The notes beneath the pieces are model-generated. The model ran no database searches, had not been told where the DNA came from, and saw only the letters and a program-made list of their open reading frames with translations. The position numbers and the translations under genes were made by a program. DNA of 64,000 nt from Companilactobacillus kedongensis (GTDB lineage: Bacteria; Bacillota; Bacilli; Lactobacillales; Lactobacillaceae): assembly GCF_003946625.1 (NCBI RefSeq), contig NZ_RHOR01000001.1, positions 62,001 to 126,000 on the forward strand. Direction: 5' to 3'. Of this stretch, positions 1 through 64,000 are shown one piece after another (position 1 is the stretch's first letter; every line of letters begins with the position of its first letter).

Positions 1-2
1 TC

Positions 3-296
3 TTATTACAAGGTGATCCTGATTTTTATTCTCGCAAAGGTTTTGTTCCTTCAAAACAATACAGCATTCGGACGGTTGATAATAAATATGCGGCTGCCCA
101 ACAAATCGTTGTTCTTTCGAAAACAGCATTAAAAGGTGTCACTGGAAGATATATTGAAGATTCGATCTATTTCTTTGAAATGGATGCTGTTGATAAATTT
201 GATAAAACTTTCCCACATAAAGAGAAAATTTCGGGGGTACGTCTACAAAATAAAATTAATCAAATTGTTGGGATGGTTGAAGATTACAATGGTTAA
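3..296 (+). CDS. GNAT-like N-acetyltransferase, C-terminal part (cut by the window edge)
   Basis: An open frame runs from the window edge to a TAA at 294-296, giving 97 residues of a protein whose start lies outside. The segment GDPDFYSRKGF near the beginning matches the late motif of GNAT acetyltransferases (G-D-P-x-[FY]-Y-x-[RK]-x-G-F), which helps form the acetyl-CoA site. The substrate cannot be told from this part. A strong terminator follows about 70 bases later. The family call rests on one motif; that the frame is the coding one is supported by its continuity and the terminator. Confidence 0.6.
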   Translation, partial: LLQGDPDFYSRKGFVPSKQYSIRTVDNKYAAAQQIVVLSKTALKGVTGRYIEDSIYFFEMDAVDKFDKTFPHKEKISGVRLQNKINQIVGMVEDYNG

Positions 297-364
297 AATT
301 TTCAGTAGGATAAAAACTATATTCCTTCAAGTGTACAGTTAAAATAGAATGCTATTAAAAAAAA

Positions 365-403
365 GGCGTAATTCCGACAGAAATGTCGTAATTACGCCTT
401 TTT
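365..403 (+). terminator. Rho-independent terminator of the GNAT gene
   Basis: A 15-bp stem (365-379 with 384-398), one mismatch, GAAA loop, followed by five T. It closes the + strand transcript ending at 296. Confidence 0.9.
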
Positions 404-526
404 CTATAAATATCTTTCACTTATATTTGCTGGGATTTTTTTATTGTCGTAAAACAAATCATCATCTGGCGTAATGGAACGCATTTTCTTTGCAGGATTA
501 CTCCAAAGTAATATCGTATGAGAGTT
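404..526 (-). pseudogene. Gene remnant, possibly the 3' end of an acyltransferase-like gene
   Basis: On the minus strand about 40 codons are open up to a TAG at 404-406 and read like real protein, with SNPAKKMRSITPDDD in the middle. N-P-A-K followed by a basic stretch is seen at the C-terminal end of hexapeptide acyltransferases of the CatB/Vat kind. No start codon or ribosome site precedes it, and a minus-strand terminator lies immediately upstream at 530-575, so it is probably a decayed 3' end. The family suggestion is weak. Confidence 0.3.
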
Positions 527-529
527 AAT

Positions 530-575
530 AAAAAAGTGAGTAATTAAATCTTCCGTTGGAGATTTAATTACTCAC
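530..575 (-). terminator. Terminator for the minus-strand surface protein gene
   Basis: A perfect 16-bp stem (536-551 with 560-575) with an 8-base loop. On the minus strand it runs into six T. It lies about 220 bases beyond the stop at 794, so the palindromic element at 617-786 would be inside the 3' untranslated region. Confidence 0.85.
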
Positions 576-616
576 TAGTCTTAGTCTGTTTTATATCATA
601 TTACATAGTATAATGA

Positions 617-786
617 GCCGGAGATTTTGAGTAATGGGCCAGTTGCGCAAGTGGAGTAGAACGGCGATTTTCCGTTCGTACACCACCGACGATTATGAGA
701 TTTGCGTAAGCAAAGCTCATAATCGAGTCTTCAGACCTTGGCTGAAGACGGTCGCGTAACAGGTCCCATTGCTCAAAATCGGAGGC
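617..786 (+). repeat. Four-way-junction palindromic element, copy E1
   Basis: P1 pairs 623-638 with 765-780. Outside it is a GGA/GGA internal loop (620-622, 781-783) closed by GCC/GGC (617-619, 784-786). P2 is 651-664 with 672-686, loop CGATTTT. P3 is 690-705 with 710-725 and holds an A.G mismatch. P4 is 727-734 with 742-749, loop ACCTTGG. The element ends 7 bases from the stop of the minus-strand gene at 794. Structure and recurrence are seen directly; the function is unknown. Confidence 0.85.
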
Positions 787-793
787 GGAAACC

Positions 794-3331
794 CTAGACA
801 GACTCAACAGCTTTCCATGTCCATGTGCTGGTGTAATTACCAGGAACAGTAGAATTATTGTTTTTAAAATCCAGTTTAATATTATCTTTGATAATATCGG
901 TCATATTAGTTGTGGTTAGCCATACTTCACTACTAGCTCTAGGTGTCTTACCAACAAACAATTCAGTATCTTGCATTGGTTGATCATTCCAATAGAATCT
1001 ATGATCAAGACTGTGAGTTTGTTCATCATCGTGAGTAAAATCGTTAACCGATAATGTAACTTTTAGCGGACATTGATTGTTTGATCGAAAGTCATGAACT
1101 TGCAAAGAGCCACTGATATCAGGCTTGATCTTTTTGGTGCTTTTATCTTCAGAGGTTTGTTCGACCCCAAAATCGATCGAGTGTGGTGCTACTAATTGAA
1201 AGGTTCCATCCTTGTGCTGAAAGTAGAGAGTATCGCTGTCACTGTTGCCGTCATAATCAGTAATTGTCAGAACAATTTTGTGAAGCTTTACATCGTTAAA
1301 TTTACTGATTGAAAGTTCAGGCAATTCCCAGAAATAGGTTGATCCAGGATGCTTATTTTCGATATCCTCGAACAATATTTCTTCTTCATTATCGTCGATT
1401 TTATAAGTGGCATTTTTAATTCTTTTACTATCTTTATCAGACCAAGTTCCAGTCAGAGATAAATTGTGGGTAGTTGGTTCGAAAGGATTTAACTCGGACG
1501 ATTCCGGACTAAGGATCTCAATTGACGGGACGATTGTTGGTGGTGGATTGATTTTAATAACCGTCTGTGCAATTTCTGACAGATTGCCATCACTATCTTT
1601 TACCCAAAGTCGAAGGTAATGTGGTCCTTCCTCTAAATCCTTTATTGAAATAGCATCGGACCATTCTTGAGGTTTACCTGCTTTAGAATTCTTTTCGGAT
1701 TGTTTTAGTTTCTTAATGAGTTTACCTTGATGAGTGTCATCGGTATCGACGGTATAGTATAACTCGGCATCGGTACTGTCAAAATCATACCATGTTCCAG
1801 TTACACGATAATTTTGAGCACCATCTTGAATAATATCAGGTGATGTTTCAGTACCTTTTTGATCCAGTTCAATAGCAGGAGCAAATCTTGCTCCAATAAT
1901 ATCTATTTGTGAGGCGTAGTGCATGGAAACCGATTTATCTACTTCTAATGTTTGAACTTTAGTATGCATCGCAAAACCTGAATCCCAAGGGCGTTCACTT
2001 TCTTTAACATTACCCAATCTTGCTCCGGCGTTAAGATTCAAACCGGCATCCCCAAGATCGTTCATATCGGCAAAACTATTTTTTAATCCTTTAGGAACAT
2101 CTGGGGATTCATAATTTCCATGTGATGTGTAACCTTCACCATTGGCCCAAGGGAAACGTCCACCACCACCTATGCCTAGCAAAAATCCATTTATATAACC
2201 TTTTTGCTGATCATGGGCTTTACTGATTGAACGTCCAGCCCAGCTTGATGGTCCATTCGGTAAGTTGGTGAATAGGTTGTATCTGGAAACAGTTATATTA
2301 GATTGTAGGTAAATCCCACGATTATTTCCTAGTGCTCTGATCGGAACAAAGTCACCAGCTTTTTTTCCTTTTTCATCGCGGATCTCAGCAAAGTCTTTAG
2401 TTAGTGAAAAGTCTTTGAAGGCAAATCCCATGAACCGTTGAATTGGATATTTTCCAGTATTTGTATAGTTTATTTTTGTCAAAACACGGCCATTTTTTTC
2501 AAAACTCTGTACGATTTTTACTTCGACTTCGTAGAAATTACGACCACGTTTTACTTGTTGAAAGAAGACCATTCTTTGTTCTTCAAAGCCAGTTTTAGGA
2601 TCTATCCGGTAAGAAAAAGTAGGTGCTTCAGCCATACTGTACTTTTTTTCTAAAACACCAGGTCCGGCTACGGAAGGACGATTAGATCTATCTGAAGGTA
2701 CTTCTAATTCATAAATATCAGTTGTGACAAAGTCACCTTTGGATCCCAAAGATCCATCTAAAGAATGGACATCACCATAGGCATTACCATAAATGTGGTT
2801 ACCGCCGTCAATTGGCCCGTTATCAATATCTCCACCTCGAGGTACAGTGATCACTAGTGAATTTGGAGCCGTCAAGCTGTCGAAACGGCCATGAGCATAA
2901 CCATTATGTACATCTTTAGCAAAGGCGGCCTTAATTTTCATACCGGCAGAGGCATAAGTGTAGTCACCAAAGTATAAGAATGGTACCGCTAAAGTGCCAT
3001 CAGCATGTCTTAAAGTAGGTCCTTTACTCACTCGTAAACTGTCACTTCTAGTCCAAGTAAGTTCTTCAGTATCTGGTTCATCTGTATCAGAATCCTCATC
3101 TGCTGTATCATCGTTATCGTCCTCAATAAGTGGTTCGTCATTTTCTTCTTTTGGCTCGACTAATGATTCGGCAATTTTATTTTCTTGATCTATTACTTCT
3201 TCTAAGTTTGATTCAGTAGGTTCACTATTGTTTTCAGTGGTAGTTGCGTGACCAATATATCCGTTAAAGAGTAAAAAAAATATTCCCACAATTGCAGCTA
3301 GGAATAAGCTTATGATAATGCTCTTTTTCAT
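794..3331 (-). CDS. WxL-like cell-surface protein with Ig-like repeats
   Basis: 845 residues. An N-terminal signal/anchor segment (about 5-25) is followed by an acidic linker rich in E, D and T (about 34-90) and a large globular region (about 95-490). Two Ig-like domains follow, each beginning with a GTW[YS]D motif (about 515-600 and 610-705). The C-terminal 130 residues look like a WxL wall-binding domain: they contain SGSLQVHDFR and end with a Tyr-Thr-Ser-Thr-Trp-Thr-Trp strand. There is no LPxTG motif, so attachment would be non-covalent, as known for WxL proteins. A clear GAGGAGG (3343-3349) sets the start. It stands alone, without the usual neighbouring DUF916 or small WxL genes. The ligand is unknown. 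Confidence 0.7.
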   Translation of the reverse strand: MKKSIIISLFLAAIVGIFFLLFNGYIGHATTTENNSEPTESNLEEVIDQENKIAESLVEPKEENDEPLIEDDNDDTADEDSDTDEPDTEELTWTRSDSLRVSKGPTLRHADGTLAVPFLYFGDYTYASAGMKIKAAFAKDVHNGYAHGRFDSLTAPNSLVITVPRGGDIDNGPIDGGNHIYGNAYGDVHSLDGSLGSKGDFVTTDIYELEVPSDRSNRPSVAGPGVLEKKYSMAEAPTFSYRIDPKTGFEEQRMVFFQQVKRGRNFYEVEVKIVQSFEKNGRVLTKINYTNTGKYPIQRFMGFAFKDFSLTKDFAEIRDEKGKKAGDFVPIRALGNNRGIYLQSNITVSRYNLFTNLPNGPSSWAGRSISKAHDQQKGYINGFLLGIGGGGRFPWANGEGYTSHGNYESPDVPKGLKNSFADMNDLGDAGLNLNAGARLGNVKESERPWDSGFAMHTKVQTLEVDKSVSMHYASQIDIIGARFAPAIELDQKGTETSPDIIQDGAQNYRVTGTWYDFDSTDAELYYTVDTDDTHQGKLIKKLKQSEKNSKAGKPQEWSDAISIKDLEEGPHYLRLWVKDSDGNLSEIAQTVIKINPPPTIVPSIEILSPESSELNPFEPTTHNLSLTGTWSDKDSKRIKNATYKIDDNEEEILFEDIENKHPGSTYFWELPELSISKFNDVKLHKIVLTITDYDGNSDSDTLYFQHKDGTFQLVAPHSIDFGVEQTSEDKSTKKIKPDISGSLQVHDFRSNNQCPLKVTLSVNDFTHDDEQTHSLDHRFYWNDQPMQDTELFVGKTPRASSEVWLTTTNMTDIIKDNIKLDFKNNNSTVPGNYTSTWTWKAVESV

Positions 3332-3571
3332 CTAAAAAAAATCCTCCTCAAATTTAACCTCATGATATAGTATCATGATTATTTGATTAAACAGATTCGA
3401 TATTTGATAGCTTGCCTTACCATTTTTGGCGATTAAAATATAAATTAGTGAATAGTTTTTATTACGATAAAAGCCCATGTTATAAGGGTCAAACGAGGTT
3501 GACAATCTATCTGGTAAGTCTATCATTATAAATAATATTTTTTCTATGATAAATAAGGGGGAGTGGAAACT

Positions 3572-4093
3572 GTGTTTAATGTGTTCGTTAGAAAGGCCTT
3601 AAATGATGATTTACCTAAAATTATTAAGGTGATAAATGATGCAAAAAATTTGATCAAAGGTACCGGTAGTCCACAATGGCAAGACGGGGAACCAAGTAAG
3701 TCAGTTTTGGAAGAAGATTTAAGAGTAGGCCGTGGATATGTCTTGATCGTAAATGGTGAGGTCGCTGGTTATACAGCTTTGATGCAAACGGATGATCCAC
3801 ATTATGATGTTATTCAAGATGGCAGTTGGGTAAATACAACTGATAAGTATGCGACACTACATCGAGTATCAATTGCTGACGGTTATCGTGGTAAGCATTT
3901 AAGTGACTTTATGATTTCTAATTTGTTTACCATCGCTTATGAAAAAGGATTCAGAAATTTCCGGATCGATACACATGCTATGAATAAAGGGATGCAGCAT
4001 ATTTCTTTGAAGTTTGGTTTTGAATATCGTGGAATTATTTATGTTGGTGATAAAGAAGACGATCGTCGATTGGCATATGAACTTAATATGTAG
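3572..4093 (+). CDS. GNAT family N-acetyltransferase
   Basis: About 173 residues. The GTG at 3572 is preferred because AAGGGGG at 3555-3561 is well spaced from it; an in-frame GTG at 3563 touches that site. The fold shows in VRKALNDDLPKIIKVINDAK at the start, a central strand ATLHRVSIADGYRGKHLSDF (motif A with R/G-x-x-G/K for CoA) and a late KFGFEYRGII segment. The arrangement resembles small-substrate acetyltransferases of the RimI-like superfamily; the substrate is unknown. It is a single-gene unit whose stop is followed within 7 bases by palindromic element E2. Confidence 0.75.
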   Translation: MFNVFVRKALNDDLPKIIKVINDAKNLIKGTGSPQWQDGEPSKSVLEEDLRVGRGYVLIVNGEVAGYTALMQTDDPHYDVIQDGSWVNTTDKYATLHRVSIADGYRGKHLSDFMISNLFTIAYEKGFRNFRIDTHAMNKGMQHISLKFGFEYRGIIYVGDKEDDRRLAYELNM

Positions 4094-4099
4094 GTTTTC

Positions 4100-4267
4100 A
4101 CTACGATTATGAGTAATTCCTCCTGTTATGCGACCGACAGGGGCCAAGGTCTCCTGTCTCGATTTTGAGCTTTGCTTTCGCAAATCTCAGAATCGTCGGT
4201 GGTGTACGAACGGAAAATCGCCGTTCTACGCCACTTGCACAACTGGTTCCATTACTCATAATCTCCG
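4100..4267 (-). repeat. Four-way-junction palindromic element, copy E2 (inverted)
   Basis: The closest relative of E1, in reverse orientation. P1 pairs 4105-4117 with 4251-4263 exactly. P4 is 4136-4141 with 4153-4158. P3 is 4161-4175 with 4180-4194. P2 is 4199-4213 with 4221-4234 and on the minus strand has the same CGATTTT loop as E1. It starts a few bases after the stop of the GNAT gene. Confidence 0.85.
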
Positions 4268-4371
4268 TTTTGTATAACGGTATTATTAATATAATTTATT
4301 TCCTCAAAGGTATTACTAATGGTATTGGAATAGGATTTCAATATATTTAAACTAATTGTCAAAACTAATTA

Positions 4372-4551
4372 GTCGGAAGAGATGAGAAATATTTGTGGCA
4401 GTGAAAGTGGTGTTAGGACGGGTGAACTTCCCGTTCTTACAGCACCGTGCGAGTTTTGAGACTTGCTGGTTTTGCAAGGCTTAAAACCGAGAAGCAAGAC
4501 TTCGGCTTGCGCCGTCCCGCACAGCTACGAATATTTCTCATCTCTGGAGAC
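4372..4551 (+). repeat. Four-way-junction palindromic element, copy E3
   Basis: P1 pairs 4378-4396 with 4527-4545, capped by a GGA/GGA internal loop (4375-4377, 4546-4548) and a GTC/GAC clamp (4372-4374, 4549-4551). P2 is 4407-4422 with 4430-4445, loop TGAACTT. P3 is 4453-4466 with 4474-4487. P4 is 4494-4498 with 4506-4510, loop ACTTCGG. It lies between two convergent genes, 104 bases from E2. Confidence 0.85.
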
Positions 4552-4562
4552 AGTAAAATAGC

Positions 4563-4604
4563 AAAAGCACGATAAATCAGATCAATGATTTATCGTGCTT
4601 TTTT
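4563..4604. terminator. Bidirectional terminator after the sensor kinase gene
   Basis: A long stem (4563-4579 with 4586-4602, six-base loop) with an A-run on the left and a T-run on the right, able to stop transcription both ways. It overlaps the stop codon of the kinase gene. Confidence 0.85.
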
Positions 4605-5925
4605 AATGACTATGTTTTATAGGAAGTTCAATAACGAACTCGCTTCCTTGTGGTAGGTTATCACGAACGAAAATTTTACCGTGATGTTCATTCATAATTT
4701 GTTGAGCAATAGCTAGGCCTAATCCATGTCCACCGCTGTTGCGGTTTCTTGACTTATCCACACGATAGAAACGACCAAATATTTTCTTTTTGTCGGTATC
4801 CTTTATTCCAACTCCGGTGTCAGAAATTATTATTTGATATTTTGATCCTTCCAGGTTGTCATAAATTCTGATCGTACCATTTTCTGGCGTGTATTTCGTT
4901 GCATTATCCAATAAAATGATCAGAACTTGTTTTATTTTATCCCGATCAACTAGTAACGTTGCATGGTGTTTAATATTTTCTTGGAAGACCTTTGATTGAG
5001 AATTGATGATGTCTTTGAATGGCATGATCGGGTCTTTGATGAAATAGTCAGGTGTTGTTAATTCAAAATTGAATTTAGTTGTCGATTGGTCGGCTCGAGC
5101 TAGGATCAATAAATTATTAGTCAGTGAATTTAGGCGATTTACTTCATCTAAAGATACTGAAATAGATTCTGCTTCATCCATAACTGTGCTTTTTGGACGT
5201 GTCAGCATATACTCGAGTTTTCCTTGTATGATCGTCAGTGGTGTACGTAATTCGTGAGCGGCATCATTAACAAATTCACTTTGTTGTTTCCATGACTTGA
5301 TGATTGGAAACATGGTTATGCGGGTCAATACGTATGACAAAATCAAGGCAATGATCCAGAAAATAAAGAAGGTCATGATCAATATTTTTTGGAAGTTTTC
5401 CATAGATTGGATCTGCGTATCTATATTTTGCATGATCAAAACGTAATTCCCAGCATACATAGGATTATTGTTCTTTTTTGAAACTTTGATCAATAAGGCT
5501 CTAAAACTCATTTTTTTAACGGTCAGAGTTTGTTTAGTATTGAGATTTTTCCTATTTAATTTGACCTTTTTTAGAACTGAATATCGATTACCAAGGCTGG
5601 ATTTATTTAGCAGAGTTCCTTTAGCATTGAATACTAAAACAGAAGTTTGAAAGGGTGCTCTAGGTTCAGGTTGTTTGACGGCTTTATTATCGTCTGGTCC
5701 GTGAGGTCCGCCATTGTCTACTGGATGCATGTCGGGCTGTTTTCGTATCGTACTGACTTGGCTTTTAATATCCTGATCAATACTGCGATAGGTGGAAGTT
5801 TGAAATCGATTGAAGATGATTATTCCTAATGTCAAAAATAGAATGGCAAATGTGGCCATTATCGAAAGAAATAGCCTTAATTGCTGCCGCCGAGTGATTT
5901 TATTTTGTTTAGTTTTATTATTCAT
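4603..5925 (-). CDS. Membrane sensor histidine kinase
   Basis: About 440 residues from the ATG at 5925, which overlaps the end of the response regulator by 8 bases as in coupled genes. A second in-frame ATG at 5946 lacks a better ribosome site. A first membrane segment (about 20-42), an extracellular region of about 130 residues and a second membrane segment (about 185-207) precede the HisKA box (FVNDAAHELRTPLTIIQGKL, with the phosphorylated His). The ATPase domain has an N box (LLDNATKYT), G1 (DTGVGI), F (FGRFYR) and G2 (GGHGLGL). It would phosphorylate the regulator encoded just upstream. The signal is unknown; the divergent glycosyltransferase genes suggest a cell-envelope role. Confidence 0.9.
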   Translation of the reverse strand: MNNKTKQNKITRRQQLRLFLSIMATFAILFLTLGIIIFNRFQTSTYRSIDQDIKSQVSTIRKQPDMHPVDNGGPHGPDDNKAVKQPEPRAPFQTSVLVFNAKGTLLNKSSLGNRYSVLKKVKLNRKNLNTKQTLTVKKMSFRALLIKVSKKNNNPMYAGNYVLIMQNIDTQIQSMENFQKILIMTFFIFWIIALILSYVLTRITMFPIIKSWKQQSEFVNDAAHELRTPLTIIQGKLEYMLTRPKSTVMDEAESISVSLDEVNRLNSLTNNLLILARADQSTTKFNFELTTPDYFIKDPIMPFKDIINSQSKVFQENIKHHATLLVDRDKIKQVLIILLDNATKYTPENGTIRIYDNLEGSKYQIIISDTGVGIKDTDKKKIFGRFYRVDKSRNRNSGGHGLGLAIAQQIMNEHHGKIFVRDNLPQGSEFVIELPIKHSH

Positions 5926-6601
5926 CCTGGCAAATGTACCCAACATTTCTAATAGTTTTTATGAAATAATCATTTTTAGAAGGGCGTAACTTCTTACGTA
6001 AATTACTCATATAAACTTCCACGACGGTAATAGAAGTATCAGAATCAAAGCCCCAGATACGTTCAAATATCTGATCTTTTGTTAGAATAATGTTTTTATT
6101 TTGCAAAAGATAGACTAATAAATCGTATTCTTTTCCGTTCAAAGAAACTGAATCATTGTCGATCGATACTTCGTGATTATTTAAATTTACTTCTATATTA
6201 TGCAGTTTCAAAATTGATTCATCGGCTGAGATTCCACTGCGCTTTAAAAGTGCTTTGACACGTGCCTGTAATTCTTCACGATGGAAAGGTTTTGTTAAGT
6301 AATCGTCAGCACCTAAATTAAATCCGTGAACTTTATCGTCCAATTCAGCTTTTGCAGTCAAAATCAATACAGGTGTATTGATCTGATCCTCACGGATACT
6401 TTTTAAAATATCATAGCCATTTATTCCTGGTAACATCAAATCTAATATTATCAAATCATGAACATCTTCAGTTGCTGCAAACTTTCCACTAAGCCCATCG
6501 TTTTCAATATCAACTTGAGCAAAATCAGAAAGAAATGTAGCAACATTATTAGCTAAATTCTCGTCATCTTCAACGACGAGAATTTTTATATTATTTTGCA
6601 T
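5918..6601 (-). CDS. OmpR-family response regulator
   Basis: 227 residues. The receiver domain has the acidic pair in VVEDDENL, the phospho-acceptor Asp in LIILDLMLPG (about residue 52), the Thr/Ala switch and the Lys in DYLTKPF (about 102). The C-terminal winged helix (about 130-225) ends with the usual TIRNVGYIC. An AAAGGAG ribosome site supports the start. It is the first gene of a two-gene unit with the kinase. The intergenic region to the divergent glycosyltransferase cassette holds a direct repeat typical of OmpR-type sites, so it probably controls both directions. Confidence 0.93.
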   Translation of the reverse strand: MQNNIKILVVEDDENLANNVATFLSDFAQVDIENDGLSGKFAATEDVHDLIILDLMLPGINGYDILKSIREDQINTPVLILTAKAELDDKVHGFNLGADDYLTKPFHREELQARVKALLKRSGISADESILKLHNIEVNLNNHEVSIDNDSVSLNGKEYDLLVYLLQNKNIILTKDQIFERIWGFDSDTSITVVEVYMSNLRKKLRPSKNDYFIKTIRNVGYICQDE

Positions 6602-6646
6602 AATTAACTCCTTTGATCAATGTTCTCATTATAAATCAATTAATCC

Positions 6647-6665
6647 AATTTAAGCTTAATTTAAG
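6647..6665. promoter_or_regulatory. Likely response-regulator binding site between divergent units
   Basis: AATTTAAG occurs twice (6647-6654 and 6658-6665), 11 bp apart, the one-turn spacing of OmpR/PhoP-type direct repeats. On the + strand a GATAAT (6674-6679) follows. On the minus strand a TATAAT (6628-6633) serves the regulator gene. Binding is inferred. Confidence 0.5.
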
Positions 6666-6712
6666 TTAGTTTGGATAATCTAGATTCGTCGTAAAGAAAG
6701 GATGTTAAACAA

Positions 6713-6802
6713 ATGAAAGATAAGTTGATGAAGTCAAGAACCATAATATTTTCACTCCTTATTTATTCAATCATTTGTTTCTTAATTAATATTACTTTTT
6801 AG
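6713..6802 (+). CDS. 29-residue single-pass membrane peptide
   Basis: ATG at 6713 after AAAGAAAGGA, stop TAG at 6800. The peptide has a basic N-terminus (MKDKLMKSR) and a hydrophobic run to the end. It is the first open frame after the divergent promoter region and lies 17 bases ahead of the YkcB-like gene, so it would be the first product of that operon. I do not recognise it. It could be a small membrane partner or a translational leader. The ribosome site and spacing support translation. Confidence 0.5.
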   Translation: MKDKLMKSRTIIFSLLIYSIICFLINITF

Positions 6803-6819
6803 GAATTGGAGATTGATAA

Positions 6820-9090
6820 ATGATGGAACAAAAAGAACCGACGCGTTTAACTAAGAACAAGAGGGCAGGACTTTTAACCAGATTTAAAAATATTAGATAT
6901 GATTATTGGTTGATTGCCATTTTGATTTTAGCCGCGATTCTGTATGCGTGGAATATTTGGGAAGCAGGGGAAGCTAATAACTTTTACACTGCTGCCATAG
7001 TAAGTATGACTAAGAGTTTTAAGAATTTTTGGTTTGCTAGTTTTGATCCGGCAGGATTTATTACGGTCGATAAACCTCCAGTTGCCTTATGGTTTATGAC
7101 CATCAGTGCCAAAATTTTTGGTGTGCATGGCTGGAGTGTTGTTTTACCTTCAATTCTGTTTGGTATTGGATCAGTTTATCTGATTTATAACTTAGTTCAT
7201 AAGAGATTCGGTAAAGTTCCCGCAAGATTGGCCGCACTGTTTATGACTTTAACACCAATCGTAGTTGCTGACTCAAGAACTAATAATATGGATGCTACTT
7301 TAGTATTCTTCTTATTATTGTCAGTTTACTTTGTTCAAAAAGCCGTGTTGAAAAACCAGCAGCGATATCTCTGGATCTGTTTTTCATTAATGGGTATCGC
7401 TTTTAATGTCAAGATGTTGCAAGCATTTATGATTTTACCAGCCTTATATTTGTATTATTGGCTAGCTACTAAAATAAGCTGGAAAAAGAAATTGATACAT
7501 TTGACTGCCGCAACGATATTTTTAACAATTTTTACGTTAATTTGGCCATTGTCAGTTGATATGACCAATTCATCAAGTCGTCCTTATGAAGGTGGGTCCG
7601 AAACTAATTCGGCTTTGGAATTAGCCTTTGGCTATAACGGGACCCAAAGATTGTTGGGACAAACAACTGGTACTGGTGGTGCTTTTCCGGGCATGGGCTC
7701 TAGCTCATCTAAAAAGAGTGCGGCTGGTACACCTCCAACAACGTCATCTAAAAAATCTTCTAAAAATGCACCAACTCCTCCAAGTGGTAGTAAAAAAGGT
7801 AATGCACCAGGAGGTAAGCCGGGTGGTAATGCTAAACAAGGTGGAGGACCAGGTACTGGTGGTGCTGGAGGCGGTGCCTTTAACATTGGTACTGCTGGGC
7901 CCTTACGTTTGTTCCAAAAAGAATTAGGGCCACAGATCAGTTGGTTACTTATTATAGCTTTGTTAGGTTTGATCTCCAGTTACTTCTATTATCGTGGTTC
8001 CAAGATGAAGCGCTGGTATTCATTAACACCACAGAGAAAAGAACTTTGGCTTTGGACTGGTTGGTTAGTCCCAGTCTTTGGTTTCTTCTCAGTTGCTAGT
8101 TTCTTCCATCCTTATTATACGATCATGTTGGCACCGGCCATTTCAGTTTTAGCTGGTATAGGTGTTTTCACAATGATCAAGCAATGGAAAGAAAAATCAG
8201 AATGGTCAATGTTTTTGCCAATTGCTATTTTAGGAACCTCAATTTTACAAGTTTGGTATATCTATGACGACTATAAGATATTGGCTTGGATCTTATTAGC
8301 TTTAGGAGTCTTAATATCAATACCATTGTTCGTATTGCCTTGGATCTCGATCAAGTTCAAATCTAAGAGAACTTTGGCAATTGCGGAAGTCATCTTAGTG
8401 TTGATAGCACCTACTTGGTGGTCATTAACACCAACTATCGCCGGTTCCAGTGATGGTATTCCTAGTGCTGGTCCGTCATTACTTAGTTCTGGTGCTATGG
8501 GCGGCGGTGGTGTCGGCAGTGGATCAGTCAACAATACCTTATTAAAATATCTTGAAAAACATCAAGGTAGTGCGGAATACTTATTTGCTACTGATGATTC
8601 AAGTACAGCTGCACCCTATATCATTCAAACTGGTAAGTCAGTCATGGCGATGGGCGGTTTTAATGGTACTGATAAAGCTATTACATTGAAGCAGTTCAAG
8701 AAATTAGTTAAAGAAGGCAAACTTAAGTATTATTACGCCGCAGGTAAGACTGGTAGCAGTAATTCTGAAATAGTTAGCTGGATCAAGAAACATGCTAAAA
8801 AAATAACTTTAAAGAATAGTAGTGAATCTGCTGTTTCCTCTATAACAACAAGTACCAAGACTGATAGTTCGGCTAGTGCACCAAGTGGATCACAACCTGG
8901 CAGCACACCTCCATCTGGATCTGGCGGTGCTCCTAAAGGAATGAAGAAACCAAGTTCCAAAAAGAAAATGAAAAAACCTTCTAAGAAACCATCAGGTAAT
9001 AATGCACCCGGTGGAATGTCAGAAGGTATGTCAGGTGGACCTGGTGGTCAATCCGGAACACTTTATGATCTATCAAATATTTATGATTAG
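6820..9090 (+). CDS. YkcB-like membrane glycosyltransferase (GT-C / PMT superfamily)
   Basis: 756 residues (ATG at 6820 or 6823; GGAG sits at 6808-6811). The N-terminal half has the GT-C pattern: a first membrane helix, then GEANNFYTAAIVSMTKS with the acidic residue of the first luminal loop, then the VDKPP motif typical of YkcB/ArnT relatives, then about ten membrane helices. Two low-complexity regions stand out: a Ser/Gly/Lys/Pro-rich insert at about 285-355 and a Gly/Ser/Pro/Lys tail after about 680. Such enzymes use undecaprenyl-phosphate sugars outside the membrane. The next gene is the matching GT2 that would make that donor. Substrate unknown. Confidence 0.85.
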   Translation: MMEQKEPTRLTKNKRAGLLTRFKNIRYDYWLIAILILAAILYAWNIWEAGEANNFYTAAIVSMTKSFKNFWFASFDPAGFITVDKPPVALWFMTISAKIFGVHGWSVVLPSILFGIGSVYLIYNLVHKRFGKVPARLAALFMTLTPIVVADSRTNNMDATLVFFLLLSVYFVQKAVLKNQQRYLWICFSLMGIAFNVKMLQAFMILPALYLYYWLATKISWKKKLIHLTAATIFLTIFTLIWPLSVDMTNSSSRPYEGGSETNSALELAFGYNGTQRLLGQTTGTGGAFPGMGSSSSKKSAAGTPPTTSSKKSSKNAPTPPSGSKKGNAPGGKPGGNAKQGGGPGTGGAGGGAFNIGTAGPLRLFQKELGPQISWLLIIALLGLISSYFYYRGSKMKRWYSLTPQRKELWLWTGWLVPVFGFFSVASFFHPYYTIMLAPAISVLAGIGVFTMIKQWKEKSEWSMFLPIAILGTSILQVWYIYDDYKILAWILLALGVLISIPLFVLPWISIKFKSKRTLAIAEVILVLIAPTWWSLTPTIAGSSDGIPSAGPSLLSSGAMGGGGVGSGSVNNTLLKYLEKHQGSAEYLFATDDSSTAAPYIIQTGKSVMAMGGFNGTDKAITLKQFKKLVKEGKLKYYYAAGKTGSSNSEIVSWIKKHAKKITLKNSSESAVSSITTSTKTDSSASAPSGSQPGSTPPSGSGGAPKGMKKPSSKKKMKKPSKKPSGNNAPGGMSEGMSGGPGGQSGTLYDLSNIYD

Positions 9091-9105
9091 AAAGGAATGG
9101 TAAAC

Positions 9106-10071
9106 ATGGATCAATTAATTTCCATTATCTTGCCAGTCTTTAATGAAGAAGCAGGAATTCAAACAACAATTGATACTTTATTAAATTATGTTGAACAACA
9201 AAAAGAACGTTACGAATTTATCTTTGTTGATGATGGATCAAAGGACCGTTCTGTTAAAATTATTGAAACCTCTATGGAACAACACGAAAATATTAAATTA
9301 GTTAAGTTTTCAAGAAACTTTGGACATCAGTTGGCTATAACCGCTGGACTGCAGTATGCCACAGGTGATGCTGTGGTAGTAATGGATGCTGACTTGCAGG
9401 ATCCTCCAGAGGTAATACCCAAGATGATTCAAAAATGGCACGAAGAATATGACATCGTTTATGGTAAAAGAATACAAAGGGATGGTGAAACTTTATTTAA
9501 GAAATTCACTGCTTCAGCTTTTTATCGTATATTTAGAAAAATGGCGACGATCGATATGCCACTTGATACAGGTGATTTTCGCTTGATGGATCGAAGGGCT
9601 GTCATACAACTTCGTAAGCTGCATGAACAGGATCCTTTCGTTCGTGGACAAGTGACCTGGATCGGTTTTAAACAGACGAGTGTAATGTACCATCGTCAAG
9701 AGAGAATCGCCGGTGAAACTAAATATCCACTATCTAAGATGATCAAATTAGCCATTGATGGAATTACTTCTTTCTCTATGAAACCTCTGCAATTGGCAAA
9801 TATTTTCTCAGTCGTTCCGATAGTCAGTGGGATCTTTAGTTTAGGATATTTACTGATCAGCGGGAGTTATAGTTTAGCTTCTGTAGGAGTGACTGTTCTT
9901 TTATTTACCTTAGGATTATTACTTTTATCTGTTGGAATATTGGGAAGTTATCTAGGCCGGGTTCTAGATCAGGTTAACGATCGTCCAAGGTTTATTGTCA
10001 GTGAGACAGAAGGTTTTCAGGAACGAAATAAAGGCATACATCATTTGCATGCCCGACAGTCACAAAGCTAG
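9106..10071 (+). CDS. GtrB/YkcC-like polyprenyl-phosphate glycosyltransferase (GT2)
   Basis: About 321 residues. The ATG at 9106 is chosen over 9097 because AAAGGA (9091-9096) is properly spaced only from the former. The GT-A domain shows IILPVFNEE, FVDDGSKDRS and the metal-binding VMDADLQDPP. The acceptor region follows, then two C-terminal membrane helices (about 230-290), as in GtrB, DPM1-like and YkcC proteins. It would load a sugar on undecaprenyl phosphate for the partner enzyme encoded 15 bases upstream. The sugar is unknown. Confidence 0.88.
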   Translation: MDQLISIILPVFNEEAGIQTTIDTLLNYVEQQKERYEFIFVDDGSKDRSVKIIETSMEQHENIKLVKFSRNFGHQLAITAGLQYATGDAVVVMDADLQDPPEVIPKMIQKWHEEYDIVYGKRIQRDGETLFKKFTASAFYRIFRKMATIDMPLDTGDFRLMDRRAVIQLRKLHEQDPFVRGQVTWIGFKQTSVMYHRQERIAGETKYPLSKMIKLAIDGITSFSMKPLQLANIFSVVPIVSGIFSLGYLLISGSYSLASVGVTVLLFTLGLLLLSVGILGSYLGRVLDQVNDRPRFIVSETEGFQERNKGIHHLHARQSQS

Positions 10072-10084
10072 GGAGATAGAGACC

Positions 10085-10186
10085 ATGATTTTAAAAAGCT
10101 GGTTAATGATTTCAGCGTTATTCATATCTTTAGGACTGTTGATATTGCCAAGTGATACCAATTCTAATGACAAAAAAAGGAGGTGA
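10085..10186 (+). CDS. 33-residue membrane peptide at the end of the glycosyltransferase operon
   Basis: ATG at 10085 after GGGAGAT, stop TGA at 10184. MILKSW is followed by a hydrophobic stretch ending at LLILP, then a polar basic tail (DTNSNDKKRR). It starts 14 bases after the GT2 gene and is probably co-transcribed. With the 29-residue peptide it frames the cassette. No family recognised. Confidence 0.5.
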   Translation: MILKSWLMISALFISLGLLILPSDTNSNDKKRR

Positions 10187-10335
10187 GATCTGATTCTCCT
10201 AATTAACTTAGTAAAATTTTGAAAAGTAAGGGTAAGATGCTTTTTAAAGTTTGAGCAATATGGTACAGTAATGGTAAATTTGATAGGAGTTGCAACTTTT
10301 GTCAAATTGAATATGAACTATCCCATTCATTTAAA

Positions 10336-10373
10336 GAAGCTGACGAACACCCAGTCGTCAGCTTCTTTTTTTT
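10336..10373. terminator. Terminator of the glycosyltransferase operon
   Basis: An 11-bp perfect stem (10336-10346 with 10355-10365) followed by eight T. The convergent guaC gene ends just after it at 10379. Confidence 0.9.
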
Positions 10374-10378
10374 ATATT

Positions 10379-11356
10379 CTAATGTAAATCACCATTGTAG
10401 ATCGAGTTTTTAACAATCACATAATCGACTTTACGTAGTGACATTAAATCTTTACCACCAGCATAAGAGATTGATGATTGCAGGTCTTGTTGCATTTCCT
10501 TTAAGGTATCCATGATCGAACCTTTGGCCGGTAGCAACATTCTTTTACCTTCAACGTTTCTATATTCACCTTTTTGGTATTCAGATGCTGACCCAAAATA
10601 CTCCTTATAGGTTTTACCATCTTGAACATAGACTGAACCGGGAGATTCTTCATGACCAGCCAGCATTGAACCGATCATAACCATGTCAGCTCCAAAGCGG
10701 ATCGACTTTGTGATGTCACCATCGGTTCTAATGCCACCGTCAGCAATAATAGGTTTAGTTGCTGCTTTGGCACACAATCTGATAGCGGCTAGTTGCCAAC
10801 CACCAGTACCAAAACCAGTCTTTAATTTAGTGATGCAGGCTTTACCAGGACCAATACCGACTTTAGTAGCGTCAGCACCAGCGTGCTCAAGCTCGCGGAC
10901 AGCTTCAGCCGTACCGACATTACCAGCAATTAAAAATGATTCAGGCAGCTTTTCTTTGATATATTTGATCATATTAACGACACGATCACTGTGACCATGA
11001 GCAATATCGATCGTAAGATAGTCGGGAATAATTTTTTGTTCTACTAAAGAGTCGATAAAATCAAATTCTTCTTGTTTGATACCTACACTAATAGAAGTGT
11101 AGAGATTTTTTTCTTCCATATCTCGAATAAATTTAATTCTCTTTTCAGGTTCAAAACGGTGCATTACATAAAAATAATCGTTACTTGCTAGTAATTCAGC
11201 AAGATTTTCGTCAATAACAGTCTGCATATTGGCAGGGACGACCGGAATTTTGAATGTTCTTGGTCCAAATTTGACACTTGTGTCGCATTCTGAACGGCTA
11301 TCAACAATACATTTATTCGGAACTAATTGGATATCTTCGTAGTCAAATACTTGCAT
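10379..11356 (-). CDS. guaC: GMP reductase
   Basis: About 325 residues. The ATG at 11356 is 9 bases from GGAG; the GTG at 11368 overlaps that site. The protein begins [20 protein letters not shown], typical of GuaC, and has the IMPDH-type barrel with [11 protein letters not shown] carrying the catalytic Cys, then [11 protein letters not shown] and the phosphate-binding [13 protein letters not shown]. It converts GMP to IMP with NADPH, linking guanine to adenine nucleotides. It is a single-gene unit. A PurR-box-like pair lies in its promoter, fitting control by purine supply. Confidence 0.95.
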
Positions 11357-11374
11357 TTGCTCAATCACTCCATA

Positions 11375-11417
11375 ATAACGAACAATAATTATTTTTATTT
11401 TTGATTTCGTTCGTATG
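11375..11417 (-). promoter_or_regulatory. Candidate PurR operator (two PurBoxes) for guaC
   Basis: ATAACGAACAAT (11375-11386) fits the PurBox pattern AWWWCGAACWWT exactly. An inverted, weaker box with GTTCG lies at 11406-11417, 19 bp away. Paired inverted boxes bind PurR in Firmicutes. Binding here is inferred. Confidence 0.5.
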
Positions 11418-11542
11418 TTTATAATTTAACTGGTAATTGCTTTATTGTCAATTAAATTGGTTAAAAAAGATTGTTCAGATTGTTGAATCTTTAGTACAAT
11501 TTATTAGTGAGATTAAATTAGTTTTAAAAATTCCAATGATAT

Positions 11543-11573
11543 ATTTGACAGTCCAATGTCAAATTGGTATTAT
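11543..11573 (+). promoter_or_regulatory. glnA promoter with overlapping palindrome
   Basis: TTGACA (11545-11550), 17 bases, TATTAT (11568-11573). The -35 lies inside a perfect inverted repeat, ATTTGACA-N6-TGTCAAAT (11543-11564), a likely operator. It does not fit the GlnR/TnrA pattern TGTNAN7TNACA, so the regulator is unclear. Confidence 0.6.
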
Positions 11574-11657
11574 CGTTCTATTATTAAAAAACACCATGAG
11601 AATGGCGCTGGTTAATAACTCGCTAAAAACTGGTATATACAAATAGGAGTGGTAAAA

Positions 11658-12986
11658 GTGCATAAGTATTCTGCTGAGGATATTAAAAAGTTAGTTGTTG
11701 ATGAGAATGTAGAATTTCTATGTTTGATGTTTACAGACATAAACGGCATTATTAAGAACGTGGAAGTTCCTGTTTCTCAAATTGATAAGGTTCTTGCTAA
11801 TAAGATCACTTTTGATGGTTCATCAATCGATGGCTTTACAAGAATTGAAGAGAGTGACATGCTATTACATCCTGATCTTTCTACATGGTTGATTTTCCCA
11901 TGGGGTTCAGAACATGGAAAGGTTGCCAGATTGATCTGTGATATCTATACAACAGATGGTGAACCATTTGCTGGTGACCCAAGAGTTAACTTGCAACGTA
12001 TCATCAAGAAGATGAAAGGTATGGGTTACAGTAACTTTAATATTGGACCAGAACCAGAATTCTTCTTATTCAATACAGATGATAAAGGAAATCCAACACT
12101 TCATCTAAATGATGACGGCAGTTATTTCGACTTTTCTCCAGTTGATCTTGGCGAGAATTGCCGTCGTGATATTGTTCTTGAATTAGAAAAGATGGGCTTT
12201 GAAGTTGAAGCAAGCCATCATGAAGTTGCACCTGGTCAACAAGAAATCGACTTTAAATATGAAGATGCGCTTTCAGCCGCAGATAGTATTCAAATGTTCA
12301 AATTAGTTGTTAAAACTATTGCTAAGCAACATGGACTATATGCAACATTTATGCCAAAACCACTACAAGGAATCAATGGTTCCGGAATGCACATTAATAT
12401 GTCACTATTCGATGGTGACACAAATATCTTTGATGATGAAAATGACAAGTTATCACCTGTTGCTAAACAATTTATGAGTGGTATCTTAAAGCATGCTCGT
12501 GCTTTAACTGCCGTTAATAATCCAACTATCAACTCATATAAGAGACTGGTTCCTGGATTTGAAGCACCAACATACATTGCTTGGTCAGGTAAGAACAGAT
12601 CACCATTGATCCGTGTACCAGCTGCTAAAGGTAAGTCAAAACGTGTTGAGATGAGAAGTGTGGACCCAACAACAAATCCATACTTGGCAATTGCTGCCAT
12701 TCTTGATGCTGGACTTGACGGAATTACTAGCGGTTATGAGTTGGCACCAGAAGTTAAAGAAAATATCTATCAAATGACAGAAGAAGAACGTGCTGCTGAT
12801 GGCATTATCGATCTTCCTTCAACATTACACAATTCATTGAAAGCATTGCGTAAAGATGAATACGTTCAAGCATCACTAGGTAAGGGACTAACAAATAGTT
12901 TCTTTGCTGCTAAGAATGCTGAATGGGCACAATATCAACAAACAGTTTCTCAATGGGAACGTGATACATACATGGAATTGTATTAA
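11658..12986 (+). CDS. glnA: Glutamine synthetase, type I
   Basis: 442 residues from the GTG at 11658, eight bases after AGGAG; an in-frame GTG at 11649 overlaps that site. The beta-grasp domain (1-100) contains FDGSSIDGF. The catalytic barrel has GPEPEFF, the His-containing [10 protein letters not shown] and the Arg motif NRSPLIRVP. The length and C-terminus resemble the feedback-inhibited GSI-alpha enzymes of Firmicutes. It makes glutamine from glutamate, ammonia and ATP. Unlike the common arrangement, no glnR precedes it: the 230 bases upstream hold only the promoter and palindrome. A strong terminator follows. Confidence 0.97.
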
Positions 12987-12995
12987 TTAATAGTA

Positions 12996-13031
12996 AAAGA
13001 CTGCAAACCATTAAGTTTGCAGTCTTTTTTT
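12996..13031 (+). terminator. glnA terminator
   Basis: A perfect 13-bp stem (12996-13008 with 13015-13027) and a T-run. Confidence 0.92.
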
Positions 13032-13033
13032 GT

Positions 13034-13070
13034 AAAAAAACACGATGATCCCCAGACGAATCATCGTGTT
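13034..13070 (-). terminator. Terminator of the DsrE-like gene
   Basis: An 11-bp stem (13039-13049 with 13060-13070). On the minus strand it runs into a T-tract (13034-13040). Confidence 0.85.
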
Positions 13071-13080
13071 TATTTGTGTT

Positions 13081-13401
13081 TTAGATAGTAACAGTCTTGT
13101 CAGCCCAGTCGATCATGTTTACACAGTCAACCATCGTTGAAATTGGACATTCAGTTGTGTCTTCGCGGTGTCTGCTTTCGATACAAGTACCGCAAGCTAA
13201 GATAACTCCACCGTTATCGAGATACTCATGCATCTTTTCACTAACATTGTGTTTTTCGTCATGAATATCTTCGACCTCAACGCCTTCACCCATCAAGAAA
13301 ATCTTAACTTCATTTCCCATTTCAAGTGACTTAATGGCTAGTCTAAAACCATTCCAAGCCTTTTCGTGCTCTTTAGTTTCCAAAATCATACCTAATTTCA
13401 T
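13081..13401 (-). CDS. DsrE/DsrF-like family protein
   Basis: 106 residues; the ATG at 13401 follows GGAGGG, while an ATG at 13431 has no ribosome site. The alpha/beta pattern KLGMILETKEHEKAWNGFRL with LEMGNEVKIFLMGEGVE is that of the DsrE fold. Cys residues lie in LACGTCIESR and TTECPIS, as in members of this superfamily that carry sulfur on Cys or bind small ligands. The CGTC pair is seen in putative peroxiredoxin-like DsrE proteins. It faces the MarR gene across an operator-containing spacer and may be controlled by it. Confidence 0.7.
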   Translation of the reverse strand: MKLGMILETKEHEKAWNGFRLAIKSLEMGNEVKIFLMGEGVEVEDIHDEKHNVSEKMHEYLDNGGVILACGTCIESRHREDTTECPISTMVDCVNMIDWADKTVTI

Positions 13402-13473
13402 ATTGCCCTCCAAATATGTTAACGTTTTCACTTTCTATAATAGATTAATATTATCTTATGGTCAAATTTATAT

Positions 13474-13507
13474 TTTTGTTGTAAGTGCAACAAAACAGTT
13501 TTATAAT
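13474..13507 (+). promoter_or_regulatory. MarR-type operator and promoter
   Basis: A perfect inverted repeat TTTTGTTG-N6-CAACAAAA (13474-13495) and a TATAAT at 13502-13507. The palindrome covers the expected -35 position (13479-13484), so bound regulator would block the promoter of the MarR gene. Autoregulation is inferred. Confidence 0.6.
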
Positions 13508-13534
13508 AAATTTACTTTTAAAAGAGGTGATTAA

Positions 13535-13987
13535 ATGTCAGAAATATTGCGACCACTAGGGGTTATTGTACGATCCTTAGACTCGATCAGTAACATTGAA
13601 TTTAAGGAATTTGACTTGACGAAGGGTCAATATTTGTATGTTGTCCGAATAGCTGAAAATCCCGGCATAATTTTAGAAAATCTAGCTAATATTATTAAAG
13701 TTGACAAGACTACAGCTGCACGTGCACTTCAAAAACTTGAGAAAAATGATTTTATTGAACGAAAAAATGATGAAACTAACAAGAAAATCAAGAAGCTATT
13801 TTTGACTAAAAAAGGACGATCAGTTTATCCAATGATCAAGCGAGAGAATGATTATTCTAATCAAATGGCCTTAACTGGATTAACTGATAATGAGAAAAAG
13901 CAGATTCACGATCTTTTACTTAAAGTAGAAAAAAATGTAGAAGCAGATTGGGATTTAGTAAAAAAGGGAGGGAAAAGAAAATATTAA
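13535..13987 (+). CDS. MarR-family transcriptional regulator
   Basis: 150 residues after AGAGGTG. The winged helix covers about 30-110: LTKGQYLYVVRIAENPGI, then the recognition helix KVDKTTAARALQKLE, then the wing FIERKNDETNKKIKKLFLT. The C-terminal helices would form the dimer. It is followed after one base by a GNAT gene, and preceded by a perfect palindrome overlapping its own promoter. Such pairs often respond to small toxic or phenolic compounds; the ligand is unknown. Confidence 0.88.
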   Translation: MSEILRPLGVIVRSLDSISNIEFKEFDLTKGQYLYVVRIAENPGIILENLANIIKVDKTTAARALQKLEKNDFIERKNDETNKKIKKLFLTKKGRSVYPMIKRENDYSNQMALTGLTDNEKKQIHDLLLKVEKNVEADWDLVKKGGKRKY

Positions 13988-13988
13988 T

Positions 13989-14501
13989 ATGGTGAAAATA
14001 GTTGAGTGTAAAATGACAGACGTGGAAGAATTAAGTCAGATGAGTGTACAGACGTTTTCAGAAACTTTTGCAAAAGATAATACTAAGGAGAATATGAAGT
14101 CATTTTTGGATAATTCATATAATGTCCAAGTGTTGTCGGAGGAACTAAAGAACTCTAATTCTAAATTTTATTTCTTAGTTGATAATGATAAGAAAATGGG
14201 TTATTTAAAAATAAAATTGGAAGCAGATATGATCGAGCAAAAGAATATTTTAGAAATTGAACGAATTTATTTGCTGAAGGAATACCAGAATCATGGTTTT
14301 GGCGGTTCATTGATGAAATATGCACAAGATGCAGCGATAGATTTACACAGGGATGGCATTTGTCTGGGAGTTTGGGAGAATAATTTTAAGGCTCAGAGAT
14401 TCTACAAGAGACAAGGATTTAAAAAAATCGGTGCGCATGATTTTAATTTGGGTAGTGATCGTCAAACTGATTATATTTTGATCAAAAAGTTTACACAATA
14501 A
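13989..14501 (+). CDS. GNAT family N-acetyltransferase, partner of the MarR gene
   Basis: 170 residues. The first half has QTFSETFAKDNTKENMKSFL, an N-terminal signature of the SpeG/PaiA-like part of the family. Motif A is IERIYLLKEYQNHGFGGSLM with the Q-x-x-G-x-G/A acetyl-CoA loop, and the end contains NFKAQRFYKRQGFKKIG. Resemblance to PaiA suggests a polyamine or small-amine substrate, but that is inference. The ATG lies one base after the MarR stop, so the two are co-translated. A terminator follows directly. Confidence 0.8.
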   Translation: MVKIVECKMTDVEELSQMSVQTFSETFAKDNTKENMKSFLDNSYNVQVLSEELKNSNSKFYFLVDNDKKMGYLKIKLEADMIEQKNILEIERIYLLKEYQNHGFGGSLMKYAQDAAIDLHRDGICLGVWENNFKAQRFYKRQGFKKIGAHDFNLGSDRQTDYILIKKFTQ

Positions 14502-14534
14502 AAACAGACCAGCTTGAGCTGATCCGTTTTTTTA
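14501..14534 (+). terminator. Terminator of the MarR-GNAT operon
   Basis: A stem of about 14 bp with wobble pairs and a two-base loop (14501-14530), then a T-run. Confidence 0.7.
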
Positions 14535-14702
14535 TAGATCACATTTGTTGCTGAGTAAACAATGTAATTCTTGATATAATTTTACTAATAAATATAGACC
14601 GCCAGAAGCAATCACCGCTAATCCCAGCCATTGTGAAGCTTTGGTTGGTTTGTGTGCTTCAAAAGTCATTTGTGTATGTGCAGTATTTATTACCTTCTTC
14701 AT
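14532..14702 (-). CDS. 56-residue membrane protein, unknown function
   Basis: ATG at 14700-14702 after a strong CGGAGGAA, stop at 14532. A basic, polar N-terminus (MKKVINTAHTQMTFEAHKP) is followed by one membrane helix (about 24-42, WLGLAVIASGGLYLLVKLY) and a short tail with two Cys. The ribosome site and 57 clean codons support a real gene. I do not recognise it. Confidence 0.65.
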   Translation of the reverse strand: MKKVINTAHTQMTFEAHKPTKASQWLGLAVIASGGLYLLVKLYQELHCLLSNKCDL

Positions 14703-14795
14703 ATCATTTCCTCCGACAGTTTAGTTAAAGCATACTACGTAATTGGGTAAAAAAATATATCATGATACAATTAAATTTATTGAGAGGGTGAAGAT

Positions 14796-15551
14796 ATGGA
14801 TTCAGTAAATAATAAAACGATTGATGAGCTTTTAAAGCATGTTTCAGTGCGTTCTTTCACAGATGAGCCAGTAACAGATGATGTTGTAAAAACACTTGTC
14901 ACAGCCGCTCAGGCAGCTTCAACGGCAAGCTTTCAACAATCCTATTCAATCATTGATGTAGTTGATGCAAATTTACGAGAAAAAGTAACACAAGCATCCA
15001 GAAATCAACGCTTTATGAATCAAGGAGGACGTTTATTTATCTTCTGTGCTGATTTAAGTAGGAATGATAAAATGGCCCAAAATTTGGGTATTGACGTTTC
15101 ACACACAATTGAGGGGACAGATGCAACACTTGCAGGTACGATCGATGCAACCTTGGCTGCGCAGAATATGGTTATTGCCGCCGAGTCTATGGGATTAGGT
15201 GTTTGTTTTATTGGTGGAGTTCGTGACAATATCTCGGAAGTTTCAGAACTACTTAATATTCCTGAACACGTATTTCCCGTCTATGGATTGGTTATTGGAT
15301 ATCCAAAAGGTGAGTTAAACAAAATTAAACCTCGCTTACCATTTGAGGCAATTTATCATCAAAACCAATATCAGACTGATAAGTTGGATATTGTTAAGAA
15401 ATACGATGATCAAACTAAGCAATATTACAATGATCGTTATGGTCATGAAACTGATCGAAGTTGGGCGAGAACTGCTGTTAACAGTCTGGTTAAGTTGCCT
15501 AGGTCGTTTATGAAGAAATATTTGAACAGTCATAATTTGAGTAAACATTAA
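14796..15551 (+). CDS. NfsA-like NAD(P)H nitroreductase
   Basis: 251 residues after GAGAGGG. It begins with KTIDELLKHVSVRSFTDEPV, the FMN-binding arginine motif of the nitroreductase fold (HxSVRxF/Y). SMGLGVCFIGGVRDN, then PVYGLVIGYPKGE with the KPRLPFEAIYHQN motif, match the oxygen-insensitive NfsA/FRase I branch. The C-terminal region (about 190-251) with RYGHETDRSW is the extra arm of that branch. It would reduce flavins, quinones or nitro compounds. A weak promoter region and a clear terminator make it monocistronic. Confidence 0.88.
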   Translation: MDSVNNKTIDELLKHVSVRSFTDEPVTDDVVKTLVTAAQAASTASFQQSYSIIDVVDANLREKVTQASRNQRFMNQGGRLFIFCADLSRNDKMAQNLGIDVSHTIEGTDATLAGTIDATLAAQNMVIAAESMGLGVCFIGGVRDNISEVSELLNIPEHVFPVYGLVIGYPKGELNKIKPRLPFEAIYHQNQYQTDKLDIVKKYDDQTKQYYNDRYGHETDRSWARTAVNSLVKLPRSFMKKYLNSHNLSKH

Positions 15552-15584
15552 AAAATCCATCTACTATTTGTAGGTGGATTTTTT
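15549..15584 (+). terminator. Terminator of the nitroreductase gene
   Basis: A stem AAAAAATCCATCTAC / GTAGGTGGATTTTTT with one wobble, ending in T. Near-symmetric, so it may also stop minus-strand transcripts from the small peptide genes. Confidence 0.85.
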
Positions 15585-15591
15585 GGTGAGA

Positions 15592-15675
15592 TTATTTGAA
15601 CAGTAAAATTAGTAATAGAATTACAGTTATGGTGCTTAGTAAAAGGGAAATTTTTTGAATGGTTTCTGTTTTCAT
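15592..15675 (-). CDS. 27-residue hydrophobic peptide
   Basis: ATG at 15675 after AAAGGAC, stop at 15592. A short charged start (MKTETIQK) is followed by one hydrophobic helix ending LLLILLFK. Size and shape resemble small membrane toxins or membrane regulators, but I cannot place it in a family. It lies just downstream of another tiny membrane peptide on the same strand. Confidence 0.45.
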   Translation of the reverse strand: MKTETIQKISLLLSTITVILLLILLFK

Positions 15676-15704
15676 TTTAAAGTGTCCTTTTGTTATTAAT
15701 AAGT

Positions 15705-15818
15705 TTAGTTATCGTTTTCGTTTCTTAATTCGATAATTCGAAAAATTATGCTTAAAACGTTAAGAATAATAGTAGCGGAAAGTAATGCAATAATTTTTTT
15801 CTCTTTATTAGATTTCAT
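15705..15818 (-). CDS. 37-residue membrane peptide
   Basis: ATG at 15818 with GAGGT upstream, stop at 15705. A lysine-rich start (MKSNKEKK) is followed by one membrane helix (IIALLSATIILNVLSIIF) and a charged tail. It is 29 bases upstream of the 27-residue peptide on the same strand and could share its transcript. Unknown family. Confidence 0.45.
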   Translation of the reverse strand: MKSNKEKKIIALLSATIILNVLSIIFRIIELRNENDN

Positions 15819-16001
15819 GGGTGAGACCTCGTTTTCGTATTATTTATTAGATGATATTAGTGACATTACTATTAGTATTTTATAAATGTGTTTGGATTTT
15901 TTAAAGGTTATTTTTCCGTGTAATGTCGTTTTATAATCAACTAATTATTGGAGCATGTCTACATTATAGTTGATTGATCATGTCAGGCAGGGGATACTAG
16001 T

Positions 16002-16080
16002 AAAAATAATTATAATATTTTTCAACAAAAAAATCGCTAGCCATTTCTGACTAACGATTCAAAATATATAAGCGAACTAC
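16002..16080. repeat. Direct repeat, copy A, of the tRNA-Gly 3' flank
   Basis: These 79 bases match 17073-17151 with a few changes. They include the tRNA terminator hairpin (CGCTAGCCA..TGACTAACG) and the last ten bases of tRNA-Gly (complement of GCGAACTAC plus one). Identity stops abruptly at 16080. This is the tRNA-less copy, as would be left at the far end of an inserted element or after a local duplication. Confidence 0.8.
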
Positions 16081-16164
16081 ACTATTGGCGGGGAGAATCA
16101 CTAGCCATTGTGGCGATAGTGAAAACGATATTCAACTGATACAATATTAATTGTTCATAGGTTT

Positions 16165-16199
16165 AAAGCCCCTTGTCTTAATTGACAGGGGGCCTTTTT
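16165..16199 (+). terminator. Terminator with no obvious + strand gene before it
   Basis: A stem GCCCCTTGTC / GACAGGGGGC (16168-16177 with 16184-16193) with a TTAATT loop and a T-run on the + strand. No + strand gene lies between 15551 and here, so it may end a short RNA. Confidence 0.75.
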
Positions 16200-16208
16200 G
16201 TGTTTTTA

Positions 16209-16400
16209 TTATTTTAAATTTAGTTCTTGTTTTCTTTCATCTAACAGTTTAGTTAGTTCCTCAATATCGTCTGCGGTAGCCTTGTTTTTAATGAAGCCTC
16301 GTGCAGCAGATCTACTATTTAGGTATCTTTTGCGTTCTCTATTTTCGTCGTCCCATTTCTTGTTTGCCTTGATTCTTGCAGCACTTAATTTTTCTGTCAT
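16209..16400 (-). CDS. Small mobile-element-type protein (63 residues)
   Basis: The ATG at 16400 follows AAGGAG. The protein is highly charged and helical: MTEKLSAARIKANKKWDDEN, then SAARGFIKNKA, then DDIEELTKLLDERK. This order (A-x-x-x-A-N-K-K-W, R-x-F-I-x-x-K-A, E-L-x-x-L-x-x-x-R) is one I associate with short proteins of plasmids, phages and conjugative elements in Firmicutes; their role is not known to me. It lies inside the interval bounded by direct repeats, supporting a mobile origin. Confidence 0.65.
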   Translation of the reverse strand: MTEKLSAARIKANKKWDDENRERKRYLNSRSAARGFIKNKATADDIEELTKLLDERKQELNLK

Positions 16401-16437
16401 AGTAAGAACTCCTTATTTATAAGGTACATGTAAATTA

Positions 16438-16527
16438 TCATTTAAATAATATGGTTAACTTTAATATTATTGATATTAGCAATACGACTATGAGAATCGT
16501 TAGAAGTACAATAAGTGTCTTTTTCAT
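16438..16527 (-). CDS. 29-residue hydrophobic peptide, possible
   Basis: ATG at 16527 to TGA at 16438. MKKT is followed by an almost continuous run of L, I and V ending ILFK, much like the 27-residue peptide at 15592-15675. No convincing ribosome site precedes it, so translation is uncertain. Confidence 0.3.
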   Translation of the reverse strand: MKKTLIVLLTILIVVLLISIILKLTILFK

Positions 16528-16587
16528 AATATTTGAAATGAAAGGTATGATATAACTTAGTGTACACAAAGCAAGAGGCTTTACCTC

Positions 16588-16721
16588 TCACTTTGTACCT
16601 TTATATATAAGTCTTGATATTAAATCAAGTATGTGGTCGATTAAATCTAAGATTGCTGTGATCAATCCTAAGATGACTAATGCTTTGTTAATATCAGGCT
16701 TTTTTTATGTCTACCTTTCAT
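16588..16721 (-). pseudogene. Frameshifted small membrane-peptide gene
   Basis: An excellent AAAGGAGGT precedes the ATG at 16721. The frame reads MKGRHKK and then enters a run of seven A (16700-16706). In frame it stops after 14 codons. In the other frame it continues from PDINKALVILG through an amphipathic helix (LDLIDHILDLISRL) to a stop at 16588. One extra A would join both halves. It is therefore a broken gene, a slippage-controlled gene or a sequencing error. Product unknown; toxin-like in size. Confidence 0.5.
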
Positions 16722-16819
16722 TATTTACCTCCTTTCTTTTCTTCTTATTCCTCCACTCTACATCTATTATGTTACACTCTCGAACGTACAAAGCCAATAC
16801 AATTAGCAAATAAAGATAG

Positions 16820-16846
16820 AAAAAACACCACTTATTTAGTAGTGTT
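16820..16846 (-). terminator. Minus-strand terminator, orphan
   Basis: Stem 16824-16832 with 16838-16846, one mismatch, five-base loop. On the minus strand it runs into T. The only minus-strand unit upstream is the tRNA-Gly, which has its own terminator. Between here and 17073 I see no supported gene. Confidence 0.5.
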
Positions 16847-17072
16847 TAATCTATTGCAAAGTGTTTAATATAATATTATTTAAATTGATTCTGCTATATT
16901 TCTTAATTAAAGGATTATTCAACATAATAGATTATGTTTGCAAGGCCTGAAATTGACATGTAAGACCGTTTTATGATGAGTCAACTCTTGTCTGTTTATA
17001 TTCATCTCTAAGCTGGAAATATTGCCTATCGTAGACAGCGGGAGATCAATAACAACGTTTTACTTTGTTAGT

Positions 17073-17151
17073 TGAAAATAATTATAATATTTTTCAATAA
17101 AAAATCGCTAGCCATTTCTGGCTAACGATTCAGAATATATAAGCGAACTAC
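17073..17151. repeat. Direct repeat, copy B, at the tRNA-Gly 3' end
   Basis: The copy joined to the intact tRNA. It covers the last ten bases of the tRNA, its terminator and about 45 bases beyond. See copy A at 16002-16080. Confidence 0.8.
17100..17127 (-). terminator. tRNA-Gly terminator
   Basis: On the minus strand CGTTAGCCA-GAAA-TGGCTAGCG (17106-17127) is followed by ATTTTTT. Confidence 0.85.
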
Positions 17152-17212
17152 GAGAATCGAACTCGCGACACCAGCTTGGGAAGCTAGCATTTTACCATTA
17201 AACTAAGTTCGC
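17142..17212 (-). tRNA. tRNA-Gly (anticodon CCC)
   Basis: The minus strand folds as a full cloverleaf. The acceptor is GCGAACT with AGTTCGC (17206-17212, 17143-17149). The D arm is GTTT/AAAT around AATGGTA. The anticodon stem CTAGC/GCTGG surrounds TTCCCAA, giving CCC. The T arm is GCGAG/CTCGT around TTCGATT. CCA is not encoded. It is a lone tRNA with its own terminator, and its 3' end is repeated 1.07 kb away. Confidence 0.93.
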
Positions 17213-17368
17213 GTTTACTACAATTACTAATTATACAACAAAATATTACAGAATAATAAAGTTTTCATAATTTTCGTAAGAAAGTTTGTAATATAAATTG
17301 ATTTTTATTCCTGATTACAATAGAATCAAACATGATGAATGATTTTAAAGAGCATCGAGGAGAATAAT

Positions 17369-17848
17369 ATGAAAAAAACATTAGTTACATTGATGGCTGC
17401 CATCACTTTGATGGGTGGCTTCACAACTGTTGCTACTGGTTGTTCAAACACAAGTACAACTCAAAATAAGGATGTCCACTCAGCTAAGAAGATTACTAAG
17501 TCAGAGATCAAGGGACATGACTACGTTGGTGTAAGCAAGGACAACAAGGCCGAGTACATTACTTTCTTCACTGGTAAAGACAAGAAGGATGTTAAGTATT
17601 TCCGTGTCAACAAAGATGGCTCAAAGAAGACAATCACATATTTTCAAAAGTCTAAGTTAGTTATGAACAAAGACAATAAGAAGAAGTTCAAGATCAAGGG
17701 ATTCAGAATTATTGCTGAACCTGACTTCTCATGGAACTTTACTAAAGTTGGTAAGACGACAATTAAAACTCCAGACGGTCAAAAGTGGAAGTTATACGAA
17801 GGTAGCCACAAGAACGTTGTAAAGCATGTTGAAAAGAACGCTAAATAA
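17369..17848 (+). CDS. Lipoprotein of unknown function
   Basis: 159 residues. The ATG at 17369 follows GAGGAGAA; an upstream ATG at 17339 lacks a ribosome site. MKKTLVTLMAAITLMGGFTT is a signal peptide and TVATGC a lipobox, so the mature chain would begin at Cys about 24 and sit on the outer face of the membrane. The remainder is lysine-rich with beta-strand character, including GHDYVGVSKDNKAEYITFF and GQKWKLYEGS. No family recognised. It is monocistronic, with a strong terminator. Confidence 0.8.
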   Translation: MKKTLVTLMAAITLMGGFTTVATGCSNTSTTQNKDVHSAKKITKSEIKGHDYVGVSKDNKAEYITFFTGKDKKDVKYFRVNKDGSKKTITYFQKSKLVMNKDNKKKFKIKGFRIIAEPDFSWNFTKVGKTTIKTPDGQKWKLYEGSHKNVVKHVEKNAK

Positions 17849-17860
17849 TTAAATTGATCG

Positions 17861-17895
17861 AGCAGATTTCATGAAAATGAAATCTGCTTTTTTTG
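17861..17895 (+). terminator. Lipoprotein gene terminator
   Basis: A perfect 12-bp stem (17861-17872 with 17877-17888), GAAA loop and T-run. Confidence 0.92.
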
Positions 17896-17969
17896 TGCAA
17901 ATCTTTATCCCCAAATTTCTCGATAGAATTATACTGTAGTCAAAAAATAGAGAGTGAAGTGTAGATATT

Positions 17970-18275
17970 ATGCATTTATATAAATCTATTAAAAATTTAC
18001 ATGACTACATTAAAAATAATATTTATGATGATGTGCAAGAGGATTTTATCCATATTAAGAAACATATCAAAGATGATGATCCTAGGGATGACTATCAAAT
18101 GGGATACGATCAGGCAGTGATAGATTTTAGAAGAAATCACATTTTTCATCGTTATCCGGGAAGTATTGTGAAATTGACCAATCGGATATCCAAAAATAAA
18201 ATGTTAGAAATATCTGAATTCATCAATGGTCATCAAGCCGGTAAGATTCATATTATTGATAAATTATCTAGGTGA
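17970..18275 (+). CDS. Hypothetical protein, 101 residues
   Basis: The ATG at 17970 follows GAGAGTGAAG at a rather long distance. The protein is soluble, charged and without membrane segments: MHLYKSIKNLHDYIKNN, an acidic stretch KDDDPRDDYQMGYDQA, and NGHQAGKIHIIDKLSR at the end. The pattern G-x-x-x-A-x-x-D-F and a second G-x-x-A-G hint at two short related helices. I do not recognise it. Palindromic element E4 lies about 140 bases after its stop. Confidence 0.6.
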   Translation: MHLYKSIKNLHDYIKNNIYDDVQEDFIHIKKHIKDDDPRDDYQMGYDQAVIDFRRNHIFHRYPGSIVKLTNRISKNKMLEISEFINGHQAGKIHIIDKLSR

Positions 18276-18415
18276 TTTTGTTATTTTGATCAATCAAAAA
18301 GGGAGATATAATCCATCAATTATGTCTTCCTTTAATATTATCTATTTAAATTATTTCTTTACTGATAGTCATGAATATTTCCAATATTATATTAGTTCAA
18401 ACTGTAACAGAACTA

Positions 18416-18591
18416 GTCGGAGGAACTGAAAAAATATGCACAGGCAGTGACAGTGGTGTTAGGACGAGTGATTTTCTCGTTCTTACAGCACGGACGTGTT
18501 TGAAGACTTGCTTGCAAGGCTTCAAACCGAGAACCGAGACAACGACTCGGTTCGTTCCCACGGCCAGTGCATATTTTTCAGTTCTGGAGAC
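18416..18591 (+). repeat. Four-way-junction palindromic element, copy E4
   Basis: P1 pairs 18422-18441 with 18567-18585 (one bulge), then a GGA/GGA loop (18419-18421, 18586-18588) and a GTC/GAC clamp (18416-18418, 18589-18591), as in E3. P2 is 18453-18468 with 18476-18491, loop TGATTTT. P3 is 18498-18511 with 18514-18527. P4 is 18531-18538 with 18546-18553, loop ACAACGA. P1 and P4 differ in sequence from E3 but keep pairing. Confidence 0.87.
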
Positions 18592-18616
18592 GGCAGAAAT
18601 AAATTGATTATTAATC

Positions 18617-18630
18617 AGTTAGCGCTTACA
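18617..18630. promoter_or_regulatory. Possible cre site (CcpA)
   Basis: AGTTAGCGCTTACA is close to the cre pattern WGWWARCGYTWWCW with the AGCGCT core. It lies 37 bases before a small gene. CcpA control is inferred from the match alone. Confidence 0.35.
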
Positions 18631-18666
18631 ATGAAAACATCTTAATGAAACTGAGGGGAATTCGCG

Positions 18667-18768
18667 ATGTTTAAATTACAAACTGGATTGGGATCGTTAA
18701 TTGGCACTATCGGTGGAAATGTATTGAGTGAAATTTTTATTTGGCGTGATAAAGCCTTGAAGAAGTAG
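18667..18768 (+). CDS. 33-residue small protein
   Basis: The ATG at 18667 follows GAGGGGAA, stop at 18766, and its own strong terminator follows. The sequence has a glycine-rich amphipathic or membrane-active core (GLGSLIGTIGGNVLSEIF) and a basic end (RDKALKK). The ribosome site and private terminator make it a convincing small gene. Function unknown; bacteriocin-like or membrane peptide roles are only possibilities. Confidence 0.55.
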   Translation: MFKLQTGLGSLIGTIGGNVLSEIFIWRDKALKK

Positions 18769-18774
18769 GTTTAT

Positions 18775-18807
18775 AGAACATTCTTAGTTTAGAATGTTCT
18801 TTTTTTA
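18775..18807 (+). terminator. Terminator of the 33-residue gene
   Basis: A perfect 10-bp stem (18775-18784 with 18791-18800) and a T-run. Confidence 0.9.
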
Positions 18808-18891
18808 TATAGATTTATTAAAATCTTTGCGTTATCATTACAGGCAGATTTTAACTTTATGAAATTAATTTTAATTTTAGGAGGATTTATC

Positions 18892-19929
18892 ATGGCTTAT
18901 CAAGGACAAGAATCATCAGTATTTCAAGGCAGAAGCTTTTTGAAGGAAAAAGATTTTACACCAAAGGAATTAGAATATTTAATTAATTTGGGATTACATT
19001 TGAAGGCATTAAAGAAGCAGAATATTCCACATCATTACTTGGAGGGTAAGAATATCGCTTTACTTTTTGAAAAGACTTCAACGAGAACACGTTCATCATT
19101 TACGACAGCTGCAGTTGATATGGGTGCCCATCCAGAATTCTTGGGTTCACATGATATTCAATTAGGTAAGAAAGAAACTGTTGAAGATACAGCTAAAGTT
19201 CTTGGCAGAATGTATGATGGAATCGAATTTAGAGGTTTCAAACAAAAGACAGTTGAAGATTTAGCCAAATTCTCTGGTGTTCCAGTTTGGAATGGATTAA
19301 CTGATGACTGGCATCCAACACAGATGATTGCTGATTATATGACTGTTAAAGAAACATTCGGCAAGATCAAAGGGACTACTTTAACTTTTGTCGGCGATGG
19401 TCGTAACAATATGGCTAACAGTTTCTTAGTTGCCAGCGCTATGTTAGGTGTTAACATTCATATTCTTGCTCCTAAAGAATTGTTCCCAGAGCAATCAGTT
19501 ATCGACACTGCTAAGGGATTCGCCAAAGATTCCGGTAGTGAAATTCTGATCACAGATGACATCGACAAAGGTGTTAAAGGTTCAAACGTTATCTATACTG
19601 ATGTTTGGGTATCTATGGGTGAAGAAGATAAGTGGGATGAAAGACTTAAATTGCTTACACCTTATCAAGTAAACATGGAAATGTTGAAGAAGGCTCAGAT
19701 GCCAGATGATCAATTGATCTTTATGCACTGTTTGCCAGCTTATCATGACACTTTGACAACTACGACTCATGATGTTTACGAAAAATATGGTCTAACTGAA
19801 ATGGAAGTTACTGACGAAGTATTCAGAAGTAAATATGCTCGTCAATTTGAAGAAGCTGAGAACAGAATGCATTCTATCAAAGCCATAATGGCCGCAACAT
19901 TAGGCCACATGTTCATTCCAGAAGTTTAA
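18892..19929 (+). CDS. argF: Ornithine carbamoyltransferase
   Basis: 345 residues from the ATG at 18892 with AGGAGG six bases before it; the ATG at 18859 lacks a site. The carbamoyl-phosphate loop STRTRSSF (about 57-64), the FRGF motif and the ornithine-binding HCLPAYHD near 285 are all present. It joins ornithine and carbamoyl phosphate to citrulline, or acts in reverse in the arginine deiminase pathway (arcB). No other arginine gene is adjacent except argS, which follows after a T-box leader, so the direction of the reaction is not settled by context. Confidence 0.93.
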
Positions 19930-19974
19930 AATTAAATTGTAATTAATTTTTCTTTGTGCTAATATACTTATGCA

Positions 19975-20164
19975 AAAGAAGGATTAATTAATCGAATGAT
20001 TCTAAGCGAGATCAGATGTTGGTGAGAGCTGGTCGTCTCAAAGATTAAGTCGCACCCTTTCTAAACAATTAAATACTATTTTTGAGTGGATATTTATCAA
20101 TTAGAGTGGTACCGCGGGAATTCTCGTCTCTTTCAAATTTTTTATTTGGAAGAGGCGTTTTTTT
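19975..20164 (+). promoter_or_regulatory. T-box riboswitch leader of argS
   Basis: The conserved T-box AGAGTGGTACCGCGGG lies at 20103-20118. It is followed by a terminator (stem 20125-20137 with 20145-20157, then T-run) that could be replaced by an antiterminator when uncharged tRNA binds. The upstream stem region holds TCGCACCC; CGC there is a candidate arginine specifier codon, which I have not proved by folding. Confidence 0.9.
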
Positions 20165-20181
20165 ATTTTGAGGAGGACTAT

Positions 20182-21870
20182 ATGAATTCAAAGACACAAG
20201 TAGTAGAAGCCTTGGCCAAGGTTTTACCAGCAGAAATTACTGCTGAACAAATTACAAAATTAATTGAAAAGCCTAAGACATCAGATTTGGGTGATTATGC
20301 TTTTCCAACATTTATTTTAGCTAAAACAATGCACAAGGCACCTAAGATGATTGCTGAAGAATTAGTTGGACAAATGGATCAAGATGGATTTGAAAAAATC
20401 GTTAATACTGGTGCATATATCAACTTTTTCTTAGATAAATCATCATTTTCAGATGCAGTTCTAAAAGACGTTTTAAAAGAACAAGAGAATTATGGTAACC
20501 AAAATGAAGGTAATGGCGGCAATGTGCCAATCGATATGTCATCACCTAACATTGCTAAACCAATGTCTATGGGACATTTACGTTCAACTGTAATTGGTAA
20601 TTCGATTGCTAAAATCATTTCTAAATTAGGTTATCAACCAATCAAGATCAATCACTTGGGTGATTGGGGAACACAATTTGGTAAGTTGATCGTTGGATAC
20701 AAAATGTGGGGTTCAAAAGAAGAGGTTGAAGAAGATCCTATCAACAATCTTTTGAAATATTACGTTCGTTTCCACAAAGAAGCAGAAGACAAGCCAGAAC
20801 TTGATGACGAGGCTCGTGCTTGGTTCAAGAAGATGGAAGATGGCGACAAGGAAGCTCTTGCTCTTTGGACTTGGTTCAGAAGCTTATCATTAAGTGAATT
20901 CCAAAAGATCTATACACGTTTGGGAGTAGAATTCGATTCATTTAACGGTGAAGCTTTCTACAATGACAAGATGGATGCAGTTATTGACACACTTGAAGAG
21001 AAGAACTTACTTCAAGAGAGTCAAGGAGCTGAAATCGTCGATCTATCAGACTTAGATCTTTCACCTGCTTTGATCAAGAAGACTGATGGAGCAACACTTT
21101 ACATTACTCGTGATCTTGCAGCTGCTATTTATCGTAAGAATACTTATAAATTTGTTAAATCACTTTATGTAGTTGGTAGCGAACAATCCGAACATTTCAA
21201 GAAGTTAAAAGCTGTTTTGAAGATGATGGGCTATGACTGGTCTGATGACATTCACCATATCGAATTTGGTTTGATCACAAATGGTGGTAAAAAGCTTTCA
21301 ACTCGTAAGGGCCGCGTTATCTTACTAGAAAATGTTTTGAATGACGCTGTTGATTTAGCTAAGAAACAAATTGAAGAAAAGAACCCTGATTTGAAGAATA
21401 AAGATCAAGTCGCCGAAGCTGTTGGTGTCGGCGCTGTTGTCTTCCACGATTTGAAGAACGAAAGACGTGACAGCTTTGACTTTAATCTTGAAGAAGTTGT
21501 TCGTTTTGAGGGCGAAACTGGTCCTTATGTTCAATATACAAATGCTAGAGCATTGAGCATTTTGAGAAAAGCTGGCGATGTTAACTTTGATGGTGATCTA
21601 TCACTTGATGATGAACAAGCTTGGGATACTTTGAAATTGATCCAAGAATTCCCTGAAGTTCTTTCACGTGCTGGACGTATCTATGAACCATCTGTAATTG
21701 CTAAATATGCTTTGAAACTTGCTAAGAGTTTTAATCAATACTATGCACATAGTAAAATTTTGACAGAGGATGCCGGACTTGTTGCCAGACTTTCACTTGT
21801 TAAATCAGTGACAACTGTTTTGCAAATCTCCTTAGGCCTTCTTGGCGTTAAGGCTCCAGAGGAAATGTAG
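20182..21870 (+). CDS. argS: Arginyl-tRNA synthetase
   Basis: 562 residues from the ATG at 20182, after AGGAGG. The N-terminal Add1 domain (about 1-100) precedes the catalytic fold. The HIGH-type motif is in SSPNIAKPMSMGHLRST and a KMSKS-like KKLSTRKG lies near 390. The C-terminal DALR anticodon domain has FNQYYAH. It charges tRNA-Arg with arginine. Expression should respond to arginine tRNA charging through the T-box just upstream. Confidence 0.97.
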   Translation: MNSKTQVVEALAKVLPAEITAEQITKLIEKPKTSDLGDYAFPTFILAKTMHKAPKMIAEELVGQMDQDGFEKIVNTGAYINFFLDKSSFSDAVLKDVLKEQENYGNQNEGNGGNVPIDMSSPNIAKPMSMGHLRSTVIGNSIAKIISKLGYQPIKINHLGDWGTQFGKLIVGYKMWGSKEEVEEDPINNLLKYYVRFHKEAEDKPELDDEARAWFKKMEDGDKEALALWTWFRSLSLSEFQKIYTRLGVEFDSFNGEAFYNDKMDAVIDTLEEKNLLQESQGAEIVDLSDLDLSPALIKKTDGATLYITRDLAAAIYRKNTYKFVKSLYVVGSEQSEHFKKLKAVLKMMGYDWSDDIHHIEFGLITNGGKKLSTRKGRVILLENVLNDAVDLAKKQIEEKNPDLKNKDQVAEAVGVGAVVFHDLKNERRDSFDFNLEEVVRFEGETGPYVQYTNARALSILRKAGDVNFDGDLSLDDEQAWDTLKLIQEFPEVLSRAGRIYEPSVIAKYALKLAKSFNQYYAHSKILTEDAGLVARLSLVKSVTTVLQISLGLLGVKAPEEM

Positions 21871-21879
21871 CAGACAATT

Positions 21880-22800
21880 ATGAATCGAAAACTTTTCCTT
21901 GAATTATCTGAAATAAAAACAACAATACTTGATTTGGCTTGGTTTATTCTTGCTATAAGCTATTCCTATTTAAGTATTGGAACATTTGACTTCATCAACG
22001 GTATATTAGGATTTGTCGCTGTGTTTTTTATTCATATAATTATTAACTTTCATAATAACTATATGGATTTTAGAAATTCTAAGAGTGAAAATTATCGAAA
22101 TGAAATCAGTACTATCGGTGTAAACCGTGAATTATTGGTAATAGTCAAAAAATGGATGTACGGTTTGACCATTTTTCCATTATTGATTGGTGCATTTCTG
22201 ATTTATCGAACTAATTGGTGGACACTTTTAATCGGGATTATCTGTGTCGTCATTGGTTTAGCATATTCAGCAGGGCCAAAGCCATTGAATTCAACTATGT
22301 TTGGATCGGCAGTGGTGGCTATTGCCATTTCCATTTTGATTCCAGTTGTCTACGTCTATCTTGGGACTGTAAGCAGTGGGAGATTGACTTCTAGTGTAAT
22401 CGTTAATGCAATCATAGTTTGCTTGCCAAATATGTTTGCGATGTTTTCGGCACAATTGTGCAATGACACTTGCGATTTAGAAGCTGATAAGAAAAATGGT
22501 CGCAAGACATTAGTTTCCAAAATTGGTAAAACTAATGCTTTAAGTTTGTTCAAGGCTAGTTGGTGGTTAACATTCCTGTTGATACCGATACTGGTAGTTT
22601 TACAAGTAGTGCCTTACATTACAATGATAGCCGTGCTACTTTACCCAAATATTTGGGATAATTATCATCCTTATTTGAAGGAACAAGTTAAGAAAAAGAC
22701 TTATCCTTTAGTTATGAAAGCCGTTGTAAAATTGGTCAATACGTATGTCTTTTTGATTGCTGTCGGGGCAATTATTAAGCTGGTTAGAACGATTTTATAA
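21880..22800 (+). CDS. UbiA-family prenyltransferase, MenA-like
   Basis: 306 residues with about eight membrane helices. The two acidic motifs of the family are visible: NFHNNYMDFRN (N-x-x-x-D, about 64-68) and the second, CNDTCDLEADKKNGRKT (about 195-211). These bind the prenyl diphosphate through magnesium. The closest known relatives are the 1,4-dihydroxy-2-naphthoate prenyltransferases used for menaquinone. No other men gene is nearby. Starting 9 bases after argS, it is probably read through from that operon. Confidence 0.8.
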   Translation: MNRKLFLELSEIKTTILDLAWFILAISYSYLSIGTFDFINGILGFVAVFFIHIIINFHNNYMDFRNSKSENYRNEISTIGVNRELLVIVKKWMYGLTIFPLLIGAFLIYRTNWWTLLIGIICVVIGLAYSAGPKPLNSTMFGSAVVAIAISILIPVVYVYLGTVSSGRLTSSVIVNAIIVCLPNMFAMFSAQLCNDTCDLEADKKNGRKTLVSKIGKTNALSLFKASWWLTFLLIPILVVLQVVPYITMIAVLLYPNIWDNYHPYLKEQVKKKTYPLVMKAVVKLVNTYVFLIAVGAIIKLVRTIL

Positions 22801-22838
22801 TAGTAAAAAAAGAGATCACTCCTAAGATTTCTTTCTAA

Positions 22839-22877
22839 AAATACCGTTATCTGTAATTTCAGATAACGGTATTTTTT
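22839..22877. terminator. Bidirectional terminator between menA-like and hxlR-like genes
   Basis: A perfect 15-bp stem (22839-22853 with 22860-22874), T-run right and A-run left. Confidence 0.9.
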
Positions 22878-23211
22878 ATTTATCACAAAGTGTTTGTTTT
22901 AACTCAGATGAGTCTATATTAGCTAAACCCCAATCACAGATTGCATCGACTACTGGAATAAGTGACTTTCCTTTAGTAGTAAGATTATATTCAATGTGCA
23001 ATGGTTGTTCATGAAAGTCATGACGGTTAACTAATCCATCATTGATCATTTGTTGGATCTGTTCGGACAATATTTTATGAGTGATTGGACTTAAATTACG
23101 TTGCAGGGCGTTAAATCGAGTGTGTGGATCGGAATTTATTTTATAAAGGATATGTATTTTCCACTTTCCTCGGATTAATTGCATTGTAGCGTCGAACTCG
23201 TTTGCGTACAT
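22876..23211 (-). CDS. HxlR-family transcriptional regulator
   Basis: 111 residues after CAGGAG. The winged-helix order is typical of the family: LIRGKWKIHILYKI, FNALQRNLSPITHKILSEQI, the wing HIEYNLTTKGKSL, then the dimer helix PVVDAICDWG. No Cys is in the N-terminal helix, so a redox switch of the YodB kind is not obvious; one Cys is in CDWG. It is divergent from a short-chain dehydrogenase that it probably controls. Confidence 0.88.
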   Translation of the reverse strand: MYANEFDATMQLIRGKWKIHILYKINSDPHTRFNALQRNLSPITHKILSEQIQQMINDGLVNRHDFHEQPLHIEYNLTTKGKSLIPVVDAICDWGLANIDSSELKQTLCDK

Positions 23212-23231
23212 TTTTTAACTCCTGACGTCCC

Positions 23232-23252
23232 AGTAACCAAAAAGTGCGTACT
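23232..23252. promoter_or_regulatory. Possible HxlR operator
   Basis: Imperfect inverted repeat AGTAACC..GCGTACT between the divergent regulator and dehydrogenase genes. It lies just upstream of the regulator start. Weak evidence. Confidence 0.3.
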
Positions 23253-23331
23253 AGGAAAATAATTATCTCAGTTTATAATATTAATTCGTAGTCGTCAAAC
23301 AGACTTAGTTATAAATATGGGAGATATATAA

Positions 23332-24057
23332 ATGAAAAATTTAATCGTAATTACAGGTGCTAGTTCAGGATTCGGTGCTGAAATGGCCAAAATATTCAAT
23401 GCTGATGGTTATCCATTATTGTTACTTGGACGTCGCACTGAAAAAATTGAAGCACTAAAGCTTAGTGGAGAAGTTATGATCAGACATGCTGATGTGACTG
23501 ATCAAGATGAACTTTCAAAGGCAATTAAAGAAGCGGAATCAACTTATGGTCCAGTTGATCTTTTGATCAACAATGCTGGATTAATGCTACTTGGTAATAT
23601 TTGGAAACAGTCAGCAACAGAATGGCAAACAATGTTAGATACAAATGTTATGGGTGTCTTAAATGGGATGCAATTAGTCCTTCCTGAAATGAAGGAACGC
23701 CATCATGGAACAATTATCAATGTATCATCTATTGCCGGTTTCAAGGCTTTTCAAAATCATGCAGCCTATGTTGCCAGCAAATTTGGTGTCCACGGTTTAA
23801 GTGAAACAGTTAGACAAGAAGTTTCTGATGAGAATGTTCGAGTAATGTTAGTTGCACCGGGCGCTGCTGAAACGGAACTTTTGACACATGTTACCGATGA
23901 TAGTGCCTTGAGTGAATATGAAGATTGGAAGCAGTCTATGGGCGGAATCACACTTGATCCTAAACATGTCGCTGAAACAGTGAAATTTATGTACGATATG
24001 CCTCAAGAAGTTAATATCCGCGAAGTTGATATTGCTGCTACACGACAAGACAGCTAA
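23332..24057 (+). CDS. Short-chain dehydrogenase/reductase
   Basis: 241 residues. The nucleotide loop TGASSGFG (8-15) followed by GRR suggests NADP. NNAG lies near 83, the catalytic Ser in NVSSIAG, and Tyr/Lys in AAYVASK. The substrate loop contains APGAAETEL. It resembles the YdfG/serine-dehydrogenase-like branch common in lactobacilli. Its divergent HxlR neighbour suggests induction by an electrophile or quinone. Confidence 0.9.
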   Translation: MKNLIVITGASSGFGAEMAKIFNADGYPLLLLGRRTEKIEALKLSGEVMIRHADVTDQDELSKAIKEAESTYGPVDLLINNAGLMLLGNIWKQSATEWQTMLDTNVMGVLNGMQLVLPEMKERHHGTIINVSSIAGFKAFQNHAAYVASKFGVHGLSETVRQEVSDENVRVMLVAPGAAETELLTHVTDDSALSEYEDWKQSMGGITLDPKHVAETVKFMYDMPQEVNIREVDIAATRQDS

Positions 24058-24130
24058 TTTATTGTTATTTGCAACATATGGTGGTTCAATGTGAACGACA
24101 GATATAACGAGCCACTCAGGAGTAATGACT

Positions 24131-24562
24131 ATGAAAAAAACTGCGGGAATTTTATCAATATTCTTGTTGTTATTTTTAGCTGGATGTTCAACCTCCAAAA
24201 CACCTGAAGAGTCAAATACTAAAGAACAAGCTGTGAATTATCAGAGTTTACCAAAACGTGAAAAACGGGACATATATTTTAAGTTTCATAAGTCTAAATC
24301 TAAAAGTGATTACGCAGTAAGTATGACTGTTAAAAATGATTCTAAAAAAGATGTTAGATTTTATTTAACTAAATTTATTATCATGAACTCTTATGATTCA
24401 GATCTGGAAATAAGTTCAGGACTGCATAAAGTTATTGTCGTTGAACCAAACAGTAAAGTGACTGTTAACAACTTATTTGATCATATTTCGCACATGATCT
24501 TTGACGATTCAAGTGGATATTATTACTTAGATAACAACCATTTATTAGCAAACGCAAAATAA
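24131..24562 (+). CDS. Small lipoprotein
   Basis: 143 residues from the ATG at 24131 (AGGAG eight bases ahead; the ATG at 24125 is too close). The signal peptide ends in the lipobox LFLAGC. The mature part has an immunoglobulin-like beta pattern: DYAVSMTVKNDSKKDVRFYL, then VVEPNSKVTVNNLF. This resembles DUF4352/DUF5067-type lipoproteins, though I am not sure of the family. It has its own terminator. Confidence 0.75.
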   Translation: MKKTAGILSIFLLLFLAGCSTSKTPEESNTKEQAVNYQSLPKREKRDIYFKFHKSKSKSDYAVSMTVKNDSKKDVRFYLTKFIIMNSYDSDLEISSGLHKVIVVEPNSKVTVNNLFDHISHMIFDDSSGYYYLDNNHLLANAK

Positions 24563-24565
24563 CAA

Positions 24566-24600
24566 AAAGGGACCTTCTGAATAGATAGAAGGTCCCTTTA
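24566..24600. terminator. Lipoprotein gene terminator
   Basis: A perfect 13-bp stem (24566-24578 with 24587-24599), A-run left, T-rich right. Confidence 0.9.
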
Positions 24601-24725
24601 TTAGTGATACGATAAAATTAATAACTGTATTTTTGTATCTACGTTAAACACTACTATTGATCTATTACTTATAGGATAATTTTACATGTAAGTGGTTTTA
24701 CAGCAATTTATAAAGGAGATAAAGC

Positions 24726-25358
24726 ATGGACGATTTGGAATTATTACTACAACAGCTACAAGCAATAGCTCAATCTGGGCAACACTACACTAAAGATATT
24801 TTTGATCATGAAAGATATGATCAATTAGAGAACGTCGCCAAAAAATTAACTGCAGAATTAACTGGTGCAACTCCAAAGCAGATGGATATTTTCTTTGACT
24901 CTGATAATGGATATGTGACACCAAAGGTTGATATACGCGCGGTCACCTTTAACCATGAAGGTAAAATATTATTAGTTCATGAAAAGATAGAAGATACGTG
25001 GTCGATCCCTGGTGGTTGGGCAGATATCGGTTATTCACCAAGTAAAGTTGCTATTAAAGAAACTCACGAAGAAGCAAATATCCACGTTACTCCCAAGCGC
25101 TTGATTGCAGTAAAGGATATCCAAGTTCATCCATATGAGAGAAAAAATCTGAATTATATCTACAAACATTTCATTGAATGTATTCCAGATAATGATAATT
25201 TGAATAATGTCGATAATTCAGAGACGAGTGATGCCGAGTATTTCACGCTTGAGGAAGCTTTAAAATTAAAATTATCCTTACATCGTAATTTGCCGGAAGA
25301 TATTGAAATGGCATTTGAATGTCATAATAGTGAAAACTGGCAGACTATTTTTGATTAG
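24726..25358 (+). CDS. NUDIX hydrolase with N-terminal helical domain
   Basis: 210 residues after AAAGGAG. Residues 1-60 are the helical NUDIX_N-type extension (LLLQQLQAIAQSGQHYTKDIFDHERY). The Nudix box runs from GGWADIGYSPSKVA to KETHEEANI; the catalytic HEE is intact, while the first acidic residue is replaced by Tyr as is common in this ADP-ribose pyrophosphatase-like subgroup. It would hydrolyse a nucleoside diphosphate-sugar or related compound. Its stop overlaps by 4 bases the end of a convergent regulator gene. Confidence 0.88.
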   Translation: MDDLELLLQQLQAIAQSGQHYTKDIFDHERYDQLENVAKKLTAELTGATPKQMDIFFDSDNGYVTPKVDIRAVTFNHEGKILLVHEKIEDTWSIPGGWADIGYSPSKVAIKETHEEANIHVTPKRLIAVKDIQVHPYERKNLNYIYKHFIECIPDNDNLNNVDNSETSDAEYFTLEEALKLKLSLHRNLPEDIEMAFECHNSENWQTIFD

Positions 25359-26179
25359 TCTAGTTTGAATATTTTTTCATTGAATAAGTCAGTAAAGATC
25401 TTGGCTCGGTTATGTGGATCAAGAGCTAGATTTGATTTGTCAGTTTTGTTTAATAATTGTGCCAAAAGGTAGTACAAGTTTGCCAGCATATAATGTGAAT
25501 CATTTTTGGCAGCAAAGTCGATACCTTGATTGACCCAATTTATGGCATCTAAGTTTTTTTCTAAAATTAAATTAGCGTAAGCAGTTAAATAAAATAGAGC
25601 AATTTGATTAGTTTCAAATTTGGTAGAAGTGAATTTATCAAAGGCCTGGGTAATGTAATCCAAGGTCTTTTTTTCGTTGTTCTTCTTTGCATAAATAGCT
25701 GCCATTGATATCAAAATAAGTCGATCAAGTGTATTTAAAACATTGGAATTATCATGCGAAGAGAAAGCTAGTTTGAAGTTATATTCTGCCTGATCTAAGT
25801 TGTTATCTGTTTGAAGATAAGCAACACCTAAGTAGTAATAATATGCTTGAGTTTGTCGATCGGTAGAGATATTTTCAATTGTTTTTTCAGATAATAAGAA
25901 GTCTTTCAATTTCGCGTAGTCATGATTGTTGCAGAGAGAATCTATCTGTTTATTGAAATCCTTAATTGAACTCATCTGATAGTTACTATCTAAGCTCAAT
26001 TGATCCATGTTTATATGCAATCTTTGACATAGTAGTATCATAATTTCAGAATTCGGGATGTATTTGCCATGTTCAATTGAAGACAACATAGGCTGGAAAC
26101 AAATATTTTCACAAGTATTTTTTTGGGATAGATGTAGTGCTTTTCTTTTTTCTTTGAATATTTTACCTAAATTACTCAT
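25355..26179 (-). CDS. RRNPP/Rgg-like transcriptional regulator
   Basis: 274 residues, AAGGA before the ATG at 26179. An XRE helix-turn-helix fills 1-60 (KIFKEKRKALHLSQKN, then MLSSIEHGKYIPNSE). The remaining 200 residues are repeated helical pairs (YYYLGVAYLQ, then ALFYLTAYANLILEKNLDAINW, then ANLYYLLAQLL), as in the tetratricopeptide part of PlcR, PrgX and Rgg. These sense short exported peptides. No obvious pheromone gene is next to it; the divergent gene is an oxidoreductase. Confidence 0.78.
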   Translation of the reverse strand: MSNLGKIFKEKRKALHLSQKNTCENICFQPMLSSIEHGKYIPNSEIMILLCQRLHINMDQLSLDSNYQMSSIKDFNKQIDSLCNNHDYAKLKDFLLSEKTIENISTDRQTQAYYYYLGVAYLQTDNNLDQAEYNFKLAFSSHDNSNVLNTLDRLILISMAAIYAKKNNEKKTLDYITQAFDKFTSTKFETNQIALFYLTAYANLILEKNLDAINWVNQGIDFAAKNDSHYMLANLYYLLAQLLNKTDKSNLALDPHNRAKIFTDLFNEKIFKLD

Positions 26180-26313
26180 GCTTTTTCCTTACGTGTAATT
26201 GATTTAAGAAAAGTATATCCAGAATTAAACTTGACGGCAAAATATAAGAACTCTTATTATCCAGACAAATGACCACTTGTTATATTGTTTTTAAATCAAG
26301 AAGGAGAACAATC

Positions 26314-27207
26314 ATGCAAGCAATCATTCAAAATTCATACAATGGTATTTCTGATTTAAAAATTGAAGATGTTTCTGATCCTAAAATAAGTCCGTTATCA
26401 GTTTTAGTAGAGAACAAATATACCCCGGTGTTGCCATATGATTGGCGGACTGAAGAGGGGGAATTACAAAATATCCGTTCGGTGAAACTACCAATAATTA
26501 TCGGTTATGGTTTTGGCGGGATAGTTAAAGGCGTCGGCAGCCTTCGAAATAAAAATTTAATCGGAGAAAAGGTTATCGGCGCTATATTGTCAGGATCAAA
26601 TAGTACAATGATCGATTCTAAAATTCCACCACTATTATTCAGAGTTCCTAACAATGTAGAATTATCAGCTGCTACAACAATAATCGGAGGTGCTGATACG
26701 GCGTTAGGGATAGTAAAGAAAACACAAGTTAATTCTCATGATAAAGTTTTGATAACTGGAGCCTCTGGTGGGATTGGAACTTATTTGATTCAATTGTTGA
26801 AACTTCAAAATTTGAACGTAGTAGCAGTGGGTCATAAATCTAATCTTGGATTTTTAAAAAATGTTGGAGCCGATGAGGTTATTGACTATACAGACGAAGT
26901 TGAAAAAAAGTTATCCAGCATTTCAGACATTACTAAAGTGATCGATACTGCCGGCAACATAGATTTACTAAAAATGATTTCTAAGATATTTCCAACCGTA
27001 AAAATAGTTTCAATCGCAACTGACAGATTCGGACAATTTATTCAACCCAATATTTTGCCTAATGATTATCTGAAACTACTAAGTATGCTTAGTGAAAAGT
27101 CTTTGCAGGCGTACGTTCAGGAAGAATTTGATTATCGGGATGTTAAAGAAGCTCAATATAAATCGAAAAACTCACATTCTCAAGGTAGAATCCTGTTGAG
27201 TTATTAG
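26314..27207 (+). CDS. Quinone-oxidoreductase-like MDR enzyme
   Basis: 297 residues from the ATG at 26314 after AAGGAG; the ATG at 26269 has no site. A GroES-like N-terminal half contains PIIIGYGFGGIVKGVG. The Rossmann half has VLITGASGGIGTYLIQLL and GADEVIDYTDEV. Zinc ligands of alcohol dehydrogenases are missing, pointing to the NAD(P)H:quinone oxidoreductase branch. It is somewhat shorter than usual members (about 320). Divergent from the Rgg-like regulator, which may control it. Confidence 0.85.
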   Translation: MQAIIQNSYNGISDLKIEDVSDPKISPLSVLVENKYTPVLPYDWRTEEGELQNIRSVKLPIIIGYGFGGIVKGVGSLRNKNLIGEKVIGAILSGSNSTMIDSKIPPLLFRVPNNVELSAATTIIGGADTALGIVKKTQVNSHDKVLITGASGGIGTYLIQLLKLQNLNVVAVGHKSNLGFLKNVGADEVIDYTDEVEKKLSSISDITKVIDTAGNIDLLKMISKIFPTVKIVSIATDRFGQFIQPNILPNDYLKLLSMLSEKSLQAYVQEEFDYRDVKEAQYKSKNSHSQGRILLSY

Positions 27208-27218
27208 AAGGTGGTCAT

Positions 27219-27332
27219 ATGGAACATTTAGTAATATTACTTTTTAGTTCTTACTTATTTATTCAGTTGCTACGTATCAGTTTGATATTGGGATTGTTTT
27301 TATACTTAAAGAAAAAATTTACTAGTCGTTAA
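27219..27332 (+). CDS. 37-residue membrane peptide
   Basis: The ATG at 27219 follows GAAGGTGG, 11 bases after the oxidoreductase. A 25-residue hydrophobic stretch (LVILLFSSYLFIQLL, then RISLILGLFLYL) ends in KKKFTSR. The last four bases overlap the end of the convergent TetR gene. It is probably co-transcribed with the oxidoreductase. Function unknown. Confidence 0.45.
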   Translation: MEHLVILLFSSYLFIQLLRISLILGLFLYLKKKFTSR

Positions 27333-27922
27333 TCCTGATTCTTTAATTGTTTTAAACTAACTTTGATAGTTTCATGGTGGATCGTTTTAAGATCTTTTGT
27401 CGCAGTTTGTAAATCACAAACAGGATTTTTAAACCAGTTAAAAATAAATCCAGAAATAGCTCCAGCCAGATAAGCCGAATAAAGTTGTCCTTTTACGGTG
27501 TATGCGTTGTTTGACATTTGGGATGAACTTTTAAGCACAGTATCTTGAATAGTTTTAGTAAACTGATTTAAAAATAAGCCGTTATCTTTCAGAATTAAAA
27601 CTTTTAATGTGTCTTCATATGCAGATACACCGGCCATGATATTGTCAGAATATTCGTCAATTTGAGCGTCATTTATTTGATCGATATGATCGACTCGATT
27701 GGTAAATGCGCCTTCAATACTACTTAGTACATTTGAAACTAGTGTATTATAAAGATCTTCTTTGACCTCATAGTGCAGATAGAATGTATTTCGACTACAA
27801 CGAGCCACTTCACAGATCATTTTGATGGTAATATCTTTCAATGCCATATCTTTCATTAATGTTAAAAGAGCTTGTTTTAAATTGTCTTCAGTTTTGAGGT
27901 ACCTTAGATCGTTTTTATTCAA
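27329..27922 (-). CDS. TetR-family regulator
   Basis: About 197 residues. The TTG at 27922 is favoured because AAAGAG is nine bases ahead of it; a GTG at 27931 overlaps that site. The DNA-binding part is LLTLMKDMALKDITIKMICE then ARCSRNTFYLHYEVKEDLY. The helical ligand domain follows, ending WFKNPVCDLQ, a C-terminal layout like the DhaS/TetR_C_8 group. It lies between the oxidoreductase and the divergent FabK-like gene and may control either. Confidence 0.82.
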   Translation of the reverse strand: MNKNDLRYLKTEDNLKQALLTLMKDMALKDITIKMICEVARCSRNTFYLHYEVKEDLYNTLVSNVLSSIEGAFTNRVDHIDQINDAQIDEYSDNIMAGVSAYEDTLKVLILKDNGLFLNQFTKTIQDTVLKSSSQMSNNAYTVKGQLYSAYLAGAISGFIFNWFKNPVCDLQTATKDLKTIHHETIKVSLKQLKNQD

Positions 27923-28066
27923 AATTATCACTCTTTTTATTTTTTATAGGACATTATACCATGTAGGTGTTAGTTAAATCACATTTGGCAAGCGTTTGAC
28001 CATTGAACCGGTCTTCTAAACTTATTATATTGAGTTTTGAAAGTTTAATGAGATGAGGTACTGAGG

Positions 28067-29071
28067 ATGAACAGAGTAGCAGAAATATTAGGTATTAAAT
28101 ATCCATTTATTCAAGGAGCAATGTCTTGGCTAACTAATGCAAAATTTGTTGCGGCGGTTAGTAATGCCGGTGGACTTGGAATTTTAGGTCCTAATGCCGG
28201 ACAAAATACGGTAACTCCAGATCCTGTTGAAACAGCTGAACGTATGCGTTGTGAGATAAAAAAAGTTCAAGCTCTAACAGATAAACCATTTGCTGTAACT
28301 TTAATTGGCGGAAATGGTGGACCAACATCAGAATTCACACTAAAAACATTGGATGTAGTAATTGAAGAACATGTACCAGCTGTACTTGTTAATTCAGTTG
28401 GAGCATTGACTGGTGGTGATTATGGAATTGAGACATCTTTACTTGCACCACTAAAGGAACACAATATTAAAATTATCGTCCGTGCATGGCAGCCTTCAAT
28501 TGCCGATGCTCAAGCTGTACAAAAACAGGGTGGAGATATGTATGTAGCAACAGGTTTTGATGAAGGCGGTACTTTACCTGGAGCAGTTCTAGGATCATTT
28601 TCCATTTTGCCAATGATTGCCGATAGTGTTGATATTCCTGTTTTATTGGCCGGAGGTGTCAGCGATGTTAGAACCGTTAATGCTGCGTTCGCCTTAGGAG
28701 CAGAGGGAGTTTATGTTGGTACTCGCCTGATTCCAACAGTTGAAAATCCTGCAGCTGAAGTAACTAAGAAATTAATCGTTGATTCAACGTCAGAAGATTT
28801 AAAATTATTTCGTGTTGCGCCGGCTTATTATCGTTCATTGCCAACTACTTTGCGTAATCAATTGGTTAAAAATGATCAGGAAAAATCTGGACAGGAAGTT
28901 CTTGATGCTAATGCCAAATTAATGGGTGGAACAAGTGGAATGCGTATAGGTATGCTCGAAGGTGACTTGGAACATGGTTATGTTTCTGTTGGTACAGGGA
29001 TTTCTATGATTCGTGAAATTCAGTCTGTTGAGGATGTAGTTAATGAAATGATGGCAGATTATAAAGATTAA
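28067..29071 (+). CDS. FabK/nitronate monooxygenase-like flavoprotein
   Basis: 334 residues. The start KYPFIQGAMSWLTNAKF and the loop NAGGLGILG are standard in the FMN-dependent TIM barrels of this family. FDEGGTLPG near 165 and ALGAEGVYVGTRLIPT carry the catalytic loop and phosphate site. It could be nitronate monooxygenase, which detoxifies alkyl nitronates, or an enoyl-ACP reductase of the FabK kind. With no fatty-acid genes nearby, the former is a little more likely. AT-rich spacer and a TetR gene precede it. Confidence 0.85.
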   Translation: MNRVAEILGIKYPFIQGAMSWLTNAKFVAAVSNAGGLGILGPNAGQNTVTPDPVETAERMRCEIKKVQALTDKPFAVTLIGGNGGPTSEFTLKTLDVVIEEHVPAVLVNSVGALTGGDYGIETSLLAPLKEHNIKIIVRAWQPSIADAQAVQKQGGDMYVATGFDEGGTLPGAVLGSFSILPMIADSVDIPVLLAGGVSDVRTVNAAFALGAEGVYVGTRLIPTVENPAAEVTKKLIVDSTSEDLKLFRVAPAYYRSLPTTLRNQLVKNDQEKSGQEVLDANAKLMGGTSGMRIGMLEGDLEHGYVSVGTGISMIREIQSVEDVVNEMMADYKD

Positions 29072-29078
29072 TAGGAAT

Positions 29079-29117
29079 AAAAAAATCAGATTTCCCGTTA
29101 GGAGATCTGATTTTTTT
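29079..29117. terminator. Terminator of the FabK/NMO-like gene
   Basis: A stem AAAAAATCAGATTTCC / GGAGATCTGATTTTTT with a CGTTA loop and long A/T-runs, working both ways. Confidence 0.88.
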
Positions 29118-29121
29118 GTGA

Positions 29122-29220
29122 TTAAAATAGAAATACAATGGCAAAGCTTGCTAAGATAAATGGAAATTCAAAGCGGTACAAATTTAAGAAGGCACCCGCT
29201 TTTGTGTGGGTCTTTGTCAT
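29122..29220 (-). CDS. 32-residue hydrophobic peptide, possible
   Basis: ATG at 29220, stop at 29122, starting 16 bases after the TetR stop on the same strand. A polar start (MTKTHTKAG) is followed by a hydrophobic end (FPFILASFAIVFLF). The ribosome site is weak; co-transcription with the TetR gene is likely. Confidence 0.35.
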   Translation of the reverse strand: MTKTHTKAGAFLNLYRFEFPFILASFAIVFLF

Positions 29221-29235
29221 TGTAATTCGATGGTT

Positions 29236-29775
29236 TTAAACCCCTTTTTTAATTAAATTCCACATTTCTTCAAATCTGTGTTCATAGTTTGCTTCATTCC
29301 AAGTGTCTTTAAAATTAGGAAGTGTAAAGATCGAGAAGGCTGCTAAGATTAGTTCTGATTTCTCAAAGGTAGGGTCATTGTAACCCATGATTGTGTCCAT
29401 TTCTCGGTATGCATTAATGAGTACATTATGCAGAGCAACGGGGTTGTTATCAATATATTCAGTGTTCAAATCAAACATTTTAGGGTTTGTATTGAACGCT
29501 TCTTTTTTTGCGTTAACTAAGGCCCACAACCAGTCATGTAGTTTTTTTTCTTTTGATAGAGAGCTTGATACGTGAATTCTATTGATGATTTCACGCTTGA
29601 ACCATGATTCAGCAACGGCCTCCCAAAGTGCTTGTTTATTACGGAAATGTTTATATAATGCTGCATGCGAAAGTCCTAATTCTTTAGCAATTTGATCTAA
29701 AGTAACCTCGGAATTTCCAGTAGTCATGATTAATTTTTCTGCAGTAGTAATTATTTTAGCTTGTGTAGTTGCCAT
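29236..29775 (-). CDS. TetR/AcrR-family regulator
   Basis: 179 residues. The helix-turn-helix is VTLDQIAKELGLSHAALYKHFRNKQALWEAV, here given as VTLDQIAKELG and AALYKHFRNKQ. The rest is the helical ligand domain with a late ILAAFSIFTLPNF. AAAGGAG lies farther than usual from the ATG (about 17 bases). It is divergent from a quinone-oxidoreductase-like gene across a large inverted repeat, so it very likely represses both. Confidence 0.85.
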   Translation of the reverse strand: MATTQAKIITTAEKLIMTTGNSEVTLDQIAKELGLSHAALYKHFRNKQALWEAVAESWFKREIINRIHVSSSLSKEKKLHDWLWALVNAKKEAFNTNPKMFDLNTEYIDNNPVALHNVLINAYREMDTIMGYNDPTFEKSELILAAFSIFTLPNFKDTWNEANYEHRFEEMWNLIKKGV

Positions 29776-29836
29776 GATGTTTTTTAATAGAAACTCCTTT
29801 TATAATTTTATTTATTCTAACACAAAATAAGAATTA

Positions 29837-29908
29837 GTGACTTTATTTGACTTTTGTAACTAAACGATATAAACTGTCATCAGTTACAAAATACAAATAA
29901 AGTTACTT
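29837..29908. promoter_or_regulatory. Large double operator between tetR and the MDR enzyme gene
   Basis: TTTTGTAACT (29852-29861) and AGTTACAAAA (29882-29891) are perfect inverted arms. An outer pair, GTGACTTTATTTG and CAAATAAAGTTAC, extends the symmetry to about 25 bp each side. Each arm holds an inner and an outer GTAACT-type half site, as for two regulator dimers. Confidence 0.6.
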
Positions 29909-29934
29909 AATGAAATTTAGAGGAGAACTTTAAA

Positions 29935-30936
29935 ATGAAAGCAGCTCAATTATTAAAGTATGACAAGAATTTTAAATTGGAAGTAGGAGATATACCGACT
30001 CCCAAGCCAAACGATGATGAGGTATTGGTTAAGGTTAAGGTTGCCTCAGTCAATCCATTAGAGATGTTGATTGGTACTGGTAGCGTCAAGTTGATCCAGG
30101 ATTACGATAAGCCAACAACCATGGGGAATGAGTTATCAGGTATAGTTGAATCTGTTGGTAAGAATGTATCTGGTTTTAAAGTGGGGGATGCAATTTATTC
30201 TCGTTTACCATTAAATAAAATTGGTGCATTTGCGGAACATGTTGCAGTCGACTATCGTGCAATTGCTCTTAAACCTAAAAATTTAGACTTCGTTGAAAGT
30301 GCTGCTGTTCCATTAACAGGATTAACCGCTTATCAAGGATTGACTGAAGAGTTACAAGTACAATCTGGAAAAAGTATCATGATCCCCGGTGGCTCTGGTT
30401 CATTTGGACAAATGGCAATTCCTTTGGCAAAACAAATGGGATTAGATGTTTTTGTCAGTGGAAATGCTCGTTTTAAAGAATCTTCAATCGCAATTGGTGT
30501 CGATAAATATTTCGACTATCGTAAAGAAAACTATTGGGAACATTTAAAGTCAGTCGATTATGTAATTGACACAATTGGTAAAAATGAATACGATCATGAA
30601 TTACAAATTATCAAACCAGGTGGGAAGATCTTATCATTGAGAATGGGGCCTAATCGCCGCTTTGCTAAAGATCATGATTTATCATTTTTGAAGACAATGT
30701 TATTTTCAATTGCTGGTAAGGGTATTGATAAGAAAGCAAAACAAGCCGGTGCAGAATATCACTTTATTTTTGTTAGAAGTAGTGGAGAACAATTGAAAAA
30801 GATAACTAAAATCGTCGAGGATAATGATATCAGACCTGCAGTTGATCCAACTGAATTTAAGTTAGACGATATTAATGAAGCACTTGATTTAGTTGCGAAT
30901 GGTCACAGTAAAGGTAAAGTTGTAATTAAGTTTTAA
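29935..30936 (+). CDS. MDR-family oxidoreductase (quinone reductase-like)
   Basis: 333 residues after GAGGAGAA. The GroES-like part contains VASVNPLEMLIG and TMGNELSGIVESVG. The NAD(P) part has GKSIMIPGGSGSFGQMAIPL and GVDKYFDYR. Zinc-binding Cys and His clusters are absent, so it is probably an NADPH-dependent quinone or enone reductase. Divergent from the TetR gene with shared operators. Confidence 0.87.
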   Translation: MKAAQLLKYDKNFKLEVGDIPTPKPNDDEVLVKVKVASVNPLEMLIGTGSVKLIQDYDKPTTMGNELSGIVESVGKNVSGFKVGDAIYSRLPLNKIGAFAEHVAVDYRAIALKPKNLDFVESAAVPLTGLTAYQGLTEELQVQSGKSIMIPGGSGSFGQMAIPLAKQMGLDVFVSGNARFKESSIAIGVDKYFDYRKENYWEHLKSVDYVIDTIGKNEYDHELQIIKPGGKILSLRMGPNRRFAKDHDLSFLKTMLFSIAGKGIDKKAKQAGAEYHFIFVRSSGEQLKKITKIVEDNDIRPAVDPTEFKLDDINEALDLVANGHSKGKVVIKF

Positions 30937-30937
30937 A

Positions 30938-30992
30938 TAGAATCTGTATCTGCTTGAATTATTTCAGGTGTGATATAGATTCTGTTTTTTTA
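30938..30992 (+). terminator. Terminator of the MDR enzyme gene
   Basis: A stem AGAATCTGTATC / GATATAGATTCT with one wobble and a larger loop, followed by seven T. Confidence 0.7.
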
Positions 30993-31015
30993 TGTTGTGT
31001 TGGTATTGGAATGCC

Positions 31016-31198
31016 GCATCCGGTCGTGAGAAATATAGTCTGCAATGGGACCGGTCTGAGCCGAAGTGCGGTCTCAGACCTTGATTTTGAGCTTCGCAGA
31101 GTACGCGAATCTCAAAAGTCATCCGTGGTGTAAGAACGAGAAAGGCACTCGTCCTAACGCCACCTTCATTGCTGACTATATTTCTCATGACCGGATGC
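31016..31198 (-). repeat. Four-way-junction palindromic element, copy E5 (inverted)
   Basis: The longest P1 of the family: 32 bp (31016-31047 with 31167-31198) with only two mismatches. P4 is 31053-31060 with 31073-31080. P3 is 31083-31097 with 31105-31120. P2 is 31125-31140 with 31148-31163; on the minus strand its loop is TGCCTTT. It follows the terminator of the preceding gene. Confidence 0.87.
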
Positions 31199-31255
31199 TA
31201 GTTTGTTAATTATATTTTCATCAGTTATTTTTGACCACTTGGCTATCTATATTTA

Positions 31256-31300
31256 CCAGTTACTTGAATTATTGATACACGGTTAGCGGATGATGATATT
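31256..31300 (+). promoter_or_regulatory. Promoter with LytTR-like direct repeats
   Basis: TTGATA (31272-31277), 17 bases, GATATT (31295-31300). Two related GTTA-containing motifs (CCAGTTACT and ACGGTTAGC) lie 23 bp apart (GTT at 31259 and 31282), near the two-turn spacing of LytTR sites. Sites are imperfect. Confidence 0.4.
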
Positions 31301-31334
31301 CTCCAATCATATATTAGTGTTGGAGATGATGAAA

Positions 31335-32195
31335 ATGTTATTAGAAGCAAAGCACTTAACTAAAACTTTTGGTAAGTATGTCGCTGTAAATGATTTGAAT
31401 TTAAAAATTAAAAAGGGAAGTTTTACTGCATTGCTGGGACCTAATGGAGCTGGTAAATCCAGCACTATGAATATGTTAATTGGACTAAGTAAACCTACGT
31501 CTGGTGAGTTGATTTATTCGGATAAAATAAAACTTGGAGTGGTCTTTCAAAATAGTGTTTTGGATGAAATGTTAACGGTACAGGAGAATCTACAAATCAG
31601 AGCTAAGCAATATCGACATGTTTCAAAAAATAAAGTGAATGAAGTTATTCAACAACTTGGTTTGAATGAATTTACAGGTCAACGCTATGGAACTCTATCG
31701 GGTGGCCAAAAGCGGCGAGTAGATATTGCCCGTGCACTTCTAAATGATCCGGATATTTTGTTTCTTGATGAACCGACAACGGCATTAGATATTCAAACTA
31801 GAACTGCCATTTGGCACTTATTACAAGAATTGCAACAATCAAAGGAACTGACGATTATTTTAACAACGCATTACTTGGATGAAGCAGATTCAGCGGATGA
31901 CGTTTATATAATTGATCACGGAATGTTAATTGTTGAAGGGACAGCGGCTGATATCAAGGAACAATATGCTGAAGATATTCTTCATATAACAACGAGTGAT
32001 GTAGATAGATTGTGTAAAAATTCGAAGATATCGCCGATTCGTAAAACAACAACACAAGTAATTTATAGTTTGTCTAATTCAAAAGATGCATTGGAAATTC
32101 TAACTGCTAATAAATCTCTTATTACAAATTTTGAATTTAGACCAGGAACTATGGATGATGCCTTCTTAGCATTGACCGGTAATGAGGTGCACTAA
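31335..32195 (+). CDS. ABC transporter ATP-binding protein
   Basis: About 287 residues. The ATG at 31335 is nine bases from GGAG; ATGs at 31326 and 31329 are too close. Walker A GPNGAGKSS, signature LSGGQKRRV, Walker B ILFLDEPTT and the switch His in TTHYLDEA are all intact. The C-terminal 70 residues are the DrrA-type extension. With the next gene it forms a two-component exporter for a drug, peptide or lipid. First gene of an operon also carrying a LytTR regulator. Confidence 0.92.
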   Translation: MLLEAKHLTKTFGKYVAVNDLNLKIKKGSFTALLGPNGAGKSSTMNMLIGLSKPTSGELIYSDKIKLGVVFQNSVLDEMLTVQENLQIRAKQYRHVSKNKVNEVIQQLGLNEFTGQRYGTLSGGQKRRVDIARALLNDPDILFLDEPTTALDIQTRTAIWHLLQELQQSKELTIILTTHYLDEADSADDVYIIDHGMLIVEGTAADIKEQYAEDILHITTSDVDRLCKNSKISPIRKTTTQVIYSLSNSKDALEILTANKSLITNFEFRPGTMDDAFLALTGNEVH

Positions 32196-32196
32196 T

Positions 32197-33072
32197 ATGA
32201 AATCAATGATCAAACGTAATTTATTGTTATATTTTAGAAATCACAGTGGAGTGTTCTTCTCACTCATGGGTGCTTTAATATCATTTATTCTTTACTTGGT
32301 ATTTCTCAAGAAGAATATGCAATCTAGCTGGAGTCAGGTTCCAAACTCGACCATACTATTAGATTTATGGTTGATTGGTGGGACGTTGAGTATTACGAGT
32401 ATCACCACAACTTTAAGCAGTTTGTCGCAATCTGTGATCGATAAGGAAAAACACATTACTCAGGATCTTGAATTAACCGATGCAGGTCCATTTCGCCTGC
32501 AAATGAGTTATTTACTTAGTTCTACGATTATTGGAATTCTTATGCAGCTGATAATGTTTGCAATTATGCTTGGATATTTTTATGTTACTGATAAATTAAC
32601 GGTGACTGGCGGACAATTCATAGATATATTTGGATTAATGATAATTAGCTCGCTTTTGGCAACGGCTGTGAATTCATTGATCATTAGATACATTCACAAG
32701 TCAGATAATCTAAACAAGGTAGGAACAATAGTAGGAACAGGTGCAGGATTCTTAGTTGGAACATACATTCCGATTGGATCGTTACCAAATTTTGCACAGA
32801 ATTTAGTTAAAATAACTCCGGGTAGCTATGTAGCGTCATTATTTCGCCAATATTTAATGGGTAATAAACTTAATAACGTTTTTAAAAACAGTGTTTCTTC
32901 ACGTAATCATTTTGATAGGTTAATGGGGATAAGATTGGAATGGTCGCACTTGTTGACTCAAAAGGAGACATACCTGATAATGGTATTAATTTTTGTAGGT
33001 GCGTTAATTCTACTGATTGGGTCACAATGGTTGCAGAACAGACGACAAATGTACTTATTACAAGAAAAATAA
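32197..33072 (+). CDS. ABC-2 type transporter permease
   Basis: About 291 residues from the ATG at 32197 after GAGGTG. Six membrane helices in the ABC-2 pattern are seen, with a cytoplasmic segment between helices 2 and 3 (SVIDKEKHITQDLELTDAGP) and the late FLVGTYIPIGSLPNF, typical of YadH/DrrB-like exporters. The large loop LRQ-type region GSYVASLFRQYLMGN precedes the last helix. Partner of the upstream ATPase. Confidence 0.87.
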   Translation: MKSMIKRNLLLYFRNHSGVFFSLMGALISFILYLVFLKKNMQSSWSQVPNSTILLDLWLIGGTLSITSITTTLSSLSQSVIDKEKHITQDLELTDAGPFRLQMSYLLSSTIIGILMQLIMFAIMLGYFYVTDKLTVTGGQFIDIFGLMIISSLLATAVNSLIIRYIHKSDNLNKVGTIVGTGAGFLVGTYIPIGSLPNFAQNLVKITPGSYVASLFRQYLMGNKLNNVFKNSVSSRNHFDRLMGIRLEWSHLLTQKETYLIMVLIFVGALILLIGSQWLQNRRQMYLLQEK

Positions 33073-33092
33073 TACGAATGGAGGATATTTTA

Positions 33093-33548
33093 GTGCATCA
33101 AAAATTTGAGAAAAACACTGAAATTGACTCATCAGATCCGTTGTTAACAATTCAGGCAAATGACAAAGAGGGGCAAGTACCTTCGCTTATTTCGTATTTG
33201 AATAATTATCAAGATACTCATTCAGATATCATTTCTATTAAAACAACTGATCGACTTGTGATAACGAAAATTTCCACAATCATTTTAGCCGAAATTCAGG
33301 AATCCGAATTATTGATATACACAAACTCAGGCGTAGTAAAGACTCGAGAAACGTTACATAATTTATACCAACGTCTGGGAGATTCTAGATTTGTTCAGGT
33401 TTCGAAACACGGCATTTTAAATTTAGATTATTTGACCTCACTTGAAGATAGCTTTTCAGGTAATATGACAGCAATTTTGAAAAATAATGTTAAAACAGAT
33501 GTCAGTCGAAGATATGTAAAAATCCTGATGGAACGTTTGAATATATAG
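33093..33548 (+). CDS. LytTR-domain DNA-binding regulator
   Basis: About 151 residues from the GTG at 33093, eight bases after GGAGG; an ATG at 33078 lacks a site. The first 50 residues are a short helical part. The LytTR domain follows: ISTIILAEIQESELLIYTNS, then RETLHNLYQRLGDSRFVQVS, then SRRYVKILMERL. There is no receiver domain, so it is not a classical response regulator. The next gene encodes a DUF3021 membrane protein, the usual inhibitor-like partner in LytTR regulatory systems such as HdrRM and BrsRM. It probably controls this operon. Confidence 0.87.
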   Translation: MHQKFEKNTEIDSSDPLLTIQANDKEGQVPSLISYLNNYQDTHSDIISIKTTDRLVITKISTIILAEIQESELLIYTNSGVVKTRETLHNLYQRLGDSRFVQVSKHGILNLDYLTSLEDSFSGNMTAILKNNVKTDVSRRYVKILMERLNI

Positions 33549-33558
33549 GGGGTTTGTG

Positions 33559-33954
33559 ATGAGTAAAGTTGTTAATTATGCTATGCGCGGTATGGGATAC
33601 GGAGCGGTAACGTATTTAATATTAATAGCTATTGATTTTGAATCGATGGCAGTTACTTCTAGTAGTATCTTTAGTGTTTTAATTATGAGTGCATTGCTTG
33701 GAATTATCAGTATGGTGTTTGACTATGACAAACTGGCTTTTCTCGTGGCTTTAGGAATTCATTTTTGTGGAACTTTAGTATTGGTGATTTCTATGCTGAC
33801 TTACAATGGCTGGAAATTTGTGTTGACGTCCGGTAGCTTTTGGTGGTCCTTTATTTTAATATATATTTTTATTTGGATCGCAGTTATGGTCAACCAACAT
33901 GTACGTGTTGTTAAAGTTAATAAAGCATTAAAGAAACGCAATCGAATCAATTAA
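33559..33954 (+). CDS. DUF3021 membrane protein, likely inhibitor of the LytTR regulator
   Basis: About 131 residues; GGGGG lies before the ATG at 33559. Four membrane helices (about 12-30, 38-58, 66-88, 97-117) and a basic tail (HVRVVKVNKALKKRNR) match the DUF3021 family, regularly encoded next to LytTR proteins and ABC exporters. In studied systems the membrane protein holds the regulator inactive. That role here is inferred from the pairing. Confidence 0.85.
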   Translation: MSKVVNYAMRGMGYGAVTYLILIAIDFESMAVTSSSIFSVLIMSALLGIISMVFDYDKLAFLVALGIHFCGTLVLVISMLTYNGWKFVLTSGSFWWSFILIYIFIWIAVMVNQHVRVVKVNKALKKRNRIN

Positions 33955-34000
33955 AAATAGCTCTGATATCCGTTCTGATATGGATGTCAGAGCTATTTTT
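33953..34000 (+). terminator. Terminator of the ABC-LytTR operon
   Basis: A long stem (33953-33970 with 33981-33999, one mismatch) and T-run, starting at the stop codon. Confidence 0.9.
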
Positions 34001-34100
34001 CAAATACGAATAATAAATAATTTGTAGCTAATATTGGCATTATTTGGGAACTTTGTATAAAATTTGTTTAAACAAATTAGAGATAAAGATGTGAATAGCT

Positions 34101-35840
34101 ATGAGTAAATTAATTAAGAAAAACTATTTCATTCTGTTACTGTTCGTTTTGATCAGTGTAGTATTAGTTGCTTTAGTAGATTGGCATGTAGGATACGTAT
34201 TTGCTACTGGCGACTATCACTATCATCTTGATCGAATTGAAACTTTGGCTAGTTCCATTAAACATTTTGATTTTTGGCCCAAAGTCGATGGTCATTTTAT
34301 TGGTGGATATGGCTATGCATCAAGCCTTTTTTATCCAGATGTATTTTTGTATTTTCCAGCATTATTGAGGGTGGCTGGAGTTAGTCCAGTGATTACTTAT
34401 TTATTTACTTTAGTGTTGATAAATTTTGCCACACTGTGGATCGGATATATTGCTGGTAAAAGATCATCTTTTTCAACACGACGTGCACTGTTATTCACAT
34501 TGATATATACATTAAACCCATATCGTTTGCAGACGTTGTATAGTCGACAGGATCTAGGCGAGTTACTGGGTATGATTTTCTTTCCACTTGTTTTATCAGA
34601 ATTGATCAATTTCAAAAATGGTTATTTTAGACAGTGGTACCTTTTAGCGTTTGCTATGATTGGCATTGGTTTTTCTCATACGATTTCACTATTTATGATG
34701 ATTATTTTTGCAGCAATGTATGTACTATTGAACATTAAATATTTTTGGGATAAGAAAAAGATCATTGCTCTGATCAAAGCAGCGGGATTAACTATTGGTG
34801 CAACGGCTATGATCTATTTGCCCATACTGGAACAGATGCGCGGTCAGAAGTATGCTTTGACAACTGACCCTTTGATCAACATTACCAATCAAGTTTTTTC
34901 TATCAAGGACTTGATCAATAATTCATTGATAAATTCAGTATTTCACGGCGATACGGTAAATATTGGAACAGTAATTTTTATAAGTTTGATAGTTTATTCA
35001 ATTTATAATCTTATTAAACGTAAGAATTTAGATTTAACAATAATTGCATTATTTCTATTCTTTGCTTGTACAAATATTTTTCCTTGGAAATTTATGAGTC
35101 ACTCAATTTTTGCGGTAATTCAATTTCCATGGCGGTTTTTCTCAGTTATTTCTTTGATTGTGGCATATTTGTTGGTCAATGATGATTTACATTTGTTGGA
35201 TCGAAGATACTTCCCCTATGTACTTGTCGGGATTATCACATTATTAACCTTGAGTTTATCGCAACAAACTGTAGCCGCATCTAAGGATAGATTAGATAGT
35301 TATTCTGACTTTAATACGATCGACAGCTATTATATCGGTGCAGGACACGAGTATTTACCTAGCCAAGTTGACTACTACGATATAAGACAACATAAAGATA
35401 GAACTATCAATTATAAGCAGTCAGATATCTCGATTCAAAATCCTACTATAAATCGACAGTATATCGCTTTTAACTTTGATACTCATGGCAAGTCAGCTAA
35501 TATTCAGTTGCCATTAATTTACTATAAGGGCTATCAAAGTGAAGTCTATGGATCAGGAAATTCGACTGTACCAAGAATATCAAATTCGGGCCTTGCTGAA
35601 ATTATGTTGACTGGTTCTGGAACAGTAAAGGTGCAGTATGAACATACTTTGATTCAAAAAATCAGTTTATTTATCTCAAGTTTGACAGGTTTATTAGTAT
35701 TATTGAAGTTCTTGAGCAAGAGAAGACACGCTTATGTTTCCGTTTGGGATGCTGTGCCAGTGTTTGTAGTGCCAAGTGAATATGATTATATGTTTGTTTA
35801 TCAAATTGTTGAAGGTATGGATGGAATTGAGGTTGAATAG
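34101..35840 (+). CDS. Large polytopic membrane protein, PTPS-related/GT-C-like
   Basis: 579 residues with about 11 membrane helices. The first loop carries GDYHYHLDRIETLASSI and GYGYASSLFYPD, with an Asp/His-rich pattern after helix 1 as in GT-C enzymes. The overall look is that of the 6-pyruvoyl-tetrahydropterin-synthase-related membrane proteins of lactobacilli, which are probably lipid-linked sugar transferases. A soluble outer domain (about 390-525) precedes the last helix (about 520-545). The extra 35 residues after the last helix (SVWDAVPVFVVPSEYDY) are unusual. Monocistronic. Confidence 0.7.
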   Translation: MSKLIKKNYFILLLFVLISVVLVALVDWHVGYVFATGDYHYHLDRIETLASSIKHFDFWPKVDGHFIGGYGYASSLFYPDVFLYFPALLRVAGVSPVITYLFTLVLINFATLWIGYIAGKRSSFSTRRALLFTLIYTLNPYRLQTLYSRQDLGELLGMIFFPLVLSELINFKNGYFRQWYLLAFAMIGIGFSHTISLFMMIIFAAMYVLLNIKYFWDKKKIIALIKAAGLTIGATAMIYLPILEQMRGQKYALTTDPLINITNQVFSIKDLINNSLINSVFHGDTVNIGTVIFISLIVYSIYNLIKRKNLDLTIIALFLFFACTNIFPWKFMSHSIFAVIQFPWRFFSVISLIVAYLLVNDDLHLLDRRYFPYVLVGIITLLTLSLSQQTVAASKDRLDSYSDFNTIDSYYIGAGHEYLPSQVDYYDIRQHKDRTINYKQSDISIQNPTINRQYIAFNFDTHGKSANIQLPLIYYKGYQSEVYGSGNSTVPRISNSGLAEIMLTGSGTVKVQYEHTLIQKISLFISSLTGLLVLLKFLSKRRHAYVSVWDAVPVFVVPSEYDYMFVYQIVEGMDGIEVE

Positions 35841-35897
35841 CAGACAACTTAATTGAACATCTATATAATTACGTTGAATGGGGAGGAGAGCAAATAT

Positions 35898-36134
35898 ATG
35901 ACTATAAAAACTAGAAAACAAGGTAATTCTTTGATTATTACTGTTCCAGCTGAATTTAAAATTGGTGAAAATGTTGAATTTAATCCCATGTTGGATGATA
36001 ACGGGGTTATTTCCTTCGTTCCGGTGCATAAGAATTTATTTGCGCAACATCCAGAGTATGATTTAAAAAACGCTATTAAAAAAATTAACATAGGTGATAA
36101 TGGAAGTGCTGTCGGTAAAGAAAATATTTTGTAG
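35898..36134 (+). CDS. AbrB/PemI-like antitoxin, orphan
   Basis: 78 residues from the ATG at 35898 after GGAGGAGAG. The N-terminal 45 residues are a SpoVT/AbrB swapped-hairpin DNA-binding domain (TRKQGNSLIITVPAEF, then GENVEFNPMLDDNG). The end HPEYDLKNAIKK and NGSAVGKEN resembles the toxin-contacting tail of PemI/MazE-like antitoxins. No MazF/PemK toxin follows: the gene stops at TAG 36132-36134, and the same frame stays open for 39 more codons. It is either a solitary regulator or the remains of a toxin-antitoxin pair. Confidence 0.75.
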   Translation: MTIKTRKQGNSLIITVPAEFKIGENVEFNPMLDDNGVISFVPVHKNLFAQHPEYDLKNAIKKINIGDNGSAVGKENIL

Positions 36135-36254
36135 AAAAGTTATTTTTCAACAGAGATATTCAATTTAATTAATGATGAACTACATGCTGATCATGTTAGT
36201 AAATCATTGAGAGAAGAAGCACTTAATTATGTAAAAGACATTTTTTCTGTTTAA
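36135..36254 (+). pseudogene. In-frame continuation after the antitoxin stop (39 codons)
   Basis: Directly after TAG the same frame reads on to TAA at 36252-36254, with protein-like content (STEIFNLINDELHADHVSK, then LREEALNYVKDIF). No start or ribosome site of its own is evident. It may be the former C-terminal part of the antitoxin gene, cut by a nonsense change, or a relic of a fused partner. Confidence 0.35.
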
Positions 36255-36255
36255 A

Positions 36256-36287
36256 AAACAACCAACTAAATTTTTAGTTGGTTGTTT
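36256..36287. terminator. Bidirectional terminator between abrB-like and rluA-like genes
   Basis: A perfect 14-bp stem (36256-36269 with 36274-36287), AAA and TTT flanks. It overlaps the 3' end of the RluA-type gene. Confidence 0.85.
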
Positions 36288-37161
36288 CTTTGTCTAATTT
36301 CATAAAATATGGTATATCAACTTGGACGGTTTTGGTCAGATCAGTAAAGGGAATCTGGTAAATTAATTTATAGGCGAACAATTTGAGAAGTCCATTTTGT
36401 GGCTGTGGATTATACAGTGGATCGTTGACGATCGGCCAACCATTATGTGACAAGTGAACGCGTAATTGATGAGTTCGTCCAGTGTAAAGTTTGAGGTTTA
36501 ATAGTGCTTGTTTGGAATTCTTACTGATTACGTGATATTCGGTTTTAGCATTTTGACCGTCAGTTCTGACCATTCGTTTTCTTTTGTCATCAGGGTCAAG
36601 GCCGATCGGTTGGTCGATCACACCAGAATTTTCAATTGGCTGCTTCAGATCAACAATGGCTAGATACTCTCGTTGCAAAGTCTTACTGCTGAGTTGGCGA
36701 TTAAATATCGGCACCAGATAGGGCGTTTTAGAGATCAAGACTAGACCAGAAGTTTCTTGATCTATGCGATGGACCATGTAGGGATGTTGACCGTATTTAT
36801 TCAAGTGGCTCTCAGCATCGTTAAATAAGGTATTGTCCTCGCTATTCAGATTGGGATGAGTTTTTTGGCCAGCTGGTTTATTGACGACTAATAAATCGTC
36901 ATTTTCGTAGGCAACGTTCAGTTTTCCACTTCCAGGTAGATAGTGTTGGCTCGTTCTCGGATCGAAGTCGAAGTTCATAGTTACTAAATCATTATTCTTA
37001 ATGATCGTATTGAAAGCTTGATACTGTCCATTGATTAAAATATTTTGTTCAACACGTAAAAAGTGCTGCCATTTTTTGGGAACAAGCCATTTTTGAAGTA
37101 ATTCGCGAACCGATAATTTCTCTGTTCTGGCTTGTTTATAAGTGATGTTTTTTTGATACAT
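36274..37161 (-). CDS. RluA-family pseudouridine synthase
   Basis: 295 residues after AGAGGT. An S4-like N-terminal domain (about 15-75) precedes the synthase fold with DLLVVNKPAGQ and the catalytic MVHRIDQETSGLVL, where Asp is the nucleophile. LKLYTGRTHQLRVHLSHNG is the usual late motif. It would modify uridine in 23S rRNA or tRNA. The length and S4 domain fit the RluD/YhcT-YlyB group. Divergent from the class A PBP gene. Confidence 0.93.
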   Translation of the reverse strand: MYQKNITYKQARTEKLSVRELLQKWLVPKKWQHFLRVEQNILINGQYQAFNTIIKNNDLVTMNFDFDPRTSQHYLPGSGKLNVAYENDDLLVVNKPAGQKTHPNLNSEDNTLFNDAESHLNKYGQHPYMVHRIDQETSGLVLISKTPYLVPIFNRQLSSKTLQREYLAIVDLKQPIENSGVIDQPIGLDPDDKRKRMVRTDGQNAKTEYHVISKNSKQALLNLKLYTGRTHQLRVHLSHNGWPIVNDPLYNPQPQNGLLKLFAYKLIYQIPFTDLTKTVQVDIPYFMKLDKETTN

Positions 37162-37246
37162 TTATTTACCTCTGGTTAAGATTTTAATTGTAATTCAAAA
37201 AGTAAGCAATTATATGATAAAATTTGTTGTTACAGAGGTATGTAAG

Positions 37247-39313
37247 ATGAATAAGAATAATAGGTTTTGGGAATGGTTAAAACCAAAATTAGCCATTGTT
37301 TGGGCCTTCATAAGAAAATATTGGAAAAGATTCCAAGTCACACGCTGGCTGATTTTACTTTTCTTGACGCTGATTTTAGTATTGAGTTCTGTTTGGACAT
37401 TTAAAGCTAAGACGGCTGATGTTGAGAATCTAAAGTCATCTTTGCAGACGAAGACAACAGTTGTAGATAAAGACGGACATGATGCTGGAGAACTATATTC
37501 TAGCAAGGGGACTTATGTCAATTTAAAGAAAATTTCTCCAAATATTCAAAATGCAGTTATTTCTACTGAAGATAGAACTTTTTGGACTAACCCTGGTTTC
37601 AGTATCAAAGGATATGCCAGAGCGGCTTTAGGATATTTGATCCATCATGGTATTACCGGTGGTGGTAGTACTTTGACACAGCAATTAGCTAAAAATGCTT
37701 TACTTACTCAGAAGCAAACACTATCGCGTAAAGGTGAGGAATTGTTCCTATCGATCGAAATCAATCGAGTTTACTCGAAAAAGAATATTTTGACGATGTA
37801 CTTGAATAATACTTACTTTGGAAATGGTGTTTGGGGTGTTCAAGATGCTTCCGAAAAATATTTTGGTAAGAATGCTAGTGAATTGAATGCTGGTGAGGCC
37901 GCTGTTTTGGCTGCCACTTTAAAGGGTTCCAACATGTACAACCCGATTGATAATTACGACAATTCTAAATCAAGACGTAATTTGGTCTTAGATTTGATGG
38001 TTCAAAATAATAAATTATCTGAATCACAAGCTAAGTATTATCAAAATCAACCAATTACCTTAAATGATAATTATAATGATGCAAACTCATACAAGTATCC
38101 TTATTTCTTTGATGCGGTAATTGCTGAAGCGGTCAATAAATATGGCTTAAAGGAAGACGATGTATTGAATAAGGGTTATAAGATCTATACGACACTTGAC
38201 CCAGATATTCAAAAGTCAATGGAGAATTCTTTTGACAATAGTAGTCTTTTCCCAGCTAATGCCAGTGATGGTACGACTGTTCAGGGTGCATCGATCGCAG
38301 TCGATCCTAAGAATGGCGGAGTTTTAGCAGTTGTAGGTGGTCGTGGTGATCATACCTTTAGAGGGTTCAACCGTGCAACACAGATGAAGCGTCAGCCAGG
38401 ATCAACTATTAAGCCATTAGCTGTTTATACACCTGCATTAGAGAATGGTTATAGTTATGATTCAGAGTTGCCCGATCAAATAACTAGTTTTGGTAAAAAT
38501 AAATATACGCCTACTAATGCTGATGGGTTGTATCAAGATAAAATACCAATGTATCAAGCTTTAGCACAGAGTGAAAATGTCCCTGCAGTAGCTTTGTTGG
38601 ACAAAATTGGTGTTAAAAAAGGTGTCAATTCAGTTGAGAACTTTGGTATCAACGTACATAAAAATGATCAAAATCTAGCTTTGGCACTTGGTGGTTTGGA
38701 AACTGGTGTATCACCAATGCAAATGGCTAGAGCTTATACTGCTTTTGCCAATGAAGGTAAATTGTCAGAAACACACTTTATTACTAAAATCGTTGATTCA
38801 ACAGGAACGGTTGTCGTCGACAATACCAGTTCTTCTAATAAACAGATCATTAGTAAAGATACTGCCAAGGAAATGACAAGTATGATGCTAGGAGTCTATA
38901 ACGAGGGAACTGGTAAAACTGCTAGACCTGCAGGCTATAAGATAGCGGGTAAGACTGGTAGTACAGAAGTTCCAAACTCGTATGGATATCCTGGGACTAA
39001 AGATCAATGGATGATCGGTTATACACCGGATATTGTAGTAGCCAGTTGGATCGGATTTGACAACACCGATAAAAATCATTTCTTGTATGGATATAGTGAA
39101 ACTGGATTATCATCATTATTCAAGAATGAAATGAGTAATATCTTGCCTGATACGGATAACACGTCATTTAACGTTAAAGATGCCGCCAATATTGCTAATG
39201 AAGATAGTGGCGATAACAATAATTCTACAAATTCATTCCAAGATGGCGTAAATACCATTAAAGATAAGGCTTCGGAATGGTATAATGATATTAAAAGTTT
39301 TTTTGGTCAGTAG
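37247..39313 (+). CDS. Class A penicillin-binding protein (PBP2A/1A type)
   Basis: 688 residues from the ATG at 37247 after GAGGT. A cytoplasmic start and one membrane helix (about 33-55) precede the GT51 glycosyltransferase: STEDRTFWTNPG with catalytic Glu, GGGSTLTQQLAKN, and LFLSIEINRVYSKKNIL. The transpeptidase has SxxK (PGSTIKP), SEN in AQSENVP, and KTGST. It polymerises and cross-links peptidoglycan. The C-terminal tail is rich in D, N and S. The next gene is 9 bases on. Confidence 0.95.
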   Translation: MNKNNRFWEWLKPKLAIVWAFIRKYWKRFQVTRWLILLFLTLILVLSSVWTFKAKTADVENLKSSLQTKTTVVDKDGHDAGELYSSKGTYVNLKKISPNIQNAVISTEDRTFWTNPGFSIKGYARAALGYLIHHGITGGGSTLTQQLAKNALLTQKQTLSRKGEELFLSIEINRVYSKKNILTMYLNNTYFGNGVWGVQDASEKYFGKNASELNAGEAAVLAATLKGSNMYNPIDNYDNSKSRRNLVLDLMVQNNKLSESQAKYYQNQPITLNDNYNDANSYKYPYFFDAVIAEAVNKYGLKEDDVLNKGYKIYTTLDPDIQKSMENSFDNSSLFPANASDGTTVQGASIAVDPKNGGVLAVVGGRGDHTFRGFNRATQMKRQPGSTIKPLAVYTPALENGYSYDSELPDQITSFGKNKYTPTNADGLYQDKIPMYQALAQSENVPAVALLDKIGVKKGVNSVENFGINVHKNDQNLALALGGLETGVSPMQMARAYTAFANEGKLSETHFITKIVDSTGTVVVDNTSSSNKQIISKDTAKEMTSMMLGVYNEGTGKTARPAGYKIAGKTGSTEVPNSYGYPGTKDQWMIGYTPDIVVASWIGFDNTDKNHFLYGYSETGLSSLFKNEMSNILPDTDNTSFNVKDAANIANEDSGDNNNSTNSFQDGVNTIKDKASEWYNDIKSFFGQ

Positions 39314-39322
39314 GAGGACAAC

Positions 39323-39670
39323 ATGGTTAATATTTATGATAGTGCCAATCAATTAGAAGAGGATTTAAGACAGACACCCGAGGTTGCCGACTTAAAACTT
39401 GCTTTTGAGGCTGTTAAAGCTAACGATTTGGCTTTTAAGTTATTCGATAAGGTTCAAAACAAACAATATGAACTACAACAAAAACAAGCAACAGGTCAAG
39501 AAATCACTAATGAAGATGTTGAAGGAATGCGTCAATTAACTGACCAACTTCAAAACTACAAAGAAATTAACAACTTGATGGAAAAAGAACAAAAGATGAA
39601 TTCAATGATGGAAGAATTGAATAAAATCATTTCAAAACCAATTGCTGAAATTTATCAAGGCGAAAAATAA
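39323..39670 (+). CDS. YlbF/YmcA-family protein, YheA-like
   Basis: 115 residues after AGGAGG. Almost wholly helical with heptads, starting VNIYDSANQLEEDLRQTPE, with NEDVEGMRQLTDQLQNYK and MNSMMEELNKIISKPIAEIY. This is the DUF964 family; relatives in Bacillus act with RNase Y or in competence and biofilm control. YheA-like members are often beside class A PBP genes in lactobacilli. Co-transcribed with the PBP gene. Confidence 0.85.
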   Translation: MVNIYDSANQLEEDLRQTPEVADLKLAFEAVKANDLAFKLFDKVQNKQYELQQKQATGQEITNEDVEGMRQLTDQLQNYKEINNLMEKEQKMNSMMEELNKIISKPIAEIYQGEK

Positions 39671-39683
39671 TTATACTTATCCA

Positions 39684-39721
39684 AAAAGTCCGGTATTTGC
39701 TTAGCAAATATCGGGCTTTTG
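39684..39721 (+). terminator. Terminator after the yheA-like gene
   Basis: A 17-bp stem with two mismatches (39684-39700 with 39704-39720) and T-run. Confidence 0.85.
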
Positions 39722-39743
39722 TACTATAAAGGGAGTTTGTTAT

Positions 39744-40901
39744 ATGAAATTTATACATGCGGCCGATCTGCACCTAGATACGCCATTCTCAAGCATTAAT
39801 AGTTTCTACGGTGAGTTACAAGAAAAACTTCAAAAATCAACGTATACAGCTGCTAGAAGGGTATTTCAAACAGCAATCGATCAAAAGGTCGATTTTGTCA
39901 TTTTAGCTGGTGATACTTTTGATGACACCGACAGATCACTGGAAGCACAGACGTTTTTAAAAGATCAATTTGAGCTACTGAATAAATCTGGGATCAAAGT
40001 TTATTTAGTTTATGGTAATCATGATTATTATCGGAATGATTATTCCGTTATCAATTTTCCTGATAATGTGACTGTATTTGATTCAGATGTTAATACGGCC
40101 ACACTAGAAGCTGATGGTATGAAAATTGGCATAACAGGATTCAGCTATTATCAACAGCACGTAAGTGACGATATGATTTCCAGATATCCAAGTCGTGGTG
40201 ATTTTGATTATCAAATCGGTATTTTGCACGCTGGAGTGATGGATAATAACTACGCACCATTTAAAGTAACGGATCTGCTAGCTAAAGGTTATGATTATTG
40301 GGCGCTGGGTCATATTCATAAGCGAGAGATCTTGAATAAAATGCCATATGTAATTTATCCGGGAGATACACAAGGACGTAATCAAAATGATCTGGGAGAA
40401 AAAGGATTTTATTTATTGACCGTCAAAGATAAGATTACAACTGCCCAATTTGTTCCTAGTTCTGTTTATGTTTGGAACAAGGAAACTATCAATGCAGAAG
40501 AAGACGACACATTAGATAGTCTGCTTTTAAAAATATCCAATGTTTTAGTAAATAAAAATACGATGACGACTTTAACGATAAATAATGCTCAAAAATTGTC
40601 CGATGACGTTGTTAAAGCAATCGATCGTGGTGAAATCTTACATCATTTTAGAAATAATAAATCAGCGATCCTCTACAAAATTTATCCGAAATATAATCGA
40701 AAAAACAATTTATCCACAATAGATCAGAAATATTGGGATGACAGTAAAACTAACATCTTTGATTTAGATGATATCAAGGATCTTGACAGTCGGCTCTATA
40801 ATAATGAAATTATACGAAAACATATCAATCAACCGGATTTTCTCAAGCATATGCAAGAACTTGTTGAAAATACTGTAAACAAGAAATACAACGGAGAATA
40901 A
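39744..40901 (+). CDS. yhaO: SbcD-like metallophosphoesterase, YhaO-like
   Basis: 385 residues. The metal-binding motifs of calcineurin-like nucleases are complete: HAADLHLDTPF, AGDTFDD, YGNHDYY, ILHAGVMD and GHIHK. The C-terminal capping region follows. With YhaN it should form an Mre11/Rad50-like DNA nuclease complex. The order yhaO, yhaN, yhaM with 2-base and overlapping junctions is the same operon as in Bacillus. Confidence 0.92.
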   Translation: MKFIHAADLHLDTPFSSINSFYGELQEKLQKSTYTAARRVFQTAIDQKVDFVILAGDTFDDTDRSLEAQTFLKDQFELLNKSGIKVYLVYGNHDYYRNDYSVINFPDNVTVFDSDVNTATLEADGMKIGITGFSYYQQHVSDDMISRYPSRGDFDYQIGILHAGVMDNNYAPFKVTDLLAKGYDYWALGHIHKREILNKMPYVIYPGDTQGRNQNDLGEKGFYLLTVKDKITTAQFVPSSVYVWNKETINAEEDDTLDSLLLKISNVLVNKNTMTTLTINNAQKLSDDVVKAIDRGEILHHFRNNKSAILYKIYPKYNRKNNLSTIDQKYWDDSKTNIFDLDDIKDLDSRLYNNEIIRKHINQPDFLKHMQELVENTVNKKYNGE

Positions 40902-40903
40902 TC

Positions 40904-43303
40904 GTGAAATTAACTAAGATAAAAATATATGGATTTGGTAAATGGATCGATCAGGAATTTACCATAAATGCTGATTATCAAGTTATCTTTGGTCCAAATG
41001 AAGCTGGTAAGACCACTTTACTGACGTTTATAAAAAGTATTCTATTTGGCTTTGCGACTAATCGTGGTGAAAATAAATATCAACAGTACAAACCGAAACA
41101 CGGCACGCAATATGGTGGTGAATTAGAATTTTCTGATGGTAATTCAATCTGGACCGTGATTCGAGTTGATGGTAAATCCGGAGGTGACCTGAGTTTATTC
41201 AAAGATAGACAACAGGTACCTAACAATTTGATTTCCAAAATCACCGGTGGATTTAGTAAGGAAGAGTACGAGAATACACATGTTTTAAACGACAAAAGTA
41301 TTTTTTCTATCTATAAGTTGACAGCGGAACAATTAGAAACTGAAATAATGTCTGTTGGAGCGGTTGGCAGTAAGGAATGGCTGTCAGTAGCTGACGATTT
41401 GGAACACGATAGTGATCAACTGTATAAAAGTCGGGGCAGGAAACAGCCTTTAGTTCAGGCATTGGATCAGAATCAAAAGTTGCTGAAGCAAAAAACTCAA
41501 TTTGATAATCAACAGACAGCCTTTAAAGACACTAAAGAACAAGTAAAAAACTTACAAGCATCTGCCTCAAAAAATCAATTTCAATACCAAGAGGCAATTG
41601 AAGAACAGAATCTGTTGTCAGGATTATTGAAGAAATGGCCAAAATATCAAGAATATAAACAGCTATCTAAAAAAAATGTTACTGAATTCAACCCAATTAC
41701 GACTGAAGATTGGGAAGAGAGTTTGCGATTAAATCAAGAATTAACCACCTTAAATAACAGTCAACAGACTGCAACTTTAACTGCTGACGAACAGGCACAA
41801 TTAAATTTTTATCGAAATAATAAATTTGAACTTGATGATATTAAGCAACATAAAAATGACCTGCAACAGCTTCAATTTAAAATTAATGATACAAATCAAT
41901 CTCTGAATAATAATGATAATCAGATCGATCAACTGTTTTCACAGAATCCTCAGATGGATGAGAATATGCAACCATTAACACCAGATGAGATGCTGAAGCT
42001 AGACGATACACCAATTAAACAAAGTCTGAATACACCATTATTGGCAGTTTCTGCTGTAGCTTTGTTAATGGTATTTTTCATGTCAGGATTTCTTAGATTT
42101 GCGGCTGGATTGGTCTTCCTAGTTAGTTTGATAGCGACAATTTATCAACAGCGTGCATTACCAAATAATTCATCAAATGATTTTCTAAAGCAAAAGGGAT
42201 ATAGTGGTCTTCCTAATCAAACGGTTAAACAGTTACAGAATAGTTTGGTTCAATTACAGCGCATACGTGAATCACAGAAATCTTTAGAGAAAACGTTGCG
42301 TGAATCTGAGGCACAATTAAAACAATGGCAAGTTCGACTCCAAAGGCTCAATTTGGATGATCAAAATGAGTTACTAACGAATATAGAAAATTACTTTGAT
42401 CAACTAAACATTGTTCAAGCTAAAGCTGACTTAATAAACTCAACTCAAATTGAATCTGAAAATTCTCATCTGGATCGAATTGCAACATTACAACGTTCAC
42501 TAAAGGCCATTTTGGAGCGTAACCATGCTTCTACAATGGATGAGTTGACCAAGTTACGTACAGATCAGAAAAACAATCGTAATTTAGTTAATCAATTAAA
42601 TGCCGATAAAGTGTTTATCGGTGATGATATGAAACAATTGAGTCAATTTCAATCTTTGTCTGAACTGTCTAACAGAGTAGATGAGGTCAACAATAAAGTT
42701 AAACAGTTAGAACAGGCTAACAATCAGACAAATCGCCAATTAGGATCACTTAAAGAAAAGCAGGAACAAATCTTTGACGACAGCAGTTATCGAAGACTGA
42801 TTTCAGATCTTACACAAAATGAAGCTGACTTAGTCGAATTATATGATGAATGGTTAGCTGACAAATTAGCAAGCGATTGGATCCGGGGGATGCTTAACTT
42901 AGCTAGTGAGAATCGTTATCCAAAGATGTTACAGACGGCTAAGCATTATTTCAATGTGTTAACTGATGGTAATTACGTCAATATTGAATTAAATGATCAA
43001 AAATTGAAGTTAGTTAGAGCTGATAAAACTAGCTTTGATGTTCACGAATTGTCCAAAGCAACAACGGTTCAACTATATTTATCATTGAGATTAGCTTTCA
43101 TTACTGAAATTTCTGATTTGGTAAATTTACCTATTTTAATTGATGATGCTTTTGTTGACTTTGATAGTAATAGAACGGAAAATATAATGGAATTAGTAAA
43201 AGATATATCAAAGAATAATCAAATTATTTATGTCACGGCTAGATTGACATCTGAAATAGATAATGGACATATTTTGAAATTAAAGGAGAGCAAGCATGCC
43301 TAA
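40904..43303 (+). CDS. yhaN: SbcC/Rad50-like ATPase, YhaN-like
   Basis: 799 residues, GTG start with CGGAGAA before it. Walker A GPNEAGKTTL lies at about 32-41, and Walker B LPILIDDAFVDFD near 740. The middle is long coiled coil, broken by two hydrophobic segments at about 370-415 (LLAVSAVALLMVFFMSGF and AAGLVFLVSLIATIY). These suggest the coiled-coil apex sits in the membrane, a known oddity of YhaN relatives. Partner of the YhaO nuclease. Confidence 0.92.
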   Translation: MKLTKIKIYGFGKWIDQEFTINADYQVIFGPNEAGKTTLLTFIKSILFGFATNRGENKYQQYKPKHGTQYGGELEFSDGNSIWTVIRVDGKSGGDLSLFKDRQQVPNNLISKITGGFSKEEYENTHVLNDKSIFSIYKLTAEQLETEIMSVGAVGSKEWLSVADDLEHDSDQLYKSRGRKQPLVQALDQNQKLLKQKTQFDNQQTAFKDTKEQVKNLQASASKNQFQYQEAIEEQNLLSGLLKKWPKYQEYKQLSKKNVTEFNPITTEDWEESLRLNQELTTLNNSQQTATLTADEQAQLNFYRNNKFELDDIKQHKNDLQQLQFKINDTNQSLNNNDNQIDQLFSQNPQMDENMQPLTPDEMLKLDDTPIKQSLNTPLLAVSAVALLMVFFMSGFLRFAAGLVFLVSLIATIYQQRALPNNSSNDFLKQKGYSGLPNQTVKQLQNSLVQLQRIRESQKSLEKTLRESEAQLKQWQVRLQRLNLDDQNELLTNIENYFDQLNIVQAKADLINSTQIESENSHLDRIATLQRSLKAILERNHASTMDELTKLRTDQKNNRNLVNQLNADKVFIGDDMKQLSQFQSLSELSNRVDEVNNKVKQLEQANNQTNRQLGSLKEKQEQIFDDSSYRRLISDLTQNEADLVELYDEWLADKLASDWIRGMLNLASENRYPKMLQTAKHYFNVLTDGNYVNIELNDQKLKLVRADKTSFDVHELSKATTVQLYLSLRLAFITEISDLVNLPILIDDAFVDFDSNRTENIMELVKDISKNNQIIYVTARLTSEIDNGHILKLKESKHA

Positions 43304-44228
43304 GATTATTGATTATAAAAATGGTGATCAGATGAGTTTAGAGGCAATTATCAAGAAATCTGATTATCGTTTGGCAAAGAATGGAAAAAACTTCTTATCA
43401 TTAGTATTTGAAGATAAATCATGTCAGATCCCAGGTAAGTTTTGGGATGCCAGTGAAGAAGACGCCAAGAAGTATCGTGTTGGAACAGTCGTTCAATTAG
43501 ATGGTAAAAGAGACATCTATCAAGGTAAGCCTCAAGTCATTATCAATCATTTAGGAACCTTAGATCCAGATACAGTTGATATGTCGCAGTTTATTCAAAC
43601 GGCTCCGATCAAACGACAAGATATGGAAAATGAATTTGAGGATATCTTCTTAGAGATAACTAATGGTGCTTGGAATCGAATTGTTAGATATCTATTCAAG
43701 AAGTATCACAATCAGTTCTTTACGAGTGCTGCTGCCAAAGTTAACCATCATGATTTTCAAGGTGGTTTAGCTTATCATACATTGAGTATGGTGCATTTGG
43801 CAGAAAAGATCTCAGACCAATATCCTCAAATTGATAAAGCACTATTGATTGCCGGAGCTTGTTTGCATGACTTAGGTAAAACGATCGAGTTGTCTGGTAC
43901 CTTAGATGTTGAATATACATTTGAAGGTAATATGCTGGGGCATATTACAATTATTGATGAAGAGATCGTTAAAGCTGCACAAGAAATGAAGATCGACCTT
44001 GATTCAGAGGATATGGTCATGCTGCGTCACATGGTCTTGTCACATCACGGATTATTAGAATATGGTTCTCCGGAGCGTCCTAAACTGTTAGAGGCTGAAG
44101 TGTTGCACGATATTGACGTATTAGATGCATCAATAAATATGATCAGTAAGGCGTTAGATAAGACCGAAGAAGGTAAGTTCTCAGAAAGAATCTTTGGTAT
44201 GGATAATCGATCATTCTACAAACATTAG
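43296..44228 (+). CDS. yhaM: 3'-5' exoribonuclease YhaM
   Basis: 310 residues; the start overlaps yhaN by 8 bases, AAGGAGAG in front. An OB-fold (about 15-95) with VVQLDGKRDIYQGKPQVII precedes the HD domain: NHHDFQGGLAYHTLSMVHLA, ACLHDLGKT with the metal-binding His-Asp, and a late LSHHG. It degrades RNA, and possibly DNA, from the 3' end. Last gene of the yhaONM operon. Confidence 0.95.
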   Translation: MPKIIDYKNGDQMSLEAIIKKSDYRLAKNGKNFLSLVFEDKSCQIPGKFWDASEEDAKKYRVGTVVQLDGKRDIYQGKPQVIINHLGTLDPDTVDMSQFIQTAPIKRQDMENEFEDIFLEITNGAWNRIVRYLFKKYHNQFFTSAAAKVNHHDFQGGLAYHTLSMVHLAEKISDQYPQIDKALLIAGACLHDLGKTIELSGTLDVEYTFEGNMLGHITIIDEEIVKAAQEMKIDLDSEDMVMLRHMVLSHHGLLEYGSPERPKLLEAEVLHDIDVLDASINMISKALDKTEEGKFSERIFGMDNRSFYKH

Positions 44229-44233
44229 GGCAA

Positions 44234-44267
44234 AAAAAAGGATTCGGAAATTTTCCGAATCCTTTTT
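44234..44267. terminator. Bidirectional terminator between yhaM and prsA
   Basis: A stem of about 16 bp, AAAAAGGATTCGGAAA / TTTTCCGAATCCTTTT, nearly without loop, serving the two convergent genes. Confidence 0.9.
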
Positions 44268-44275
44268 AAATTCAA

Positions 44276-45175
44276 TTATTTACTTGCTTTTGAACCTGAA
44301 ACATATCCTGAAAGGATATCTTTAAGATCGTTATCCTTGATTGAAACATCAGCCTTCTTCAAGACTTTAGAAATAACCTTTTGCATAACGGTTGAATCTT
44401 GCATCCATTCTGCATAGATCTTAGATTTCAATAGAGCTTTGTGGTCAGCTAACTTACCCTTAGCAGGTTTCTTAACTAACTTGATAACTGAGTAACCGTA
44501 ACTTGTCTTAACTGGTTCTGATGTAACATCGCCAACCTTGTCAAGTTTATATGCGGCTGTCTTAAAGTCTGAATCGATTGTTGTACTGTCTTTATCGAAT
44601 GCTGCCATCTTACCACCATTGTTCTTTGTGGCAGAATCAGTTGAGTATTCTTTAGCTAAATCAGCAAACTTCTCACCGTTATTGAGTTTATCAATAACTT
44701 CTTGAGCAGTAGCCTTCTTCTTAACTAGGACTTGGGCAACTGTGATTTTTGGTTGATATGATTTCCATTCGCTTTGAAGTTTCTTGTTAGAAATCTTCTT
44801 GTTATCTTTCAAAGCAACTTTTGTAAGAAGGTTAGTACGGATATTCTTCTTAAATTGTTTTGCTGTCATACCATTTTGTTGAAGAATTGAACTGAATGAA
44901 GAACCGTATTGTGACTTGTACTTGTTATATTCTTTAGTAACTTTCTTGTCACTAACTTGTTTTCCATATTGTTCTTCAAGAGCCTTAGAGATGATCATTG
45001 TTTGAAGTGTTTGCTTACCAGAAGAAGAACTCTTCATTTCATCGTAATATTCTTGTTGAGTAATTCTTCCGCCCTTCATAGAAGCAACGGTCTTGTTACC
45101 GGAACATCCAGCAACAACGGTTATCATTAGAAGACCAGCAATTGCTAGGATCCACTTAGTAAATCGTTTATTCAT
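44276..45175 (-). CDS. prsA: Foldase PrsA, peptidyl-prolyl isomerase lipoprotein
   Basis: 299 residues; the ATG at 45175 has AAGGA about ten bases ahead. Signal peptide with lipobox VVAGC (Cys about 21). The N-terminal chaperone part (about 25-135) is followed by a parvulin domain (about 140-230: ITVAQVLVKKKATAQEVIDK, then FADLAKEYSTDSATKNNGG, then YGYSVIKL). It folds exported proteins outside the membrane. About 100 bases separate it from the ytxH-like gene upstream, with promoter-like sequence, so it probably has its own promoter. Confidence 0.95.
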   Translation of the reverse strand: MNKRFTKWILAIAGLLMITVVAGCSGNKTVASMKGGRITQQEYYDEMKSSSSGKQTLQTMIISKALEEQYGKQVSDKKVTKEYNKYKSQYGSSFSSILQQNGMTAKQFKKNIRTNLLTKVALKDNKKISNKKLQSEWKSYQPKITVAQVLVKKKATAQEVIDKLNNGEKFADLAKEYSTDSATKNNGGKMAAFDKDSTTIDSDFKTAAYKLDKVGDVTSEPVKTSYGYSVIKLVKKPAKGKLADHKALLKSKIYAEWMQDSTVMQKVISKVLKKADVSIKDNDLKDILSGYVSGSKASK

Positions 45176-45278
45176 CCTTTTACACATCCTTATTTAATAT
45201 GTCTACAATTGAAGAGAATACCATAAAATAGCAGTTTAAGTCGGATAAATCAGGAAAAAATCATAAAAACTTCACAAA

Positions 45279-45572
45279 TTATCTATTTATGCTATTCATA
45301 TCTTCAAGATTACCTTGTAACTCAGAAATTGTCGACTGTAAACCCTCGATATCTGGTTGTATATCATTGGTGTAGTCTGAAAAATCTTTTTGAAGTCCTT
45401 TAACGACACCAGGGACCACTTTGACGCTGTCAGAAAGTTCCGTTAAAGAATCTTTGATTGCTGAAACTTTAACTAAAATTTTGTTGGCATCATCAGTTAA
45501 CGTACCTTTTTGAAAGTAGTTTAGTGCTACACCGGAAATAGCTCCAATTACAAAGCCAGTAGTAAACTTCAT
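45279..45572 (-). CDS. YtxH-like membrane-anchored coiled-coil protein
   Basis: 97 residues; GGAGG within the end of the hit gene. A short N-terminal membrane helix (FTTGFVIGAISGVALNYF) precedes a helical heptad region of about 70 residues. The size and place between hit and prsA match the YhaH/YtxH-type protein of this neighbourhood in Bacillus and lactobacilli. Function unknown, possibly stress-related. Confidence 0.75.
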   Translation of the reverse strand: MKFTTGFVIGAISGVALNYFQKGTLTDDANKILVKVSAIKDSLTELSDSVKVVPGVVKGLQKDFSDYTNDIQPDIEGLQSTISELQGNLEDMNSINR

Positions 45573-45575
45573 AGA

Positions 45576-46004
45576 CTAGTCCTCCAAGTTTTTCTTGATG
45601 GCATCAGCACGCTCTTGCATTTGTTCGTCAGAAGCGACACCGGTATTATCAGCCCATTTCATTGAAAAGCCATCTTTATCAGAATATCTAGGAACTAAGT
45701 GAATATGTGAGTGCATAACACTTTGATAGGCGATCTCACCATTATTTAGGCAGATGTTCATACCAATAATATCAGGATTTGATTCCTTAATGGCACGAGC
45801 AATCATAGGTACTTTCTTGAAGACACGTTGTGCAAGATCTTCGTCGTATTCAAAGATATTCTTAACGTGTTTCTTAGGTACGATCAAAGTATGACCCGGA
45901 GTAACTTGAGATATGTCAAAGAAAGCTTTGATATCGTCATCCTCATATATAGTAGTACTTGGAATTTCATTGTTGATTATTTTACAAAAGATACAATCAT
46001 CCAT
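45576..46004 (-). CDS. HIT-family nucleotide hydrolase
   Basis: 142 residues after GAGGAGA. CIFCKIINNEIPS and the histidine triad SHIHLVPR (H-x-H-x-x) show the Hit/HinT branch. The Cys pair at the start may bind zinc. These enzymes hydrolyse nucleoside phosphoramidates or dinucleotides. First gene of the unit continuing into the ytxH-like gene (3-base gap); gene order as in the Bacillus hit region. Confidence 0.93.
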   Translation of the reverse strand: MDDCIFCKIINNEIPSTTIYEDDDIKAFFDISQVTPGHTLIVPKKHVKNIFEYDEDLAQRVFKKVPMIARAIKESNPDIIGMNICLNNGEIAYQSVMHSHIHLVPRYSDKDGFSMKWADNTGVASDEQMQERADAIKKNLED

Positions 46005-46083
46005 AAAAAATCTCCTCTCAAAAAGTATATTTATACTAATGCTATCATAATTGATTGAAACTGTTTACACAATTCTGTGCAAC

Positions 46084-47292
46084 TTAGTGAGATAAGTGTT
46101 CAGTGGCATAGTTTGCCTCGTCAGATGTAAATTTATCTCCATCTTTTGAAATAAGCTGTTCATAAATTTCTCGTTTTGACATAGATATATTACGATATGT
46201 TTCAGCAGTTGCTAAAGCGTTCGTGTTCCAATTGGCTTTGACATGATCAACGGCATATTGCGCCACTGAAGTAGAGAGGTTGTCGCCAGATTTTGCTGTT
46301 AATTGATCGTAAATTCCAGTTTTTGATATATTCATATCTTTTGCATAGATCTTGGCTCGTTTGAGAGCGTCTTTGTCGTTAGAGGTAGGATTTGAATCGT
46401 CAGCCGTTGTTGCAGTGTTATCTGAATTTTCTTCGTTTTCGTAATCAGTGCCGTAATTATCATTGGTGAAATTGACTTCGTGAAGTTCACTTTCGAGTAA
46501 ACCCTTGATTTTTGCGGTGATAGTGAAGGTGGTGTACATAAGGTCCTTACTTGTTTTGCCGTCATCGACCAATTGAATCGACCATTTCTTATCGTTTCCG
46601 ATTTTAATATTTTTAACTACTTTGTATTCTTTTTGATTATCTTCGATTTTAACCGTTGATCCTTTGGGTGCAGTACCAGAAACTTTTATTGATTTTGTCT
46701 GCTTATCAACGTACAGGTCGCCAAATCTGTCTTGTCCCTTAATAGTTAATTTGGTATGTGCACTGCTAGGGATGTTACCAACTTTTATTTTCTTGATATC
46801 AGATTTACCGTACTTATTCTTGGCACGGAGTTTGTAAGTTGTACCTGGTTCAAGATCTTTTAAAGTAAAGCGTCCACTGTGGTCGGATTTAACCTTTTTG
46901 TTATCAGTAAATCCATCATAATTACTGGCAGTGACTTTGGTATCTTTTGAAGTTTTACCACTGACTGCACCAGTTGTATTTTTACCAGTTATTTTAACAT
47001 GATTAGTATCGACTGAAATTGTTGGTTTAGTATGAAAGCTAGCGATCCAAGCAATCATTATGATAACAACAATCACTGCTATTACCGCAGTTGAGATCAA
47101 TATATTACGATTTTTTCTTTTTATTTTTTGAAGGCCTTCTTTAGAAAGCTTAGGTTCTGTTTTTTCCGGAGCTTGTTTTGATTTCGCAATAGTAAATTTT
47201 GGTTGTTCTTTGCCACAGTATGGACAGAAAACAACATATTCCTCGATTTCTTTTCCACAATGGACACAAAATCGTTTGTCTTTAGATTTCAT
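46084..47292 (-). CDS. Zinc-ribbon membrane protein with two C-terminal Ltp domains
   Basis: 402 residues. A zinc ribbon (FCVHCGKEIEEYVVFCPYCGK, about 8-28; Cys pairs C-x-x-C twice) is followed by a basic linker and one membrane helix (about 66-90). An outer Ig-like region (about 95-290) and an acidic linker (DYENEENSDNT) come next. The end holds two copies of a helical motif, each with A-x-x-Y then S-[KR]-x-x-[IY]-[YE]-[DE]-Q-L: KTGIYDQLTAKSGD and KREIYEQLISKDGD. This is the host cell surface-exposed lipoprotein (Ltp) domain, known from phage superinfection-exclusion lipoproteins. Single gene between hit and ecsA; function unknown. Confidence 0.72.
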   Translation of the reverse strand: MKSKDKRFCVHCGKEIEEYVVFCPYCGKEQPKFTIAKSKQAPEKTEPKLSKEGLQKIKRKNRNILISTAVIAVIVVIIMIAWIASFHTKPTISVDTNHVKITGKNTTGAVSGKTSKDTKVTASNYDGFTDNKKVKSDHSGRFTLKDLEPGTTYKLRAKNKYGKSDIKKIKVGNIPSSAHTKLTIKGQDRFGDLYVDKQTKSIKVSGTAPKGSTVKIEDNQKEYKVVKNIKIGNDKKWSIQLVDDGKTSKDLMYTTFTITAKIKGLLESELHEVNFTNDNYGTDYENEENSDNTATTADDSNPTSNDKDALKRAKIYAKDMNISKTGIYDQLTAKSGDNLSTSVAQYAVDHVKANWNTNALATAETYRNISMSKREIYEQLISKDGDKFTSDEANYATEHLSH

Positions 47293-47492
47293 AACTTCCC
47301 CCTGAAATGAATCTCACTTTATATTCAGCTTTTTTAGTCATCAGATATTGGACATTCATGCTTATAACAACATAAAGATAGCATTGCAGAAAAGGGCAAA
47401 CAACAAATTGTTTCACGGATTCACAAAAATAGAAGTAATTTAGGAAATCTAGTTAATAACTTTCAATAATTTAAATTAATTAGCGCTTGGGT

Positions 47493-47554
47493 TATAATAA
47501 GTAGTAATAATAAGCACAGTTCGAAGTCAGGTCGGCTTAGAATTGTGCTTTTGT
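47493..47554 (+). promoter_or_regulatory. ecsA promoter with an early hairpin
   Basis: TATAAT at 47493-47498. About 14 bases later an 11-bp stem (47512-47522 with 47540-47550) is followed by TTTTGT, like a weak terminator at the very start of the transcript. The spacer 47293-47492 shows nothing else I can support. Confidence 0.5.
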
Positions 47555-47581
47555 AATTAAAACAGGTATAGGTGGTTATCT

Positions 47582-48313
47582 ATGACTCTAGAACTTAAAG
47601 AACTGACTGGTGGTTATGGTCAAGTATCAGTCTTAAAAAAAGAAACCTTTACAGTTGAAGATGGACAAGTCGTTGGACTAATTGGTTTAAACGGTGCTGG
47701 TAAGTCGACAACTATTAAACATATTATTGGTTTGCTTACTCCTCGTGGCGGTCAAATTTTGATCGACGGTTTGAGTTTGCAAGACAATGTCGAAGAGTAT
47801 CGTAAGAAAATTGCTTACGTACCAGAGATGCCAATTCTTTATTCAGAACTTACATTGAAAGAACATATCAATTTGACGATCATGGCTTATGGTCTTGATC
47901 ACGACAAAACTTGGGAAAAAGCCCATGAACTTTTAAAAACATTCCGTTTGGATAATAAACTAGATTGGTTCCCACAGAACTTTTCAAAAGGTATGAAGCA
48001 AAAAGTTATGATCGTCTGTGCCTTCATGACAGATGCACGCTTATTTATTATTGATGAACCATTCACTGGTTTGGACCCACTAGCGGTCAACGATTTATTG
48101 AATATTGTCGAAGAAAAGAAACAAAAGGGTTGTTCAATATTGATGTCTACTCACGTTTTAGCAACCGTTCAAGATCATGCCGACAAATTCATTCTATTAA
48201 ATCATGGACAAGTTAGAGCTGACGGAACACTTGATGAGTTAAAGGAGAAGTTTGACATGCAGAATGGTAACTTAGACGATATCTACATTAAAATGTCAAA
48301 CGAAGATCAATAA
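47582..48313 (+). CDS. ecsA: ABC transporter ATP-binding protein EcsA
   Basis: 243 residues. Walker A GLNGAGKST, signature FSKGMKQKV (a slightly altered LSGGQ, typical of EcsA), Walker B LFIIDEPFTGLD and the switch His in MSTHVL. With EcsB it forms an exporter which, in Bacillus, is needed for normal protein secretion and processing. Overlaps ecsB by one base. Confidence 0.94.
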   Translation: MTLELKELTGGYGQVSVLKKETFTVEDGQVVGLIGLNGAGKSTTIKHIIGLLTPRGGQILIDGLSLQDNVEEYRKKIAYVPEMPILYSELTLKEHINLTIMAYGLDHDKTWEKAHELLKTFRLDNKLDWFPQNFSKGMKQKVMIVCAFMTDARLFIIDEPFTGLDPLAVNDLLNIVEEKKQKGCSILMSTHVLATVQDHADKFILLNHGQVRADGTLDELKEKFDMQNGNLDDIYIKMSNEDQ

Positions 48314-49527
48314 TGACAGATTTATGGAAAGAACGATTAAGAAGACATCAACTTAATCAATTCAAATATCTGCGATTGATCTTTAATGATAACTTTGTCC
48401 TAGCATTTATCGTTTTGATTGGTGCTTTGGGATTTTGGTATTCCAATTTTCTAGATACTATCAGTCAAGTGAATGTATTTGGTAAGCCAGTAGTGATCAT
48501 TTTATTCTGGTTCATTGCACAATCGGGAAGTGTGGCAACTTTATTAGAGGAGCCTGATAGTACTTTCTTGTTGGTCAAAGAAAAGGATTTCTATGACTAT
48601 TTCAAGGCTGCTAGAAATTACAGCAGCATGTTGCCAGTGGTAGCAGTAGCTTTAGTTGGATTTTTAATGTCACCATTTGCTTTTAAGGCAGCTGGCTTGT
48701 CAGTCCTATCAATTATTATGTTGACAATAGGTGTGGTCATTTATAAATTTGCCATGCTTAATTTTGAAATTTTTGGTATCTATGGTAAAGAGAATTTCAA
48801 AGGTCTATCAATCAAAATTTGGGTAAATTTAGCTTTAGTCGTGTTGTTGATTTTGTCATCCTATCTAAGCAGCTTTATCTTGATCGTTGTTGCAGCAATT
48901 TTGTTAGGATATGCAGTTTCAAGAAGTCAGTCGATCTGTGAGTCGGGCCAACTTCAATGGCAGAGTGCGATTGCCAAAGAGAATCAGAGAATGTTTAGAA
49001 TTAAGCGTTTCTACAATTTATTTACAGATGTTCCCGGAGTTAATAGTAAGATCAGACGTCGTAAATGGTTGGATTTCTTGTTCAAGGGTATCAAAGAGGA
49101 ACAGGGGAATACTTATCTATATCTATTTGCACGTGGATTCGTCAGAAATAACGAATACATTGGTTTATTTATGAGATTAACGATCATTCAAGCGATTATG
49201 TTATGCTTGATCGATAACTTTTATATCTCTTTAATAGTAGAAATGTTGTTTATATATTTAGTTGGATTCCAATTAAAGCCTTACTTTAAAGAAACAATGC
49301 AGAATTTAATGCAAAGAATTTATCCGGTCAAACAGTCGGATAAGATCAAAGATTTTACCAAATTAAGTATGTTTGTCTTGTTCGTTCAATGGGTAGTCAG
49401 CGCATTTGCCATCTTATATAAATTTGGTTTCAGCGTAAATGGCTTGATAATTGTGGCAGCAGGATTAGCTGTATTAGTCTTTGTAGGATATTTCTATATC
49501 CCTAGACAACTTAAAAAAATATTTTAA
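48313..49527 (+). CDS. ecsB: ABC transporter permease EcsB
   Basis: 404 residues starting on the A of the ecsA stop. About eight to ten membrane helices in two groups, with the cytoplasmic segment FKGIKEEQGNTYLYLFARGF in the middle and EEPDSTFLLVKEKDFYDYFK early on, both characteristic of EcsB. Membrane half of the EcsAB exporter. Confidence 0.92.
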   Translation: MTDLWKERLRRHQLNQFKYLRLIFNDNFVLAFIVLIGALGFWYSNFLDTISQVNVFGKPVVIILFWFIAQSGSVATLLEEPDSTFLLVKEKDFYDYFKAARNYSSMLPVVAVALVGFLMSPFAFKAAGLSVLSIIMLTIGVVIYKFAMLNFEIFGIYGKENFKGLSIKIWVNLALVVLLILSSYLSSFILIVVAAILLGYAVSRSQSICESGQLQWQSAIAKENQRMFRIKRFYNLFTDVPGVNSKIRRRKWLDFLFKGIKEEQGNTYLYLFARGFVRNNEYIGLFMRLTIIQAIMLCLIDNFYISLIVEMLFIYLVGFQLKPYFKETMQNLMQRIYPVKQSDKIKDFTKLSMFVLFVQWVVSAFAILYKFGFSVNGLIIVAAGLAVLVFVGYFYIPRQLKKIF

Positions 49528-49548
49528 TAGTGGAGTGTATTTAGATTT

Positions 49549-50190
49549 ATGAGATTACGAAACAAACCTTGGGCTAAGGATATGATCAATGACAATTTGG
49601 ACTTGATTTCGATCCAACCAGAAAACATGCAAGGCAAATGGCAGGCTAGATTTGAAAAAAAGCAACCTCTATATCTTGAACTAGGTTCAGGAAAGGGTGC
49701 TTTTATCACAGAACTTGCTAGAAGAAACCCGCAAAACAACTATATTGCGATGGAAGTTCAAGAAGGTGCTATTGCGCTTATTTTGAAGAAACAAGTTGAG
49801 AACAAATTGCCTAACTTACAATTGTTGCTCGCTAATGGCTCAAATTTATCAGATTTATTTGCTGAAGGAGAAGTGACAGGATTATATCTAAACTTTTCCG
49901 ATCCATGGCCAAAGACGCGCCATGTTAAGAGAAGATTGACTTATAAATCATTCTTGGAACAATATAAATTTGTCCTTCAAGATGACGGTAAGATTGAATT
50001 CAAGACTGATAATCAAGGCCTATTTGAATACTCACTTGTCAGCATGAATAACTTTGGTATGAAGTTTGAGGAATTATCTTTAGACTTACACAACGATGAA
50101 AAGCTAAATGAGGATAATATTCAAACTGAATATGAAGAAAAGTTCTCAAAAAAAGGCTTCAGGATAAATTACCTGAAAGCCTCGTTTTAA
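49549..50190 (+). CDS. trmB: tRNA (guanine-N7)-methyltransferase
   Basis: 213 residues. [12 protein letters not shown] at the start, the SAM-binding [14 protein letters not shown] and the family motif [19 protein letters not shown] identify TrmB, which methylates G46 of tRNAs. A terminator-like hairpin (50155-50182) lies inside its last codons. It is 21 bases after ecsB and could share its transcript. Confidence 0.95.
50155..50190 (+). terminator. Terminator-like hairpin within the end of trmB
   Basis: GGCTTCAGG and CCTGAAAGCC pair with one bulge around ATAAATTA, followed by TCGTTTTA. It overlaps the last codons. Confidence 0.45.
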
Positions 50191-50211
50191 AATAAGTATG
50201 TAGGGTGCAAT

Positions 50212-50526
50212 TTATTGTACCTTTTTAATGTTTAGTAATTCACCAGATACTGCATCGGCAATGAAATGGTATTGAGCAACATCGAATTCGTCCATAGTTG
50301 TTACGCCACCAACGATTCCCCATGAGGATTGGCCGTTAATATCGACACGTTGGTAGAATGGTTCAACCCATGAACCAATTACTTTGCTGTCTTCGCCAAG
50401 AACTGATTTAACTTTATCAATAATTTTTGCACTATCTAAATGATGTTTTACTAAAACAGTAGTAGCGGCGCTAGCTACAAGCACAGCACCACAAGCAATT
50501 AAAGAACCGAAACCTTTTTTACTCAT
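50212..50526 (-). CDS. Small secreted or membrane-anchored protein
   Basis: 104 residues; the ATG at 50526 follows AAGGAG, whereas the ATG at 50598 has no site. The N-terminal hydrophobic segment (LIACGAVLVASAATTVLV) is a signal or anchor. The outer part contains KIIDKVKSVLGEDSKVIGSW, then an aromatic strand YHFIADAVSGELLNIKKV, which recalls PepSY-type domains (the A-x-T/S-G-E-[IL] ending). Function unknown. Confidence 0.7.
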   Translation of the reverse strand: MSKKGFGSLIACGAVLVASAATTVLVKHHLDSAKIIDKVKSVLGEDSKVIGSWVEPFYQRVDINGQSSWGIVGGVTTMDEFDVAQYHFIADAVSGELLNIKKVQ

Positions 50527-50651
50527 TTGAATCACTCCTTGATGTTTGATTAACCATATATTAACACTATTATATATTATTCTACTAGCCAAGGACATTT
50601 AATTGACCGATTTAAAAATAAAAAGTATCTTAATTACAAGAGGTGAATGAT

Positions 50652-50978
50652 ATGAAAGAATTTGAGGATTATGGAACAAAAGATTGGCACGAAGTAACTA
50701 AAGAAGGAAAGTATATTTTATTCTTCCACGCTGACTGGTGCCCAGACTGCAAATTTATTGAGCCTAAGCTTCCTGAACTTGAATCAGAGTATTCAGATTT
50801 CACTTGGGTAAGTTTTAACCGCGATAATAATATGGATATTGCTAGAGAATTGGATATTATGGGAATTCCTAGCTTTGTTATTATTGAAAATGGCCAGGAA
50901 ATTGGTAGACTAGTAAATAAAGATCGTAAAACTAAACAAGAAGTTGAGACCTTTATTAATTCAGTAGTAAATAAATAA
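50652..50978 (+). CDS. Thioredoxin-like protein, YtpP-type
   Basis: 108 residues from the ATG at 50652 after AGAGGTG. FFHADWCPDCKFIEPKL holds the redox pair as C-P-D-C rather than the C-G-P-C of thioredoxin, and GIPSFVIIENGQEIGRLV keeps the cis-Pro. Together with the next gene it forms the ytpP-ytpR pair common in Firmicutes. Probably a thiol-disulfide reductant; the partner is unknown. Confidence 0.87.
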   Translation: MKEFEDYGTKDWHEVTKEGKYILFFHADWCPDCKFIEPKLPELESEYSDFTWVSFNRDNNMDIARELDIMGIPSFVIIENGQEIGRLVNKDRKTKQEVETFINSVVNK

Positions 50979-50996
50979 TAATTGAGTGAGGAAATA

Positions 50997-51629
50997 ATGT
51001 TATTAAGCTTTTATAACCCTGATGTCCTAGGTGACATTTTGATCGTGGAACTAGCAGATGACGCTGGAATTACACAATCAAGCGCAAATAAGAATGACGT
51101 AGTGAGAATTTTTAATGATGAAACTAATGAAGCCATTGGTTTCAATTTTTTTGGTCTAGGTGAGAAGCTTAATTTGACTGAAAAAGGTCAGGTATTTTTA
51201 AATTCTGATCAAGTAGCAATTTTAAATGATGCTATCGCAAAGGCAGGTTTCAGTGATGAATTGGTTGCTGACGAAAGCCCTAAATTTGTGATCGGTCACG
51301 TTGAAGAAATGAAAGAACATCCTGATTCTGATCATTTACACATCACCCAAACCGATGTAGGACTCGAGAAGCCCGTACAAATCGTTTGTGGCGCTCCAAA
51401 CATCGATCAAGGTCAATTAGTAGTAGTTGCCTTGCCAGGGGCTGTAATGCCAACTGGGACAGAAATTTGGCCAGGTCAATTGCGTGGAGTCGATAGTTAT
51501 GGAATGATTTGTTCAGCTAAAGAACTAGGTATTCCTAATGCTCCACAAAAAAGAGGTATTTTAGTATTAGATTCAGGTAATGCTGGAGAAGCATTCGATT
51601 TTGATAAAGCAGCAAAAATGTTCGATTAG
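50997..51629 (+). CDS. ytpR: YtpR-like tRNA-binding-domain protein
   Basis: About 210 residues; ATG at 50997 with GAGG five bases ahead (a TTG at 50982 also lies in frame). The N-terminal half is a DUF4479-type domain ([16 protein letters not shown]). The C-terminal half is an EMAP/PheT-type tRNA-binding fold: [20 protein letters not shown], then [20 protein letters not shown], then [13 protein letters not shown]. Role unsettled in the family. Co-transcribed with the thioredoxin-like gene and followed by murC after 10 bases. Confidence 0.9.
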
Positions 51630-51639
51630 GAGTTATTTT

Positions 51640-52971
51640 ATGGAAAATACAGTCTATCATTTCGTTGGTATTAAAGGTACAGGAATGAGTGCTTTAGCAC
51701 TTATTTTGAAAGATTTAGGATATACAGTTCAAGGTTCAGATATTGATAAATATACATTTACTCAAAGAGGACTAGAACAAGCAGGAATCAAGATTTTGCC
51801 TTTTGATGAAAAGAATATTCATGAAGGTTTAACAATCGTTAAAGGTAACGCTTTTGATGATGATCAAGTCGAGATCAAGAAAGCTAACGACATGCATTTG
51901 CCTGTTGTTACATACCCACAAATGGTTGGTAAATTGGTTTCAGATTACACATCGATCGGTATTGCTGGATCACATGGTAAAACAAGTACAACCGGTTTAC
52001 TAGCACACACACTAAGCGGTATTGCTAAGACATCATATTTGATTGGCGATGGTTCTGGTAAGGGTGTTAAGGATGCTAAATTCTTTGTCTTTGAAGCCGA
52101 TGAATATCGTCGTCACTTCTTGGATTACTCACCAGATTATTTGATCATTACCAATATCGATTTTGATCACCCAGATTACTTCTTTGGTGGTATCAACGAC
52201 GTTGTTGATGCCTTTGAGTCTGAGTCACGTAAGACTAAGAAGGGTATCTTCATCTGGGGTGAGGACGAACATGCTAAGTCTATCAAAGCTGACGTTCCTA
52301 TCTATTATTATGGATTGAGCGAATCAGATGACATCCGTGCTACAAACATCAATAGAACTGTTAAAGGTTCTTCATTCGATGTTTCTATCAAGGGTGAAAA
52401 TATCGGTAACTTTGAAATCCCATTGTATGGTGAACACAATGTTCTCAATTCGCTAGCCGTTATCGGTGTAGGTCATATGGAACATCTTGACCATGAATTG
52501 ATCAACAAAGAATTACAAACATTCAGTGGTGTTAAGAGACGTTTCAGCGAAAAGAAAGTCGCTGATATGGTTATTATCGATGACTACGCTCACCACCCAC
52601 AGGAAATCAAAGCAACAATTGATGCTGCTAGACAAAAGTATCCTGAACGCGAAGTAGTAGCTGTTTTCCAACCACATACTTACACAAGAACTCTAGCTTT
52701 AATGGATGATTTTGCTAAATCATTGGATCTTGCTGACGATGTTTACTTAACAAATATCTTTGGATCAATTCGTGAGAAGCACGGAGATATTACAAGTAAA
52801 GACCTTGGCGATAAGATTCATAAAGGTGGAAAAGTCCTTGAACTAGAAGATATGTCACCATTATTGGATTACCATAATGCTGTTATTATCTTCATGGGTG
52901 CTGGGGATGTTCAAAAGTATGAAACTGCTTATGAACAAGTCTTGAGTAACTTGAATCCTAATCAACAATAA
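51640..52971 (+). CDS. murC: UDP-N-acetylmuramate--L-alanine ligase
   Basis: 443 residues from the ATG at 51640 after TAGGAG; a start at 51580 would overlap ytp[19 protein letters not shown] binds the substrate, [13 protein letters not shown] is the ATP loop, and [19 protein letters not shown] and [11 protein letters not shown] mark the C-terminal domain. It adds the first amino acid of the peptidoglycan stem peptide. Last gene of the trx-ytpR-murC unit. Confidence 0.97.
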
Positions 52972-52977
52972 AATTAA

Positions 52978-53016
52978 AAGAAGGGCGTATCGAATAATTT
53001 TCGATACTCCCTTCTT
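52978..53016 (+). terminator. murC terminator
   Basis: A 16-bp stem with one mismatch (52978-52993 with 53001-53016). Confidence 0.85.
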
Positions 53017-53026
53017 GTATGCCAGA

Positions 53027-53067
53027 TAAAAATAAGCTAAATCCCATAAAGGAATTTAGCTTATTTT
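53027..53067 (-). terminator. Terminator of the giant surface-protein gene
   Basis: A stem of about 16 bp (53027-53043 with 53049-53066), A-run on the left acting as T-run on the minus strand. Confidence 0.88.
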
Positions 53068-53074
53068 TTAATCA

Positions 53075-56000
53075 TTAGTTATTAACGTCAACATCTACAG
53101 CTTTAACAAATTCATTTGTTGAAACACGATAATATTGTTCGCCATTGATAGTTGTAATACTGTCTGTCTTCCAGCTGCTGTTAGCACTAAGTGATCTATT
53201 TGTAACGAGATCACCTTTAGCTGTATAAAGACTAGCAGTTGTTTTGGCGTGAGTCGTAACGACCATGTTTACTGGTGTGTAAACATAAACGTCGCTCTCG
53301 TCGACAAATTCGTTAGTTGAAACACGGAAGTGTTTTGTACCATTGATTACATATGTTTGGTGATCTGCGATCCAGCTACTATTCGGAGCAAGTGATCTAG
53401 TTTTGATCAAATCACTTTCAGCCTTATATAGTTCTTTAGCAGAATCACTGTAAGCTCTGACATATACATTTGGTGCAGTATATGGATAAGCTTGACTCAT
53501 CAAAGCCCATTCGTTAGTTGAAACACGATAGTAGCCAACACCGTCAATTGTGATGACAGCGTCACTTTGCCAATCAGTTGCAGTAGCTAATGAACGAGTC
53601 GTTGACTTCGTCATCTTACCATCAGCACCTAGTTGATAAAGTGCGACAGCAGGCTTGTCAGCATATGTTGAAATAGTTTGATTCTTATATTCAATATCGC
53701 CATTTTCAGGTGTATCAGTATTGCCTGAACTTGTTGGGATTGGTGTGTATGTTAACTTGTCAGTGTCAGTAACAGTCTTGTTAGGATCGTTTGCGTAAGT
53801 GATAGTTGGAACACCACCAATTGTGTAAGTAACGATAACTGAAGGTGAAGTGTATCCATTTACAGGATCAGCTGTATAAGTTTGCTCTTTGTCACCATAG
53901 TTACCTGCAGGGACATTGATAACTTGTGTACTACCATCCGGCTTTGTAAATGTGATAGTAGTTGCTTTGTTTGGAGTACCTATGTATTTAGCATTACTTA
54001 TAGGTTCTTTAGTATTGGTATTTGAGAATGTAAATGTGTTGTTAGGACCATATGTAACGGTGATTTTTGGTGTAGTATAACCATCTTCGTTAGGAAGATT
54101 TACTTCTTGAGTGTCACCAACTTTACCACCAGTGATGTGGATAGGTTGATCGATTGATTGTTGTCCGACTGTAGATGGGATTGTAATGTCTGTAGGGCCG
54201 ATCGTGTCACCGGTATAAACAAGATCCTTATCAGGAACGAACTTACCAGAAGGATCGATAGTACCATAAACAGTATCTAAATTAGTTGTATAACCAGTTT
54301 CAGTCTTTGGAGCAAAGGATATATGATCACCAACTTTGGCACCAGCAGGTAAAGGAGTTGAAACAGTATCACCATTGGCTAAAGTAACATCATAAGATTT
54401 ATCGGTTGCGTCATTACCAGTATAAACAAGATCCTTATCAGGAACGAACTTACCAGAAGGATCGATAGTACCATAAACAGTATCTAAATTAGTTGTATAA
54501 CCAGTTTCAGTCTTTGGGGCAAAGGATAGATGGTCACCAACTTTGGCACCAGCAGGTAAAGGAGTTGAAACAGTATCACCATTGGCTAAAGTAACATCAT
54601 AGGATTTATCGGTTGCGTCATTACCAGTATAAACAAGATCCTTATCAGGAACGAACTTACCAGAAGTATCAATAGTACCAGTAATATTATCTATATTAGG
54701 TTTATAGCCAGTTTCGGTCTTTGGGGCAAAGGATAGATGGTCACCAACTTTAGCACCAGCAGGCAAAGGAGTTGAAACAGTATCACCATTGGCTAAAGTA
54801 ACATCATAGGATTTATCGGTTGCGTCATTACCAACTAAAGCAACTGTAGTACCAGCATCAACAGTAACTGGTGTATCCGGATTATTTGTAAATGTTACGC
54901 CAACTGTTGTTCCATCAGCAATATGGTATCCGGCGGGTAATTGACTAGCAATTTCACTCTTAATTGGATCAGTTGTTATATCAATATTTCCAGTATCACC
55001 AACATGATATCCGTCAGCAGGAACGGTAAATGTGATTGAAGAACCGTCACTTGTTGTAGCTGTTACTTTACCACTAGTTGCAGGAAGTGCTTCATATGTT
55101 ACATCTGCACCATCTGATGCTGTGGCTGTTGCCATTGTTTGCCCAAATGTAAAACTAGCAGAGGTAGCAGTTGATGTTCTTGTGTAAGTATTGCCATTTG
55201 CAAATTTATATGTACCAGGTATATCAATAGTACCTGGATCGCCAACAGTACCTTTAATATCTTGTACAATATCACCGTGGTTAGTTTTGATAGTAACGTG
55301 GTTAGTTACGTCTGAACCGGCTGCTAGGGCACTCCCTTTTGAATCGAATGTAAGTACGTTATTATTTGAATCCCATGCTATTCCATTAAATAAAGCTCCA
55401 AGACCATTAGAAACTCCAGATGCAGGATTAGTTTGGGGAACACCATAAAATGATTTAGTAGTATTAGAATTATCACTTTGCCAAATTGGTCCATTACTTG
55501 AAGTTAACATCGTTTTAGGGTTGAAATATAGACTTGAACTTAAAGAAATGGAATCGAGATTAGTTCCATCAAACATACCTTCACCTAATGAAGAATCTCC
55601 TGTTTTGGGCCATTCAGAAGAAGGTCTGTTGTTTGTCCATTTCCAACCGTATAAATTTATTGTATTTAATGAAGCGTCATTTTTAAACATAGCTCTGAGA
55701 TCTGTAGCATTATTTGCAATCCAATTGTTAGTGGCCGAGGTCGGTTTTCCTCCTACGTCTGGTCCAGCTATTTCTGATAAATTCTCACAATTTGCAAATG
55801 CATAACTTCCATCGATTATTTTCGTAAATGCACCCAATGGAAATGAAATTTTTGTAAGTTTATGATCATTCTCAAACATATGACTAAGGTTTGTAACCAT
55901 AGTGAAAAGGTTCTGTGAAAGATCCAAATTTAGTAAGCTAGTATCATTTGCGAACATTCCTTCAGTACTATCAACATTACTAGTGTCCATTTTACTTATA

Positions 56001-56770
56001 TCGACACTATTTAATAAAGGCATGCTAGCAAACATATGTGATGAATCTTTAGGCGCAGTTATTGCATTTTTAACAACAACTGCAGTAATTGTGCTAGCAT
56101 TTCCACCCCAGTCAGGATAGTCTTTTGTGGTTTCATCTAGTTGACCATTGATAGTTAAAGTAGTTCCATCCGTAGTCCAGCCAGTACCGCTCATTGTTTT
56201 AGTTGCCGTAGCAACGGGAGCGCCTTCAACAGAAAATGCTTGTGCAGTAGGTTGTTCTGATTGTGCTGTTTCACCAGTTGAACCATCGCCTGTACCGTCA
56301 GATGCTGGTTGTGGATCTGTTGAACCAGCACCATTACTTGGTGCGGGAGTATTGTCTCCAGTTGTAGAACCTGAACCAGTTCCAGTTGAACCTGACTCTG
56401 ATCCACCATTAGCGGCTGGTTGTTGTGCTTGTGTTCCAGTTGCACCAGCACCTGTACTACCATCTTTGGTTCCATCACCAGTATCACCAGTTGATGATGT
56501 CCCTGAACCATCTGTAGCACCTGCGGCAGATCCTGAACCTGCAGCGTCAGTTAATCCGTCCGTCGGTGTTGGCGATTCGGCGGCGGCTTGTGATAATGCT
56601 GTTTGGATTGTATCAGTAGTTGCGGCTTTGGCTACATATGTTGGTGTACCCAACAAAAATAGACCTCCTGCTAATGAAAGGCTGCTGACAACGACCCAAT
56701 TTTTCTTTGATTTAACTAATTTTTTCTTCATGACTGAATTTGAGTCACGTTTTAATTGTTGAAATCTCAT
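53075..56770 (-). CDS. Giant surface protein: BspA-like repeats, tandem repeats, S-layer-type C-terminus
   Basis: 1231 residues; AGAGGG precedes the ATG at 56770. A long basic signal (KLVKSKKNWVVVSSLSLAGG) recalls the KxYKxGKxW type, with cleavage likely after YVAKA. Next come a Gly/Ser/Thr/Pro linker (about 45-185), BspA/DUF285 leucine-rich units (about 240-400: SHMFASMPLLNSVDIS, NLSHMFENDHKLTKI), three nearly identical 69-residue repeats (about 650-855) and further beta-repeat domains. Three C-terminal modules each contain YRVSTNE or FRVSTNE (SLAP/DUF5776-like, about 1045-1231). There is no LPxTG motif; the C-terminal modules would bind wall polymers. Probably an adhesin or S-layer-associated protein. 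Confidence 0.85.
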   Translation of the reverse strand: MRFQQLKRDSNSVMKKKLVKSKKNWVVVSSLSLAGGLFLLGTPTYVAKAATTDTIQTALSQAAAESPTPTDGLTDAAGSGSAAGATDGSGTSSTGDTGDGTKDGSTGAGATGTQAQQPAANGGSESGSTGTGSGSTTGDNTPAPSNGAGSTDPQPASDGTGDGSTGETAQSEQPTAQAFSVEGAPVATATKTMSGTGWTTDGTTLTINGQLDETTKDYPDWGGNASTITAVVVKNAITAPKDSSHMFASMPLLNSVDISKMDTSNVDSTEGMFANDTSLLNLDLSQNLFTMVTNLSHMFENDHKLTKISFPLGAFTKIIDGSYAFANCENLSEIAGPDVGGKPTSATNNWIANNATDLRAMFKNDASLNTINLYGWKWTNNRPSSEWPKTGDSSLGEGMFDGTNLDSISLSSSLYFNPKTMLTSSNGPIWQSDNSNTTKSFYGVPQTNPASGVSNGLGALFNGIAWDSNNNVLTFDSKGSALAAGSDVTNHVTIKTNHGDIVQDIKGTVGDPGTIDIPGTYKFANGNTYTRTSTATSASFTFGQTMATATASDGADVTYEALPATSGKVTATTSDGSSITFTVPADGYHVGDTGNIDITTDPIKSEIASQLPAGYHIADGTTVGVTFTNNPDTPVTVDAGTTVALVGNDATDKSYDVTLANGDTVSTPLPAGAKVGDHLSFAPKTETGYKPNIDNITGTIDTSGKFVPDKDLVYTGNDATDKSYDVTLANGDTVSTPLPAGAKVGDHLSFAPKTETGYTTNLDTVYGTIDPSGKFVPDKDLVYTGNDATDKSYDVTLANGDTVSTPLPAGAKVGDHISFAPKTETGYTTNLDTVYGTIDPSGKFVPDKDLVYTGDTIGPTDITIPSTVGQQSIDQPIHITGGKVGDTQEVNLPNEDGYTTPKITVTYGPNNTFTFSNTNTKEPISNAKYIGTPNKATTITFTKPDGSTQVINVPAGNYGDKEQTYTADPVNGYTSPSVIVTYTIGGVPTITYANDPNKTVTDTDKLTYTPIPTSSGNTDTPENGDIEYKNQTISTYADKPAVALYQLGADGKMTKSTTRSLATATDWQSDAVITIDGVGYYRVSTNEWALMSQAYPYTAPNVYVRAYSDSAKELYKAESDLIKTRSLAPNSSWIADHQTYVINGTKHFRVSTNEFVDESDVYVYTPVNMVVTTHAKTTASLYTAKGDLVTNRSLSANSSWKTDSITTINGEQYYRVSTNEFVKAVDVDVNN
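54205..54835 (-). repeat. Tandem coding repeats of 207 bp, three copies
   Basis: The sequence around ACAAGATCCTTATCAGG recurs with a 207-bp period (near 54213, 54426 and 54633) and is almost identical at DNA level, coding the motif TGNDATDKSYDVTLANGD. Near-identity suggests recent expansion or gene conversion. Confidence 0.9.
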
Positions 56771-57075
56771 ATTTATTTCCCTCTATCCTTGATAATGACA
56801 ATTTATGAATAGTCTTTATGACATACCTAAATTATAATATTCATTTATTGCTATATAATTCAGTTATTGTAAGAGATGTTTTCCTAAAATGAGTATTTTT
56901 ATGAAAATAGCATGTTTTATATTTAATTTTTTTTATAAAATGAGAACTATTATATATGATAGTGGAATCAGGATTTAGCCGCAGCTAAGACGGCTCTAAA
57001 TAATAGGAAGAAACTTTTAAAATTGTCGCTGGTTTGATATTTAATAACAATATTTTTATTAAATGAATCCAAATT
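56771..57075 (-). other. AT-rich upstream region of the giant surface-protein gene
   Basis: About 300 bases without a gene. It is very AT-rich and contains promoter-like hexamers and one small hairpin (AGCCG and CGGCT around 56978-56996). It presumably holds the promoter and a long leader of the surface-protein gene; I see no specific site I can support. Confidence 0.4.
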
Positions 57076-57126
57076 AAAAAGGAGTGTCTTAAACCTGAAA
57101 ATAGGTTTAGGATACTCCTAATTTTT
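57076..57126 (-). terminator. Terminator of the GltS-like permease gene
   Basis: AGGAGTGTCTTAAACCT pairs with AGGTTTAGGATACTCCT (two mismatches), with an A-run at the left acting as T-run on the minus strand. Confidence 0.85.
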
Positions 57127-58313
57127 TAAATCAATTTCAAGAAAACAGAAGCAATAATAACGGAAGCCATTGAAACCGTCGCAAATCCACCGACTAGCAT
57201 TTTTGGCAACATGTTTTGAGTGAGATATTCTTCTTCCTCCTCGTTATCAGCAATCGTACGGCATACTTCAGTTGTTAGAATAAAGTCAGCTGGAAAGCCG
57301 AATAGGGCAGTCAATGAAAAGGCAAAGGCCATCTGTTTGCTCATACCGAATGGTTTTGCTAAAACGTAAGAAGCGATGAACATTCCTAAGATTCCTAAAG
57401 CAATCAAAACTAGGATTTGTACAAGGATTCCACCGATAATATCAGGTGTTGTCAGGCTTAATTGTGAAAAGACATAAGCCATTAAACCGTAGATCAACCA
57501 GTTGAAGACTCCAGCACGTGTTAAAGCGTTATCTTCAAGCAATCCAACTTGATGTGCAATAACACCTAAGATCAAACAGATAACGTTGGCGTTAATGACG
57601 CCGTGCATTAATCCGGCTAACCAGTTACCTAATAAGGCAATCAGGGCTACACGCACGATAATGAAAACTGGTGACTGAAATTGTTCTGGCAAGTGTAAGA
57701 TATGTTTTTGTGTGTCTAATGAATCTGCCATACCAGTTATTTTAGGAGCGTTGGGATCGATATGTCCTTTGCCGCTCTTCAATTCTTCCTTTAATCTGCG
57801 TCCTTCTTTTCTCAAGAGGATGGCAGTCATTGGGTAACCAATGAAAGAATGCAAAATAAACATTGAAACTGGTAAAGCCACAAGTGTTGTAGCACCGGCG
57901 GCTTTTAATCCGTCAGTCATCAAAAGTGTTGCGACCATACCACCAGTTAGTGGAGGAATGGCAGCGACAACTGTGTGCCAATCGAAGATCAATGTACCGA
58001 CTGTTAATGTAAGGACTAGAGTCCCCAATACTCCTAATAGTGCGATACAAACAGCTTTCCATTGATTAACAAGTTCCTTTAAACTCATCAAGGTACCAAG
58101 ATGTACCAATAATAGTGAAACGCCCATGCCAGTGAAGGCAGTGTTAAATGATGCTTTGGCAACAATATCCTTAGGGATGATCGTCCAAAATCCGATAGCG
58201 AAAAGAACCGCCGTGATAAAAATAGATGGTATAAATGCTTTGGTAGCTGCGGAAACCCAGTCACCTATCAGCATGAATACCATTACAATAGTGAATGCAA
58301 TTAAGTATTCCAT
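57126..58313 (-). CDS. GltS-like membrane transporter
   Basis: 395 residues, about ten membrane helices. Two inverted halves are suggested by LTGGMVATLLMTDGLKAAGA and by SLTALFGFPADFILTTEV; such Gly-rich hairpins are known from glutamate:sodium symporters and related 2-hydroxycarboxylate carriers. A cytoplasmic loop (about 165-215) separates the halves. Divergently transcribed from an amidohydrolase, so the transporter probably imports the substrate or exports the product of that enzyme. GGGGGA precedes the start. Confidence 0.7.
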   Translation of the reverse strand: MEYLIAFTIVMVFMLIGDWVSAATKAFIPSIFITAVLFAIGFWTIIPKDIVAKASFNTAFTGMGVSLLLVHLGTLMSLKELVNQWKAVCIALLGVLGTLVLTLTVGTLIFDWHTVVAAIPPLTGGMVATLLMTDGLKAAGATTLVALPVSMFILHSFIGYPMTAILLRKEGRRLKEELKSGKGHIDPNAPKITGMADSLDTQKHILHLPEQFQSPVFIIVRVALIALLGNWLAGLMHGVINANVICLILGVIAHQVGLLEDNALTRAGVFNWLIYGLMAYVFSQLSLTTPDIIGGILVQILVLIALGILGMFIASYVLAKPFGMSKQMAFAFSLTALFGFPADFILTTEVCRTIADNEEEEEYLTQNMLPKMLVGGFATVSMASVIIASVFLKLI

Positions 58314-58418
58314 AAAAATAGATCCCCCTTGAATATTAAATAAAGATTAGGTTTAAAGTTAGACTTTTCTAATCTTTATGTCAATGGAGAATTGTATTTA
58401 ATTAAGGGTTTTTAACAT

Positions 58419-58430
58419 GTAATCGATTAC
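58419..58430. promoter_or_regulatory. Palindromic site between the divergent transporter and amidohydrolase genes
   Basis: GTAATCGATTAC is a perfect 12-bp palindrome. A related CATGTAAT occurs on its left edge and again at 58450-58457. A regulator common to both genes is plausible but not identified. Confidence 0.35.
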
Positions 58431-58476
58431 TTTTACTAATGTAAATATCATGTAATATAGATATTTTAATTTAGCG

Positions 58477-58505
58477 TTGACTTTAATTAGAAAGACTCTT
58501 AGAAT
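58477..58505 (+). promoter_or_regulatory. Amidohydrolase promoter
   Basis: TTGACT (58477-58482), 17 bases, TAGAAT (58500-58505), about 40 bases before the start codon. Confidence 0.6.
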
Positions 58506-58543
58506 TTTAACTACATTTTAAATATTGATAGGGAGAGAGTTTA

Positions 58544-59743
58544 ATGACAACATTCACTAATTTAAATTTATTTAACGGAAACGATAATAAGATAGTTGAA
58601 AATAGTTACTTAACTGTAGATGAAAAGGGGAAGATCACTGCAGTAGGTACAGGTAAGCCAGATTCTAGTGATGAGGTTGTCGATCTTCACGGTAAATATG
58701 TTATGCCAGGACTAATCAACGCACATACTCATTTGATGATGGTTCCTGATGACAGTGATAAGCTCGAATACTTATCAGAAACTGAAGTCACATTCTTAGC
58801 TTTAAAACATTTGGATACCTTATTACATGCTGGTGTTACTTATATCAGAGATTGTGGCTGTGCTTTCAATACTGATATCAAGTTAGCTAATTTACAAGCC
58901 GAAGGCAGTTTAAAAGGAACAGAAATTTTACCCTCTGGTCGTCCAATGACTATGACAGGTGGACATGGTGATTTTAAAGAAGGACTAGACGGTGAAACTA
59001 CTATGGGTCATTTGATAGACTCACCAGATGCCATGAGAAAAGCCGTTCGTCAAAACTTCAAACTTGGTGCCAAAAATATTAAAGTTATGGCAACTGGTGG
59101 TGTTATGTCTTCAACCGATCAAGTTGACGATACTGAATTGACTGAAGGAGAAATGGCAGTTGCTGTTCAAGAAGCGCACACAAAACACATGACTGTTGCA
59201 TCTCACGCCCAGGGTAATCGTGGTATTCAATTGTCACTTGATGCCGGTGTTGATTCGATCGAACATGGTATCTATGTTGACGAAAAGCAAGCTGATTTTA
59301 TGAAGGAACACAATATTTATTTAGTACCAACACTAAATGCCTGTGCCGGAATTGATAAGTATGGTGTTGGTAAGATCCCTGATTACATGATTAAGAAGAA
59401 TGATATTGTTAAATACGATTTCTTCAAGAACATTGGTATGGCACTTAAAAAAGGTGTTAAAGTTGTTGTCGGAACAGATGCCGGAACACCATTTAACAGC
59501 TTTGAAACAGGTACAACTGATGAATTAGCTTTATTAACAAGTGTTGGCGCAACTCCTTATCAAGCACTGCTTGGTACAACTAAGTACGCTGCTGAACTAT
59601 TGAGGATCACTGATGAATACGGAAGTCTTGAAACTGGTAAGTTTGCTGACTTCTTAGTATTGGATAATAATCCATTAGAGAGTGTAGAAGCGGTTGCTCA
59701 GACTGACAAAACTATCTATAAGAAGGGTGAACTTGTTAAATAG
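58544..59743 (+). CDS. Metal-dependent amidohydrolase (imidazolonepropionase/prolidase-like)
   Basis: 399 residues after GGGAGAGAG. The amidohydrolase metal site is complete: H-x-H in INAHTHLMM, a Lys in KNIKVMATGGV as possible bridging residue, His in ASHAQGNRG and IEHGIYVD, and Asp in VVGTDAGTP. The C-terminal composite beta domain ends FADFLVLDNNPLE. Relatives hydrolyse Xaa-Pro-like or N-acyl amino acids and related amides. The divergent GltS-like carrier suggests an amino-acid-derived substrate. Confidence 0.85.
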   Translation: MTTFTNLNLFNGNDNKIVENSYLTVDEKGKITAVGTGKPDSSDEVVDLHGKYVMPGLINAHTHLMMVPDDSDKLEYLSETEVTFLALKHLDTLLHAGVTYIRDCGCAFNTDIKLANLQAEGSLKGTEILPSGRPMTMTGGHGDFKEGLDGETTMGHLIDSPDAMRKAVRQNFKLGAKNIKVMATGGVMSSTDQVDDTELTEGEMAVAVQEAHTKHMTVASHAQGNRGIQLSLDAGVDSIEHGIYVDEKQADFMKEHNIYLVPTLNACAGIDKYGVGKIPDYMIKKNDIVKYDFFKNIGMALKKGVKVVVGTDAGTPFNSFETGTTDELALLTSVGATPYQALLGTTKYAAELLRITDEYGSLETGKFADFLVLDNNPLESVEAVAQTDKTIYKKGELVK

Positions 59744-59760
59744 GTAGTTGTTGTTGTTTG

Positions 59761-59898
59761 CCAGAAAGATCAAGTAACTCCGCCTGTTGTGGGACCGACT
59801 TCGGCCAAGGTCCGAAGTCTCGCTTTTGAACTTTGCACAGACCGCAAATTTCAAAAGTCGTCCTGTTCACAACTGGCTCCGTTACTTGATCTTTCTGG
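59761..59898 (-). repeat. Palindromic element, copy E6 (inverted, lacks hairpin P2)
   Basis: P1 is a perfect 18-bp pair, CCAGAAAGATCAAGTAAC (59761-59778) with 59881-59898. P4 is 59797-59804 with 59812-59819, loop ACCTTGG on the minus strand. P3 is 59823-59836 with 59844-59857. Where P2 should be there is only a short single-stranded stretch. Starts 18 bases after the amidohydrolase stop. Confidence 0.85.
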
Positions 59899-59928
59899 CT
59901 TGGTTGTTCAGTTATGATATTTATAGTT

Positions 59929-59964
59929 AAAGCATGATCTCGTTTTTGTGGGATTATGCTTTTT
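59929..59964 (+). terminator. Amidohydrolase terminator
   Basis: AAAGCATGATC pairs with GATTATGCTTT (one mismatch), then T-run. Duplicated at 61568-61602. Confidence 0.75.
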
Positions 59965-59987
59965 GTATTTATATTAGATTATATTGA

Positions 59988-60158
59988 GACGGAGGACGAG
60001 AGGTGAGTGGTCAGCAGTCAAAATGTTGTAGAACGGTGGTCTTCCGTTCGTACAACATGGGCGATTTCGAGATTTGCGATAAGCAAAGCTCAAAATCGAG
60101 TCCTCAGACCAAGGCTGAGGACGTCCCGACAGCAGACCATCCACCTCTCGACCGTAGT
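59988..60158 (+). repeat. Four-way-junction palindromic element, copy E7
   Basis: P1 59997-60012 with 60135-60150 (14 of 16 pairs). P2 60025-60036 with 60044-60056, loop TGGTCTT. P3 60062-60077 with 60083-60098 with the A.G mismatch. P4 60100-60107 with 60115-60122, loop ACCAAGG. Lies upstream of the MFS gene. Confidence 0.85.
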
Positions 60159-60225
60159 AGTTTGCAATGAAACAACAATTCACGTAACATACAAATCATC
60201 ATATTATAGAAATTAGGTGAATACT

Positions 60226-60291
60226 GTGGACATTAATAGAATCATGGTTTGTGTCCCAGCAAACGATTCAGGACGTTTTTCTGCAAAGTAA
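60226..60291 (+). CDS. 21-residue possible leader peptide
   Basis: GTG at 60226 with AGGTG six bases ahead, TAA at 60289, 17 bases before the efflux gene. The peptide is polar and not membrane-like (IMVCVPANDSGRFSAK at its end). Its place suggests translational coupling or a leader for the MFS gene; chance cannot be excluded. Confidence 0.35.
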   Translation: MDINRIMVCVPANDSGRFSAK

Positions 60292-60308
60292 CTATTTAGG
60301 AGAGAAAA

Positions 60309-61499
60309 ATGAAGAACGTCCAAAAAAGAGTACCATCATTATTATTAATTATTGTTTTAGTAGGATTCCCACAAATAAGTGAATCCATTTTTACCCCTGT
60401 GTTGCCACAAATCAGTACACATATGTTGGTTGACGCATCTAAAACACAATTGACAATGAGCAGTTATTTTTTTGCTTTTGCAATTGGAGTATTTTTCTGG
60501 GGAAGATTGTCCGACAAGGTTGGTCGTAGAAAGGCCATGTTGTGGGGGATAATCGTTTACTTATTGGGAAACATTGGCTTGTTTATCAGCCCAAATTTTC
60601 AAATGTTATTAGGATCACGGTTCATTCAGGCATTTGGTGCTAGCGTGGGATCAGTTGTTACACAGACAATCATGCGTGAGAGTTTTGAAGGAATTGAAGG
60701 CGCAAAAGTATTTTCGAAAGTTGGTGCGGCAATGTCATTGTCACCAGCTTTAGGACCTTTGATCGGCGGTATCGTTCAAGAATACTTAGGCTATCGAAAT
60801 GTTTTTAGTACCTTGATAGTAATGTCAGCTTTAGTTTTGCTGTACAGTTTTTATAGATTGCCAGAAACACAAAATACAACTGAAATTGAATCAAGCTCAT
60901 TGATACAAGTTTCAAAACGTTTAGTAACTGATTCCAGAGTCTGGTCATATGGAATTTTGATCGGTGGAATCAATGGAATATTATTCGGATACTATTCTGA
61001 AGCACCGTTTATTTTTATGAATCATTTCGGATTTAGCTCAGTTCAGTACGGCAGTTTGGGAATAGTATTAGCTTTAGCAAGTTTACTAGGGGCGATATTG
61101 GTCAATTATTTAGTTAATTATTTTAAATCCGAATTGATCTTAATATCAGGATTGTTAGTCAGTGTTATTTCTAGTGGATTATTGATTTTGCCGCTAAAAT
61201 TTGATCAGTCGTTTATTATGATCGTCGGAATTTTTTTAGTATTTCTAGGATTGAACACTACATTGCCAATTGCTTTAAATTTGGCGTTAAAAGGTTATGA
61301 GGATGTTATCGGCAGTGCGAGTGGAATTTTTAGTTTGAGTTATTATTTGATAGTCAGTCTATTAACGTATCTAGTTAGTCTTATGCATGACGGTACGATA
61401 AATGCTTTGCCAGAGTTTATGTTTATTATTTGTTTGGTTATGGTAGTTAGTTGCATTAATTTGAGTGTTAAGGCTGTTTTCGCCGAAAAGATCAAGTAA
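60309..61499 (+). CDS. MFS multidrug efflux transporter, Bcr/CflA-like
   Basis: 396 residues after TAGGAGAG, twelve membrane helices. Motif A, GRLSDKVGRRKAMLWG, lies between helices 2 and 3. The antiporter motif C area is AAMSLSPALGPLIGG in helix 5, as in drug:H+ antiporters. SRFIQAFGASVGSVV is helix 4. The last codons (K-I-K-stop) lie in sequence that is a copy of a palindromic-element arm (E8), so the 3' end of the gene coincides with the edge of a duplicated segment. Confidence 0.9.
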   Translation: MKNVQKRVPSLLLIIVLVGFPQISESIFTPVLPQISTHMLVDASKTQLTMSSYFFAFAIGVFFWGRLSDKVGRRKAMLWGIIVYLLGNIGLFISPNFQMLLGSRFIQAFGASVGSVVTQTIMRESFEGIEGAKVFSKVGAAMSLSPALGPLIGGIVQEYLGYRNVFSTLIVMSALVLLYSFYRLPETQNTTEIESSSLIQVSKRLVTDSRVWSYGILIGGINGILFGYYSEAPFIFMNHFGFSSVQYGSLGIVLALASLLGAILVNYLVNYFKSELILISGLLVSVISSGLLILPLKFDQSFIMIVGIFLVFLGLNTTLPIALNLALKGYEDVIGSASGIFSLSYYLIVSLLTYLVSLMHDGTINALPEFMFIICLVMVVSCINLSVKAVFAEKIK

Positions 61500-61532
61500 C
61501 TTCGCCTGTTGTGGGTCCGTTACTTGAACTTT
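61487..61532 (-). repeat. Collapsed palindromic element E8 (deletion derivative of E6)
   Basis: Both P1 arms remain (61487-61500 with 61519-61532), together with the CGCCTGTTGTGGG spacer. The 84 bases corresponding to 59794-59877 of E6 are missing, so P3 and P4 are gone. The left arm contains the MFS stop codon. Confidence 0.8.
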
Positions 61533-61567
61533 CTAGCTAGATCGTTTAGTTATGATATTTATAGTCA

Positions 61568-61602
61568 AAGCATGATCTCATTTTTGTGGGATTATGCTTT
61601 TT
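61568..61602 (+). terminator. MFS gene terminator, duplicate of 59929-59964
   Basis: The same stem and T-run as the amidohydrolase terminator, with a few substitutions. Confidence 0.75.
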
Positions 61603-61627
61603 GTGTATTTATATTAGATTATATTGA

Positions 61628-61672
61628 GACGGAGGACGGCCCGACAGCAGACCATCCACCTCTCGACCGTAG
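61628..61672 (+). repeat. Truncated palindromic element E9 (deletion derivative of E7)
   Basis: Matches the left edge (GACGGAGGACG) and the right end of E7, with 125 bases missing between two GAGGACG repeats (59992-59998 and 60117-60123 in E7). Only the right P1 arm is left, so no cruciform is possible. Confidence 0.8.
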
Positions 61673-61753
61673 TCGGCCAGTTCTTTGTTTTTCAATAAGA
61701 CCAATACTTTGTTAAAATAGATATGATTAATTTCGTTTTCAATGGGAGAAAAT

Positions 61754-64000
61754 ATGACGGAAAAGAAAAAATTACTTTTAATTGATGGGAACAGTGTTTC
61801 TTTTAGAGCATTTTTTGCCATGCATAATGTTTTAGATAAATTTGTTTCAGGTGACGGTATTCATACAAATGCTGTGTACGCCTTTAACAATATGTTGGAA
61901 ATTATTTTAAAAGACGAGAAACCAACACATGCTTTAGTTGCTTTTGATGCTGGAAAAACAACTTTTAGAACGGAGATGTTTTCCGACTATAAAGGTACAC
62001 GTGCCAAAACTCCACCAGAATTAATGGAACAATTGCCAATAATTCAGGAGTTATTGAATCTCAGAGGGATCAAGACTTACGACTTGAAGAATTATGAAGC
62101 TGATGACATTATCGGAACAATGTCAAAAAAGGCCGAAGAGGATAACATGGATGTCACTGTCATTACAGGTGATCGTGATTTAACTCAATTAACAACTGAT
62201 AAAGTTACTGTCAAAGTTAACGTCAAGGGTGTTACAGAAACAGAAGCCTATACACCAGAGCATGTCAAAGAAAAACTCGGAATAACTCCGTCACAGATCA
62301 TTGATATGAAGGGATTGATGGGTGATAATTCTGACCATTACCCTGGAGTTGAAAAAGTCGGCGAAAAGACTGCTATTAAGCTATTAACTGAATATGACAG
62401 TATGGAAAATCTCTATGAACATGTCGATGAGATGAAAAAGAGTAAGCTAAAGGAACATTTGATCAACGATAAGGATCAAGCTTTTTTGAGTAAGAAACTT
62501 GCTACGATCAATTGCGAAGCTCCGGTTGAACTTGAGTTAGGAAAACTGGAATATCAAGGCGACAATCAAGAACAATTAATCAAGTTTTATCAAAGACTTG
62601 GTTTCAATTCATTTTTAGAGAAGATGAATGTTGAACCAGAAGAAACTAAAGAAGCTATGGCTGAAATCAAGTATTCAGAATTGAATGCCGATGCTGCTAA
62701 GAATATTTTGAACAGTACTGCACCACAAACATTGATCGTCGAGAGTTTTGGCGGCAATTATCATGTTGATCCGATCATTGGTTTAGCGGTCAAAAGTGAT
62801 GATAATTACTATGCTACATCTGACGTTTCTATCTTAGAAAATGAAGATTTGAAGCAGTGGATCGAAGATGAAACAAAAGAGAAATATACCTTCGATAATA
62901 AGAAGACAATTGCCTTATTACACCGTTATGGCTGTGATTTGAAAGGTGTAAGTTTTGATTTGTTATTGGTTTCTTACCTATTAGATACGAATGATAATAA
63001 GTCAGATCTCGGTATCGTTGCACAAAACTATGGTTACAATCTTCCAATGGAAGAAGAGTTTTATGGTAAAGGTGTTAAAAAAGCCGTGCCAGAAGACGAT
63101 CAAGTTTTGATGAACTTTATTGCCCAAAAAGCTCAAATTATCGCGACATTAAGAGATAAAATGTTATCAGAATTAAAAGATAATGATCAAGATAGTCTAT
63201 ATGATGAAATTGAATTACCATTGTCAAACGTTTTAGCTGAAATGGAAATCAAGGGTGTTAAAGTAGACGCATCGAGATTAAAAGAAATGGAAAATACTTT
63301 TGCGACAAGATTAACTGAAATTGAGCAAAAGATTTATAAAGAAGCTGGACAAGAATTTAATATCAATTCACCTAAACAACTGGGTGTAGTGTTGTTTGAA
63401 GATTTGAAGTTGCCAGTTATCAAGAAGACCAAGACGGGTTATTCTACATCAGTCGATGTACTTGAAAAATTAAAAGATAAGTCTCCAGTCGTTCAGATGG
63501 TTTTGGATTATCGTCAAATATCCAAAATTCAATCTACTTATGTAGTAGGATTACAGAAATTCATTCAACCAGATAATAAAATTCATACAATTTATTTGCA
63601 GACATTAACTCAAACGGGTAGATTATCTTCAATTGAGCCTAACTTGCAAAACATTCCGATTAGAATTGATGAAGGTCGCCAGATCAGACGTGCTTTTGTC
63701 CCTCAACATCCAGATTGGGAAATGTTCTCTGCCGATTATTCACAAGTTGAGTTGCGTGTGTTGGCCCATATTTCTGGGGACGAACATATGCAGGAGGCAT
63801 TTAAGGAAGATTATGATATCCATGCTCACACTGCCATGAGAATATTTGGCCTCGACAGCACTGACGAAGTTACACCAGATATGCGTCGACAAGCTAAGGC
63901 TACAAACTTTGGTATCGTCTATGGTATCAGTGATTATGGTCTCTCCCAGAATATTGGTATAACTAGAAAACAAGCAGCTGCTTTTATTGATTCATATTTT
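61754..64000 (+). CDS. polA: DNA polymerase I, N-terminal part (cut by the window edge)
   Basis: 749 codons are present, in frame to the edge, after GGGAGAAA. The 5' nuclease domain (1 to about 295) has LLLIDGNSVSFRAFFA, ALVAFDAGKTTFR and NYEADDIIGT with metal-binding Asp residues, and VITGDRDLTQL. The middle domain lacks the usual D-x-E of the proofreading exonuclease, as in Bacillus and other Gram-positive enzymes. The polymerase domain shows TGRLSSIEPNLQNIP, motif A SADYSQVELRVLAH and motif B RRQAKATNFGIVYG. It fills gaps and removes RNA primers. The missing C-terminus lies beyond the window. Confidence 0.97.
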   Translation, partial: MTEKKKLLLIDGNSVSFRAFFAMHNVLDKFVSGDGIHTNAVYAFNNMLEIILKDEKPTHALVAFDAGKTTFRTEMFSDYKGTRAKTPPELMEQLPIIQELLNLRGIKTYDLKNYEADDIIGTMSKKAEEDNMDVTVITGDRDLTQLTTDKVTVKVNVKGVTETEAYTPEHVKEKLGITPSQIIDMKGLMGDNSDHYPGVEKVGEKTAIKLLTEYDSMENLYEHVDEMKKSKLKEHLINDKDQAFLSKKLATINCEAPVELELGKLEYQGDNQEQLIKFYQRLGFNSFLEKMNVEPEETKEAMAEIKYSELNADAAKNILNSTAPQTLIVESFGGNYHVDPIIGLAVKSDDNYYATSDVSILENEDLKQWIEDETKEKYTFDNKKTIALLHRYGCDLKGVSFDLLLVSYLLDTNDNKSDLGIVAQNYGYNLPMEEEFYGKGVKKAVPEDDQVLMNFIAQKAQIIATLRDKMLSELKDNDQDSLYDEIELPLSNVLAEMEIKGVKVDASRLKEMENTFATRLTEIEQKIYKEAGQEFNINSPKQLGVVLFEDLKLPVIKKTKTGYSTSVDVLEKLKDKSPVVQMVLDYRQISKIQSTYVVGLQKFIQPDNKIHTIYLQTLTQTGRLSSIEPNLQNIPIRIDEGRQIRRAFVPQHPDWEMFSADYSQVELRVLAHISGDEHMQEAFKEDYDIHAHTAMRIFGLDSTDEVTPDMRRQAKATNFGIVYGISDYGLSQNIGITRKQAAAFIDSYF

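Follow-up and report, generated by a model that had tools for sequence, protein, structure and literature searches.

What are the cross-shaped palindromes that lie between unrelated genes in this window, by which we mean the whole stretch of 64,000 nucleotides from Companilactobacillus kedongensis analysed here, and does a single palindrome make up the complete element? The original prediction placed seven of them (E1 to E7) on one plan, a closing helix P1 followed by hairpins P2, P3 and P4, and covariance-model matches were obtained at all seven places. The alignment of all seven shows that P1 and the three hairpins are common to all except E6, the sole copy without P2, as had been described, and both the P2 loops (CGATTTT, TGAACTT, TGATTTT, TGCCTTT and TGGTCTT, fitting YGNNYTT) and the P4 loops (ACCTTGG, ACTTCGG, ACCAAGG and the divergent ACAACGA) read as claimed. 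Each copy, hereafter an arm, is 150–200 nt long. Three of the seven were folded singly, with the z scores listed below for E1, E2 and E3, and none of 200 shuffles for each of them was as stable as the native fold. Comparison across genera revealed compensatory changes at 50 of the 54 base pairs of the arm fold. Because the C. kedongensis genome holds at least 150 matches, all at E 6.8e-5 or better (the total exceeds 150), chance is excluded as their source and the arms E1–E7 are real. The features of the window are given here with gene coordinates from simple longest-ORF calls; the hairpins at 535..577 and 4563..4605 and the spacer at 4275..4366 were read from the sequence.

535..577, − strand: terminator-like hairpin on the inner side of E1; the A-run on its left is a U-run on the − strand
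612..791, + strand: E1, four-helix arm (covariance model, 191.9 bits; fold z −10.69); its outer end adjoins the stop of gene 794-3331 (−)
4094..4274, − strand: E2, four-helix, left arm of a pair (188.2 bits; fold z −7.35), starting directly past the stop of gene 3563-4093 (+)
4275..4366, unstranded: E2/E3 spacer, without a clear terminator hairpin
4367..4556, + strand: E3, four-helix, right arm of the E2/E3 pair (135.2 bits; fold z −7.77)
4563..4605, unstranded: terminator-like hairpin that flanks E3 on its outer side and adjoins the stop of gene 4603-5946 (−), an exception to the inner-side position of terminators
18411..18596, + strand: E4, four-helix solo arm whose outer side has no gene end (135.5 bits)
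31011..31203, − strand: E5, four-helix solo arm (149.5 bits), positioned after the terminator of gene 29935-30936 (+)
59755..59904, − strand: E6, three-helix (no P2), left arm of unit copy 1 (122.3 bits), positioned after the amidohydrolase gene 58544-59743
59905..59982, unstranded: spacer between E6 and E7 (unit copy 1), containing a terminator-like hairpin at roughly 59929-59965
59983..60164, + strand: E7, four-helix, right arm of unit copy 1 (163.4 bits)
61477..61542, − strand: left arm of unit copy 2, collapsed (34.8 bits; alignment to E6) and overlapping MFS gene 60309-61499 at its end
61543..61622, unstranded: spacer between the two arms of unit copy 2, containing a terminator-like hairpin at roughly 61567-61602
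61623..61679, + strand: right arm of unit copy 2, likewise collapsed (10.9 bits, E 0.16)

The two collapsed arms are most likely the two deletion derivatives that had been predicted; the right one is weak by the model alone, yet 42 of its bases align with the end of E7 at 98% identity.

The arms are not scattered independently. The C. kedongensis flank, wobble and pair tests covered 570 kb of sequence, selected mostly because it holds arms, and drew on the best 137 of 150 aligned matches there (the remainder are largely these arms matched again on the opposite strand); those in the relative G011 used 103 arms, with repeated, edge-cut and weak arms left out. Close neighbours stand in −/+ order in 50 of 51 C. 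kedongensis pairs (best 150 matches listed) and in 30 of the 32 close pairs of G011. The spacer between them measures 37–220 nt, and in C. kedongensis a terminator-like hairpin was found within 130 nt of 63 of 135 inner ends compared with 8 of 136 outer ends. A terminator in the spacer is not universal, and the E2/E3 pair carries its hairpin outside. Spacers at different sites are moreover related. Matches elsewhere in the genome were found for 35 of 133 inner flanks, the remaining 98 matching nothing at E 1e-4, and the 94 places matched, with relations counted from both ends, comprise 56 inner sides of another arm, 31 positions inside an arm, 2 outer sides of an arm and 5 other positions; gene-downstream control queries gave a match in 7 of 140 cases, with 1 of 22 matched places on the inner side of an arm. 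The arrangement E6-spacer-E7 is itself found again, at 61482-61675 (copy 2) and, outside the window, at C1:39260-39485 (copy 3). The spacers of copies 1 and 2 are 93.9% identical over 82 bases, homology in copy 2 starts at the left outer end, and in copies 2 and 3 it ends at the right outer end with unrelated sequence past it; another arm is nested at the left of copy 3, hence only its right end is clean. Given this kinship of spacers at different sites and the two further copies of E6-spacer-E7, the mobile unit is likely arm-spacer-arm, a non-coding stretch of about 400–550 bp.

The two arms of a unit are also unlike. Pairs of type A with type A number 1 against 7.9 expected (0 of 5000 permutations), partners of unlike type occurring above chance, and the identity of partner arms in C. 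kedongensis is 0.578 compared with 0.598 for random pairings, lower than in all 500 permutations, only three pairs being mutual or near best matches. In G011 the mean identity of partners is not below chance (equalled or undercut in 315 of 1000 permutations), and pairs above 0.7 identity are scarce (1 against 4.7 expected; 27 of 1000 permutations). An origin of pairs by local inverted duplication was rejected, since partners in C. kedongensis are less alike than random pairings and G011 agrees in part. Either a two-armed design or the loss of long inverted repeats would explain the unlike partners.

Could each arm nevertheless move alone? It would then insert beside a terminator with its AGCC end towards the hairpin, and a near-symmetric terminator, usable from both sides, would give rise to the −/+ pairs. 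The concentration of hairpins at inner ends is what such insertion would produce, 49 of 150 arms in C. kedongensis (best 150 matches listed) lack a partner within 700 bases, although some of these have a collapsed one, and the relative G003 holds just one arm at the E2/E3 site. We nevertheless consider this rather unlikely, because the related spacers and the three arm-spacer-arm copies disfavour the single arm as the whole element; the unlikeness of partners beyond chance points the same way, with the loss of long inverted repeats as its other explanation. The original prediction had taken the single arm as the element; most likely the unit comprises a spacer and two arms that differ from each other. 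The arms might instead be structured 3′-UTR RNAs that stabilise or terminate mRNAs and form pairs where two genes converge. Their position lends itself to this: the outer side is a gene 3′ end for 83 of 107 C. kedongensis arms, most of them within 20 nt of the stop, the terminator lies at the inner side, covariation is strong, and 7 of 10 weak relatives from other families have a gene end no more than 150 nt away. However, the outer side faces a gene start, not a gene end, for 24 of 107 arms in C. kedongensis and 18 of 45 in G011, and sites are empty or re-filled in relatives. The intervals of G016 equivalent to the E1, E2/E3 and E4 sites carry no arm, empty and filled sites being compared between different species only, with flanks too diverged to place a junction or target duplication; recent insertions within a species were not seen. 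Weighing against mobility, many arm sites are old: of the 22 arm sites of relatives that were placed, 17 have an arm in C. kedongensis too, in regions chosen for their arms. In favour of mobility, the arms at shared sites are 54–70% identical in 12 of 21 compared pairs. In the three closest of these 21 ortholog pairs, chosen by identity, changes within helices were compensated in 2 cases, one-sided in 10 and broke the pair in 15.

Wobble pairs, which a 3′-UTR RNA should favour on the mRNA strand, show the opposite in P1, where G-U exceeds A-C by 108:48 in C. kedongensis and 83:13 in G011 on the + strand, opposite to the mRNA, single positions supplying 34 (C. kedongensis) and 31 (G011) of these G-U counts; the other helices are mixed, as is the ratio over all helices, and the G011 count of 220:95 again shows an excess on the + strand. 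The tRNA control gave 23 G-U and 0 A-C among 266 pairs marked by ARAGORN in 12 tRNAs, a result that flatters RNA because ARAGORN leaves mismatches unmarked. The gene-start-facing arms, the empty or re-filled sites and the uncompensated paired changes in three orthologs thus make a pure mRNA-stability signal, one of the functions originally suggested, less likely, and we judge the 3′-UTR reading decidedly improbable. With some sites empty, arms replaced at others and few of the changes in those three orthologs compensated, a mobile element is favoured over a conserved 3′-UTR RNA.

Does this probable mobile element belong to a known family? The arm family is apparently undescribed. Rfam returned tRNA only over the 64-kb window, with no arm family above the gathering cut-off, a search with E1 at E 10 gave no convincing match, and the literature search yielded nothing, in line with the original statement that no named family was recognised. 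Group IIC introns insert in a fixed orientation beside terminator hairpins and consist of a catalytic RNA with a reverse transcriptase gene; the arm family has no coding capacity and no Rfam match. The nearest known kind is EFAR, palindromic repeats of about 170 bp inserted at stem-loops, with an L-shape of two stem-loops whose outer stem is target-derived. Arms and EFAR share a palindromic structure and hosts among the Lactobacillales, and differ, by description and not by comparison of sequences, in that the arms have P1 with three hairpins, conserved ends and unlike partners. EFAR is given as a MITE of enterococci in PMC3733652, and a family (f2) outside Lactobacillaceae, with relatives, has 32 BLAST matches in genome G439; that the arms are a lactobacillar branch of EFAR, which would be compatible with a mobile two-armed unit, seems to us quite unlikely given the different fold. 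According to PMC3733652, REP/BIME with RAYT are palindromes that occur in many copies, alternate in orientation and are believed to move. REP/BIME measure 20–40 bp and carry a GTAG or CGTC tag, whereas the arms differ in length (150–200 bp) and ends and their genome has no Y1 transposase; the family does exceed REP, BOX and simple terminators in complexity, as originally stated. YPAL/ERIC are likewise structured intergenic repeats, of 127–168 bp and probably mobile, and YPAL targets span or adjoin dyad symmetries (PMC2229807, in part); their hosts are enterobacteria, and this part of the source describes no two-armed unit with a spacer terminator.

On balance, we regard a family of non-coding mobile DNA elements, with two arms and a spacer as the unit, as the probable identity of these repeats. 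The MITE-like character first suggested is the best supported of the readings then offered, since the elements are short, non-coding and present in many copies, no gene product is expected from arm or spacer, and the mutually inverted arms provide terminal inverted repeats (TGCCGCC...GGCGGCA). The unit would run from the TGCCGCC outer end through an arm (P1 around P2, P3 and P4) and an AT-rich spacer, often with a terminator hairpin, to the other arm, inverted and different in sequence, ending in GGCGGCA. It would be copied into intergenic gaps, mostly right after a stop codon, where the carried terminator may make the insertion harmless; decay or collapse of arms would then leave solo arms and short derivatives. 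Copies have near-perfect stems of unrelated sequence, and recognition by a moving enzyme, probably on the + strand in single-stranded form, would presumably depend on the conserved ends together with the GNA/GNA mismatch, the P4 loop and the fold, not on which bases make up P1. A target-derived P1 was rejected because the outer ends TGCCGCC and GGCGGCA, beyond its variable part, are conserved. More tentatively, a new kind of enzyme might recognise a mobile single strand mainly by its multi-helix fold, with unlike arms around a carried terminator; such an element could settle behind almost any gene without harm, reaching about 4% of a genome, and its stem sequence would be free to change while pairing is kept.

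What could the mover be? Autonomous copies between distant arms were sought and rejected, as four such intervals (C22, C35, G011 at 1.79 Mb and, between two half-matches, C24 of G439) enclose no recognisable transposase and contain ordinary or small unknown ORFs. A Y1/IS200/RAYT enzyme is not required, PF01797 (Y1 transposase) being absent from C. kedongensis and seven other arm-rich genomes and present in some arm-free ones. If our reading is right, food-fermenting lactobacilli harbour a very abundant, apparently undescribed repeat family, and the carried transcription stop would explain how hundreds of intergenic insertions are tolerated. Recognition by DNA structure can be tested directly on stems that are near-perfect yet unrelated in sequence, and strong covariation without an Rfam match need not imply a functional RNA.

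The spread of the family is patchy. Searches of plasmids with three arms and of phages with one arm gave no match. Per-genome copy numbers are lower bounds, and G011 is estimated by sampling to carry about 570–630 arms, or about 4% of its genome. The check originally proposed, many matches in Lactobacillaceae without an Rfam family, came out positive: arms occur in 25 of 36 genomes of the genus and in 63 of 301 of Lactobacillaceae. Weak relatives extend to other Lactobacillales, and outside Lactobacillaceae 5 of 10 retain the exact P4 loop.

The seven elements E1 to E7 were found where the original prediction had placed them in the window (617-786, 4100-4267, 4372-4551, 18416-18591, 31016-31198, 59761-59898 and 59988-60158, respectively), and the plan proposed for them, a closing helix P1 and hairpins P2, P3 and P4 in each copy or arm, is common to all seven, except that E6 lacks P2. 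Three of them, folded singly, showed a stability far above that of shuffled sequences. The elements match no Rfam family: at curated cut-offs a tRNA was the sole match in the whole window, and E1 gave no convincing match at E values up to 10. Our literature search for the arm family found no description of it; a table in PMC2267715 gives, for L. johnsonii and E. faecalis, the numbers of stem-loop clusters, PMC2229807 deals with the YPAL and ERIC repeats of enterobacteria, and a passage of PMC3733652 names EFAR as a MITE. The family is real and abundant and apparently undescribed so far. It is most probably a mobile, non-coding element that usually takes the form arm-spacer-arm and has a putative mover.

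The spacers are related between sites. Among the inner flanks, which face the spacer, 35 of 133 match DNA elsewhere, and the 94 places matched lie on the inner side of another arm (56), in an arm (31), on an outer side (2) or elsewhere (5). The corresponding figures are 14 of 139 for outer flanks, with 4 of 38 matched places on an inner side, and 7 of 140 for gene-downstream controls (drawn from 350), with 1 of 22. The clearest case is E6-spacer-E7 (copy 1), which recurs in the same genome:

61482-61675 of the window: unit copy 2, spacer 93.9% identical over 82 bases
C1:39260-39485 (C1, a stretch of this genome outside the window): unit copy 3, spacer 83.1% identical over 71 bases

The arms of the recurrent units have collapsed, each in a different way. 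Homology in copy 2 starts at the left outer end and ends at the right outer end, and copy 3 has a clean right end and another full arm nested at its left end. Copies 1 and 2 stand next to unrelated genes, for an amidohydrolase and an MFS transporter respectively. The MFS gene (60309-61499) runs into the collapsed arm of copy 2, which contains its last codons and stop (61482-61499), so that the insertion seems to be the source of the gene's end. Elsewhere in the window, the protein encoded at 53075-56770 (1231 aa) combines leucine-rich repeats with a surface-layer (SlpA) domain.

Close neighbours are ordered minus then plus, inner ends facing, in 50 of 51 cases in this genome (G000) and in 30 of 32 in another genome, G011. 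Paired arms tend to be unlike in type, with a single A-A pair (A being one arm type) where 7.9 were expected, as few in 0 of 5000 permutations. The outer side faces a gene end for 83 of 107 arms and a gene start for 24 in G000; in G011 it faces a gene end for 26 of 45 and a gene start for 18, with one undecided, and arms occupy 8/28 convergent, 14/112 tandem and 4/24 divergent gaps. A terminator-like hairpin lies within 130 nt of 63/135 inner ends and 8/136 outer ends, compared with 16/300 random places and 46/200 armless gene-downstream places.

Sites turn over between relatives. G016 has no arm in the E1, E2/E3 and E4 intervals; G032 is empty at E4 and G003 at E1, and G003 carries one divergent arm at E2/E3. 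A second structured repeat, roughly 115 bp long and closed by a long stem of its own, occupies the E1 and E2/E3 intervals of G032 and the E4 interval of G003. It lies in the same kind of gap as the arms, adjoining stop codons and terminators, and had no match in the parts of G000 compared:

L132:5155-5275 and L132:1686-1812: second structured repeat, G032
L134:5069-5186: second structured repeat, G003
L143, L145, L146, L149, L150: further loci of this repeat

Of 31 arm sites tried from relatives, 22 could be placed in the compared G000 parts, where 17 also hold an arm and 5 do not, a sharing that is over-counted because these parts were mostly picked for holding arms. At shared sites, arm pairs are only 54-70% identical in 12 of 21 cases, with flanks at about 73-94%. 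In the three closest arm pairs (84, 90 and 92%), 2 changes at paired positions were compensated, 10 were one-sided and 15 were broken; for three pairs at 77-80% the corresponding numbers were 20, 4 and 13. The latter may be replacements; if they are true orthologs, their changes count against a mobile element.

The fold itself is supported by covariation, 40 of 55 pairs being changed on both sides among 29 copies of this genome and 50 of 54 when Companilactobacillus is combined with other genera (36 copies). The sequence of P1 is hypervariable: in other species the arms keep the ends (inner AYTAGCC, outer GGCGGCA) and the core, but their stems are unrelated and near-perfect. A symmetric GNA/GNA mismatch in P1, judged by eye, and the P4 loop, often AGACCTTGGCT, are conserved. 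P3 loops were readable by pattern in 107 of 137 arms on the strand called plus; four-base loops (n = 64) have G first in 61 and A last in 57, and three-base loops (n = 23) G first in 19 and A last in all 23. Such G...A loops suit RNA, and they also suit very stable DNA mini-hairpins. Wobble pairs were counted as G-U versus A-C on the plus strand. Over all helices (pooling the structures predicted on either strand) the counts are 235:233 in G000, 220:95 in G011, and 46:58 and 47:93 in the further arm sets A2 and A4, 32 of the 93 coming from one doubtful loop position. Pairs predicted from both strands give 138:114, 59:19, 24:13 and 45:21, and P1 alone gives 108:48 in G000 and 83:13 in G011. In P1 the excess falls on the complement of the mRNA of the gene that ends next to the arm. 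Folding of the plus strand, either single-stranded DNA or antisense RNA, is a better fit than a 3′-UTR RNA. Inspected by eye, the inner end showed no conspicuous promoter motif.

Matches number at least 150 in this genome, and a renewed search of genome parts gave additional ones. The genome is probably that of a Companilactobacillus: in a collection of named genomes, one protein of the window had two relatives, 68 and 69% identical, in C. keshanensis and C. baiquanensis. In G011, sampled as ten 20-kb pieces at even spacing, there were 45 arms (4 weak); extrapolated to the genome of 2.79 Mb this makes about 570-630 arms, or 4% of the sequence. Matches occur in 25 of 36 genomes of the genus and 63 of 301 of the Lactobacillaceae (9 of 40 genera); across the order, the broader covariance model R2 matched 54 of 395 genomes, weakly outside the family. 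Ten weak matches examined singly included five with the exact P4 loop and seven with a gene end within 150 nt on the outer side. A class sample gave 3 matching genomes of 398, all Lactobacillales, the share of other orders in it not being specified. Plasmids searched with three arms and phages searched with one gave no match. G325, from another family, holds four shortened relatives, including L199, of 131 nt and 37.1 bits each; one that was examined lies 30 bases past an ORF resembling, by eye, a transposase. In G553, the relative at L200 lies at the end of an infB-like gene, directly before an rbfA-like gene, and two further genomes of that genus give one match each.
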